Assembly (NCBI GenBank): GCA_037893245.1
Contig: JBAIAA010000694.1
Span: 372,001-436,000 of the forward strand
DNA: 64,000 nucleotides
Source: Crossaster papposus
Taxonomy: Eukaryota > Echinodermata > Asteroidea > Velatida > Solasteridae
Direction of reading: 5' to 3'
Position 1 is the stretch's first letter; the number at the start of each line of letters is the position of its first letter. The notes below the pieces were generated by a model. It saw only the letters and a list, made by a program, of their open reading frames with translations, did no database searches and was not told where the DNA came from. Made by a program: the position numbers and the translations under genes. Below, one piece after another: positions 1 through 64,000 of the stretch.

Positions 1-1371
1 TTCCCCCTTACAATTGTTCGTTTTTCTAAAAAAAAAAAAAAAAAAAAAAAAAGGCAAATAATTGTTGGCCAATGTTGATAGGAATGCAAGAATAACCCCT
101 GGCCACTTTTAATTTCTCCTAAAACCAAAGTCAATTTATGACGAATTGGAATTGAAATATAAGACTAACCCCGTACAATGTTTTAATTTGTTTCCAAGAA
201 CTAATTAAATTTCCGCCAATTTTAATAGAAAAGCAAGGATAACCCCTTTCCCCCCTTACAGTTGTTCGTTCAAAAAAAACCAGCAATTATCAATTAATTT
301 TGGTCCTATTTTGATAAGAATACAAGGTTAACCCCTGGCAACTTTCAATTTCTCCTGAAAGTAAATTTCTGGCGAATTGAAATTTAAATATAAGACTAAC
401 CCCATACAATGTTTTTATTTCTCCAAAATGTCATTTTTGTGGCCAATTTTGAAACAGAATGAAAGGTTATACCCTTGCAGGTTTTGTATTTTCCCAAAAA
501 GTCAGTTTTGGGGATAATTTTAATTTAAACGCGAGGCTAACCTCTCACAATTATTTTATTCTAGGCCAATTTTAGACGGACAAAAACAAACCGAGGCTAA
601 CTCCTCACAACTGGTCAATTTTCGCAAACAATTATTTGTTGGGGAAATTTTTTATTTAAATCTCGAGGCTAACTCCTTACAATTATTTATTTGCAAGTAA
701 ATAACACATGCATTGCCACCCTACTCCTGGGCACCACGAGGCAAGGCTGTCTGTCTGATTTTCCGTTGTTTCCTATGTGCGCGTATGTTGTGCAGTGCAC
801 CCCCCCCCCCCACCCCCCCCCCCCCCCCCCCCCCCCCACCCCCCTACGGGCGCACTAGCCTCATTCAAGCCCTATTGAAACAAGTGTAAAAACCCAGTCT
901 CGAAATGTTATACTTCCCCAGCCTGCACGCAGGCATTTTACAAGGGGCATCCCTCCACGTTCTCGGGCAATTAGGACCCATTTTTCAACCGTAATTTTAT
1001 CAAGTCTTCCCTCAGATTGAAGTCCCAAAACCAGAGGGGTTGATCCTGGGCTATTATTTATACAATCCCAGCATTGTTTTTTTACCAAACGGATTTCTTT
1101 TTCAAATAGAATTGTGGGGGCACATTTCATGCTAATGAGCTAGCGTAGAAATTCTCACTTCAATTCGGGCAGTGCACCCCCCTATGAGCCCGCGTTTCGC
1201 CGGTGACCGCCATTTGTGTGGCGCGCCCTCTATTGACATGCAATAAGTCGGTTTTTCGGACAATAAATGCGTGGGCTCATAAACCCTGAAAATACAGTTT
1301 CCACTTGTTTCTTTGAGCATATGTAAACAGAGCTATTACTCCGGCTTCCCAACCCATTAAGGCACATCGAT
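1..1371 (+). repeat. Tandem unit 0, partial, A-type
   Basis: The unit starts inside the first AT subrepeat. The A-tract is at 28-52 and the C-tract at 800-844 (45 nt, As at 812 and 838). The palindrome is at 921-934 and the stem-loop at 1183-1281. Confidence 0.95.
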
Positions 1372-1395
1372 TTGAATCAATTTTATCTATCTCGT

Positions 1396-1467
1396 GGTAG
1401 AATGACCGAGTGTTTAAGAACCTCGACTGCGGTATCCATGGTCCGGGTTCGAGTCCCGGTCCGGCCC
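1396..1467 (+). ncRNA. tRNA-like pol III module, reference copy 1
   Basis: This 72-nt segment resembles a tRNA of the Ser/Leu kind but is not a good tRNA. An A-box-like TGACCGAGTGT lies at 1403-1413 and a perfect B box GGTTCGAGTCC at 1446-1456. The T arm is a flawless 5-bp stem (CCGGG/CCCGG) with a 7-nt TTCGAGT loop. The acceptor pairing GGTAGAA with TCCGGCC has two mismatches, the D stem does not pair, and the anticodon arm (around GACTGCGGTA) is only partly paired with an 8-nt loop and lacks a Ser-type long variable arm. It is therefore better called a tRNA-derived element (SINE-head-like or pseudo-tRNA) than a working tRNA. A T6 stop follows 11 nt downstream, so an RNA of about 90 nt is predicted. 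No base difference was seen in any of the 37 copies. Confidence 0.6.
1403..1456 (+). promoter_or_regulatory. Internal pol III type 2 promoter (A box + B box)
   Basis: The A-box-like TGACCGAGTGT (1403-1413) differs from the usual TGGCNNAGTGG at a few positions. The B box GGTTCGAGTCC (1446-1456) matches the GGTTCGANTCC consensus at every position. The spacing of 32 nt between boxes is normal for tRNA genes. It recurs 31-84 nt after the landmark in every unit. TFIIIC binding is inferred from the consensus match, not shown. Confidence 0.6.
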
Positions 1468-1484
1468 GAGGCCTTTCGTTTTTT
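1463..1484 (+). terminator. GGCC mini-hairpin plus T6, pol III stop
   Basis: GGCC-CGA-GGCC (1463-1473) can fold into a tight hairpin overlapping the 3' end of the tRNA-like part. Six Ts follow at 1479-1484. A run of four or more Ts on the coding strand is enough to stop RNA polymerase III. Units starting at 4777, 6469, 8163 and 11560 have T to G at the base 103 nt after the landmark, between hairpin and T6, which leaves the T6 intact. Confidence 0.55.
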
Positions 1485-1560
1485 CCAGTTCCAACGCACG
1501 CTGTTTCGCAATCTTTTCCTTAACATAATTAATTTATCGTCCTCACTCACCAACCGAGTT
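1485..1560 (+). other. Spacer between the two tRNA-like modules
   Basis: This 76-bp stretch is the same in all copies as far as I can see. It contains the AT-rich AATTAATTT and ends CCAACCGAGTT. No promoter element or structure is recognised beyond its position 5' of the second module. Confidence 0.4.
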
Positions 1561-1623
1561 TAGCTGACCGGCTTAATTCGTCAGGTTGGGACTGTCCGCG
1601 GAGGTTCAGGATCGAGCCTGCAA
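1561..1623 (+). ncRNA. Second, degenerate tRNA-like module
   Basis: TAGCTGACCGG (1561-1571) resembles an A box of the TAGCTCAGTCGG kind. CTGAC (1564-1568) pairs with GTCAG (1580-1584) as a D-arm-like hairpin. GGGACTGTCC sits where an anticodon arm would be. CAGG (1607-1610) pairs with CCTG (1617-1620) around a shortened B-box-like GGATCGAGCC (1609-1618). Acceptor pairing is not evident. An 18-T run follows at once. I infer a decayed tRNA-derived unit, similar to Lys-type SINE heads. B-type units have GGATCGTGCC, and one copy (49080) has G to A in the B-box-like motif, so it is less conserved than the first module. Confidence 0.35.
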
Positions 1624-1641
1624 TTTTTTTTTTTTTTTTTT
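1624..1641 (+). terminator. T18 tract, possible pol III stop
   Basis: Eighteen consecutive Ts directly follow the second tRNA-like module. In A-type units the run is pure or has a single A (8422, 22057, 23739). In B-type units it is split by AA. It could end a pol III transcript or be the remnant of a minus-strand retroposon poly(A) tail. Confidence 0.45.
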
Positions 1642-1660
1642 AAAGAACAATAATCACAAT

Positions 1661-2408
1661 TCCGCCAATTTTAATGGAAATACAAGGCTAACCCCTGTTC
1701 CCCCTTACAATTGTTCGTTTTTCTAAAAAAAAAAAAAAAAAAAAAAAAAAGGCAAATAATTGTTGGCCAATGTTGATAGGAATGCAAGAATAACCCCTGG
1801 CCACTTTTAATTTCTCCTAAAACCAAAGTCAATTTATGACGAATTGGAATTGAAATATAAGACTAACCCCGTACAATGTTTTAATTTGTTTCCAAGAACT
1901 AATTAAATTTCCGCCAATTTTAATAGAAAAGCAAGGATAACCCCTTTCCCCCCTTACAGTTGTTCGTTCAAAAAAAACTAGCAATTATCAATTAATTTTG
2001 GTCCTATTTTGATAAGAATACAAGGTTAACCCCTGGCAACTTTCAATTTCTCCTGAAAGTTAATTTCTGGCGAATTGAAATTTAAATATAAGACTAACCC
2101 CATACAATGTTTTTATTTCTCCAAAATGTCATTTTTGTGGCCAATTTTGAAACAGAATGAAAGGTTATACCCTTGCAGGTTTTGTATTTTCCCAAAAAGT
2201 CAGTTTTGGGGATAATTTTAATTTAAACGCGAGGCTAACCTCTCACAATTATTTTATTCTAGGCCAATTTTAGACGGACAAAAACAAACCGAGGCTAACT
2301 CCTCACAACTGGTCAATTTTCGCAAACAATTATTTGTTGGGGAAATTTTTTATTTAAATCTCGAGGCTAACTCCTTACAATTATTTATTTGCAAGTAAAT
2401 AACACATG
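1661..2408 (+). repeat. AT-rich domain of ~10 diverged ~70-90 bp subrepeats
   Basis: The domain is built of blocks sharing a GCCAATTTT-like start, a middle AAGGCTAACCCC-like motif and a CTTACAATT-TTATTT-like end. Approximate blocks in this unit are 1661-1750, 1751-1837, 1838-1909, 1910-1999, 2000-2068, 2069-2138, 2139-2207, 2208-2261, 2262-2338 and 2339-2408. Blocks 1-3 resemble blocks 4-6 in order, so an ancestral trimer of about 230-250 bp was duplicated. Stop codons occur in every frame and no gene is seen. Confidence 0.85.
1725..1750 (+). repeat. A26 homopolymer tract
   Basis: A run of about 23-27 As occurs at this place in every unit, inside the first subrepeat; in the first partial unit it is 28-52. 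One copy is interrupted by T (33963). It lies 83 bp after the T-tract, so the two could pair. Its length is nearly constant, unlike the C-tract. It may be an old poly(A) tail or a local expansion of the AAAA found in sister blocks. Confidence 0.9.
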
Positions 2409-2497
2409 CATTGCCACCCTACTCCTGGGCACCACGAGGCAAGGCTGTCTGTCTGATTTTCCGTTGTTTCCTATGTGCGCGTATGTTGTGCAGTGCA
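2409..2497 (+). other. GC-richer segment before the C-tract
   Basis: This segment holds GGGCACCACGAGG, a short CTGTCTGTCTG repeat and ends GCAGTGCA at the C-tract. B-type units carry CCCGGGCACC instead of CCTGGGCACC. A short + strand reading frame crosses into the C-tract and would encode polyproline; I do not regard it as a gene. Confidence 0.4.
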
Positions 2498-2514
2498 CCC
2501 CCCCCCCCCCCCCC

Positions 2515-2546
<32 letters not shown>

Positions 2547-2553
2547 ACCCCCC
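2498..2553 (+). repeat. Hypervariable C-tract (56 nt in this copy)
   Basis: A run of C with an A at 2515 and another at 2547 sits between GCAGTGCA and TACGGG. Across the 38 copies it ranges from 25 nt (33047-33071) to 74 nt (21194-21267). Nearly all copies end A-CCCCCC-TA, and interior A positions vary. The + strand could form an i-motif and the - strand a G-quadruplex. Positions for other copies are given under each unit. Confidence 0.97.
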
Positions 2554-2891
2554 TACGGGCGCACTAGCCTCATTCAAGCCCTATTGAAACAAGTGTAAAA
2601 ACCCAGTCTCGAAATGTTATACTTCCCCAGCCTGCACGCAGGCATTTTACAAGGGGCATCCCTCCACGTTCTCGGGCAATTAGGACCCATTTTTCAACCG
2701 TAATTTTATCAAGTCTTCCCTCAGATTGAAGTCCCAAAACCAGAGGGGTTGATCCTGGGCTATTATTTATACAATCCCAGCATTGTTTTTTTACCAAACG
2801 GATTTCTTTTTCAAATAGAATTGTGGGGGCACATTTCATGCTAATGAGCTAGCGTAGAAATTCTCACTTCAATTCGGGCAGTGCACCCCCC
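2554..2891. other. Spacer with 14-bp palindrome
   Basis: This stretch of some 340 bp separates the C-tract from the stem-loop region. GCCTGC-AC-GCAGGC at 2630-2643 is a perfect palindrome (6-bp arms, 2-nt centre). Near its end GCAGTGCA-CCCCCC-TA recurs, a second short version of the sequence around the C-tract. An 89-codon frame is open on the - strand (2570-2839) but shows no coding signature. Confidence 0.4.
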
Positions 2892-2990
2892 TATGAGCCC
2901 GCGTTTCGCCGGTGACCGCCATTTGTGTGGCGCGCCCTCTATTGACATGCAATAAGTCGGTTTTTCGGACAATAAATGCGTGGGCTCATA
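2892..2990 (+). other. Conserved ~100-nt stem-loop
   Basis: TATGAGCCC (2892-2900) is the exact reverse complement of GGGCTCATA (2982-2990), a 9-bp closing stem. Inside it CGCCA-TTTGTG-TGGCG is a second perfect hairpin. The same fold can be drawn 91-189 nt before the landmark in other units (1183-1281 in the first). It may be a structured RNA, part of a SINE-like body or a cruciform; no family is recognised. Confidence 0.35.
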
Positions 2991-3080
2991 AACCCTGAAA
3001 ATACAGTTTCCACTTGTTTCTTTGAGCATATGTAAACAGAGCTATTACTCCGGCTTCCCAACCCATTAAGGCACATCGAT

Positions 3081-4776
3081 TTGAATCAATTTTATCTATC
3101 TCGTGGTAGAATGACCGAGTGTTTAAGAACCTCGACTGCGGTATCCATGGTCCGGGTTCGAGTCCCGGTCCGGCCCGAGGCCTTTCGTTTTTTCCAGTTC
3201 CAACGCACGCTGTTTCGCAATCTTTTCCTTAACATAATTAATTTATCGTCCTCACTCACCAACCGAGTTTAGCTGACCGGCTTAATTCGTCAGGTTGGGA
3301 CTGTCCGCGGAGGTTCAGGATCGAGCCTGCAATTTTTTTTTTTTTTTTTTTAAAGAACAATAATCACAATTCCGCCAATTTTAATGGAAATACAAGGCTA
3401 ACCCCTGTTCCCCCTTACAATTGTTCGTTTTTCTAAAAAAAAAAAAAAAAAAAAAAAAAGGCAAATAATTGTTGGCCAATGTTGATAGGAATGCAAGAAT
3501 AACCCCTGGCCACTTTTAATTTCTCCTAAAACCAAAGTCAATTTATGACGAATTGGAATTGAAATATAAGACTAACCCCGTACAATGTTTTAATTTGTTT
3601 CCAAGAACTAATTAAATTTCCGCCAATTTTAATAGAAAAGCAAGGATAACCCCTTTCCCCCCTTACAGTTGTTCGTTCAAAAAAAACCAGCAATTATCAA
3701 TTAATTTTGGTCCTATTTTGATAAGAATACAAGGTTAACCCCTGGCAACTTTCAATTTCTCCTGAAAGTTAATTTCTGGAGAATTGAAATTTAAATATAA
3801 GACTAACCCCATACAATGTTTTTATTTCTCCAAAATGTCATTTTTGTGGCCAATTTTGAAACAGAATGAAAGGTTATACCCTTGCAGGTTTTGTATTTTC
3901 CCAAAAAGTCAGTTTTGGGGATAATTTTAATTTAAACGCGAGGCTAACCTCTCACAATTATTTTATTCTAGGCCAATTTTAGACGGACAAAAACAAACCG
4001 AGGCTAACTCCTCACAACTGGTCAATTTTCGCAAACAATTATTTGTTGGGGAAATTTTTTATTTAAATCTCGAGGCTAACTCCTTACAATTATTTATTTG
4101 CAAGTAAATAACACATGCATTGCCACCCTACTCCTGGGCACCACGAGGCAAGGCTGTCTGTCTGATTTTCCGTTGTTTCCTATGTGCGCGTATGTTGTGC
4201 AGTGCACCCCCCCCCCACCCCCCCCCCCCCCCCCCCCCCCCCACCCCCCTACGGGCGCACTAGCCTCATTCAAGCCCTATTGAAACAAGTGTAAAAACCC
4301 AGTCTCGAAATGTTATACTTCCCCAGCCTGCACGCAGGCATTTTACAAGGGGCATCCCTCCACGTTCTCGGGCAATTAGGACCCATTTTTCAACCGTAAT
4401 TTTATCAAGTCTTCCCTCAGATTGAAGTCCCAAAACCAGAGGGGTTGATCCTGGGCTATTATTTATACAATCCCAGCATTGTTTTTTTACCAAACGGATT
4501 TCTTTTTCAAATAGAATTGTGGGGGCACATTTCATGCTAATGAGCTAGCGTAGAAATTCTCACTTCAATTCGGGCAGTGCACCCCCCTATGAGCCCGCGT
4601 TTCGCCGGTGACCGCCATTTGTGTGGCGCGCCCTCTATTGACATGCAATAAGTCGGTTTTTCGGACAATAAATGCGTGGGCTCATAAACCCTGAAAATAC
4701 AGTTTCCACTTGTTTCTTTGAGCATATGTAAACAGAGCTATTACTCCGGCTTCCCAACCCATTAAGGCACATCGAT
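3081..4776 (+). repeat. Tandem unit 2, A-type
   Basis: 1,696 bp. C-tract 4207-4249 (43 nt). Private C to A at 3780 in the AT domain. Confidence 0.97.
3105..3176 (+). ncRNA. tRNA-like pol III module, copy 2
   Basis: Same sequence as the 1396-1467 copy. B box 3155-3165; T6 3188-3193. Confidence 0.55.
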
Positions 4777-6468
4777 TTGAATCAATTTTATCTATCTCGT
4801 GGTAGAATGACCGAGTGTTTAAGAACCTCGACTGCGGTATCCATGGTCCGGGTTCGAGTCCCGGTCCGGCCCGAGGCCTGTCGTTTTTTCCAGTTCCAAC
4901 GCACGCTGTTTCGCAATCTTTTCCTTAACATAATTAATTTATCGTCCTCACTCACCAACCGAGTTTAGCTGACCGGCTTAATTCGTCAGGTTGGGACTGT
5001 CCGCGGAGGTTCAGGATCGAGCCTGCAATTTTTTTTTTTTTTTTTTTAAAGAACAATAATCACAATTCCGCCAATTTTAATGGAAATACAAGGCTAACCC
5101 CTGTTCCCCCTTACAATTGTTCGTTTTTCTAAAAAAAAAAAAAAAAAAAAAAAAAGGCAAATAATTGTTGGCCAATGTTGATAGGAATGCAAGAATAACC
5201 CCTGGCCACTTTTAATTTCTCCTAAAACCAAAGTCAATTTATGACGAATTGGAATTGAAATATAAGACTAACCCCGTACAATGTTTTAATTTGTTTCCAA
5301 GAACTAATTAAATTTCCGCCAATTTTAATAGAAAAGCAAGGATAACCCCTTTCCCCCCTTACAGTTGTTCGTTCAAAAAAAACCAGCAATTATCAATTAA
5401 TTTTGGTCCTATTTTGATAAGAATACAAGGTTAACCCCTGGCAACTTTCAATTTCTCCTGAAAGTTAATTTCTGGCGAATTGAAATTTAAATATAAGACT
5501 AACCCCATACAATGTTTTTATTTCTCCAAAATGTCATTTTTGTGGCCAATTTTGAAACAGAATGAAAGGTTATACCCTTGCAGGTTTTGTATTTTCCCAA
5601 AAAGTCAGTTTTGGGGATAATTTTAATTTAAACGCGAGGCTAACCTCTCACAATTATTTTATTCTAGGCCAATTTTAGACGGACAAAAACAAACCGAGGC
5701 TAACTCCTCACAACTGGTCAATTTTCGCAAACAATTATTTGTTGGGGAAATTTTTTATTTAAATCTCGAGGCTAACTCCTTACAATTATTTATTTGCAAG
5801 TAAATAACACATGCATTGCCACCCTACTCCTGGGCACCACGAGGCAAGGCTGTCTGTCTGATTTTCCGTTGTTTCCTATGTGCGCGTATGTTGTGCAGTG
5901 CACCCCCCCCCCACCCCCCCCCCCCCCCCCCCCCACCCCCCTACGGGCGCACTAGCCTCATTCAAGCCCTATTGAAACAAGTGTAAAAACCCAGTCTCGA
6001 AATGTTATACTTCCCCAGCCTGCACGCAGGCATTTTACAAGGGGCATCCCTCCACGTTCTCGGGCAATTAGGACCCATTTTTCAACCGTAATTTTATCAA
6101 GTCTTCCCTCAGATTGAAGTCCCAAAACCAGAGGGGTTGATCCTGGGCTATTATTTATACAATCCCAGCATTGTTTTTTTACCAAACGGATTTCTTTTTC
6201 AAATAGAATTGTGGGGGCACATTTCATGCTAATGAGCTAGCGTAGAAATTCTCACTTCAATTCGGGCAGTGCACCCCCCTATGAGCCCGCGTTTCGCCGG
6301 TGACCGCCATTTGTGTGGCGCGCCCTCTATTGACATGCAATAAGTCGGTTTTTCGGACAATAAATGCGTGGGCTCATAAACCCTGAAAATACAGTTTCCA
6401 CTTGTTTCTTTGAGCATATGTAAACAGAGCTATTACTCCGGCTTCCCAACCCATTAAGGCACATCGAT
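4777..6468 (+). repeat. Tandem unit 3, A-type
   Basis: 1,692 bp. C-tract 5903-5941 (39 nt). Has the T to G variant at 4880 before the T6 stop. Confidence 0.97.
4801..4872 (+). ncRNA. tRNA-like pol III module, copy 3
   Basis: B box 4851-4861; T6 4884-4889; G variant between them at 4880. Confidence 0.55.
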
Positions 6469-8162
6469 TTGAATCAATTTTATCTATCTCGTGGTAGAAT
6501 GACCGAGTGTTTAAGAACCTCGACTGCGGTATCCATGGTCCGGGTTCGAGTCCCGGTCCGGCCCGAGGCCTGTCGTTTTTTCCAGTTCCAACGCACGCTG
6601 TTTCGCAATCTTTTCCTTAACATAATTAATTTATCGTCCTCACTCACCAACCGAGTTTAGCTGACCGGCTTAATTCGTCAGGTTGGGACTGTCCGCGGAG
6701 GTTCAGGATCGAGCCTGCAATTTTTTTTTTTTTTTTTTTAAAGAACAATAATCACAATTCCGCCAATTTTAATGGAAATACAAGGCTAACCCCTGTTCCC
6801 CCTTACAATTGTTCGTTTTTCTAAAAAAAAAAAAAAAAAAAAAAAAAGGCAAATAATTGTTGGCCAATGTTGATAGGAATGCAAGAATAACCCCTGGCCA
6901 CTTTTAATTTCTCCTAAAACCAAAGTCAATTTATGACGAATTGGAATTGAAATATAAGACTAACCCCGTACAATGTTTTAATTTGTTTCCAAGAACTAAT
7001 TAAATTTCCGGCAATTTTAATAGAAAAGCAAGGATAACCCCTTTCCCCCCTTACAGTTGTTCGTTCAAAAAAACCCAGCAATTATCAATTAATTTTGGTC
7101 CTATTTTGATAAGAATACAAGGTTAACCCCTGGCAACTTTCAATTTCTCCTGAAAGTTAATTTCTGGCGAATTGAAATTTAAATATAAGACTAACCCCAT
7201 ACAATGTTTTTATTTCTCCAAAATGTCATTTTTGTGGCCAATTTTGAAACAGAATGAAAGGTTATACCCTTGCAGGTTTTGTATTTTCCCAAAAAGTCAG
7301 TTTTGGGGATAATTTTAATTTAAACGCGAGGCTAACCTCTCACAATTATTTTATTCTAGGCCAATTTTAGACGGACAAAAACAAACCGAGGCTAACTCCT
7401 CACAACTGGTCAATTTTCGCAAACAATTATTTGTTGGGGAAATTTTTTATTTAAATCTCGAGGCTAACTCCTTACAATTATTTATTTGCAAGTAAATAAC
7501 ACATGCATTGCCACCCTACTCCTGGGCACCACGAGGCAAGGCTGTCTGTCTGATTTTCCGTTGTTTCCTATGTGCGCGTATGTTGTGCAGTGCACCCCCC
7601 CCCCCACCCCCCCCCCCCCCCCCCCCCCACCCCCCTACGGGCGCACTAGCCTCATTCAAGCCCTATTGAAACAAGTGTAAAAACCCAGTCTCGAAATGTT
7701 ATACTTCCCCAGCCTGCACGCAGGCATTTTACAAGGGGCATCCCTCCACGTTCTCGGGCAATTAGGACCCATTTTTCAACCGTAATTTTATCAAGTCTTC
7801 CCTCAGATTGAAGTCCCAAAACCAGAGGGGTTGATCCTGGGCTATTATTTATACAATCCCAGCATTGTTTTTTTACCAAACGGATTTCTTTTTCAAATAG
7901 AATTGTGGGGGCACATTTCATGCTAATGAGCTAGCGTAGAAATTCTCACTTCAATTCGGGCAGTGCACCCCCCTATGAGCCCGCGTTTCGCCGGTGACCG
8001 CCATTTGTGTGGCGCGCCCTCTATTGACATGCAATAAGTCGGTTTTTCGGACAATAAATGCGTGGGCTCATAAACCCTGAAAATACAGTTTCCACTTGTT
8101 TCTTTGAGCATATGTAAACAGAGCTATTACTCCGGCTTCCCAACCCATTAAGGCACATCGAT
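6469..8162 (+). repeat. Tandem unit 4, A-type
   Basis: 1,694 bp. C-tract 7595-7635 (41 nt). T to G at 6572; private C to G at 7011. Confidence 0.97.
6493..6564 (+). ncRNA. tRNA-like pol III module, copy 4
   Basis: B box 6543-6553; T6 6576-6581; G variant at 6572. Confidence 0.55.
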
Positions 8163-9863
8163 TTGAATCAATTTTATCTATCTCGTGGTAGAATGACCGA
8201 GTGTTTAAGAACCTCGACTGCGGTATCCATGGTCCGGGTTCGAGTCCCGGTCCGGCCCGAGGCCTGTCGTTTTTTCCAGTTCCAACGCACGCTGTTTCGC
8301 AATCTTTTCCTTAACATAATTAATTTATCGTCCTCACTCACCAACCGAGTTTAGCTGACCGGCTTAATTCGTCAGGTTGGGACTGTCCGCGGAGGTTCAG
8401 GATCGAGCCTGCAATTTTTTTATTTTTTTTTTTAAAGAACAATAATCACAATTCCGCCAATTTTAATGGAAATACAAGGCTAACCCCTGTTCCCCCTTAC
8501 AATTGTTCGTTTTTCTAAAAAAAAAAAAAAAAAAAAAAAAAGGCAAATAATTGTTGGCCAATGTTGATAGGAATGCAAGAATAACCCCTGGCCACTTTTA
8601 ATTTCTCCTAAAACCAAAGTCAATTTATGACGAATTGGAATTGAAATATAAGACTAACCCCGTACAATGTTTTAATTTGTTTCCAAGAACTAATTAAATT
8701 TCCGCCAATTTTAATAGAAAAGCAAGGATAACCCCTTTCCCCCCTTACAGTTGTTCGTTCAAAAAAAACCAGCAATTATCAATTAATTTTGGTCCTATTT
8801 TGATAAGAATACAAGGTTAACCCCTGGCAACTTTCAATTTCTCCTGAAAGTTAATTTCTGGCGAATTGAAATTTAAATATAAGACTAACCCCATACAATG
8901 TTTTTATTTCTCCAAAATGTCATTTTTGTGGCCAATTTTGAAACAGAATGAAAGGTTATACCCTTGCAGGTTTTGTATTTTCCCAAAAAGTCAGTTTTGG
9001 GGATAATTTTAATTTAAACGCGAGGCTAACCTCTCACAATTATTTTATTCTAGGCCAATTTTAGACGGACAAAAACAAACCGAGGCTAACTCCTCACAAC
9101 TGGTCAATTTTCGCAAACAATTATTTGTTGGGGAAATTTTTTATTTAAATCTCGAGGCTAACTCCTTACAATTATTTATTTGCAAGTAAATAACACATGC
9201 ATTGCCACCCTACTCCTGGGCACCACGAGGCAAGGCTGTCTGTCTGATTTTCCGTTGTTTCCTATGTGCGCGTATGTTGTGCAGTGCACCCCCCCCCCCC
9301 CACCCCCCCCCCCCCCCCCCCCCCCCCCCACCCCCCTACGGGCGCACTAGCCTCATTCAAGCCCTATTGAAACAAGTGTAAAAACCCAGTCTCGAAATGT
9401 TATACTTCCCCAGCCTGCACGCAGGCATTTTACAAGGAGCATCCCTCCACGTTCTCGGGCAATTAGGACCCATTTTTCAACCGTAATTTTATCAAGTCTT
9501 CCCTCAGATTGAAGTCCCAAAACCAGAGGGGTTGATCCTGGGCTATTATTTATACAATCCCAGCATTGTTTTTTTACCAAACGGATTTCTTTTTCAAATA
9601 GAATTGTGGGGGCACATTTCATGCTAATGAGCTAGCGTAGAAATTCTCACTTCAATTCGGGCAGTGCACCCCCCTATGAGCCCGCGTTTCGCCGGTGACC
9701 GCCATTTGTGTGGCGCGCCCTCTATTGACATGCAATAAGTCGGTTTTTCGGACAACAAATGCGTGGGCTCATAAACCCTGAAAATACAGTTTCCACTTGT
9801 TTCTTTGAGCATATGTAAACAGAGCTATTACTCCGGCTTCCCAACCCATTAAGGCACATCGAT
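8163..9863 (+). repeat. Tandem unit 5, A-type, first of dimer
   Basis: 1,701 bp. C-tract 9289-9336 (48 nt). G variant at 8266, A in the T-tract at 8422, GGAG at 9436-9439 and T to C at 9756. The 8266, 9436-9439 and 9756 variants recur in unit 7. Confidence 0.97.
8187..8258 (+). ncRNA. tRNA-like pol III module, copy 5
   Basis: B box 8237-8247; T6 8270-8275; G variant at 8266. Confidence 0.55.
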
Positions 9864-11559
9864 TTGAATCAATTTTATCTATCTCGTGGTAGAATGACCG
9901 AGTGTTTAAGAACCTCGACTGCGGTATCCATGGTCCGGGTTCGAGTCCCGGTCCGGCCCGAGGCCTTTCGTTTTTTCCAGTTCCAACGCACGCTGTTTCG
10001 CAATCTTTTCCTTAACATAATTAATTTATCGTCCTCACTCACCAACCGAGTTTAGCTGACCGGCTTAATTCGTCAGGTTGGGACTGTCCGCGGAGGTTCA
10101 GGATCGAGCCTGCAATTTTTTTTTTTTTTTTTTAAAGAACAATAATCACAATTCCGCCAATTTTAATGGAAATACAAGGCTAACCCCTGTTCCCCCTTAC
10201 AATTGTTCGTTTTTCTAAAAAAAAAAAAAAAAAAAAAAAAAGGCAAATAATTGTTGGCCAATGTTGATAGGAATGCAAGAATAACCCCTGGCCACTTTTA
10301 ATTTCTCCTAAAACCAAAGTCAATTTATGACGAATTGGAATTGAAATATAAGACTAACCCCGTACAATGTTTTAATTTGTTTCCAAGAACTAATTAAATT
10401 TCCGCCAATTTTAATAGAAATGCAAGGATAACCCCTTTCCCCCCTTACAGTTGTTCGTTTAAAAAAAACCAGCAATTATCAATTAATTTTGGTCCTATTT
10501 TGATAAGAATACAAGGTTAACCCCTGGCAACTTTCAATTTCTCCTGAAAGTTAATTTCTGGCGAATTGAAATTTAAATATAAGACTAACCCCATACAATG
10601 TTTTTATTTCTCCAAAATGTCATTTTTGTGGCCAATTTTGAAACAGAATGAAAGGTTATACCCTTGCAGGTTTTGTATTTTCCCAAAAAGTCAGTTTTGG
10701 GGATAATTTTAATTTAAACGCGAGGCTAACCTCTCACAATTATTTTATTCTAGGCCAATTTTAGACGGACAAAAACAAACCGAGGCTAACTCCTCACAAC
10801 TGGTCAATTTTCGCAAACAATTATTTGTTGGGGAATTTTTTTATTTAAATCTCGAGGCTAACTCCTTACAATTATTTATTTGCAAGTAAATAACACATGC
10901 ATTGCCACCCTACTCCTGGGCACCACGAGGCAAGGCTGTCTGTCTGATTTTCCGTTGTTTCCTATGTGCGCGTATGTTGTGCAGTGCACCCCCCCCCACC
11001 CCCCCCCCCCCCCCCCCCCCCCCCCACCCCCCTACGGGCGCACTAGCCTCATTCAAGCCCTATTGAAACAAGTGTAAAAACCCAGTCTCGAAATGTTATA
11101 CTTCCCCAGCCTGCACGCAGGCATTTTACAAGGGGCATCCCTCCACGTTCTCGGGCAATTAGGACCCATTTTTCAACCGTAATTTTATCAAGTCTTCCCT
11201 CAGATTGAAGTCCCAAAACCAGAGGGGTTGATCCTGGGCTATTATTTATACAATCCCAGCATTGTTTTTTTACCAAACGGATTTCTTTTTCAAATAGAAT
11301 TGTGGGGGCACATTTCATGCTAATGAGCTAGCGTAGAAATTCTCACTTCAATTCGGGCAGTGCACCCCCCTATGAGCCCGCGTTTCGCCGGTGACCGCCA
11401 TTTGTGTGGCGCGCCCTCTATTGACATGCAATAAGTCGGTTTTTCGGACAATAAATGCGTGGGCTCATAAACCCTGAAAATACAGTTTCCACTTGTTTCT
11501 TTGAGCATATGTAAACAGAGCTATTACTCCGGCTTCCCAACCCATTAAGGCACATCGAT
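9864..11559 (+). repeat. Tandem unit 6, A-type, second of dimer
   Basis: 1,696 bp. C-tract 10989-11032 (44 nt). A to T at 10421 (GAAATGCAAGG), shared with unit 8. Confidence 0.97.
9888..9959 (+). ncRNA. tRNA-like pol III module, copy 6
   Basis: B box 9938-9948; T6 9971-9976. Confidence 0.55.
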
Positions 11560-13249
11560 TTGAATCAATTTTATCTATCTCGTGGTAGAATGACCGAGTG
11601 TTTAAGAACCTCGACTGCGGTATCCATGGTCCGGGTTCGAGTCCCGGTCCGGCCCGAGGCCTGTCGTTTTTTCCAGTTCCAACGCACGCTGTTTCGCAAT
11701 CTTTTCCTTAACATAATTAATTTATCGTCCTCACTCACCAACCGAGTTTAGCTGACCGGCTTAATTCGTCAGGTTGGGACTGTCCGCGGAGGTTCAGGAT
11801 CGAGCCTGCAATTTTTTTTTTTTTTTTTTTAAAGAACAATAATCACAATTCCGCCAATTTTAATGGAAATACAAGGCTAACCCCTGTTCCCCCTTACAAT
11901 TGTTCGTTTTTCTAAAAAAAAAAAAAAAAAAAAAAAAAGGCAAATAATTGTTGGCCAATGTTGATAGGAATGCAAGAATAACCCCTGGCCACTTTTAATT
12001 TCTCCTAAAACCAAAGTCAATTTATGACGAATTGGAATTGAAATATAAGACTAACCCCGTACAATGTTTTAATTTGTTTCCAAGAACTAATTAAATTTCC
12101 GCCAATTTTAATAGAAAAGCAAGGATAACCCCTTTCCCCCCTTACAGTTGTTCGTTCAAAAAAAACCAGCAATTATCAATTAATTTTGGTCCTATTTTGA
12201 TAAGAATACAAGGTTAACCCCTGGCAACTTTCAATTTCTCCTGAAAGTTAATTTCTGGCGAATTGAAATTTAAATATAAGACTAACCCCATACAATGTTT
12301 TTATTTCTCCAAAATGTCATTTTTGTGGCCAATTTTGAAACAGAATGAAAGGTTATACCCTTGCAGGTTTTGTATTTTCCCAAAAAGTCAGTTTTGGGGA
12401 TAATTTTAATTTAAACGCGAGGCTAACCTCTCACAATTATTTTATTCTAGGCCAATTTTAGACGGACAAAAACAAACCGAGGCTAACTCCTCACAACTGG
12501 TCAATTTTCGCAAACAATTATTTGTTGGGGAAATTTTTTATTTAAATCTCGAGGCTAACTCCTTACAATTATTTATTTGCAAGTAAATAACACATGCATT
12601 GCCACCCTACTCCTGGGCACCACGAGGCAAGGCTGTCTGTCTGATTTTCCGTTGTTTCCTATGTGCGCGTATGTTGTGCAGTGCACCCCCCCCCACCCCC
12701 CCCCCCCCCCCCCCCACCCCCCTACGGGCGCACTAGCCTCATTCAAGCCCTATTGAAACAAGTGTAAAAACCCAGTCTCGAAATGTTATACTTCCCCAGC
12801 CTGCACGCAGGCATTTTACAAGGAGCATCCCTCCACGTTCTCGGGCAATTAGGACCCATTTTTCAACCGTAATTTTATCAAGTCTTCCCTCAGATTGAAG
12901 TCCCAAAACCAGAGGGGTTGATCCTGGGCTATTATTTATACAATCCCAGCATTGTTTTTTTACCAAACGGATTTCTTTTTCAAATAGAATTGTGGGGGCA
13001 CATTTCATGCTAATGAGCTAGCGTAGAAATTCTCACTTCAATTCGGGCAGTGCACCCCCCTATGAGCCCGCGTTTCGCCGGTGACCGCCATTTGTGTGGC
13101 GCGCCCTCTATTGACATGCAATAAGTCGGTTTTTCGGACAACAAATGCGTGGGCTCATAAACCCTGAAAATACAGTTTCCACTTGTTTCTTTGAGCATAT
13201 GTAAACAGAGCTATTACTCCGGCTTCCCAACCCATTAAGGCACATCGAT
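11560..13249 (+). repeat. Tandem unit 7, A-type, first of dimer copy
   Basis: 1,690 bp. C-tract 12686-12722 (37 nt). G at 11663, GGAG at 12822-12825 and C at 13142, as in unit 5. Confidence 0.97.
11584..11655 (+). ncRNA. tRNA-like pol III module, copy 7
   Basis: B box 11634-11644; T6 11667-11672; G variant at 11663. Confidence 0.55.
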
Positions 13250-14951
13250 TTGAATCAATTTTATCTATCTCGTGGTAGAATGACCGAGTGTTTAAGAACC
13301 TCGACTGCGGTATCCATGGTCCGGGTTCGAGTCCCGGTCCGGCCCGAGGCCTTTCGTTTTTTCCAGTTCCAACGCACGCTGTTTCGCAATCTTTTCCTTA
13401 ACATAATTAATTTATCGTCCTCACTCACCAACCGAGTTTAGCTGACCGGCTTAATTCGTCAGGTTGGGACTGTCCGCGGAGGTTCAGGATCGAGCCTGCA
13501 ATTTTTTTTTTTTTTTTTTTAAAGAACAATAATCACAATTCCGCCAATTTTAATGGAAATACAAGGCTAACCCCTGTTCCCCCTTACAATTGTTCGTTTT
13601 TCTAAAAAAAAAAAAAAAAAAAAAAAAAAGGCAAATAATTGTTGGCCAATGTTGATAGGAATGCAAGAATAACCCCTGGCCACTTTTAATTTCTCCTAAA
13701 ACCAAAGTCAATTTATGACGAATTGGAATTGAAATATAAGACTAACCCCGTACAATGTTTTAATTTGTTTCCAAGAACTAATTAAATTTCCGCCAATTTT
13801 AATAGAAATGCAAGGATAACCCCTTTCCCCCCTTACAGTTGTTCGTTTAAAAAAAACCAGCAATTATCAATTAATTTTGGTCCTATTTTGATAAGAATAC
13901 AAGGTTAACCCCTGGCAACTTTCAATTTCTCCTGAAAGTTAATTTCTGGCGAATTGAAATTTAAATATAAGACTAACCCCATACAATGTTTTTATTTCTC
14001 CAAAATGTCATTTTTGTGGCCAATTTTGAAACAGAATGAAAGGTTATACCCTTGCAGGTTTTGTATTTTCCCAAAAAGTCAGTTTTGGGGATAATTTTAA
14101 TTTAAACGCGAGGCTAACCTCTCACAATTATTTTATTCTAGGCCAATTTTAGACGGACAAAAACAAACCGAGGCTAACTCCTCACAACTGGTCAATTTTC
14201 GCAAACAATTATTTGTTGGGGAAATTTTTTATTTAAATCTCGAGGCTAACTCCTTACAATTATTTATTTGCAAGTAAATAACACATGCATTGCCACCCTA
14301 CTCCTGGGCACCACGAGGCAAGGCTGTCTGTCTGATTTTCCGTTGTTTCCTATGTGCGCGTATGTTGTGCAGTGCACCCCCCCCCCCCCCCCACCCCCCC
14401 CCCCCCCCCCCCCCCCCACCCCCCTACGGGCGCACTAGCCTCATTCAAGCCCTATTGAAACAAGTGTAAAAACCCAGTCTCGAAATGTTATACTTCCCCA
14501 GCCTGCACGCAGGCATTTTACAAGGGGCATCCCTCCACGTTCTCGGGCAATTAGGACCCATTTTTCAACCGTAATTTTATCAAGTCTTCCCTCAGATTGA
14601 AGTCCCAAAACCAGAGGGGTTGATCCTGGGCTATTATTTATACAATCCCAGCATTGTTTTTTTACCAAACGGATTTCTTTTTCAAATAGAATTGTGGGGG
14701 CACATTTCATGCTAATGAGCTAGCGTAGAAATTCTCACTTCAATTCGGGCAGTGCACCCCCCTATGAGCCCGCGTTTCGCCGGTGACCGCCATTTGTGTG
14801 GCGCGCCCTCTATTGACATGCAATAAGTCGGTTTTTCGGACAATAAATGCGTGGGCTCATAAACCCTGAAAATACAGTTTCCACTTGTTTCTTTGAGCAT
14901 ATGTAAACAGAGCTATTACTCCGGCTTCCCAACCCATTAAGGCACATCGAT
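13250..14951 (+). repeat. Tandem unit 8, A-type, second of dimer copy
   Basis: 1,702 bp. C-tract 14377-14424 (48 nt). A to T at 13809, as in unit 6. Confidence 0.97.
13274..13345 (+). ncRNA. tRNA-like pol III module, copy 8
   Basis: B box 13324-13334; T6 13357-13362. Confidence 0.55.
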
Positions 14952-16076
14952 TTGAATCAATTTTATCTATCTCGTGGTAGAATGACCGAGTGTTTAAGAA
15001 CCTCGACTGCGGTATCCATGGTCCGGGTTCGAGTCCCGGTCCGGCCCGAGGCCTTTCGTTTTTTCCAGTTCCAACGCACGCTGTTTCGCAATCTTTTCCT
15101 TAACATAATTAATTTATCGTCCTCACTCACCAACCGAGTTTAGCTGACCGGCTTAATTCGTCAGGTTGGGACTGTCCGCGGAGGTTCAGGATCGAGCCTG
15201 CAATTTTTTTTTTTTTTTTTTTAAAGAACAATAATCACAATTCCGCCAATTTTAATGGAAATACAAGGCTAACCCCTGTTCCCCCTTACAATTGTTCGTT
15301 TTTCTAAAAAAAAAAAAAAAAAAAAAAAAAGGCAAATAATTGTTGGCCAATGTTGATAGGAATGCAAGAATAACCCCTGGCCACTTTTAATTTCTCCTAA
15401 AACCAAAGTCAATTTATGACGAATTGGAATTGAAATATAAGACTAACCCCGTACAATGTTTTAATTTGTTTCCAAGAACTAATTAAATTTCCGCCAATTT
15501 TAATAGAAAAGCAAGGATAACCCCTTTCCCCCCTTACAGTTGTTCGTTTAAAAAAAACCAGCAATTATCAATTAATTTTGGTCCTATTTTGATAAGAATA
15601 CAAGGTTAACCCCTGGCAACTTTCAATTTCTCCTGAAAGTTAATTTCTGGCGAATTGAAATTTAAATATAAGACTAACCCCATACAATGTTTTTATTTCT
15701 CCAAAATGTCATTTTTGTGGCCGATTTTGAAACAGAATGAAAGGTTATACCCTTGCAGGTTTTGTATTTTCCCAAAAAGTCAGTTTTGGGGATAATTTTA
15801 ATTTAAACGCGAGGCTAACCTCTCACAATTATTTTATTCTAGGCCAATTTTAGACGGACAAAAACAAACCGAGGCTAACTCCTCACAACTGGTCAATTTT
15901 CGCAAACAATTATTTGTTGGGGAATTTTTTTATTTAAATCTCGAGGCTAACTCCTTACAATTATTTATTTGCAAGTAAATAACACATGCATTGCCACCCT
16001 ACTCCTGGGCACCACGAGGCAAGGCTGTCTGTCTGATTTTCCGTTGTTTCCTATGTGCGCGTATGTTGTGCAGTGC

Positions 16077-16126
<50 letters not shown>

Positions 16127-16660
16127 ACCCCCCTACGGGCGCACTAGCCTCATTCAAGCCCTATTGAAACAAGTGTAAAAACCCAGTCTCGAAATGTTAT
16201 ACTTCCCCAGCCTGCACGCAGGCATTTTACAAGGGGCATCCCTCCACGTTCTCGGGCAATTAGGACCCATTTTTCAACCGTAATTTTATCAAGTCTTCCC
16301 TCAGATTGAAGTCCCAAAACCAGAGGGGTTGATCCTGGGCTATTATTTATACAATCCCAGCATTGTTTTTTTACCAAACGGATTTCTTTTTCAAATAGAA
16401 TTGTGGGGGCACATTTCATGCTAATGAGCTAGCGTAGAAATTCTCACTTCAATTCGGGCAGTGCACCCCCCTATGAGCCCGCGTTTCGCCGGTGACCGCC
16501 ATTTGTGTGGCGCGCCCTCTATTGACATGCAATAAGTCGGTTTTTCGGACAATAAATGCGTGGGCTCATAAACCCTGAAAATACAGTTTCCACTTGTTTC
16601 TTTGAGCATATGTAAACAGAGCTATTACTCCGGCTTCCCAACCCATTAAGGCACATCGAT
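14952..16660 (+). repeat. Tandem unit 9, A-type, longest pure C run
   Basis: 1,709 bp. C-tract 16078-16133 (56 nt) with 49 uninterrupted Cs (16078-16126). Private A to G at 15723. Confidence 0.97.
14976..15047 (+). ncRNA. tRNA-like pol III module, copy 9
   Basis: B box 15026-15036; T6 15059-15064. Confidence 0.55.
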
Positions 16661-18364
16661 TTGAATCAATTTTATCTATCTCGTGGTAGAATGACCGAGT
16701 GTTTAAGAACCTCGACTGCGGTATCCATGGTCCGGGTTCGAGTCCCGGTCCGGCCCGAGGCCTTTCGTTTTTTCCAGTTCCAACGCACGCTGTTTCGCAA
16801 TCTTTTCCTTAACATAATTAATTTATCGTCCTCACTCACCAACCGAGTTTAGCTGACCGGCTTAATTCGTCAGGTTGGGACTGTCCGCGGAGGTTCAGGA
16901 TCGAGCCTGCAATTTTTTTTTTTTTTTTTTAAAGAACAATAATCACAATTCCGCCAATTTTAATGGAAATACAAGGCTAACCCCTGTTCCCCCTTACAAT
17001 TGTTCGTTTTTCTAAAAAAAAAAAAAAAAAAAAAAAAGGCAAATAATTGTTGGCCAATGTTGATAGGAATGCAAGAATAACCCCTGGCCACTTTTAATTT
17101 CTCCTAAAACCAAAGTCAATTTATGACGAATTGGAATTGAAATATAAGACTAACCCCGTACAATGTTTTAATTTGTTTCCAAGAACTAATTAAATTTCCG
17201 CCAATTTTAATAGAAAAGCAAGGATAACCCCTTTCCCCCCTTACAGTTGTTCGTTTAAAAAAAACCAGCAATTATCAATTAATTTTGGTCCTATTTTGAT
17301 AAGAATACAAGGTTAACCCCTGGCAACTTTCAATTTCTCCTGAAAGTTAATTTCTGGCGAATTGAAATTTAAATATAAGACTAACCCCATACAATGTTTT
17401 TATTTCTCCAAAATGTCATTTTTGTGGCCAATTTTGAAACAGAATGAAAGGTTATACCCTTGCAGGTTTTGTATCTTCCCCAAAAGTCAGTTTTGGGGAT
17501 AATTTTAATTTAAACGCGAGGCTAACCTCTCACAATTATTTTATTCTAGGCCAATTTTAGACGGACAAAAACAAACCGAGGCTAACTCCTCACAACTGGT
17601 CAATTTTCGCAAACAATTATTTGTTGGGGAAATTTTTTATTTAAATCTCGAGGCTAACTCCTTACAATTATTTATTTGCAAGTAAATAACACATGCATTG
17701 CCACCCTACTCCTGGGCACCACGAGGCAAGGCTGTCTGTCTGATTTTCCGTTGTTTCCTATGTGCGCGTATGTTGTGCAGTGCACCCCCCCCCCCCCCCC
17801 CCCCCACCCCCCCCCCCCCCCCCCCCCCCCACCCCCCTACGGGCGCACTAGCCTCATTCAAGCCCTATTGAAACAAGTGTAAAAACCCAGTCTCGAAATG
17901 TTATACTTCCCCAGCCTGCACGCAGGCATTTTACAAGGGGCATCCCTCCACGTTCTCGGGCAATTAGGACCCATTTTTCAACCGTAATTTTATCAAGTCT
18001 TCCCTCAGATTGAAGTCCCAAAACCAGAGGGGTTGATCCTGGGCTATTATTTATACAATCCCAGCATTGTTTTTTTACCAAACGGATTTCTTTTTCAAAT
18101 AGAATTGTGGGGGCACATTTCATGCTAATGAGCTAGCGTAGAAATTCTCACTTCAATTCGGGCAGTGCACCCCCCTATGAGCCCGCGTTTCGCCGGTGAC
18201 CGCCATTTGTGTGGCGCGCCCTCTATTGACATGCAATAAGTCGGTTTTTCGGACAATAAATGCGTGGGCTCATAAACCCTGAAAATACAGTTTCCACTTG
18301 TTTCTTTGAGCATATGTAAACAGAGCTATTACTCCGGCTTCCCAACCCATTAAGGCACATCGAT
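16661..18364 (+). repeat. Tandem unit 10, A-type
   Basis: 1,704 bp. C-tract 17785-17837 (53 nt). GTATCTTCCCC variant (C at 17475), shared with units 11 and 12. Confidence 0.97.
16685..16756 (+). ncRNA. tRNA-like pol III module, copy 10
   Basis: B box 16735-16745; T6 16768-16773. Confidence 0.55.
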
Positions 18365-20068
18365 TTGAATCAATTTTATCTATCTCGTGGTAGAATGACC
18401 GAGTGTTTAAGAACCTCGACTGCGGTATCCATGGTCCGGGTTCGAGTCCCGGTCCGGCCCGAGGCCTTTCGTTTTTTCCAGTTCCAACGCACGCTGTTTC
18501 GCAATCTTTTCCTTAACATAATTAATTTATCGTCCTCACTCACCAACCGAGTTTAGCTGACCGGCTTAATTCGTCAGGTTGGGACTGTCCGCGGAGGTTC
18601 AGGATCGAGCCTGCAATTTTTTTTTTTTTTTTTTTAAAGAACAATAATCACAATTCCGCCAATTTTAATGGAAATACAAGGCTAACCCCTGTTCCCCCTT
18701 ACAATTGTTCGTTTTTCTAAAAAAAAAAAAAAAAAAAAAAAAAGGCAAATAATTGTTGGCCAATGTTGATAGGAATGCAAGAATAACCCCTGGCCACTTT
18801 TAATTTCTCCTAAAACCAAAGTCAATTTATGACGAATTGGAATTGAAATATAAGACTAACCCCGTACAATGTTTTAATTTGTTTCCAAGAACTAATTAAA
18901 TTTCCGCCAATTTTAATAGAAAAGCAAGGATAACCCCTTTCCCCCCTTACAGTTGTTCGTTTAAAAAAAACCAGCAATTATCAATTAATTTTGGTCCTAT
19001 TTTGATAAGAATACAAGGTTAACCCCTGGCAACTTTCAATTTCTCCTGAAAGTTAATTTCTGGCGAATTGAAATTTAAATATAAGACTAACCCCATACAA
19101 TGTTTTTATTTCTCCAAAATGTCATTTTTGTGGCCAATTTTGAAACAGAATGAAAGGTTATACCCTTGCAGGTTTTGTATCTTCCCCAAAAGTCAGTTTT
19201 GGGGATAATTTTAATTTAAACGCGAGGCTAACCTCTCACAATTATTTTATTCTAGGCCAATTTTAGACGGACAAAAACAAACCGAGGCTAACTCCTCACA
19301 ACTGGTCAATTTTCGCAAACAATTATTTGTTGGGGAAATTTTTTATTTAAATCTCGAGGCTAACTCCTTACAATTATTTATTTGCAAGTAAATAACACAT
19401 GCATTGCCACCCTACTCCTGGGCACCACGAGGCAAGGCTGTCTGTCTGATTTTCCGTTGTTTCCTATGTGCGCGTATGTTGTGCAGTGCACCCCCCCCCC
19501 CCCCCCCCCCACCCCCCCCCCCCCCCCCCCCCCCACCCCCCTACGGGCGCACTAGCCTCATTCAAGCCCTATTGAAACAAGTGTAAAAACCCAGTCTCGA
19601 AATGTTATACTTCCCCAGCCTGCACGCAGGCATTTTACAAGGGGCATCCCTCCACGTTCTCGGGCAATTAGGACCCATTTTTCAACCGTAATTTTATCAA
19701 GTCTTCCCTCAGATTGAAGTCCCAAAACCAGAGGGGTTGATCCTGGGCTATTATTTATACAATCCCAGCATTGTTTTTTTACCAAACGGATTTCTTTTTC
19801 AAATAGAATTGTGGGGGCACATTTCATGCTAATGAGCTAGCGTAGAAATTCTCACTTCAATTCGGGCAGTGCACCCCCCTATGAGCCCGCGTTTCGCCGG
19901 TGACCGCCATTTGTGTGGCGCGCCCTCTATTGACATGCAATAAGTCGGTTTTTCGGACAATAAATGCGTGGGCTCATAAACCCTGAAAATACAGTTTCCA
20001 CTTGTTTCTTTGAGCATATGTAAACAGAGCTATTACTCCGGCTTCCCAACCCATTAAGGCACATCGAT
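18365..20068 (+). repeat. Tandem unit 11, A-type
   Basis: 1,704 bp. C-tract 19491-19541 (51 nt). CTTCCCC variant at 19181. Confidence 0.97.
18389..18460 (+). ncRNA. tRNA-like pol III module, copy 11
   Basis: B box 18439-18449; T6 18472-18477. Confidence 0.55.
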
Positions 20069-21795
20069 TTGAATCAATTTTATCTATCTCGTGGTAGAAT
20101 GACCGAGTGTTTAAGAACCTCGACTGCGGTATCCATGGTCCGGGTTCGAGTCCCGGTCCGGCCCGAGGCCTTTCGTTTTTTCCAGTTCCAACGCACGCTG
20201 TTTCGCAATCTTTTCCTTAACATAATTAATTTATCGTCCTCACTCACCAACCGAGTTTAGCTGACCGGCTTAATTCGTCAGGTTGGGACTGTCCGCGGAG
20301 GTTCAGGATCGAGCCTGCAATTTTTTTTTTTTTTTTTTTAAAGAACAATAATCACAATTCCGCCAATTTTAATGGAAATACAAGGCTAACCCCTGTTCCC
20401 CCTTACAATTGTTCGTTTTTCTAAAAAAAAAAAAAAAAAAAAAAAAGGCAAATAATTGTTGGCCAATGTTGATAGGAATGCAAGAATAACCCCTGGCCAC
20501 TTTTAATTTCTCCTAAAACCAAAGTCAATTTATGACGAATTGGAATTGAAATATAAGACTAACCCCGTACAATGTTTTAATTTGTTTCCAAGAACTAATT
20601 AAATTTCCGCCAATTTTAATAGAAAAGCAAGGATAACCCCTTTCCCCCCTTACAGTTGTTCGTTTAAAAAAAACCAGCAATTATCAATTAATTTTGGTCC
20701 TATTTTGATAAGAATACAAGGTTAACCCCTGGCAACTTTCAATTTCTCCTGAAAGTTAATTTCTGGCGAATTGAAATTTAAATATAAGACTAACCCCATA
20801 CAATGTTTTTATTTCTCCAAAATGTCATTTTTGTGGCCAATTTTGAAACAGAATGAAAGGTTATACCCTTGCAGGTTTTGTATCTTCCCCAAAAGTCAGT
20901 TTTGGGGATAATTTTAATTTAAACGCGAGGCTAACCTCTCACAATTATTTTATTCTAGGCCAATTTTAGACGGACAAAAACAAACCGAGGCTAACTCCTC
21001 ACAACTGGTCAATTTTCGCAAACAATTATTTGTTGGGGAAATTTTTTATTTAAATCTCGAGGCTAACTCCTTACAATTATTTATTTGCAAGTAAATAACA
21101 CATGCATTGCCACCCTACTCCTGGGCACCACGAGGCAAGGCTGTCTGTCTGATTTTCCGTTGTTTCCTATGTGCGCGTATGTTGTGCAGTGCACCCCCCC
21201 CCCCCCCCCCACCCCCCCCCCCCCCCCCCCCCCCCCCCACCCCCCCCCCCCCCCCCCCCCACCCACCTACGGGCGCACTAGCCTCATTCAAGCCCTATTG
21301 AAACAAGTGTAAAAACCCAGTCTCGAAATGTTATACTTCCCCAGCCTGCACGCAGGCATTTTACAAGGGGCATCCCTCCACGTTCTCGGGCAATTAGGAC
21401 CCATTTTTCAACCGTAATTTTATCAAGTCTTCCCTCAGATTGAAGTCCCAAAACCAGAGGGGTTGATCCTGGGCTATTATTTATACAATCCCAGCATTGT
21501 TTTTTTTACCAAACGGATTTCTTTTTCAAATAGAATTGTGGGGGCACATTTCATGCTAATGAGCTAGCGTAGAAATTCTCACTTCAATTCGGGCAGTGCA
21601 CCCCCCTATGAGCCCGCGTTTCGCCGGTGACCGCCATTTGTGTGGCGCGCCCTCTATTGACATGCAATAAGTCGGTTTTTCGGACAATAAATGCGTGGGC
21701 TCATAAACCCTGAAAATACAGTTTCCACTTGTTTCTTTGAGCATATGTAAACAGAGCTATTACTCCGGCTTCCCAACCCATTAAGGCACATCGAT
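20069..21795 (+). repeat. Tandem unit 12, A-type, longest unit
   Basis: 1,727 bp. C-tract 21194-21267 (74 nt) with several As and the altered end ACCCACCTA. CTTCCCC variant at 20884. T7 became T8 (21500-21507), which breaks the minus-strand frame. Confidence 0.97.
20093..20164 (+). ncRNA. tRNA-like pol III module, copy 12
   Basis: B box 20143-20153; T6 20176-20181. Confidence 0.55.
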
Positions 21796-23478
21796 TTGAA
21801 TCAATTTTATCTATCTCGTGGTAGAATGACCGAGTGTTTAAGAACCTCGACTGCGGTATCCATGGTCCGGGTTCGAGTCCCGGTCCGGCCCGAGGCCTTT
21901 CGTTTTTTCCAGTTCCAACGCACGCTGTTTCGCAATCTTTTCCTTAACATAATTAATTTATCGTCCTCACTCACCAACCGAGTTTAGCTGACCGGCTTAA
22001 TTCGTCAGGTTGGGACTGTCCGCGGAGGTTCAGGATCGAGCCTGCAATTTTTTTTTATTTTTTTTTAAAGAACAATAATCACAATTCCGCCAATTTTAAT
22101 GGAAATACAAGGCTAACCCCTGTTGCCCCTTACAATTGTTCGTTTTTGTAAAAAAAAAAAAAAAAAAAAAAAAGGCAAATAATTGTTGGCCAATGTTGAT
22201 AGGAATGCAAGAATAACCCCTGGCCACTTTTAATTTCTCCTAAAACCAAAGTCAATTTATGACGAATTGGAATTGAAATATAAGACTAACCCCGTACAAT
22301 GTTTTAATTTGTTTCCAAGAACTAATTAAATTTCCGCCAATTTTAATAGAAAAGCAAGGATAACCCCTTTCCCCCCTTACAGTTGTTCGTTTAAAAAAAA
22401 ACAGCAATTATCAATTAATTTTGGTCCTATTTTGATAAGAATACAAGGTTAACCCCTGGCAACTTTCAATTTCTCCTGAAAGTTAATTTCTGGCGAATTG
22501 AAATTTAAATATAAGACTAACCCCATACAATGTTTTTATTTCTCCAAAATGTCATTTTTGTGGCCAATTTTGAAACAGAATGAAAGGTTATACCCTTGCA
22601 GGTTTTGTATTTTCCCAAAAAGTCAGTTTTGGGGATAATTTTAATTTAAACGCGAGGCTAACCTCTCACAATTATTTTATTCTAGGCCAATTTTAGACGG
22701 ACAAAAACAAACCGAGGCTAACTCCTCACAACTGGTCAATTTTCGCAAACAATTATTTGTTGGGGAAATTTTTTATTTAAATCTCGAGGCTAACTCCTTA
22801 CAATTATTTATTTGCAAGTAAATAACACATGCATTGCCACCCTACTCCTGGGCACCACGAGGCAAGGCTGTCTGTCTGATTTTCCGTTGTTTCCTATGTG
22901 CGCGTATGTTGTGCAGTGCACCCCCCCCCCCCACCCCCCCCCCCACCCCCCTACGGGCGCACTAGCCTCATTCAAGCCCTATTGAAACAAGTGTAAAAAC
23001 CCAGTCTCGAAATGTTATACTTCCCCAGCCTGCACGCAGGCATTTTACAAGGGGCATCCCTCCACGTTCTCGGGCAATTAGGACCCATTTTTCAACCGTA
23101 ATTTTATCAAGTCTTCCCTCAGATTGAAGTCCCAAAACCAGAGGGGTTGATCCTGGGCTATTATTTATACAATCCCAGCATTGTTTTTTTACCAAACGGA
23201 TTTCTTTTTCAAATAGAATTGTGGGGGCACATTTCATGCTAATGAGCTAGCGTAGAAATTCTCACTTCAATTCGGGCAGTGCACCCCCCTATGAGCCCGC
23301 GTTTCGCCGGTGACCGCCATTTGTGTGGCGCGCCCTCTATTGACATGCAATAAGTCGGTTTTTCGGACAATAAATGCGTGGGCTCATAAACCCTGAAAAT
23401 ACAGTTTCCACTTGTTTCTTTGAGCATATGTAAACAGAGCTATTACTCCGGCTTCCCAACCCATTAAGGCACATCGAT
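21796..23478 (+). repeat. Tandem unit 13, A-type
   Basis: 1,683 bp. C-tract 22921-22951 (31 nt). A in the T-tract at 22057; private C to G at 22125 and 22148. Confidence 0.97.
21820..21891 (+). ncRNA. tRNA-like pol III module, copy 13
   Basis: B box 21870-21880; T6 21903-21908. Confidence 0.55.
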
Positions 23479-25165
23479 TTGAATCAATTTTATCTATCTC
23501 GTGGTAGAATGACCGAGTGTTTAAGAACCTCGACTGCGGTATCCATGGTCCGGGTTCGAGTCCCGGTCCGGCCCGAGGCCTTTCGTTTTTTCCAGTTCCA
23601 ACGCACGCTGTTTCGCAATCTTTTCCTTAACATAATTAATTTATCGTCCTCACTCACCAACCGAGTTTAGCTGACCGGCTTAATTCGTCAGGTTGGGACT
23701 GTCCGCGGAGGTTCAGGATCGAGCCTGCAATTTTTTTTATTTTTTTTTTAAAGAACAATAATCACAATTCCGCCAATTTTAATGGAAATACAAGGCTAAC
23801 CCCTGTTCCCCCTTACAATTGTTCGTTTTTCTAAAAAAAAAAAAAAAAAAAAAAAAGGCAAATAATTGTTGGCCAATGTTGATAGGAATGCAAGAATAAC
23901 CCCTGGCCACTTTTAATTTCTCCTAAAACCAAAGTCAATTTATGACGAATTGGAATTGAAATATAAGACTAACCCCGTACAATGTTTTAATTTGTTTCCA
24001 AGAACTAATTAAATTTCCGCCAATTTTAATAGAAAAGCAAGGATAACCCCTTTCCCCCCTTACAGTTGTTCGTTTAAAAAAAACCAGCAATTATCAATTA
24101 ATTTTGGTCCTATTTTGATAAGAATACAAGGTTAACCCCTGGCAACTTTCAATTTCTCCTGAAAGTTAATTTCTGGCGAATTGAAATTTAAATATAAGAC
24201 TAACCCCATACAATGTTTTTATTTCTCCAAAATGTCATTTTTGTGGCCAATTTTGAAACAGAATGAAAGGTTATACCCTTGCAGGTTTTGTATTTTCCCA
24301 AAAAGTCAGTTTTGGGGATAATTTTAATTTAAACGCGAGGCTAACCTCTCACAATTATTTTATTCTAGGCCAATTTTAGACGGACAAAAACATACCGAGG
24401 CTAACTCCTCACAACTGGTCAATTTTCGCAAACAATTATTTGTTGGGGAAATTTTTAATTTAAATCTCGAGGCTAACTCCTTACAATTATTTATTTGCAA
24501 GTAAATAACACATGCATTGCCACCCTACTCCCGGGCACCACGAGGCAAGGCTGTCTGTCTGATTTTCCGTTGTTTCCTATGTGCGCGTATGTTGTGCAGT
24601 GCACCCCCCCCCCCCCCCCCCCCCCCCCCCCACCCCCCTACGGGCGCACTAGCCTCATTCAAGCCCTATTGAAACAAGTGTAAAAACCCAGTCTCGAAAT
24701 GTTATACTTCCCCAGCCTGCACGCAGGCATTTTACAAGGGGCATCCCTCCACGTTCTCGGGCAATTAGGACCCATTTTTCAACCGTAATTTTATCAAGTC
24801 TTCCCTCAGATTGAAGTCCCAAAACCAGAGGGGTTGATCCTGGGCTATCATTTATACAATCCCAGCATTGTTTTTTTACCAAACGGATTTCTTTTTCAAA
24901 TAGAATTGTGGGGGCACATTTCATGCTAATGAGCTAGCGTAGAAATTCTCACTTCAATTCGGGCAGTGCACCCCCCTATGAGCCCGCGTTTCGCCGGTGA
25001 CCGCCATTTGTGTGGCGCGCCCTCTATTGACATGCAATAAGTCGGGTTTTCGGACAATAAATGCGTGGGCTCATAAACCCCGAAAATATAGTTTCCACTT
25101 GTTTCTTTGAGCATATGTAAACAGAGCTATTACTCCGGCTTCCCAACCCATTAAGGCACATCGAT
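23479..25165 (+). repeat. Tandem unit 14, A-to-B junction
   Basis: 1,687 bp. A-type up to about 24.4 kb, then B-type markers: TTTTTAATTT near 24451, CCCGGG at 24532, CTATCA at 24849, G at 25046. C-tract 24604-24638 (35 nt, no internal A). A in the T-tract at 23739; private A to T at 24393. Confidence 0.97.
23503..23574 (+). ncRNA. tRNA-like pol III module, copy 14
   Basis: B box 23553-23563; T6 23586-23591. Confidence 0.55.
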
Positions 25166-26852
25166 TTGAATCAATTTTATCTATCTCGTGGTAGAATGAC
25201 CGAGTGTTTAAGAACCTCGACTGCGGTATCCATGGTCCGGGTTCGAGTCCCGGTCCGGCCCGAGGCCTTTCGTTTTTTCCAGTTCCAACGCACGCTGTTT
25301 CGCAATCTTTTCCTTAACATAATTAATTTATCGTCCTCACTCACCAACCGAGTTTAGCTGACCGGCTTAATTCGTCAGGTTGGGACTGTCCGCGGAGGTT
25401 CAGGATCGTGCCTGCAATTTGTTTTAATTTTTTTTTTAAGAACAATAATCACAATTCCGCCAATTTTAATGGAAATACAAGGCTAACCCCTGTTCCCCCT
25501 TACAATTGTTCGTTTTTCTAAAAAAAAAAAAAAAAAAAAAAAAAGGCAAATAATTGTTGGCCAATGTTGATAGGAATGCAAGAATAACCCCTGGCCACTT
25601 TTAATTTCTCCTAAAACCAAAGTCAATTTATGGCGAATTGGAATTGAAATATAAGACTAACCCCGTACAATGTTTTAATTTGTTTCCACGAACAATTAAA
25701 TTTCCGCCAATTTTAATAGAAATGCAAGTATAACCCCTTTCCCCCCTTACAGTTGTTCGTTTAAAAAAAACCAGCAATTATCAATTAATTTTGGTCCTAT
25801 TTTGATAAGAATACAAGGTTAACCCCTGGCAACTTTCAATTTCTCCTGAAAGTTAATTTCTGGCGAATTGAAATTTAAATATAAGACTAACCCCATACAA
25901 TGTTTTTATTTCTCCAAAATGTCATTTTTGTGGCCAATTTTGAAACAGAATGAAAGGTTATACCCTTGCAGGTTTTGTATTTTCCCAAAAAGTCAGTTTT
26001 GGGGATAATTTTTATTTAAACGCGAGGCTAACCTCTCACAATTATTTTATTCTAGGCCAATTTTAGACGGACAAAAACAAACCGAGGCTAACTCCTCACA
26101 ACTGGTCAATTTTCGCAAACAATTATTTGTTGGGGAAATTTTTAATTTAAATCTCGAGGCTAACTCCTTACAATTATTTATTTGCAAGTAAATAACACAT
26201 GCATTGCCACCCTACTCCCGGGCACCACGAGGCAAGGCTGTCTGTCTGATTTTCCGTTGTTTCCTATGTGCGCGTATGTTGTGCAGTGCACCCCCCCCCC
26301 CCCCCCCCCCCCCCCCCCACCCCCCTACGGGCGCACTAGCCTCATTCAAGCCCTATTGAAACAAGTGTAAAAACCCAGTCTCGAAATGTTATACTTCCCC
26401 AGCCTGCACGCAGGCATTTTACAAGGGGCATCCCTCCACGTTCTCGGGCAATTAGGACCCATTTTTCAACCGTAATTTTATCAAGTCTTCCCTCAGATTG
26501 AAGTCCCAAAACCAGAGGGGTTGATCCTGGGCTATCATTTATACAATCCCAGCATTGTTTTTTTACCAAACGGATTTCTTTTTCAAATAGAATTGTGGGG
26601 GCACATTTCATGCTAATGAGCTAGCGTAGAAATTCTCACTTCAATTCGGGCAGTGCACCCCCCTATGAGCCCGCGTTTCGCCGGTGACCGCCATTTGTGT
26701 GGCGCGCCCTCTATTGACATGCAATAAGTCGGGTTTTCGGACAATAAATGCGTGGGCTCATAAACCCTGAAAATACAGTTTCCACTTGTTTCTTTGAGCT
26801 TATGTAAACAGAGCTATTACTCCGGCTTCCCAACCCATTAAGGCACATCGAT
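25166..26852 (+). repeat. Tandem unit 15, B-type
   Basis: 1,687 bp. C-tract 26291-26325 (35 nt). GATCGTGCC, and a G in the T-tract at 25421, shared with unit 25. GAGCTTATG (T at 26800). Confidence 0.97.
25190..25261 (+). ncRNA. tRNA-like pol III module, copy 15
   Basis: First copy inside the B-type block. B box 25240-25250; T6 25273-25278. Confidence 0.55.
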
Positions 26853-27202
26853 TTGAATCAATTTTATCTATCTCGTGGTAGAATGACCGAGTGTTTAAGA
26901 ACCTCGACTGCGGTATCCATGGTCCGGGTTCGAGTCCCGGTCCGGCCCGAGGCCTTTCGTTTTTTCCAGTTCCAACGCACGCTGTTTCGCAATCTTTTCC
27001 TTAACATAATTAATTTATCGTCCTCACTCACCAACCGAGTTTAGCTGACCGGCTTAATTCGTCAGGTTGGGACTGTCCGCGGAGGTTCAGGATCGTGCCT
27101 GCAATTTTTTTTAATTTTTTTTTTAAGAACAATAATCACAATTCCGCCAATTTTAATGGAAATACAAGGCTAACCCCTGTTCCCCCTTACAATTGTTCGT
27201 TT

Positions 27203-27233
<31 letters not shown>

Positions 27234-28537
27234 GCAAATAATTGTTGGCCAATGTTGATAGGAATGCAAGAATAACCCCTGGCCACTTTTAATTTCTCCT
27301 AAAACCAAAGTCAATTTATGGCGAATTGGAATTGAAATATAAGACTAACCCCGTACAATGTTTTAATTTGTTTCCAAGAACAATTAAATTTCCGCCAATT
27401 TTAATAGAAATGCAAGTATAACCCCTTTCCCCCCTTACAGTTGTTCGTTTAAAAAAAACCAGCAATTATCAATTAATTTTGGTCCTATTTTGATAAGAAT
27501 ACAAGGTTAACCCCTGGCAACTTTCAATTTCTCCTGAAAGTTAATTTCTGGCGAATTGAAATTTAAATATAAGACTAACCCCATACAATGTTTTTATTTC
27601 TCCAAAATGTCATTTTTGTGGCCAATTTTGAAACAGAATGAAAGGTTATACCCTTGCAGGTTTTGTATTTTCCCAAAAAGTCAGTTTTGGGGATAATTTT
27701 TATTTAAACGCGAGGCTAACCTCTCACAATTATTTTATTCTAGGCCAATTTTAGACGGACAAAAACAAACCGAGGCTAACTCCTCACAACTGGTCAATTT
27801 TCGCAAACAATTATTTGTTGGGGAAATTTTTAATTTAAATCTCGAGGCTAACTCCTTACAATTATTTATTTGCAAGTAAATAACACATGCATTGCCACCC
27901 TACTCCCGGGCACCACGAGGCAAGGCTGTCTGTCTGATTTTCCGTTGTTTCCTATGTGCGCGTATGTTGTGCAGTGCACCCCCCCCCCCCCCCCCCCCCC
28001 CCCACCCCCCTACGGGCGCACTAGCCTCATTCAAGCCCTATTGAAACAATTGTAAAAACCCAGTCTCGAAATGTTATACTTCCCCAGCCTGCACGCAGGC
28101 ATTTTACAAGGGGCATCCCTCCACGTTCTCGGGCAATTAGGACCCATTTTTCAACCGTAATTTTATCAAGTCTTCCCTCAGATTGAAGTCCCAAAACCAG
28201 AGGGGTTGATCCTGGGCTATCATTTATACAATCCCAGCATTGTTTTTTTACCAAACGGATTTCTTTTTCAAATAGAATTGTGGGGGCACATTTCATGCTA
28301 ATGAGCTAGCGTAGAAATTCTCACTTCAATTCGGGCAGTGCACCCCCCTATGAGCCCGCGTTTCGCCGGTGACCGCCATTTGTGTGGCGCGCCCTCTATT
28401 GACATGCAATAAGTCGGGTTTTCGGACAATAAATGCGTGGGCTCATAAACCCTGAAAATACAGTTTCCACTTGTTTCTTTGAGCTTATGTAAACAGAGCT
28501 ATTACTCCGGCTTCCCAACCCATTAAGGCACATCGAT
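26853..28537 (+). repeat. Tandem unit 16, B-type
   Basis: 1,685 bp. C-tract 27979-28010 (32 nt). A-tract runs into AAAGCAAATA (G to A). Private G to T near 28050. Confidence 0.97.
26877..26948 (+). ncRNA. tRNA-like pol III module, copy 16
   Basis: B box 26927-26937; T6 26960-26965. Confidence 0.55.
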
Positions 28538-29662
28538 TTGAATCAATTTTATCTATCTCGTGGTAGAATGACCGAGTGTTTAAGAACCTCGACTGCGGTA
28601 TCCATGGTCCGGGTTCGAGTCCCGGTCCGGCCCGAGGCCTTTCGTTTTTTCCAGTTCCAACGCACGCTGTTTCGCAATCTTTTCCTTAACATAATTAATT
28701 TATCGTCCTCACTCACCAACCGAGTTTAGCTGACCGGCTTAATTCGTCAGGTTGGGACTGTCCGCGGAGGTTCAGGATCGTGCCTGCAATTTTTTTTTAA
28801 TTTTTTTTTTAAGAACAATAATCACAATTCCGCCAATTTTAATGGAAATACAAGGCTAACCCCTGTTCCCCCTTACAATTGTTCGTTTTTCTAAAAAAAA
28901 AAAAAAAAAAAAAAAAAGGCAAATAATTGTTGGCCAATGTTGATAGGAATGCAAGAATAACCCCTGGCCACTTTTAATTTCTCCTAAAACCAAAGTCAAT
29001 TTATGGCGAATTGGAATTGAAATATAAGACTAACCCCGTACAATGTTTTAATTTGTTTCCAAGAACAATTAAATTTCCGCCAATTTTAATAGAAATGCAA
29101 GTATAACCCCTTTCCCCCCTTACAGTTGTTCGTTTAAAAAAAACCAGCAATTATCAATTAATTTTGGTCCTATTTTGATAAGAATACAAGGTTAACCCCT
29201 GGCAACTTTCAATTTCTCCTGAAAGTTAATTTCTGGCGAATTGAAATTTAAATATAAGACTAACCCCATACAATGTTTTTATTTCTCCAAAATGTCATTT
29301 GTGTGGCCAATTTTGAAACAGAATGAAAGGTTATACCCTTGCAGGTTTTGTATTTTCCCAAAAAGTCAGTTTTGGGGATAATTTTTATTTAAACGCGAGG
29401 CTAACCTCTCACAATTATTTTATTCTAGGCCAATTTTAGACGGACAAAAACAAACCGAGGCTAACTCCTCACAACTGGTCAATTTTCGCAAACAATTATT
29501 TGTTGGGGATATTTTTAATTTAAATCTCGAGGCTAACTCCTTACAATTATTTATTTGCAAGTAAATAACACATGCATTGCCACCCTACTCCCGGGCACCA
29601 CGAGGCAAGGCTGTCTGTCTGATTTTCCGTTGTTTCCTATGTGCGCGTATGTTGTGCAGTGC

Positions 29663-29696
<34 letters not shown>

Positions 29697-30230
29697 ACCC
29701 CCCTACGGGCGCACTAGCCTCATTCAAGCCCTATTGAAACAAGTGTAAAAACCCAGTCTCGAAATGTTATACTTCCCCAGCCTGCACGCAGGCATTTTAC
29801 AAGGGGCATCCCTCCACGTTCTCGGGCAATTAGGACCCATTTTTCAACCGTAATTTTATCAAGTCTTCCCTCAGATTGAAGTCCCAAAACCAGAGGGGTT
29901 GATCCTGGGCTATCATTTATACAATCCCAGCATTGTTTTTTTACCAAACGGATTTCTTTTTCAAATAGAATTGTGGGGGCACATTTCATGCTAATGAGCT
30001 AGCGTAGAAATTCTCACTTCAATTCGGGCAGTGCACCCCCCTATGAGCCCGCGTTTCGCCGGTGACCGCCATTTGTGTGGCGCGCCCTCTATTGACATGC
30101 AATAAGTCGGGTTTTCGGACAATAAATGCGTGGGCTCATAAACCCTGAAAATACAGTTTCCACTTGTTTCTTTGAGCTTATGTAAACAGAGCTATTACTC
30201 CGGCTTCCCAACCCATTAAGGCACATCGAT
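28538..30230 (+). repeat. Tandem unit 17, B-type
   Basis: 1,693 bp. C-tract 29664-29703 (40 nt, 33 Cs unbroken). Private changes near 29301 (T to G) and 29510 (A to T). Confidence 0.97.
28562..28633 (+). ncRNA. tRNA-like pol III module, copy 17
   Basis: B box 28612-28622; T6 28645-28650. Confidence 0.55.
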
Positions 30231-31919
30231 TTGAATCAATTTTATCTATCTCGTGGTAGAATGACCGAGTGTTTAAGAACCTCGACTGCGGTATCCATGG
30301 TCCGGGTTCGAGTCCCGGTCCGGCCCGAGGCCTTTCGTTTTTTCCAGTTCCAACGCACGCTGTTTCGCAATCTTTTCCTTAACATAATTAATTTATCGTC
30401 CTCACTCACCAACCGAGTTTAGCTGACCGGCTTAATTCGTCAGGTTGGGACTGTCCGCGGAGGTTCAGGATCGTGCCTGCAATTTTTTTTTAATTTTTTT
30501 TTTAAGAACAATAATCACAATTCCGCCAATTTTAATGGAAATACAAGGCTAACCCCTGTTCCCCCTTACAATTGTTCGTTTTTCTAAAAAAAAAAAAAAA
30601 AAAAAAAAAAGGCAAATAATTGTTGGCCAATGTTGATAGGAATGCAAGAATAACCCCTGGCCACTTTTAATTTCTCCTAAAACCAAAGTCAATTTATGGC
30701 GAATTGGAATTGAAATATAAGACTAACCCCGTACAATGTTTTAATTTGTTTCCAAGAACAATTAAATTTCCGCCAATTTTAATAGAAATGCAAGTATAAC
30801 CCCTTTCCCCCCTTACAGTTGTTCGTTTAAAAAAAACCAGCAATTATCAATTAATTTTGGTCCTATTTTGATAAGAATACAAGGTTAACCCCTGGCAACT
30901 TTCAATTTCTCCTGAAAGTTAATTTCTGGCGAATTGAAATTTAAATATAAGACTAACCCCATACAATGTTTTTATTTCTCCAAAATGTCATTTTTGTGGC
31001 CAATTTTGAAACAGAATGAAAGGTTATACCCTTGCAGGTTTTGTATTTTCCCAAAAAGTCAGTTTTGGGGATAATTTTTATTTAAACGCGAGGCTAACCT
31101 CTCACAATTATTTTATTCTAGGCCAATTTTAGACGGACAAAAACAAACCGAGGCTAACTCCTCACAACTGGTCAATTTTCGCAAACAATTATTTGTTGGG
31201 GAAATTTTTAATTTAAATCTCGAGGCTAACTCCTTACAATTATTTATTTGCAAGTAAATAACACATGCATTGCCACCCTACTCCCGGGCACCACGAGGCA
31301 AGGCTGTCTGTCTGATTTTCCGTTGTTTCCTATGTGCGCGTATGTTGTGCAGTGCACCCCCCCCCCCCCCCCCCCCCCCCCCCCCACCCCCCTACGGGCG
31401 CACTAGCCTCATTCAAGCCCTATTGAAACAAGTGTAAAAACCCAGTCTCGAAATGTTATACTTCCCCAGCCTGCACGCAGGCATTTTACAAGGGGCATCC
31501 CTCCACGTTCTCGGGCAATTAGGACCCATTTTTCAACCGTAATTTTATCAAGTCTTCCCTCAGATTGAAGTCCCAAAACCAGAGGGGTTGATCCTGGGCT
31601 ATCATTTATACAATCCCAGCATTGTTTTTTTACCAAACGGATTTCTTTTTCAAATAGAATTGTGGGGGCACATTTCATGCTAATGAGCTAGCGTAGAAAT
31701 TCTCACTTCAATTCGGGCAGTGCACCCCCCTATGAGCCCGCGTTTCGCCGGTGACCGCCATTTGTGTGGCGCGCCCTCTATTGACATGCAATAAGTCGGG
31801 TTTTCGGACAATAAATGCGTGGGCTCATAAACCCTGAAAATACAGTTTCCACTTGTTTCTTTGAGCTTATGTAAACAGAGCTATTACTCCGGCTTCCCAA
31901 CCCATTAAGGCACATCGAT
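30231..31919 (+). repeat. Tandem unit 18, B-type
   Basis: 1,689 bp. C-tract 31357-31392 (36 nt). No private change noticed. Confidence 0.97.
30255..30326 (+). ncRNA. tRNA-like pol III module, copy 18
   Basis: B box 30305-30315; T6 30338-30343. Confidence 0.55.
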
Positions 31920-33598
31920 TTGAATCAATTTTATCTATCTCGTGGTAGAATGACCGAGTGTTTAAGAACCTCGACTGCGGTATCCATGGTCCGGGTTCGA
32001 GTCCCGGTCCGGCCCGAGGCCTTTCGTTTTTTCCAGTTCCAACGCACGCTGTTTCGCAATCTTTTCCTTAACATAATTAATTTATCGTCCTCACTCACCA
32101 ACCGAGTTTAGCTGACCGGCTTAATTCGTCAGGTTGGGACTGTCCGCGGAGGTTCAGGATCGTGCCTGCAATTTTTTTTAATTTTTTTTTTAAGAACAAT
32201 AATCACAATTCCGCCAATTTTAATGGAAATACAAGGCTAACCCCTGTTCCCCCTTACAATTGTTCGTTTTTCTAAAAAAAAAAAAAAAAAAAAAAAAAAG
32301 GCAAATAATTGTTGGCCAATGTTGATAGGAATGCAAGAATAACCCCTGGCCACTTTTAATTTCTCCTAAAACCAAAGTCAATTTATGGCGAATTGGAATT
32401 GAAATATAAGACTAACCCCGTACAATGTTTTAATTTGTTTCCAAGAACAATTAAATTTCCGCCAATTTTAATAGAAATGCAAGTATAACCCCTTTCCCCC
32501 CTTACAGTTGTTCGTTTAAAAAAACCCAGCAATTATCAATTAATTTTGGTCCTATTTTGCTAAGAATACAAGGTTAACCCCTGGCAACTTTCAATTTCTC
32601 CTGAAAGTTAATTTCTGGCGAATTGAAATTTAAATATAAGACTAACCCCATACAATGTTTTTATTTCTCCAAAATGTCATTTTTGTGGCCAATTTTGAAA
32701 CAGAATGAAAGGTTATACCCTTGCAGGTTTTGTATTTTCCCAAAAAGTCAGTTTTGGGGATAATTTTAATTTAAACGCGAGGCTAACCTCTCACAATTAT
32801 TTTATTCTAGGCCAATTTTAGACGGACAAAAACAAACCGAGGCTAACTCCTCACAACTGGTCAATTTTCGCAAACAATTATTTGTTGGGGAAATTTTTTA
32901 TTTAAATCTCGAGGCTAACTCCTTACAATTATTTATTTGCAAGTAAATAACACATGCATTGCCACCCTACTCCTGGGCACCACGAGGCAAGGCTGTCTGT
33001 CTGATTTTCCGTTGTTTCCTATGTGCGCGTATGTTGTGCAGTGCAACCCCCCCCCCCCCCCCCCACCCCCCTACGGGCGCACTAGCCTCATTCAAGCCCT
33101 ATTGAAACAAGTGTAAAAACCCAGTCTCGAAATGTTATACTTCCCCAGCCTGCACGCAGGCATTTTACAAGGGGCATCCCTCCACGTTCTCGGGCAATTA
33201 GGACCCATTTTTCAACCGTAATTTTATCAAGTCTTCCCTCAGATTGAAGTCCCAAAACCAGAGGGGTTGATCCTGGGCTATTATTTATACAATCCCAGCA
33301 TTGTTTTTTTACCAAACGGATTTCTTTTTCAAATAGAATTGTGGGGGCACATTTCATGCTAATGAGCTAGCGTAGAAATTCTCACTTCAATTCGGGCAGT
33401 GCACCCCCCTATGAGCCCGCGTTTCGCCGGTGACCGCCATTTGTGTGGCGCGCCCTCTATTGACATGCAATAAGTCGGGTTTTCGGACAATAAATGCGTG
33501 GGCTCATAAACCCCGAAAATACAGTTTCCACTTGTTTCTTTGAGCATATGTAAACAGAGCTATTACTCCGGCTTCCCAACCCATTAAGGCACATCGAT
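31920..33598 (+). repeat. Tandem unit 19, B-type with A-type patch
   Basis: 1,679 bp, the shortest unit, with the shortest C-tract (33047-33071, 25 nt, preceded by GCAA). A-type markers fill roughly 32.89-33.28 kb, with B-type on both sides. Private A to C at 32560. Confidence 0.97.
31944..32015 (+). ncRNA. tRNA-like pol III module, copy 19
   Basis: B box 31994-32004; T6 32027-32032. Confidence 0.55.
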
Positions 33599-35282
33599 TT
33601 GAATCAATTTCATCTATCTCGTGGTAGAATGACCGAGTGTTTAAGAACCTCGACTGCGGTATCCATGGTCCGGGTTCGAGTCCCGGTCCGGCCCGAGGCC
33701 TTTCGTTTTTTCCAGTTCCAACGCACGCTGTTTCGCAATCTTTTCCTTAACATAATTAATTTATCGTCCTCACTCACCAACCGAGTTTAGCTGACCGGCT
33801 TAATTCGTCAGGTTGGGACTGTCCGCGGAGGTTCAGGATCGTGCCTGCAATTTTTTTTAATTTTTTTTTTAAGAACAATAATCACAATTCCGCCAATTTT
33901 AATGGAAATACAAGGCTAACCCCTGTTCCCCCTTACAATTGTTCGTTTTTCTAAAAAAAAAATAAAAAAAAAAAAAAGGCAAATAATTGTTGGCCAATGT
34001 TGATAGGAATGCAAGAATAACCCCTGGCCACTTTTAATTTCTCCTAAAACCAAAGTCAATTTATGGCGAATTGGAATTGAAATATAAGACTAACCCCGTA
34101 CAATGTTTTAATTTGTTTCCAAGAACAATTAAATTTCCGCCAATTTTAATAGAAATGCAAGTATAACCCCTTTCCCCCCTTACAGTTGTTCGTTTAAAAA
34201 AAAAACAGCAATTATCAATTAATTTTGGTCCTATTTTGATAAGAATACAAGGTTAACCCCTGGCAACTTTCAATTTCTCCTGAAAGTTAATTTCTGGCGA
34301 ATTTAAATTTAAATATAAGACTAACCCCATACAATGTTTTTATTTCTCCAAAATGTCATTTTTGTGGCCAATTTTGAAACAGAATGAAAGGTTATACCCT
34401 TGCAGGTTTTGTATTTTCCCAAAAAGTCAGTTTTGGGGATAATTTTAATTTAAACGCGAGGCTAACCTCTCACAATTATTTTATTCTAGGCCAATTTTAG
34501 ACGGACAAAAACAAACCGAGGCTAACTCCTCACAACTGGTCAATTTTCGCAAACAATTATTTGTTGGGGAAATTTTTAATTTAAATCTCGAGGCTAACTC
34601 CTTACAATTATTTATTTGCAAGTAAATAACACATGCATTGCCACCCTACTCCCGGGCACCACGAGGCAAGGCTGTCTGTCTGATTTTCCGTTGTTTCCTA
34701 TGTGCGCGTATGTTGTGCAGTGCACCCCCCCCCCCCCCCCCCCCCCCCACCCCCCTACGGGCGCACTAGCCTCATTCAAGCCCTATTGAAACAAGTGTAA
34801 AAACCCAGTCTCGAAATGTTATACTTCCCCAGCCTGCACGCAGGCATTTTACAAGGGGCATCCCTCCACGTTCTCGGGCAATTAGGACCCATTTTTCAAC
34901 CGTAATTTTATCAAGTCTTCCCTCAGATTGAAGTCCCAAAACCAGAGGGGTTGATCCTGGGCTATCATTTATACAATCCCAGCATTGTTTTTTTACCAAA
35001 CGGATTTCTTTTTCAAATAGAATTGTGGGGGCACATTTCATGCTAATGAGCTAGCGTAGAAATTCTCACTTCAATTCGGGCAGTGCACCCCCCTATGAGC
35101 CCGCGTTTCGCCGGTGACCGCCATTTGTGTGGCGCGCCCTCTATTGACATGCAATAAGTCGGGTTTTCGGACAATAAATGCGTGGGCTCATAAACCCCGA
35201 AAATACAGTTTCCACTTGTTTCTTTGAGCATATGTAAACAGAGCTATTACTCCGGCTTCCCAACCCATTAAGGCACATCGAT
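33599..35282 (+). repeat. Tandem unit 20, B-type
   Basis: 1,684 bp. C-tract 34725-34755 (31 nt). T to C near 33611, just upstream of the tRNA-like module. T interrupts the A-tract at 33963. Confidence 0.97.
33623..33694 (+). ncRNA. tRNA-like pol III module, copy 20
   Basis: B box 33673-33683; T6 33706-33711. A T to C change lies about 12 nt upstream, outside the module. Confidence 0.55.
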
Positions 35283-36965
35283 TTGAATCAATTTTATCTA
35301 TCTCGTGGTAGAATGACCGAGTGTTTAAGAACCTCGACTGCGGTATCCATGGTCCGGGTTCGAGTCCCGGTCCGGCCCGAGGCCTTTCGTTTTTTCCAGT
35401 TCCAACGCACGCTGTTTCGCAATCTTTTCCTTAACATAATTAATTTATCGTCCTCACTCACCAACCGAGTTTAGCTGACCGGCTTAATTCGTCAGGTTGG
35501 GACTGTCCGCGGAGGTTCAGGATCGAGCCTGCAATTTTTTTTTTTTTTTTTTTAAAGAACAATAATCACAATTCCGCCAATTTTAATGGAAATACAAGGC
35601 TAACCCCTGTTCCCCCTTACAATTGTTCGTTTTTCTAAAAAAAAAAAAAAAAAAAAAAAAAGGCAAATAATTGTTGGCCAATGTTGATAGGAATGCAAGA
35701 ATAACCCCTGGCCACTTTTAATTTCTCCTAAAACCAAAGTCAATTTATGGCGAATTGGAATTGAAATATAAGACTAACCCCGTACAATGTTTTAATTTGT
35801 TTCCAAGAACAATTAAATTTCCGCCAATTTTAATAGAAATGCAAGTATAACCCCTTTCCCCCCTTACAGTTGTTCGTTTAAAAAAAACCAGCAATTATCA
35901 ATTAATTTTGGTCCTATTTTGATAAGAATACAAGGTTAACCCCTGGCAACTTTCAATTTCTCCTGAAAGTTAATTTCTGGCGAATTGAAATTTAAATATA
36001 AGACTAACCCCATACAATGTTTTTATTTCTCCAAAATGTCATTTTTGTGGCCAATTTTGAAACAGAATGAAAGGTTATACCCTTGCAGGTTTTGTATTTT
36101 CCCAAAAAGTCAGTTTTGGGGATAATTTTTATTTAAACGCGAGGCTAACCTCTCACAATTATTTTATTCTAGGCCAATTTTAGACGGACAAAAACAAACC
36201 GAGGCTAACTCCTCACAACTGGTCAATTTTCGCAAACAATTATTTGTTGGGGAAATTTTTAATTTAAATCTCGAGGCTAACTCCTTACAATTATTTATTT
36301 GCAAGTAAATAACACATGCATTGCCACCCTACTCCCGGGCACCACGAGGCAAGGCTGTCTGTCTGATTTTCCGTTGTTTCCTATGTGCGCGTATGTTGTG
36401 CAGTGCACCCCCCCCCCCCCCCCCCCCCCCCACCCCCCTACGGGCGCACTAGCCTCATTCAAGCCCTATTGAAACAAGTGTAAAAACCCAGTCTCGAAAT
36501 GTTATACTTCCCCAGCCTGCACGCAGGCATTTTACAAGGGGCATCCCTCCACGTTCTCGGGCAATTAGGACCCATTTTTCAACCGTAATTTTATCAAGTC
36601 TTCCCTCAGATTGAAGTCCCAAAACCAGAGGGGTTGATCCTGGGCTATCATTTATACAATCCCAGCATTGTTTTTTTACCAAACGGATTTCTTTTTCAAA
36701 TAGAATTGTGGGGGCACATTTCATGCTAATGAGCTAGCGTAGAAATTCTCACTTCAATTCGGGCAGTGCACCCCCCTATGAGCCCGCGTTTCGCCGGTGA
36801 CCGCCATTTGTGTGGCGCGCCCTCTATTGACATGCAATAAGTCGGGTTTTCGGACAATAAATGCGTGGGCTCATAAACCCTGAAAATACAGTTTCCACTT
36901 GTTTCTTTGAGCTTATGTAAACAGAGCTATTACTCCGGCTTCCCAACCCATTAAGGCACATCGAT
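35283..36965 (+). repeat. Tandem unit 21, B-type with A-type T-tract
   Basis: 1,683 bp. C-tract 36408-36438 (31 nt). GATCGAGCC and a pure T-tract near 35.52-35.55 kb are A-type, in a B-type setting. Confidence 0.97.
35307..35378 (+). ncRNA. tRNA-like pol III module, copy 21
   Basis: B box 35357-35367; T6 35390-35395. Confidence 0.55.
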
Positions 36966-38645
36966 TTGAATCAATTTTATCTATCTCGTGGTAGAATGAC
37001 CGAGTGTTTAAGAACCTCGACTGCGGTATCCATGGTCCGGGTTCGAGTCCCGGTCCGGCCCGAGGCCTTTCGTTTTTTCCAGTTCCAACGCACGCTGTTT
37101 CGCAATCTTTTCCTTAACATAATTAATTTATCGTCCTCACTCACCAACCGAGTTTAGCTGACCGGCTTAATTCGTCAGGTTGGGACTGTCCGCGGAGGTT
37201 CAGGATCGTGCCTGCAATTTTTTTTAATTTTTTTTTTAAGAACAATAATCACAATTCCGCCAATTTTAATGGAAATACAAGGCTAACCCCTGTTCCCCCT
37301 TACAATTGTTCGTTTTTCTAAAAAAAAAAAAAAAAAAAAAAAAAGGCAAATAATTGTTGGCCAATGTTGATAGGAATGCAAGAATAACCCCTGGCCACTT
37401 TTAATTTCTCCTAAAACCAAAGTCAATTTATGGCGAATTGGAATTGAAATATAAGACTAACCCCGTACAATGTTTTAATTTGTTTCCAAGAACAATTAAA
37501 TTTCCGCCAATTTTAATAGAAATGCAAGTATAACCCCTTTCCCCCCTTACAGTTGTTCGTTTAAAAAAAACCAGCAATTATCAATTAATTTTGGTCCTAT
37601 TTTGATAAGAATACAAGGTTAACCCCTGGCAACTTTCAATTTCTCCTGAAAGTTAATTTCTGGCGAATTGAAATTTAAATATAAGACTAACCCCATACAA
37701 TGTTTTTATTTCTCCAAAATGTCATTTTTGTGGCCAATTTTGAAACAGAATGAAAGGTTATACCCTTGCAGGTTTTGTATTTTCCCAAAAAGTCAGTTTT
37801 GGGGATAATTTTTATTTAAACGCGAGGCTAACCTCTCACAATTATTTTATTCTAGGCCAATTTTAGACGGACAAAAACAAACCGAGGCTAACTCCTCACA
37901 ACTGGTCAATTTTCGCAAACAATTATTTGTTGGGGAAATTTTTAATTTAAATCTCGAGGCTAACTCCTTACAATTATTTATTTGCAAGTAAATAACACAT
38001 GCATTGCCACCCTACTCCCGGGCACCACGAGGCAAGGCTGTCTGTCTGATTTTCCGTTGTTTCCTATGTGCGCGTATGTTGTGCAGTGCACCCCCCCCCC
38101 CCCCCCCCCCCACCCCCCTACGGGCGCACTAGCCTCATTCAAGCCCTATTGAAACAAGTGTAAAAACCCAGTCTCGAAATGTTATACTTCCCCAGCCTGC
38201 ACGCAGGCATTTTACAAGGGGCATCCCTCCACGTTCTCGGGCAATTAGGACCCATTTTTCAACCGTAATTTTATCAAGTCTTCCCTCAGATTGAAGTCCC
38301 AAAACCAGAGGGGTTGATCCTGGGCTATCATTTATACAATCCCAGCATTGTTTTTTTACCAAACGGATTTCTTTTTCAAATAGAATTGTGGGGGCACATT
38401 TCATGCTAATGAGCTAGCGTAGAAATTCTCACTTCAATTCGGGCAGTGCACCCCCCTATGAGCCCGCGTTTCGCCGGTGACCGCCATTTGTGTGGCGCGC
38501 CCTCTATTGACATGCAATAAGTCGGGTTTTCGGACAATAAATGCGTGGGCTCATAAACCCTGAAAATACAGTTTCCACTTGTTTCTTTGAGCTTATGTAA
38601 ACAGAGCTATTACTCCGGCTTCCCAACCCATTAAGGCACATCGAT
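36966..38645 (+). repeat. Tandem unit 22, B-type
   Basis: 1,680 bp. C-tract 38091-38118 (28 nt). Confidence 0.97.
36990..37061 (+). ncRNA. tRNA-like pol III module, copy 22
   Basis: B box 37040-37050; T6 37073-37078. Confidence 0.55.
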
Positions 38646-39768
38646 TTGAATCAATTTTATCTATCTCGTGGTAGAATGACCGAGTGTTTAAGAACCTCGA
38701 CTGCGGTATCCATGGTCCGGGTTCGAGTCCCGGTCCGGCCCGAGGCCTTTCGTTTTTTCCAGTTCCAACGCACGCTGTTTCGCAATCTTTTCCTTAACAT
38801 AATTAATTTATCGTCCTCACTCACCAACCGAGTTTAGCTGACCGGCTTAATTCGTCAGGTTGGGACTGTCCGCGGAGGTTCAGGATCGTGCCTGCATTTT
38901 TTTTAATTTTTTTTTTAAGAACAATAATCACAATTTCGCCAATTTTAATGGAAATACAAGGCTAACCCCTGTTCCCCCTTACAATTGTTCGTTTTTCTAA
39001 AAAAAAAAAAAAAAAAAAAAAAAGGCAAATAATTGTTGGCCAATGTTGATAGGAATGCAAGAATAACCCCTGGCCACTTTTAATTTCTCCTAAAACCAAA
39101 GTCAATTTATGGCGAATTGGAATTGAAATATAAGACTAACCCCGTACAATGTTTTAATTTGTTTCCAAGAACAATTAAATTTCCGCCAATTTTAATAGAA
39201 ATGCAAGTATAACCCCTTTCCCCCCTTACAGTTGTTCGTTTAAAAAAAACCAGCAATTATCAATTAATTTTGGTCCTATTTTGATAAGAATACAAGGTTA
39301 ACCCCTGGCAACTTTCAATTTCTCCTGAAAGTTAATTTCTGGCGAATTGAAATTTAAATATAAGACTAACCCCATACAATGTTTTTATTTCTCCAAAATG
39401 TCATTTTTGTGGCCAATTTTGAAACAGAATGAAAGGTTATACCCTTGCAGGTTTTGTATTTTCCCAAAAAGTCAGTTTTGGGGATAATTTTAATTTAAAC
39501 GCGAGGCTAACCTCTCACAATTATTTTATTCTAGGCCAATTTTAGACGGACAAAAACAAACCGAGGCTAACTCCTCACAACTGGTCAATTTTCGCAAACA
39601 ATTATTTGTTGGGGAAATTTTTAATTTAAATCTCGAGGCTAACTCCTTACAATTATTTATTTGCAAGTAAATAACACATGCATTGCCACCCTACTCCTGG
39701 GCACCACGAGGCAAGGCTGTCTGTCTGATTTTCCGTTGTTTCCTATGTGCGCGTATGTTGTGCAGTGC

Positions 39769-39801
<33 letters not shown>

Positions 39802-40335
39802 ACCCCCCTACGGGCGCACTAGCCTCATTCAAGCCCTATTGAAACAAGTGTAAAAACCCAGTCTCGAAATGTTATACTTCCCCAGCCTGCACGCAGGCAT
39901 TTTACAAGGGGCATCCCTCCACGTTCTCGGGCAATTAGGACCCATTTTTCAACCGTAATTTTATCAAGTCTTCCCTCAGATTGAAGTCCCAAAACCAGAG
40001 GGGTTGATCCTGGGCTATCATTTATACAATCCCAGCATTGTTTTTTTACCAAACGGATTTCTTTTTCAAATAGAATTGTGGGGGCACATTTCATGCTAAT
40101 GAGCTAGCGTAGAAATTCTCACTTCAATTCGGGCAGTGCACCCCCCTATGAGCCCGCGTTTCGCCGGTGACCGCCATTTGTGTGGCGCGCCCTCTATTGA
40201 CATGCAATAAGTCGGGTTTTCGGACAATAAATGCGTGGGCTCATAAACCCCGAAAATACAGTTTCCACTTGTTTCTTTGAGCATATGTAAACAGAGCTAT
40301 TACTCCGGCTTCCCAACCCATTAAGGCACATCGAT
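38646..40335 (+). repeat. Tandem unit 23, B-type, mixed
   Basis: 1,690 bp. C-tract 39770-39808 (39 nt, no internal A). A-type CCTGGG at about 39.70 kb with B-type CTATCA at about 40.02 kb. Private C to T near 38936. Confidence 0.97.
38670..38741 (+). ncRNA. tRNA-like pol III module, copy 23
   Basis: B box 38720-38730; T6 38753-38758. Confidence 0.55.
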
Positions 40336-42042
40336 TTGAATCAATTTTATCTATCTCGTGGTAGAATGACCGAGTGTTTAAGAACCTCGACTGCGGTATC
40401 CATGGTCCGGGTTCGAGTCCCGGTCCGGCCCGAGGCCTTTCGTTTTTTCCAGTTCCAACGCACGCTGTTTCGCAATCTTTTCCTTAACATAATTAATTTA
40501 TCGTCCTCACTCACCAACCGAGTTTAGCTGACCGGCTTAATTCGTCAGGTTGGGACTGTCCGCGGAGGTTCAGGATCGTGCCTGCAATTTTTTTTTAATT
40601 TTTTTTTTAAGAACAATAATCACAATTCCGCCAATTTTAATGGAAATACAAGGCTAACCCCTGTTCCCCCTTACAATTGTTCGTTTTTCTAAAAAAAAAA
40701 AAAAAAAAAAAAAAAAGGCAAATAATTGTTGGCCAATGTTGATAGGAATGCAAGAATAACCCCTGGCCACTTTTAATTTCTCCTAAAACCAAAGTCAATT
40801 TATGGCGAATTGGAATTGAAATATAAGACTAACCCCGTACAATGTTTTAATTTGTTTCCAAGAACAATTAAATTTCCGCCAATTTTAATAGAAATGCAAG
40901 TATAACCCCTTTCCCCCCTTACAGTTGTTCGTTTAAAAAAAAACAGCAATTATCAATTAATTTTGGTCCTATTTTGATAAGAATACAAGGTTAACCCCTG
41001 GCAACTTTCAATTTCTCCTGAAAGTTAATTTCTGGCGAATTGAAATTTAAATATAAGACTAACCCCATACAATGTTTTTATTTCTCCAAAATGTCATTTT
41101 TGTGGCCAATTTTGAAACAGAATGAAAGGTTATACCCTTGCAGGTTTTGTATTTTCCCAAAAAGTCAGTTTTGGGGATAATTTTAATTTAAACGCGAGGC
41201 TAACCTCTCACAATTATTTTATTCTAGGCCAATTTTAGACGGACAAAAACAAACCGAGGCTAACTCCTCACAACTGGTCAATTTTCGCAAACAATTATTT
41301 GTTGGGGAAATTTTTTATTTAAATCTCGAGGCTAACTCCTTACAATTATTTATTTGCAAGTAAATAACACATGCATTGCCACCCTACTCCTGGGCACCAC
41401 GAGGCAAGGCTGTCTGTCTGATTTTCCGTTGTTTCCTATGTGCGCGTATGTTGTGCAGTGCACCCCCCCCCCCCCCCCCCCCACCCCCCCCCCCCCCCCC
41501 CCCCCCCACCCCCCTACGGGCGCACTAGCCTCATTCAAGCCCTATTGAAACAAGTGTAAAAACCCAGTCTCGAAATGTTATACTTCCCCAGCCTGCACGC
41601 AGGCATTTTACAAGGGGCATCCCTCCACGTTCTCGGGCAATTAGGACCCATTTTTCAACCGTAATTTTATCAAGTCTTCCCTCAGATTGAAGTCCCAAAA
41701 CCAGAGGGGTTGATCCTGGGCTATTATTTATACAATCCCAGCATTGTTTTTTTACCAAACGGATTACTTTTTCAAATAGAATTGTGGGGGGCACATTTCA
41801 TGCTAATGAGCTAGCGTAGAAATTCTCACTTCAATTCGGGCAGTGCACCCCCCTATGAGCCCGAGTTTCGCCGGTGACCGCCATTTGTGTGGCGCGCCCT
41901 CTATTGACATGCAATAAGTCGGGTTTTCGGACAATAAATGCGTGGGCTCATAAACCCTGAAAATACAGTTTCCACTTGTTTCTTTGAGCATATGTAAACA
42001 GAGCTATTACTCCGGCTTCCCAACCCATTAAGGCACATCGAT
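40336..42042 (+). repeat. Tandem unit 24, B-to-A junction
   Basis: 1,707 bp. B-type to about 40.9 kb, A-type from about 41.3 kb, then one B-type marker again at about 41.91 kb. C-tract 41463-41514 (52 nt). An extra G near 41790 and a C to A near 41864 are private or nearly so. Confidence 0.97.
40360..40431 (+). ncRNA. tRNA-like pol III module, copy 24
   Basis: B box 40410-40420; T6 40443-40448. Confidence 0.55.
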
Positions 42043-43749
42043 TTGAATCAATTTTATCTATCTCGTGGTAGAATGACCGAGTGTTTAAGAACCTCGACTG
42101 CGGTATCCATGGTCCGGGTTCGAGTCCCGGTCCGGCCCGAGGCCTTTCGTTTTTTCCAGTTCCAACGCACGCTGTTTCGCAATCTTTTCCTTAACATAAT
42201 TAATTTATCGTCCTCACTCACCAACCGAGTTTAGCTGACCGCCTTAATTCGTCAGGTTGGGACTGTCCGCGGAGGTTCAGGATCGTGCCTGCAATTTGTT
42301 TTAATTTTTTTTTAAGAACAATAATCACAATTCCGCCAATTTTAATGGAAATACAAGGCTAACCCCTGTTCCCCCTTACAATTGTTCGTTTTTCTAAAAA
42401 AAAAAAAAAAAAAAAAAAAAGGCAAATAATTGTTGGCCAATGTTGATAGGAATGCAAGAATAACCCCTGGCCACTTTTAATTTCTCCTAAAACCAAAGTC
42501 AATTTATGACGAATTGGAATTGAAATATAAGACTAACCCCGTACAATGTTTTAATTTGTTTCCAAGAACTAATTAAATTTCCGCCAATTTTAATAGAAAA
42601 GCAAGGATAACCCCTTTCCCCCCTTACAGTTGTTCGTTTAAAAAAACCCAGCAATTATCAATTAATTTTGGTCCTATTTTGATAAGAATACAAGGTTAAC
42701 CCCTGGCAACTTTCAATTTCTCCTGAAAGTTAATTTCTGGCGAATTGAAATTTAAATATAAGACTAACCCCATACAATGTTTTTATTTCTCCAAAATGTC
42801 ATTTTTGTGGCCAATTTTGAAACAGAATGAAAGGTTATACCCTTGCAGGTTTTGTATTTTCCCAAAAAGTCAGTTTTGGGGATAATTTTAATTTAAACGC
42901 GAGGCTAACCTCTCACAATTATTTTATTCTAGGCCAATTTTAGACGGACAAAAACAAACCGAGGCTAACTCCTCACAACTGGTCAATTTTCGCAAACAAT
43001 TATTTGTTGGGGAAATTTTTTATTTAAATCTCGAGGCTAACTCCTTACAATTATTTATTTGCAAGTAAATAACACATGCATTGCCACCCTACTCCTGGGC
43101 ACCACGAGGCAAGGCTGTCTGTCTGATTTTCCGTTGTTTCCTATGTGCGCGTATGTTGTGCAGTGCACCCCCCCCCCCCCCCCCCACCCCCCCCCCCCCC
43201 CCCCCCCCCCCCCCACCCCCCTACGGGCGCACTAGCCTCATTCAAGCCCTATTGAAACAAGTGTAAAAACCCAGTCTCGAAATGTTATACTTCCCCAGCC
43301 TGCACGCAGGCATTTTACAAGGGGCATCCCTCCACGTTCTCGGGCAATTAGGACCCATTTTTCAACCGTAATTTTATCAAATCTTCCCTCAGATTGAAGT
43401 CCCAAAACCAGAGGGGTTGATCCTGGGCTATTATTTATACAATCCCAGCATTGTTTTTTTACCAAACGGATTTATTTTTCAAATAGAATTGTGGGGGGCA
43501 CATTTCATGCTAATGAGCTAGCGTAGAAATTCTCACTTCAATTCGGGCAGTGCACCCCCCTATGAGCCCGCGTTTCGCCGGTGACCGCCATTTGTGTGGC
43601 GCGCCCTCTATTGACATGCAATAAGTCGGTTTTTCGGACAATAAATGCGTGGGCTCATAAACCCTGAAAATACAGTTTCCACTTGTTTCTTTGAGCATAT
43701 GTAAACAGAGCTATTACTCCGGCTTCCCAACCCATTAAGGCACATCGAT
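42043..43749 (+). repeat. Tandem unit 25, last B-type segment then A-type
   Basis: 1,707 bp. B-type GATCGTGCC and split T-tract (G at 42298) to about 42.32 kb, A-type after. C-tract 43168-43221 (54 nt). Extra G near 43498. Confidence 0.97.
42067..42138 (+). ncRNA. tRNA-like pol III module, copy 25
   Basis: Last copy in the B-type block. B box 42117-42127; T6 42150-42155. Confidence 0.55.
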
Positions 43750-44878
43750 TTGAATCAATTTTATCTATCTCGTGGTAGAATGACCGAGTGTTTAAGAACC
43801 TCGACTGCGGTATCCATGGTCCGGGTTCGAGTCCCGGTCCGGCCCGAGGCCTTTCGTTTTTTCCAGTTCCAACGCACGCTGTTTCGCAATCTTTTCCTTA
43901 ACATAATTAATTTATCGTCCTCACTCACCAACCGAGTTTAGCTGACCGGCTTAATTCGTCAGGTTGGGACTGTCCGCGGAGGTTCAGGATCGAGCCTGCA
44001 ATTTTTTTTTTTTTTTTTTAAAGAACAATAATCACAATTCCGCCAATTTTAATGGAAATACAAGGCTAACCCCTGTTCCCCCTTACAATTGTTCGTTTTT
44101 CTAAAAAAAAAAAAAAAAAAAAAAAAAGGCAAATAATTGTTGGCCAATGTTGATAGGATCGGAATGCAAGAATAACCCCTGGCCACTTTTAATTTCTCCT
44201 AAAACCAAAGTCAATTTATGACGAATTGGAATTGAAATATAAGACTAACCCCGTACAATGTTTTAATTTGTTTCCAAGAACTAATTAAATTTCCGCCAAT
44301 TTTAATAGAAAAGCAAGGATAACCCCTTTCCCCCCTTACAGTTGTTCGTTTAAAAAAACCCAGCAATTATCAATTAATTTTGGTCCTATTTTGATAAGAA
44401 TACAAGGTTAACCCCTGGCAACTTTCAATTTCTCCTGAAAGTTAATTTCTGGCGAATTGAAATTTAAATATAAGACTAACCCCATACAATGTTTTTATTT
44501 CTCTAAAATGTCATTTTTGTGGCCAATTTTGAAACAGAATGAAAGGTTATACCCTTGCAGGTTTTGTATTTTCCCAAAAAGTCAGTTTTGGGGATAATTT
44601 TAATTTAAACGCGAGGCTAACCTCTCACAATTATTTTATTCTAGGCCAATTTTAGACGGACAAAAACAAACCGAGGCTAACTCCTCACAACTGGTCAATT
44701 TTCGCAAACAATTATTTGTTGGGGAAATTTTTTATTTAAATCTCGAGGCTAACTCCTTACAATTATTTATTTGCAAGTAAATAACACATGCATTGCCACC
44801 CTACTCCTGGGCACCACGAGGCAAGGCTGTCTGTCTGATTTTCCGTTGTTTCCTATGTGCGCGTATGTTGTTCAGTGC

Positions 44879-44913
<35 letters not shown>

Positions 44914-45447
44914 ACCCCCCGACGGGCGCACTAGCCTCATTCAAGCCCTATTGAAACAAGTGTAAAAACCCAGTCTCGAAATGTTATACTTCCCCAGCCT
45001 GCACGCAGGCATTTTACAAGGGGCATCCCTCCACGTTCTCGGGCAATTAGGACCCATTTTTCAACCGTAATTTTATCAAGTCTTCCCTCAGATTGAAGTC
45101 CCAAAACCAGAGGGGTTGATCCTGGGCTATTATTTATACAATCCCAGCATTGTTTTTTTACCAAACGGATTTCTTTTTCAAATAGAATTGTGGGGGCACA
45201 TTTCATGCTCATGAGCTAGCGTAGAAATTCTCACTTCAATTCGGGCAGTGCACCCCCCTATGAGCCCGCGTTTCGCCGGTGACCGCCATTTGTGTGGCGC
45301 GCCCTCTATTGACATGCAATAAGTCGGTTTTTCGGACAATAAATGCGTGGGCTCATAAACCCTGAAAATACAGTTTCCACTTGTTTCTTTGAGCATATGT
45401 AAACAGAGCTATTACTCCGGCTTCCCAACCCATTAAGGCACATCGAT
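43750..45447 (+). repeat. Tandem unit 26, A-type, 5-bp insertion
   Basis: 1,698 bp. ATCGG inserted near 44157-44161. C-tract 44880-44920 (41 nt, 34 Cs unbroken), flanked by TTCAGTGC and GACGGG instead of the usual bases. A to C at 45210. Confidence 0.97.
43774..43845 (+). ncRNA. tRNA-like pol III module, copy 26
   Basis: B box 43824-43834; T6 43857-43862. Confidence 0.55.
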
Positions 45448-47157
45448 TTGAATCAATTTTATCTATCTCGTGGTAGAATGACCGAGTGTTTAAGAACCTC
45501 GACTGCGGTATCCATGGTCCGGGTTCGAGTCCCGGTCCGGCCCGAGGCCTTTCGTTTTTTCCAGTTCCAACGCACGCTGTTTCGCAATCTTTTCCTTAAC
45601 ATAATTAATTTATCGTCCTCACTCACCAACCGAGTTTAGCTGACCGGCTTAATTCGTCAGGTTGGGACTGTCCGCGGAGGTTCAGGATCGAGCCTGCAAT
45701 TTTTTTTTTTTTTTTTTTAAAGAACAATAATCACAATTCCGCCAATTTTAATGGAAATACAAGGCTAACCCCTGTTCCCCCTTACAATTGTTCGTTTTTC
45801 TAAAAAAAAAAAAAAAAAAAAAAAAAAGGCAAATAATTGTTGGCCAATGTTGATAGGAATGCAAGAATAACCCCTGGCCACTTTTAATTTCTCCTAAAAC
45901 CAAAGTCAATTTATGACGAATTGGAATTGAAATATAAGACTAACCCCGTACAATGTTTTAATTTGTTTCCAAGAACTAATTAAATTTCCGCCAATTTTAA
46001 TAGAAAAGCAAGGATAACCCCTTTCCCCCCTTACAGTTGTTCGTTCAAAAAAACCCAGCAATTATCAATTAATTTTGGTCCTATTTTGATAAGAATACAA
46101 AGTTAACCCCTGGCAACTTTCAATTTCTCCTGAAAGTTAATTTCTGGCGAATTGAAATTTAAATATAAGACTAACCCCATACAATGTTTTTATTTCTCCA
46201 AAATGTCATTTTTGTGGCCAATTTTGAAACAGAATGAAAGGTTATACCCTTGCAGGTTTTGTATTTTCCCCAAAAGTCAGTTTTGGGGATAATTTTAATT
46301 TAAACGCGAGGCTAACCTCTCACAATTATTTTATTCTAGGCCAATTTTAGACGGACAAAAACAAACCGAGGCTAACTCCTCACAACTGGTCAATTTTCGC
46401 AAACAATTATTTGTTGGGGAAATTTTTTATTTAAATCTCGAGGCTAACTCCTTACAATTATTTATTTGCAAGTAAATAACACATGCATTGCCACCCTACT
46501 CCTGGGCACCACGAGGCAAGGCTGTCTGTCTGATTTTCCGTTGTTTCCTATGTGCGCGTATGTTGTGCAGTGCAGTGCACCCCCCCCCCCCCCCCACCCC
46601 CCCCCCCCCCCCCCCCCCCCCCCACCCCCCTACGGGCGCACTAGCCTCATTCAAGCCCTATTGAAACAAGTGTAAAAACCCAGTCTCGAAATGTTATACT
46701 TCCCCAGCCTGCACGCAGGCATTTTACAAGGGGCATCCCTCCACGTTCTCGGGCAATTAGGACCCATTTTTCAACCGTAATTTTATCAAGTCTTCCCTCA
46801 GATTGAAGTCCCAAAACCAGAGGGGTTGATCCTGGGCTATTATTTATACAATCCCAGCATTGTTTTTTTACCAAACGGATTTCTTTTTCAAATAGAATTG
46901 TGGGGGCACATTTCATGCTAATGAGCTAGCGTAGAAATTCTCACTTCAATTCGGGCAGTGCACCCCCCTATGAGCCCGCGTTTCGCCGGTGACCGCCATT
47001 TGTGTGGCGCGCCCTCTATTGACATGCAATAAGTCGGTTTTTCGGACAATAAATGCGTGGGCTCATAAACCCTGAAAATACAGTTTCCACTTGTTTCTTT
47101 GAGCATATGTAAACAGAGCTATTACTCCGGCTTCCCAACCCATTAAGGCACATCGAT
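45448..47157 (+). repeat. Tandem unit 27, A-type, 6-bp duplication
   Basis: 1,710 bp. GCAGTGCAGTGC near 46568-46579 duplicates 6 bp at the edge of the C-tract (46580-46630, 51 nt). Confidence 0.97.
45472..45543 (+). ncRNA. tRNA-like pol III module, copy 27
   Basis: B box 45522-45532; T6 45555-45560. Confidence 0.55.
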
Positions 47158-48840
47158 TTGAATCAATTTTATCTATCTCGTGGTAGAATGACCGAGTGTT
47201 TAAGAACCTCGACTGCGGTATCCATGGTCCGGGTTCGAGTCCCGGTCCGGCCCGAGGCCTTTCGTTTTTTCCAGTTCCAACGCACGCTGTTTCGCAATCT
47301 TTTCCTTAACATAATTAATTTATCGTCCTCACTCACCAACCGAGTTTAGCTGACCGGCTTAATTCGTCAGGTTGGGACTGTCCGCGGAGGTTCAGGATCG
47401 AGCCTGCAATTTTTTTTTTTTTTTTTTTAAAGAACAATAATCACAATTCCGCCAATTTTAATGGAAATACAAGGCTAACCCCTGTTCCCCCTTACAATTG
47501 TTCGTTTTTCTAAAAAAAAAAAAAAAAAAAAAAAAAGGCAAATAATTGTTGGCCAATGTTGATAGGAATGCAAGAATAACCCCTGGCCACTTTTAATTTC
47601 TCCTAAAACCAAAGTCAATTTATGACGAATTGGAATTGAAATATAAGACTAACCCCGTACAATGTTTTAATTTGTTTCCAAGAACTAATTAAATTTCCGC
47701 CAATTTTAATAGAAAAGCAAGGATAACCCCTTTCCCCCCTTACAGTTGTTCGTTTAAAAAAAACCAGCAATTATCAATTAATTTTGGTCCTATTTTGATA
47801 AGAATACAAGGTTAACCCCTGGCAACTTTCAATTTCTCCTGAAAGTTAATTTCTGGCGAATTGAAATTTAAATATAAGACTAACCCCATACAATGTTTTT
47901 ATTTCTCCAAAATGTCATTTTTGTGGCCAATTTTGAAACAGAATGAAAGGTTATACCCTTGCAGGTTTTGTATTTTCCCCAAAAGTCAGTTTTGGGGATA
48001 ATTTTAATTTAAACGCGAGGCTAACCTCTCACAATTATTTTATTCTAGGCCAATTTTAGACGGACAAAAACAAACCGAGGCTAACTCCTCACAACTGGTC
48101 AATTTTCGCAAACAATTATTTGTTGGGGAAATTTTTTATTTAAATCTCGAGGCTAACTCCTTACAATTATTTATTTGCAAATAAATAACACATGCATTGC
48201 CACCCTACTCCTGGGCACCACGAGGCAAGGCTGTCTGTCTGATTTTCCGTTGTTTCCTATGTGCGCGTATGTTGTGCAGTGCACCCCCCCCCCCCCCCCC
48301 CCCCCCACCCCCCTACGGGCGCACTAGCCTCATTCAAGCCCTATTGAAACAAGTGTAAAAACCCAGTCTCGAAATGTTATACTTCCCCAGCCTGCACGCA
48401 GGCATTTTACAAGGGGCATCCCTCCACGTTCTCGGGCAATTAGGACCCATTTTTCAACCGTAATTTTATCAAGTCTTCCCTCAGATTGAAGTCCCAAAAC
48501 CAGAGGGGTTGATCCTGGGCTATTATTTATACAATCCCAGCATTGTTTTTTTACCAAACGGATTTCTTTTTCAAATAGAATTGTGGGGGCACATTTCATG
48601 CTAATGAGCTAGCGTAGAAATTCTCACTTCAATTCGGGCAGTGCACCCCCCTATGAGCCCGCGTTTCGCCGGTGACCGCCATTTGTGTGGCGCGCCCTCT
48701 ATTGACATGCAATAAGTCGGTTTTTCGGACAATAAATGCGTGGGCTCATAAACCCTGAAAATACAGTTTCCACTTGTTTCTTTGAGCATATGTAAACAGA
48801 GCTATTACTCCGGCTTCCCAACCCATTAAGGCACATCGAT
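47158..48840 (+). repeat. Tandem unit 28, A-type
   Basis: 1,683 bp. C-tract 48284-48313 (30 nt, no internal A). Private G to A at 48181. Confidence 0.97.
47182..47253 (+). ncRNA. tRNA-like pol III module, copy 28
   Basis: B box 47232-47242; T6 47265-47270. Confidence 0.55.
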
Positions 48841-50537
48841 TTGAATCAATTTTATCTATCTCGTGGTAGAATGACCGAGTGTTTAAGAACCTCGACTGCG
48901 GTATCCATGGTCCGGGTTCGAGTCCCGGTCCGGCCCGAGGCCTTTCGTTTTTTCCAGTTCCAACGCACGCTGTTTCGCAATCTTTTCCTTAACATAATTA
49001 ATTTATCGTCCTCACTCACCAACCGAGTTTAGCTGACCGGCTTAATTCGTCAGGTTGGGACTGTCCGCGGAGGTTCAGAATCGAGCCTGCAATTTTTTTT
49101 TTTTTTTTTTTAAAGAACAATAATCACAATTCCGCCAATTTTAATGGAAATACAAGGCTAACCCCTGTTCCCCCTTACAATTGTTCGTTTTTCTAAAAAA
49201 AAAAAAAAAAAAAAAAAAAGGCAAATAATTGTTGGCCAATGTTGATAGGAATGCAAGAATAACCCCTGGCCACTTTTAATTTCTCCTAAAACCAAAGTCA
49301 ATTTATGACGAATTGGAATTGAAATATAAGACTAACCCCGTACAATGTTTTAATTTGTTTCCAAGAACTAATTAAATTTCCGCCAATTTTAATAGAAAAG
49401 CAAGGATAACCCCTTTCCCCCCTTACAGTTGTTCGTTTAAAAAAAACCAGCAATTATCAATTAATTTTGGTCCTATTTTGATAAGAATACAAGGTTAACC
49501 CCTGGCAACTTTCAATTTCTCCTGAAAGTTAATTTCTGGCGAATTGAAATTTAAATATAAGACTAACCCCATACAATGTTTTTATTTCTCCAAAATGTCA
49601 TTTTTGTGGCCAATTTTGAAACAGAATGAAAGGTTATACCCTTGCAGGTTTTGTATTTTCCCAAAAAGTCAGTTTTGGGGATAATTTTAATTTAAACGCG
49701 AGGCTAACCTCTCACAATTATTTTATTCTAGGCCAATTTTAGACGGACAAAAACAAACCGAGGCTAACTCCTCACAACTGGTCAATTTTCGCAAACAATT
49801 ATTTGTTGGGGAAATTTTTTATTTAAATCTCGAGGCTAACTCCTTACAATTATTTATTTGCAAGTAAATAACACATGCATTGCCACCCTACTCCTGGGCA
49901 CCACGAGGCAAGGCTGTCTGTCTGATTTTCCGTTGTTTCCTATGTGCGCGTATGTTGTGCAGTGCACCCCCCCCCACCCCCCCCCCCCCCCCCCCCCCCC
50001 CCCACCCCCCTACGGGCGCACTAGCCTCATTCAAGCCCTATTGAAACAAGTGTAAAAACCCAGTCTCGAAATGTTATACTTCCCCAGCCTGCACGCAGGC
50101 ATTTTACAAGGGGCATCCCTCCACGTTCTCGGGCAATTAGGACCCATTTTTCAACCGTAATTTTATCAAGTCTTCCCTCAGATTGAAGTCCCAAAACCAG
50201 AGGGGTTGATCCTGGGCTATTATTTATACAATCCCAGCATTGTTTTTTTACCAAACGGATTTCTTTTTCAAATAGAATTGTGGGGGCACATTTCATGCTA
50301 ATGAGCTAGCGTAGAAATTCTCACTTCAATTCGGGCAGTGCACCCCCCTATGAGCCCGCGTTTCGCCGGTGACCGCCATTTGTGTGGCGCGCCCTCTATT
50401 GACATGCAATAAGTCGGTTTTTCGGACAATAAATGCGTGGGCTCATAAACCCTGAAAATACAGTTTCCACTTGTTTCTTTGAGCATATGTAAACAGAGCT
50501 ATTACTCCGGCTTCCCAACCCATTAAGGCACATCGAT
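48841..50537 (+). repeat. Tandem unit 29, A-type
   Basis: 1,697 bp. C-tract 49967-50010 (44 nt). G to A at 49080 in the second tRNA-like module. Confidence 0.97.
48865..48936 (+). ncRNA. tRNA-like pol III module, copy 29
   Basis: B box 48915-48925; T6 48948-48953. Confidence 0.55.
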
Positions 50538-51663
50538 TTGAATCAATTTTATCTATCTCGTGGTAGAATGACCGAGTGTTTAAGAACCTCGACTGCGGTA
50601 TCCATGGTCCGGGTTCGAGTCCCGGTCCGGCCCGAGGCCTTTCGTTTTTTCCAGTTCCAACGCACGCTGTTTCGCAATCTTTTCCTTAACATAATTAATT
50701 TATCGTCCTCACTCACCAACCGAGTTTAGCTGACCGGCTTAATTCGTCAGGTTGGGACTGTCCGCGGAGGTTCAGGATCGAGCCTGCAATTTTTTTTTTT
50801 TTTTTTTTAAAGAACAATAATCACAATTCCGCCAATTTTAATGGAAATACAAGGCTAACCCCTGTTCCCCCTTACAATTGTTCGTTTTTCTAAAAAAAAA
50901 AAAAAAAAAAAAAAAAAGGCAAATAATTGTTGGCCAATGTTGATAGGAATGCAAGAATAACCCCTGGCCACTTTTAATTTCTCCTAAAACCAAAGTCAAT
51001 TTATGACGAATTGGAATTGAAATATAAGACTAACCCCGTACAATGTTTTAATTTGTTTCCAAGAACTAATTAAATTTCCGCCAATTTTAATAGAAAAGCA
51101 AGGATAACCCCTTTCCCCCCTTACAGTTGTTCGTTTAAAAAAAACCAGCAATTATCAATTAATTTTGGTCCTATTTTGATAAGAATACAAGGTTAACCCC
51201 TGGCAACTTTCAATTTCTCCTGAAAGTTAATTTCTGGCGAATTGAAATTTAAATATAAGACTAACCCCATACAATGTTTTTATTTCTCCAAAATGTCATT
51301 TTTGTGGCCAATTTTGAAACAGAATGAAAGGTTATACCCTTGCAGGTTTTGTATTTTCCCCAAAAGTCAGTTTTGGGGATAATTTTAATTTAAACGCGAG
51401 GCTAACCTCTCACAATTATTTTATTCTAGGCCAATTTTAGACGGACAAAAACAAACCGAGGCTAACTCCTCACAACTGGTCAATTTTCGCAAACAATTAT
51501 TTGTTGGGGAAATTTTTTATTTAAATCTCGAGGCTAACTCCTTACAATTATTTATTTGCAAGTAAATAACACATGCATTGCCACCCTACTCCTGGGCACC
51601 ACGAGGCAAGGCTGTCTGTCTGATTTTCCGTTGTTTCCTATGTGCGCGTATGTTGTGCAGTGC

Positions 51664-51698
<35 letters not shown>

Positions 51699-52232
51699 AC
51701 CCCCCTACGGGCGCACTAGCCTCATTCAAGCCCTATTGAAACAAGTGTAAAAACCCAGTCTCGAAATGTTATACTTCCCCAGCCTGCACGCAGGCATTTT
51801 ACAAGGGGCATCCCTCCACGTTCTCGGGCAATTAGGACCCATTTTTCAACCGTAATTTTATCAAGTCTTCCCTCAGATTGAAGTCCCAAAACCAGAGGGG
51901 TTGATCCTGGGCTATTATTTATACAATCCCAGCATTGTTTTTTTACCAAACGGATTTCTTTTTCAAATAGAATTGTGGGGGCACATTTCATGCTAATGAG
52001 CTAGCGTAGAAATTCTCACTTCAATTCGGGCAGTGCACCCCCCTATGAGCCCGCGTTTCGCCGGTGACCGCCATTTGTGTGGCGCGCCCTCTATTGACAT
52101 GCAATAAGTCGGTTTTTCGGACAATAAATGCGTGGGCTCATAAACCCTGAAAATACAGTTTCCACTTGTTTCTTTGAGCATATGTAAACAGAGCTATTAC
52201 TCCGGCTTCCCAACCCATTAAGGCACATCGAT
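50538..52232 (+). repeat. Tandem unit 30, A-type
   Basis: 1,695 bp. C-tract 51665-51705 (41 nt, 34 Cs unbroken). Confidence 0.97.
50562..50633 (+). ncRNA. tRNA-like pol III module, copy 30
   Basis: B box 50612-50622; T6 50645-50650. Confidence 0.55.
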
Positions 52233-53926
52233 TTGAATCAATTTTATCTATCTCGTGGTAGAATGACCGAGTGTTTAAGAACCTCGACTGCGGTATCCAT
52301 GGTCCGGGTTCGAGTCCCGGTCCGGCCCGAGGCCTTTCGTTTTTTCCAGTTCCAACGCACGCTGTTTCGCAATCTTTTCCTTAACATAATTAATTTATCG
52401 TCCTCACTCACCAACCGAGTTTAGCTGACCGGCTTAATTCGTCAGGTTGGGACTGTCCGCGGAGGTTCAGGATCGAGCCTGCAATTTTTTTTTTTTTTTT
52501 TTTAAAGAACAATAATCACAATTCCGCCAATTTTAATGGAAATACAAGGCTAACCCCTGTTCCCCCTTACAATTGTTCGTTTTTCTAAAAAAAAAAAAAA
52601 AAAAAAAAAAAGGCAAATAATTGTTGGCCAATGTTGATAGGAATGCAAGAATAACCCCTGGCCACTTTTAATTTCTCCTAAAACCAAAGTCAATTTATGA
52701 CGAATTGGAATTGAAATATAAGACTAACCCCGTACAATGTTTTAATTTGTTTCCAAGAACTAATTAAATTTCCGCCAATTTTAATAGAAAAGCAAGGATA
52801 ACCCCTTTCCCCCCTTACAGTTGTTCGTTTAAAAAAACCCAGCAATTATCAATTAATTTTGGTCCTATTTTGATAAGAATACAAGGTTAACCCCTGGCAA
52901 CTTTCAATTTCTCCTGAAAGTTAATTTCTGGCGAATTGAAATTTAAATATAAGACTAACCCCATACAATGTTTTTATTTCTCCAAAATGTCATTTTTGTG
53001 GCCAATTTTGAAACAGAATGAAAGGTTATACCCTTGCAGGTTTTGTATTTTCCCAAAAAGTCAGTTTTGGGGATAATTTTAATTTAAACGCGAGGCTAAC
53101 CTCTCACAATTATTTTATTCTAGGCCAATTTTAGACGGACAAAAACAAACCGAGGCTAACTCCTCACAACTGGTCAATTTTCGCAAACAATTATTTGTTG
53201 GGGAAATTTTTTATTTAAATCTCGAGGCTAACTCCTTACAATTATTTATTTGCAAGTAAATAACACATGCATTGCCACCCTACTCCTGGGCACCACGAGG
53301 CAAGGCTGTCTGTCTGATTTTCCGTTGTTTCCTATGTGCGCGTATGTTGTGCAGTGCACCCCCCCCCCCCCACCCCCCCCCCCCCCCCCCCCACCCCCCT
53401 ACGGGCGCACTAGCCTCATTCAAGCCCTATTGAAACAAGTGTAAAAACCCAGTCTCGAAATGTTATACTTCCCCAGCCTGCACGCAGGCATTTTACAAGG
53501 GGCATCCCTCCACGTTCTCGGGCAATTAGGACCCATTTTTCAACCGTAATTTTATCAAGTCTTCCCTCAGATTGAAGTCCCAAAACCAGAGGGGTTGATC
53601 CTGGGCTATTATTTATACAATCCCAGCATTGTTTTTTTACCAAACGGATTTCTTTTTCAAATAGAATTGTGGGGGCACATTTCATGCTAATGAGCTAGCG
53701 TAGAAATTCTCACTTCAATTCGGGCAGTGCACCCCCCTATGAGCCCGCGTTTCGCCGGTGACCGCCATTTGTGTGGCGCGCCCTCTATTGACATGCAATA
53801 AGTCGGTTTTTCGGACAATAAATGCGTGGGCTCATAAACCCTGAAAATACAGTTTCCACTTGTTTCTTTGAGCATATGTAAACAGAGCTATTACTCCGGC
53901 TTCCCAACCCATTAAGGCACATCGAT
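52233..53926 (+). repeat. Tandem unit 31, A-type
   Basis: 1,694 bp. C-tract 53359-53399 (41 nt, one internal A). Confidence 0.97.
52257..52328 (+). ncRNA. tRNA-like pol III module, copy 31
   Basis: B box 52307-52317; T6 52340-52345. Confidence 0.55.
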
Positions 53927-55065
53927 TTGAATCAATTTTATCTATCTCGTGGTAGAATGACCGAGTGTTTAAGAACCTCGACTGCGGTATCCATGGTCCG
54001 GGTTCGAGTCCCGGTCCGGCCCGAGGCCTTTCGTTTTTTCCAGTTCCAACGCACGCTGTTTCGCAATCTTTTCCTTAACATAATTAATTTATCGTCCTCA
54101 CTCACCAACCGAGTTTAGCTGACCGGCTTAATTCGTCAGGTTGGGACTGTCCGCGGAGGTTCAGGATCGAGCCTGCAATTTTTTTTTTTTTTTTTTTAAA
54201 GAACAATAATCACAATTCCGCCAATTTTAATGGAAATACAAGGCTAACCCCTGTTCCCCCTTACAATTGTTCGTTTTTCTAAAAAAAAAAAAAAAAAAAA
54301 AAAAAAGGCAAATAATTGTTGGCCAATGTTGATAGGAATGCAAGAATAACCCCTGGCCACTTTTAATTTCTCCTAAAACCAAAGTCAATTTATGACGAAT
54401 TGGAATTGAAATATAAGACTAACCCCGTACAATGTTTTAATTTGTTTCCAAGAACTAATTAAATTTCCGCCAATTTTAATAGAAAAGCAAGGATAACCCC
54501 TTTCCCCCCTTACAGTTGTTCGTTTAAAAAAAACCAGCAATTATCAATTAATTTTGGTCCTATTTTGATAAGAATACAAGGTTAACCCCTGGCAACTTTC
54601 AATTTCTCCTGAAAGTTAATTTCTGGCGAATTGAAATTTAAATATAAGACTAACCCCATACAATGTTTTTATTTCTCCAAAATGTCATTTTTGTGGCCAA
54701 TTTTGAAACAGAATGAAAGGTTATACCCTTGCAGGTTTTGTATTTTCCCCAAAAGTCAGTTTTGGGGATAATTTTAATTTAAACGCGAGGCTAACCTCTC
54801 ACAATTATTTTATTCTAGGCCAATTTTAGACGGACAAAAACAAACCGAGGCTAACTCCTCACAACTGGTCAATTTTCGCAAACAATTATTTGTTGGGGAA
54901 ATTTTTTATTTAAATCTCGAGGCTAACTCCTTACAATTATTTATTTGCAAGTAAATAACACATGCATTGCCACCCTACTCCTGGGCACCACGAGGCAAGG
55001 CTGTCTGTCTGATTTTCCGTTGTTTCCTATGTGCGCGTATGTTGTGCAGTGCACCCCCCCCCCCC

Positions 55066-55096
<31 letters not shown>

Positions 55097-55630
55097 ACCC
55101 CCCTACGGGCGCACTAGCCTCATTCAAGCCCTATTGAAACAAGTGTAAAAACCCAGTCTCGAAATGTTATACTTCCCCAGCCTGCACGCAGGCATTTTAC
55201 AAGGGGCATCCCTCCACGTTCTCGGGCAATTAGGACCCATTTTTCAACCGTAATTTTATCAAGTCTTCCCTCAGATTGAAGTCCCAAAACCAGAGGGGTT
55301 GATCCTGGGCTATTATTTATACAATCCCAGCATTGTTTTTTTACCAAACGGATTTCTTTTTCAAATAGAATTGTGGGGGCACATTTCATGCTAATGAGCT
55401 AGCGTAGAAATTCTCACTTCAATTCGGGCAGTGCACCCCCCTATGAGCCCGCGTTTCGCCGGTGACCGCCATTTGTGTGGCGCGCCCTCTATTGACATGC
55501 AATAAGTCGGTTTTTCGGACAATAAATGCGTGGGCTCATAAACCCTGAAAATACAGTTTCCACTTGTTTCTTTGAGCATATGTAAACAGAGCTATTACTC
55601 CGGCTTCCCAACCCATTAAGGCACATCGAT
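53927..55630 (+). repeat. Tandem unit 32, A-type
   Basis: 1,704 bp. C-tract 55054-55103 (50 nt). Confidence 0.97.
53951..54022 (+). ncRNA. tRNA-like pol III module, copy 32
   Basis: B box 54001-54011; T6 54034-54039. Confidence 0.55.
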
Positions 55631-56774
55631 TTGAATCAATTTTATCTATCTCGTGGTAGAATGACCGAGTGTTTAAGAACCTCGACTGCGGTATCCATGG
55701 TCCGGGTTCGAGTCCCGGTCCGGCCCGAGGCCTTTCGTTTTTTCCAGTTCCAACGCACGCTGTTTCGCAATCTTTTCCTTAACATAATTAATTTATCGTC
55801 CTCACTCACCAACCGAGTTTAGCTGACCGGCTTAATTCGTCAGGTTGGGACTGTCCGCGGAGGTTCAGGATCGAGCCTGCAATTTTTTTTTTTTTTTTTT
55901 AAAGAACAATAATCACAATTCCGCCAATTTTAATGGAAATACAAGGCTAACCCCTGTTCCCCCTTACAATTGTTCGTTTTTCTAAAAAAAAAAAAAAAAA
56001 AAAAAAAAGGCAAATAATTGTTGGCCAATGTTGATAGGAATGCAAGAATAACCCCTGGCCACTTTTAATTTCTCCTAAAACCAAAGTCAATTTATGACGA
56101 ATTGGAATTGAAATATAAGACTAACCCCGTACAATGTTTTAATTTGTTTCCAAGAACTAATTAAATTTCCGCCAATTTTAATAGAAAAGCAAGGATAACC
56201 CCTTTCCCCCCTTACAGTTGTTCGTTTAAAAAAACCCAGCAATTATCAATTAATTTTGGTCCTATTTTGATAAGAATACAAGGTTAACCCCTGGCAACTT
56301 TCAATTTCTCCTGAAAGTTAATTTCTGGCGAATTGAAATTTAAATATAAGACTAACCCCATACAATGTTTTTATTTCTCCAAAATGTCATTTTTGTGGCC
56401 AATTTTGAAACAGAATGAAAGGTTATACCCTTGCAGGTTTTGTATTTTCCCCAAAAGTCAGTTTTGGGGATAATTTTAATTTAAACGCGAGGCTAACCTC
56501 TCACAATTATTTTATTCTAGGCCAATTTTAGACGGACAAAAACAAACCGAGGCTAACTCCTCACAACTGGTCAATTTTCGCAAACAATTATTTGTTGGGG
56601 AAATTTTTTATTTAAATCTCGAGGCTAACTCCTTACAATTATTTATTTGCAAGTAAATAACACATGCATTGCCACCCTACTCCTGGGCACCACGAGGCAA
56701 GGCTGTCTGTCTGATTTTCCGTTGTTTCCTATGTGCGCGTATGTTGTGCAGTGCACCCCCCCCCCCCCCCCCCC

Positions 56775-56805
<31 letters not shown>

Positions 56806-57341
56806 ACCCCCCTACGGGCGCACTAGCCTCATTCAAGCCCCATTGAAACAAGTGTAAAAACCCAGTCTCGAAATGTTATACTTCCCCAGCCTGCACGCAG
56901 GCATTTTACAAGGGGCATCCCTCCACGTTCTCGGGCAATTAGGACCCATTTTTCAACCGTAATTTTATCAAGTCTTCCCTCAGATTGAAGTCCCAAAACC
57001 AGAGGGGTTGATCCTGGGCTATTATTTATACAATCCCAGCATTGTTTTTTTTACCAAACGGATTTCTTTTTCCAATAGAATTGTGGGGGCACATTTCATG
57101 CTAATGAGCTAGCGTAGAAATTCTCACTTCAATTCGGGCAGTGCACCCCCCTATGAGCCCGCGTTTCGCCGGTGACCGCCATTTGTGTGGCGCGCCCTCT
57201 ATTGACATGCAATAAGTCGGTTTTTTCGGACAATAAATGCGTGGGCTCATAAACCCTGAAAATACAGTTTCCACTTGTTTCTTTGAGCATATGTAAACAG
57301 AGCTATTACTCCGGCTTCCCAACCCATTAAGGCACATCGAT
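55631..57341 (+). repeat. Tandem unit 33, A-type
   Basis: 1,711 bp. C-tract 56756-56812 (57 nt). T to C at 56841, extra T near 57045, and GGTTTTTTCGG near 57220 (also in unit 36). Confidence 0.97.
55655..55726 (+). ncRNA. tRNA-like pol III module, copy 33
   Basis: B box 55705-55715; T6 55738-55743. Confidence 0.55.
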
Positions 57342-58490
57342 TTGAATCAATTTTATCTATCTCGTGGTAGAATGACCGAGTGTTTAAGAACCTCGACTGC
57401 GGTATCCATGGTCCGGGTTCGAGTCCCGGTCCGGCCCGAGGCCTTTCGTTTTTTCCAGTTCCAACGCACGCTGTTTCGCAATCTTTTCCTTAACATAATT
57501 AATTTATCGTCCTCACTCACCAACCGAGTTTAGCTGACCGGCTTAATTCGTCAGGTTGGGACTGTCCGCGGAGGTTCAGGATCGAGCCTGCAATTTTTTT
57601 TTTTTTTTTTTTAAAGAACAATAATCACAATTCCGCCAATTTTAATGGAAATACAAGGCTAACCCCTGTTCCCCCTTACAATTGTTCGTTTTTCTAAAAA
57701 AAAAAAAAAAAAAAAAAAAGACAAATAATTGTTGGCCAATGTTGATAGGAATGCAAGAATAACCCCTGGCCACTTTTAATTTCTCCTAAAACCAAAGTCA
57801 ATTTATGACGAATTGGAATTGAAATATAAGACTAACCCCGTACAATGTTTTAATTTGTTTCCAAGAACTAATTAAATTTCCGCCAATTTTAATAGAAAAG
57901 CAAGGATAACCCCTTTCCCCCCTTACAGTTGTTCGTTTAAAAAAACCCAGCAATTATCAATTAATTTTGGTCCTATTTTGATAAGAATACAAGGTTAACC
58001 CCTGGCAACTTTCAATTTCTCCTGAAAGTTAATTTCTGGCGAATTGAAATTTAAATATAAGACTAACCCCATACAATGTTTTTATTTCTCCAAAATGTCA
58101 TTTTTGTGGCCAATTTTGAAACAGAATGAAAGGTTATACCCTTGCAGGTTTTGTATTTTCCCCAAAAGTCAGTTTTGGGGATAATTTTAATTTAAACGCG
58201 AGGCTAACCTCTCACAATTATTTTATTCTAGGCCAATTTTAGACGGACAAAAACAAACCGAGGCTAACTCCTCACAACTGGTCAATTTTCGCAAACAATT
58301 ATTTGTTGGGGAAATTTTTTATTTAAATCTCGAGGCTAACTCCTTACAATTATTTATTTGCAAGTAAATAACACATGCATTGCCACCCTACTCCTGGGCA
58401 CCACGAGGCAAGGCTGTCTGTCTGATTTTCCGTTGTTTCCTATGTGCGCGTATGTTGTGCAGTGCACCCCCCCCCCCCCCCCCCCCCCCC

Positions 58491-58521
<31 letters not shown>

Positions 58522-59055
58522 ACCCCCCTACGGGCGCACTAGCCTCATTCAAGCCCTATTGAAACAAGTGTAAAAACCCAGTCTCGAAATGTTATACTTC
58601 CCCAGCCTGCACGCAGGCATTTTACAAGGGGCATCCCTCCACGTTCTCGGGCAATTAGGACCCATTTTTCAACCGTAATTTTATCAAGTCTTCCCTCAGA
58701 TTGAAGTCCCAAAACCAGAGGGGTTGATCCTGGGCTATTATTTATACAATCCCAGCATTGTTTTTTTACCAAACGGATTTCTTTTTCAAATAGAATTGTG
58801 GGGGCACATTTCATGCTAATGAGCTAGCGTAGAAATTCTCACTTCAATTCGGGCAGTGCACCCCCCTATGAGCCCGCGTTTCGCCGGTGACCGCCATTTG
58901 TGTGGCGCGCCCTCTATTGACATGCAATAAGTCGGTTTTTCGGACAATAAATGCGTGGGCTCATAAACCCTGAAAATACAGTTTCCACTTGTTTCTTTGA
59001 GCATATGTAAACAGAGCTATTACTCCGGCTTCCCAACCCATTAAGGCACATCGAT
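57342..59055 (+). repeat. Tandem unit 34, A-type
   Basis: 1,714 bp. C-tract 58467-58528 (62 nt). G to A at 57721 next to the A-tract. Confidence 0.97.
57366..57437 (+). ncRNA. tRNA-like pol III module, copy 34
   Basis: B box 57416-57426; T6 57449-57454. Confidence 0.55.
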
Positions 59056-60741
59056 TTGAATCAATTTTATCTATCTCGTGGTAGAATGACCGAGTGTTTA
59101 AGAACCTCGACTGCGGTATCCATGGTCCGGGTTCGAGTCCCGGTCCGGCCCGAGGCCTTTCGTTTTTTCCAGTTCCAACGCACGCTGTTTCGCAATCTTT
59201 TCCTTAACATAATTAATTTATCGTCCTCACTCACCAACCGAGTTTAGCTGACCGGCTTAATTCGTCAGGTTGGGACTGTCCGCGGAGGTTCAGGATCGAG
59301 CCTGCAATTTTTTTTTTTTTTTTTTTAAAGAACAATAATCACAATTCCGCCAATTTTAATGGAAATACAAGGCTAACCCCTGTTCCCCCTTACAATTGTT
59401 CGTTTTTCTAAAAAAAAAAAAAAAAAAAAAAAAAGGCAAATAATTGTTGGCCAATGTTGATAGGAATGCAAGAATAACCCCTGGCCACTTTTAATTTCTC
59501 CTAAAACCAAAGTCAATTTATGACGAATTGGAATTGAAATATAAGACTAACCCCGTACAATGTTTTAATTTGTTTCCAAGAACTAATTAAATTTCCGCCA
59601 ATTTTAATAGAAAAGCAAGGATAACCCCTTTCCCCCCTTACAGTTGTTCGTTTAAAAAAAACCAGCAATTATCAATTAATTTTGGTCCTATTTTGATAAG
59701 AATACAAGGTTAACCCCTGGCAACTTTCAATTTCTCCTGAAAGTTAATTTCTGGCGAATTGAAATTTAAATATAAGACTAACCCCATACAATGTTTTTAT
59801 TTCTCCAAAATGTCATTTTTGTGGCCAATTTTGAAACAGAATGAAAGGTTATACCCTTGCAGGTTTTGTATTTTCCCAAAAAGTCAGTTTTGGGGATAAT
59901 TTTAATTTAAACGCGAGGCTAACCTCTCACAATTATTTTATTCTAGACCAATTTTAGACGGACAAAAACAAACCGAGGCTAACTCCTCACAACTGGTCAA
60001 TTTTCGCAAACAATTATTTGTTGGGGAAATTTTTTATTTAAATCTCGAGGCTAACTCCTTACAATTATTTATTTGCAAGTAAATAACACATGCATTGCCA
60101 CCCTACTCCTGGGCACCACGAGGCAAGGCTGTCTGTCTGATTTTCCGTTGTTTCCTATGTGCGCGTATGTTGTGCAGTGCACCCCCCCCCCCCCCCCCCC
60201 CCCCCCCACCCCCCTACGGGCGCACTAGCCTCATTCAAGCCCTATTGAAACAAGTGTAAAAACCCAGTCTCGAAATGTTATACTTCCCCAGCCTGCACGC
60301 AGGCATTTTACAAGGGGCATCCCTCCACGTTCTCGGGCAATTAGGACCCATTTTTCAACCGTAATTTTATCAAGTCTTCCCTCAGATTGAAGTCCCAAAA
60401 CCAGAGGGGTTGATCCTGGGCTATTATTTATACAATCCCAGCATTGTTTTTTTACCAAACGGATTTCTTTTTGAAATAGAATTGTGGGGGCACATTTCAT
60501 GCTAATGAGCTAGCGTAGAAATTCTCACTTCAATTCGGGCAGTGCACCCCCCTATGAGCCCGCGTTTCGCCGGTGACCGCCATTTGTGTGGCGCGCCCTC
60601 TATTGACATGCAATAAGTCGGTTTTTCGGACAACAAATGCGTGGGCTCATAAACCCTGAAAATACAGTTTCCACTTGTTTCTTTGAGCATATGTAAACAG
60701 AGCTATTACTCCGGCTTCCCAACCCATTAAGGCACATCGAT
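59056..60741 (+). repeat. Tandem unit 35, A-type
   Basis: 1,686 bp. C-tract 60182-60214 (33 nt, no internal A). C near 60633, as in units 5 and 7. Confidence 0.97.
59080..59151 (+). ncRNA. tRNA-like pol III module, copy 35
   Basis: B box 59130-59140; T6 59163-59168. Confidence 0.55.
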
Positions 60742-61867
60742 TTGAATCAATTTTATCTATCTCGTGGTAGAATGACCGAGTGTTTAAGAACCTCGACTGC
60801 GGTATCCATGGTCCGGGTTCGAGTCCCGGTCCGGCCCGAGGCCTTTCGTTTTTTCCAGTTCCAACGCACGCTGTTTCGCAATCTTTTCCTTAACATAATT
60901 AATTTATCGTCCTCACTCACCAACCGAGTTTAGCTGACCGGCTTAATTCGTCAGGTTGGGACTGTCCGCGGAGGTTCAGGATCGAGCCTGCAATTTTTTT
61001 TTTTTTTTTTTTAAAGAACAATAATCACAATTCCGCCAATTTTAATGGAAATACAAGGCTAACCCCTGTTCCCCCTTACAATTGTTCGTTTTTCTAAAAA
61101 AAAAAAAAAAAAAAAAAAAAAGGCAAATAATTGTTGGCCAATGTTGATAGGAATGCAAGAATAACCCCTGGCCACTTTTAATTTCTCCTAAAACCAAAGT
61201 CAATTTATGACGAATTGGAATTGAAATATAAGACTAACCCCGTACAATGTTTTAATTTGTTTCCAAGAACTAATTAAATTTCCGCCAATTTTAATAGAAA
61301 TGCAAGGATAACCCCTTTCCCCCCTTACAGTTGTTCGTTTAAAAGAACCCAGCAATTATCAATTAATTTTGGTCCTATTTTGATAAGAATACAAGGTTAA
61401 CCCCTGGCAACTTTCAATTTCTCCTGAAAGTTAATTTCTGGCGAATTGAAATTTAAATATAAGACTAACCCCATACAATGTTTTTATTTCTCCAAAATGT
61501 CATTTTTGTGGCCAATTTTGAAACAGAATGAAAGGTTATACCCTTGCAGGTTTTGTATTTTCCCAAAAAGTCAGTTTTGGGGATAATTTTAATTTAAACG
61601 CGAGGCTAACCTCTCACAATTATTTTATTCTAGGCCAATTTTAGACGGACAAAAACAAACCGAGGCTAACTCCTCACAACTGGTCAATTTTCGCAAACAA
61701 TTATTTGTTGGGGAAATTTTTTATTTAAATCTCGAGGCTAACTCCTTACAATTATTTATTTGCAAGTAAATAACACATGCATTGCCACCCTACTCCTGGG
61801 CACCACGAGGCAAGGCTGTCTGTCTGATTTTCCGTTGTTTCCTATGTGCGCGTATGTTGTGCAGTGC

Positions 61868-61900
<33 letters not shown>

Positions 61901-62435
61901 ACCCCCCTACGGGCGCACTAGCCTCATTCAAGCCCTATTGAAACAAGTGTAAAAACCCAGTCTCGAAATGTTATACTTCCCCAGCCTGCACGCAGGCATT
62001 TTACAAGGGGCATCCCTCCACGTTCTCGGGCAATTAGGACCCATTTTTCAACCGTAATTTTATCAAGTCTTCCCTCAGATTGAAGTCCCAAAACCAGAGG
62101 GGTTGATCCTGGGCTATTATTTATACAATCCCAGCATTGTTTTTTTACCAAACGGATTTCTTTTTCAAATAGAATTGTGGGGGCACATTTCATGCTAATG
62201 AGCTAGCGTAGAAATTCTCACTTCAATTCGGGCAGTGCACCCCCCTATGAGCCCGCGTTTCGCCGGTGACCGCCATTTGTGTGGCGCGCCCTCTATTGAC
62301 ATGCAATAAGTCGGTTTTTTCGGACAATAAATGCGTGGGCTCATAAACCCTGAAAATACAGTTTCCACTTGTTTCTTTGAGCATATGTAAACAGAGCTAT
62401 TACTCCGGCTTCCCAACCCATTAAGGCACATCGAT
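60742..62435 (+). repeat. Tandem unit 36, A-type
   Basis: 1,694 bp. C-tract 61869-61907 (39 nt, 32 Cs unbroken). GAAATGCAAGG near 61310, as in units 6 and 8; extra T near 62317. Confidence 0.97.
60766..60837 (+). ncRNA. tRNA-like pol III module, copy 36
   Basis: B box 60816-60826; T6 60849-60854. Confidence 0.55.
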
Positions 62436-64000
62436 TTGAATCAATTTTATCTATCTCGTGGTAGAATGACCGAGTGTTTAAGAACCTCGACTGCGGTATC
62501 CATGGTCCGGGTTCGAGTCCCGGTCCGGCCCGAGGCCTTTCGTTTTTTCCAGTTCCAACGCACGCTGTTTCGCAATCTTTTCCTTAACATAATTAATTTA
62601 TCGTCCTCACTCACCAACCGAGTTTAGCTGACCGGCTTAATTCGTCAGGTTGGGACTGTCCGCGGAGGTTCAGGATCGAGCCTGCAATTTTTTTTTTTTT
62701 TTTTTTAAAGAACAATAATCACAATTCCGCCAATTTTAATGGAAATACAAGGCTAACCCCTGTTCCCCCTTACAATTGTTCGTTTTTCTAAAAAAAAAAA
62801 AAAAAAAAAAAAAAGGCAAATAATTGTTGGCCAATGTTGATAGGAATGCAAGAATAACCCCTGGCCACTTTTAATTTCTCCTAAAACCAAAGTCAATTTA
62901 TGACGAATTGGAATTGAAATATAAGACTAACCCCGTACAATGTTTTAATTTGTTTCCAAGAACTAATTAAATTTCCGCCAATTTTAATAGAAAAGCAAGG
63001 ATAACCCCTTTCCCCCCTTACAGTTGTTCGTTTAAAAAAAACCAGCAATTATCAATTAATTTTGGTCCTATTTTGATAAGAATACAAGGTTAACCCCTGG
63101 CAACTTTCAATTTCTCCTGAAAGTTAATTTCTGGCGAATTGAAATTTAAATATAAGACTAACCCCATACAATGTTTTTATTTCTCCAAAATGTCATTTTT
63201 GTGGCCAATTTTGAAACAGAATGAAAGGTTATACCCTTGCAGGTTTTGTATTTTCCCAAAAAGTCAGTTTTGGGGATAATTTTAATTTAAACGCGAGGCT
63301 AACCTCTCACAATTATTTTATTCTAGGCCAATTTTAGACGGACAAAAACAAACCGAGGCTAACTCCTCACAACTGGTCAATTTTCGCAAACAATTATTTG
63401 TTGGGGAAATTTTTTATTTAAATCTCGAGGCTAACTCCTTACAATTATTTATTTGCAAGTAAATAACACATGCATTGCCACCCTACTCCTGGGCACCACG
63501 AGGCAAGGCTGTCTGTCTGATTTTCCGTTGTTTCCTATGTGCGCGTATGTTGTGCAGTGCACCCCCCCCCCCCCCCCCCCCCCACCCCCCCCCCCCCCCC
63601 CCCCTCCCCCCCCCCCCACCCCCCTACGGGCGCACTAGCCTCATTCAAGCCCTATTGAAACAAGTGTAAAAACCCAGTCTCGAAATGTTATACTTCCCCA
63701 GCCTGCACGCAGGCATTTTACAAGGGGCATCCCTCCACGTTCTCGGGCAATTAGGACCCATTTTTCAACCGTAATTTTATCAAGTCTTCCCTCAGATTGA
63801 AGTCCCAAAACCAGAGGGGTTGATCCTGGGCTATTATTTATACAATCCCAGCATTGTTTTTTTACCAAACGGATTTCTTTTTCAAATAGAATTGTGGGGG
63901 CACATTTCATGCTAATGAGCTAGCGTAGAAATTCTCACTTCAATTCGGGCAGTGCACCCCCCTATGAGCCCGCGTTTCGCCGGTGACCGCCATTTGTGTG
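62436..64000 (+). repeat. Tandem unit 37, partial, A-type
   Basis: Cut by the window end within the stem-loop. C-tract 63562-63624 (63 nt), the only one with a T (63605). Confidence 0.95.
62460..62531 (+). ncRNA. tRNA-like pol III module, copy 37
   Basis: B box 62510-62520; T6 62543-62548. Last copy in the window. Confidence 0.55.

Follow-up and report, generated by a model that had tools for sequence, protein, structure and literature searches.

How does a satellite array come to carry a tRNA-like segment in every unit, and is that segment maintained for a function or carried along? The question is raised by a 64,000-nt stretch of the Crossaster papposus genome (the window; positions 372,001 to 436,000 of contig C694 in a 1.02-Gb assembly), which an earlier note described from its sequence as a satellite with two tRNA-like pol III modules per unit. 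We consider it probable that the window belongs to a subfamily of an old macrosatellite family that carries a decaying passenger piece of tRNA-Ser and has expanded at this locus.

Extent and anatomy of the array

The features of the array and its unit are listed in Table 1. The 37 head-to-tail copies of module 1 with a perfect B box and T6 that the earlier note reported were recovered in full, with GGTTCGAGTCC, TGACCGAGTGT, CGTTTTTTCC, the exact 73-nt module-1 core, and the T6 string each occurring 37 times in the window. By chance, about 0.12 matches per strand would be expected for GGTTCGANNCC given the window base composition. The described unit length of about 1.7 kb also held, since unit anchors (n = 37) are spaced 1,679 to 1,727 bp apart and the 36 complete units share a mean pairwise identity of 99.4% over ungapped columns. 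Within the unit, the AT-rich part contains an internal duplication of about 250 bp at about 76% identity, and the poly-C tract is the most length-variable part. No open reading frame longer than 89 aa overlapped one unit, and no Rfam family reached its gathering score in the window.

Table 1. Features of the satellite array and its unit, in window coordinates
Feature	Position	Strand	Description
Satellite array portion	1..64000	+	37 head-to-tail units, ~1.70 kb each
Module 1, first copy	1394..1466	+	73-nt core, putatively tRNA-Ser-derived, lacking the variable arm; 37 exact copies in window
A-box position, module 1	1403..1413	+	TGACCGAGTGT, 2 mismatches to TRGYNNANNNG
B box, module 1	1446..1456	+	GGTTCGAGTCC, perfect; 43 bases from A-box start
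T6 run behind module 1	1479..1484	+	Possible pol III stop; 37 in window
"Module 2"	1549..1622	+	Conserved satellite-family block; tRNA origin not supported
Deletion junction and T-tract	1619..1641	+	TGC on both sides; relatives ~600 bases longer here
AT-rich part, diverged internal repeats	1643..2390	+	7 AAGGCTAACCCC-like motifs in consensus
Poly-C tract	2498..2553	+	Tracts listed in window are 30-71 bases long

The array continues beyond the window on both sides and spans about 265 kb, beginning near position 285,129 and reaching position 549,900, where the contig ends. Along C694 we counted 150 module-1 copies with at most 3 mismatches, all in a single orientation and 139 of them exact, and the full-length units (n = 139) are 99.3% identical on average over 2,000 random pairs; this is the long head-to-tail run of near-identical units expected of satellite DNA. 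A genome search with a 65-nt core of the window-type module 1, again allowing 3 mismatches, returned 155 matches on one strand and none with the reversed control. The matches comprised 150 on C694, one on C589, and four elsewhere, and the window's version of module 1 is thus nearly confined to C694. Near the left edge of the array, a 13.4-kb interval reads as a putative Gypsy-type retrotransposon, judged by its open frames.

A tRNA-Ser-like segment and a second block in each unit

Module 1 is too degenerate to count as a tRNA gene; the earlier note, too, had called the units degenerate. The window copy scored 15.9 bits (E = 6.9) against the Rfam tRNA model, whose gathering score is 29, and ARAGORN found zero tRNAs over the window; the unit, therefore, does not encode an above-threshold tRNA as a unit of a tRNA gene array would. 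Other copies gained little by this model (21.1 bits for the C589 relative and 20.2 for a single copy on C714), and those at loci L034 to L038 gave no tRNA match at E ≤ 5. Single-RNA folding was little better than that of shuffled sequences, with z scores of -1.33 and -0.67 for two module-1 spans and -1.33 for module 2.

Pairwise alignment gave a clearer affiliation. Copies were aligned with a set of 22 tRNA sequences taken from this genome, and each query was compared with 300 mononucleotide shuffles. Lys, Thr, and Ser make up most of the set, which also has one Met and one Cys; two members come from a bacterial-looking contig. The best partners of the window module 1 were tRNA-Ser genes, at 54.5 versus a shuffle maximum of 46.0, while module 1 at four other loci reached 59.5 to 68.0 against tRNA-Ser genes with shuffle maxima of 43.0 to 46.0. 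By alignment, then, the four copies elsewhere are nearer to tRNA-Ser than the window's copy. This similarity bears out the view that the satellite unit includes tRNA-derived sequence with pol III-type boxes. Each unit thus holds the kind of segment present in OAX-type repeats, with an A box (carrying 2 mismatches) and a B box, and its alignment to tRNA-Ser is also what the head of a tRNA-derived SINE would give.

Intact tRNA-Ser genes stand in tandem arrays elsewhere in the same genome, and the satellite could in principle be a decayed array of such genes in which the tRNA has turned pseudogene. We regard this as unlikely because, when the four tRNA-Ser loci C751, C474, C387, and C97 were set against the unit consensus and against L033 and L036, only the tRNA part and short chance-level matches were in common. 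The distance from A box to B box also speaks against it. Every one of the 20 sampled satellite copies has a distance of 43, compared with 53 in four tRNA-Ser genes, which indicates that the variable arm is gone from module 1 and, as all 20 copies agree, that its loss is old. Module 1 alone is best read as tRNA-derived, apparently as a tRNA-Ser remnant without the variable arm.

The second tRNA-like module proposed for each unit fared differently. The block itself is present in all 37 window units (a single version is matched exactly in 26 of them, with one difference in 10, and with two in 1), and its B-box position reads GGATCGAGCCT in 26 units, GGATCGTGCCT in 10, and GAATCGAGCCT in 1. It begins 64 bases past T6 rather than about 90 bp after the first module, as had been stated. 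Against the 22 tRNAs the result was mixed: the window block scored 49.0 with a shuffle maximum of 46.0, and three outside copies scored 45.5, 35.5, and 46.0 with shuffle maxima of 49.0, 44.0, and 44.5, respectively. A possible affinity of module 2 to tRNA-Asp lies outside that comparison set. With the covariance model, the window block and one other copy gave no tRNA match at E ≤ 10, and we set aside the reading of module 2 as a second tRNA. Of the two tRNA-like pol III modules originally described, the first therefore stands, by its score above shuffles against tRNA-Ser, and the second is not supported; likewise, the covariance-model check suggested for the unit left module 1 below threshold and module 2 without a match.

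The T-tract said to terminate the second module is present, with 18 to 19 uninterrupted T in 24 of the 37 units and an interrupting A or G in 13, but it has another origin. On C589 the two sides of the junction lie 606 bp apart, and a TGC common to both sides is expected of a deletion. A deletion of about 600 bp brought the T-tract next to module 2; the tract marks a deletion junction and not an original part of the block.

Relatives of the unit at other loci

A 641-base query from C589, mostly absent from the window unit, returned 42 matches from 40 scored candidates on 13 contigs; outside C694 the region recurs on 12 contigs, and on C694 it matches the array's left edge (287,063 to 287,620), some of the matches being partial. 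A C77 query spanning modules 1 and 2 likewise gave 42 matches from 40 scored candidates, adding C266, C49, C461, C833, and C844. Match spacings were about 1.98 to 2.0 kb on C186 and C162 and about 2.42 kb on C266, C49, and C271. With a 42-nt core and at most 3 mismatches, 1,001 matches were found across the genome, 148 of them on C694, and none with the reversed control. Related units thus occur at many loci, at several of which the local variant is itself repeated in tandem. The window represents a single subfamily within a larger satellite family with units of 1.7, about 2.0, and about 2.4 kb.

The earlier note had suggested an origin from a dispersed retroposon. A tRNA-derived SINE could have inserted into a pre-existing satellite unit and then been amplified with it, and SINE-derived satellites are known, as excerpts of PMC10702118 describe. 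Module 1, as a tRNA-Ser-like segment with A and B boxes, would suit such a parent, and at L061 and L062, two of five single near-intact module-1 copies, similarity to the unit starts at nearly the same point, about 30 to 40 bases before the tRNA part. In all five single copies, however, satellite sequence extends past module 1, and in no case does a copy begin with the tRNA's initial base. This is a small sample retrieved by a single pattern with 1 mismatch allowed, which a diverged SINE family could escape. By eye, we noticed no tail or target-site duplication in these five copies. The genome check for dispersed copies therefore revealed no free-standing SINE among the five and no SINE parent, and we consider SINE capture improbable.

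The C589 copy sits in an inverted repeat of about 3.77 kb, and the 217-bp satellite that surrounds it is also partly inverted. An inverted duplication would account for both, and for this reason a foldback transposon at C589 was rejected. Elsewhere, a 660-base COX1 fragment on a 16.3-kb contig has six AAA codons, all six at positions occupied by asparagine in the solved COX1 chains 7o37 and 8ugh, and reads TGA as tryptophan; together these fit the echinoderm/flatworm mitochondrial code and point to an echinoderm.

Promoter boxes, conservation, and comparable satellites

The consensus of the pol III A box is TRGYNNANNNG, and two of its conserved positions are altered in the 37 window units. On C694 as a whole, for 150 module-1 copies, the B box is exact 147 times and the T6 string occurs 146 times. 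Among 20 family copies sampled, the A box was intact in 15, the B box in 14, and both in 10, the last figure being biased upward, as module-1-containing queries supplied 12 of these copies (five by pattern and seven via the C77 query). In the remaining 8, the A box was intact in 5, the B box in 6, and both in 3. The 6 of 20 copies with a broken B box include array units on C186 and C271, where a second C271 unit is intact.

Conservation between loci was compared in 7 of 13 aligned rows (21 non-independent pairs), leaving out five module-1-pattern finds and one insert-bearing copy (C419). The seven include two C589 copies from a module-1-pattern locus, and any resulting bias would favor module 1. 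Mean pairwise identity in module 1 was 87.3%, compared with 92.9% for the upstream part, 91.0% for the spacer, and 94.4% for module 2, the last of which may be inflated because four copies came via a query covering half of module 2; this leaves the comparison of module 1 with the upstream and spacer parts unaffected. Within the array, two 60-base windows over module 1 had 0.0013 and 0.0019 substitutions per site and the other windows 0.0004 to 0.0242, so module 1 varies about like other stretches.

These values bear on the suggestion that the array is a large pol III/TFIIIC-bound chromatin domain with a selected role, which the exact B boxes in every one of the 37 window units and in 147 of 150 copies on C694 might favor. 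The suggestion is weakened by the changed A-box position, by the broken B boxes at other loci, and by the lower identity of module 1 than of its flanks between loci, a pattern that speaks against a pol III function being maintained; we judge the suggestion very unlikely. By analogy with "extra TFIIIC" sites, a damaged A box beside a nearly universal B box could instead mark a domain bound by TFIIIC only. This would mean that well over 100 tandem TFIIIC sites organize a chromosome region without RNA, and we give it an extremely small chance of being correct. A selected promoter would be expected to be the best-kept part of the unit and module 1 is less kept, which makes the tRNA piece most likely a passenger. 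So far as the small sample of sequences goes, we see no apparent sign of selection keeping the promoters.

A subfamily of an old macrosatellite family with a passenger tRNA-Ser piece would have the following history. The ancestral unit was probably longer than that of the window and held a tRNA-Ser-derived segment without the variable arm, with A and B boxes and a short T-run behind it. A unit that had lost about 600 bp and acquired two A-box changes may then have expanded to about 150 copies on C694 that are 99.3% alike, presumably through unequal exchange and gene conversion. The tRNA piece would have been decaying as a passenger, and any pol III transcript running from module 1 to T6 in window units, roughly 90 nt in length, would be incidental. 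As a counterpoint, almost every C694 unit has an intact B box and T6, which a TFIIIC role predicts as well; homogenization, however, explains this near-universality, so selection is not needed.

Several known repeats resemble this array. Xenopus OAX/satellite I, in excerpts of PMC10702118 and PMC9659126, is a tandem repeat with a tRNA-derived segment in its unit, as here (by description only), although it belongs to another animal group, the amphibians, and PMC10702118, in the same excerpts, holds that the OAX unit exceeds the length of a proper satellite. The newt PolIII/TAN, Rana/polIII, and Hydromantes Hy/polIII repeats are likewise tandem, tRNA-like, and without a convincing SINE parent, but their units measure about 200 to 360 nt, compared with 1.7 to 2.4 kb in C. 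papposus; newt PolIII/TAN is transcribed in vitro, and for Hy/polIII even the tRNA origin is doubted (PMC10702118, excerpts). Squamate SINE-derived satellite arrays have an edge at which the last unit is longer and more complete, like the left edge on C694, but their parent SINEs are known (PMC10702118, excerpts), whereas none was found for the C694 array. The human tRNA macrosatellite at 1q23.3, as excerpted from PMC4041453, shares a large tandem unit (7.3 kb) containing tRNA sequence, but its tRNA genes are real and the C694 segment is a degenerate remnant.

The array thus joins a known kind, satellites with tRNA-derived pol III segments, with a longer unit than the newt, Rana, and Hydromantes repeats and many loci. 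No title found in the open-licence literature names an echinoderm satellite with tRNA pieces, and the array extends the small amphibian set described in excerpts of PMC10702118 to an echinoderm, whose single assembly holds many loci and several unit lengths. Because better and worse promoter boxes occur within one genome, it can be asked whether selection maintains such promoters.

Tandem tRNA gene arrays in the Crossaster papposus genome

A search of the assembly with a tRNA-Ser head pattern (at most 2 mismatches) returned 8,899 matches, compared with 0 for the reversed control; this figure counts all head matches rather than array members, and tandem tRNA-Ser gene arrays were seen among the matches listed on three contigs (L065 and L066; see table). 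The periods in these arrays are ~146 and ~153 bp, and the genes sampled from them scored 50.8-67.0 bits against the tRNA model. Homogeneous tandem tRNA arrays are described in one published account as uncommon except in Entamoeba (PMC4041453).

An array of 831-bp units lies on contig C751 (1.336-1.422 Mb) and also on C1205 (L064), and the sampled unit contains both a tRNA-Ser(CGA) gene and a match to metazoan SRP RNA (198.2 bits). On C479, tRNA-Lys(TTT) genes are numerous between 24 and 485 kb, with several spaced at multiples of 572 bp.

Locations of tRNA-Ser arrays and of the 217-bp satellite
Feature	Contig	Position	Remark
Tandem tRNA-Ser gene array	C474	~1.301-1.335 Mb	
Tandem tRNA-Ser gene array	C387	2.366-2.385 Mb	
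Tandem tRNA-Ser gene array	C336	271-316 kb	
217-bp satellite	C589 (L033)	1-1564 and 5465-8000 of L033	both sides of inverted unit pair

Insertions and neighbors of the satellite family

Within the C694 array, the stretch 292001-302000 (L013) carries open frames that, judged by eye, look like those of a Gypsy-type LTR retrotransposon that has inserted into the satellite. Two single copies of the family at other loci, L038 (2026-2819) and L060, have a common non-unit sequence directly behind module 1, the tRNA-Ser-derived core. The unit sequences on the two sides of it in L038 have an 8-base overlap, the pattern that a transposon insertion would leave. On C589, an inverted pair of family units is enclosed by the different, 217-bp satellite.

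A bacterial-looking contig

Contig C8 (5.30 Mb) looks bacterial from its sequence, because its COX1-type frames lack TGA and two of its tRNA genes have an encoded CCA at the 3' end; it is perhaps a cobiont contig.
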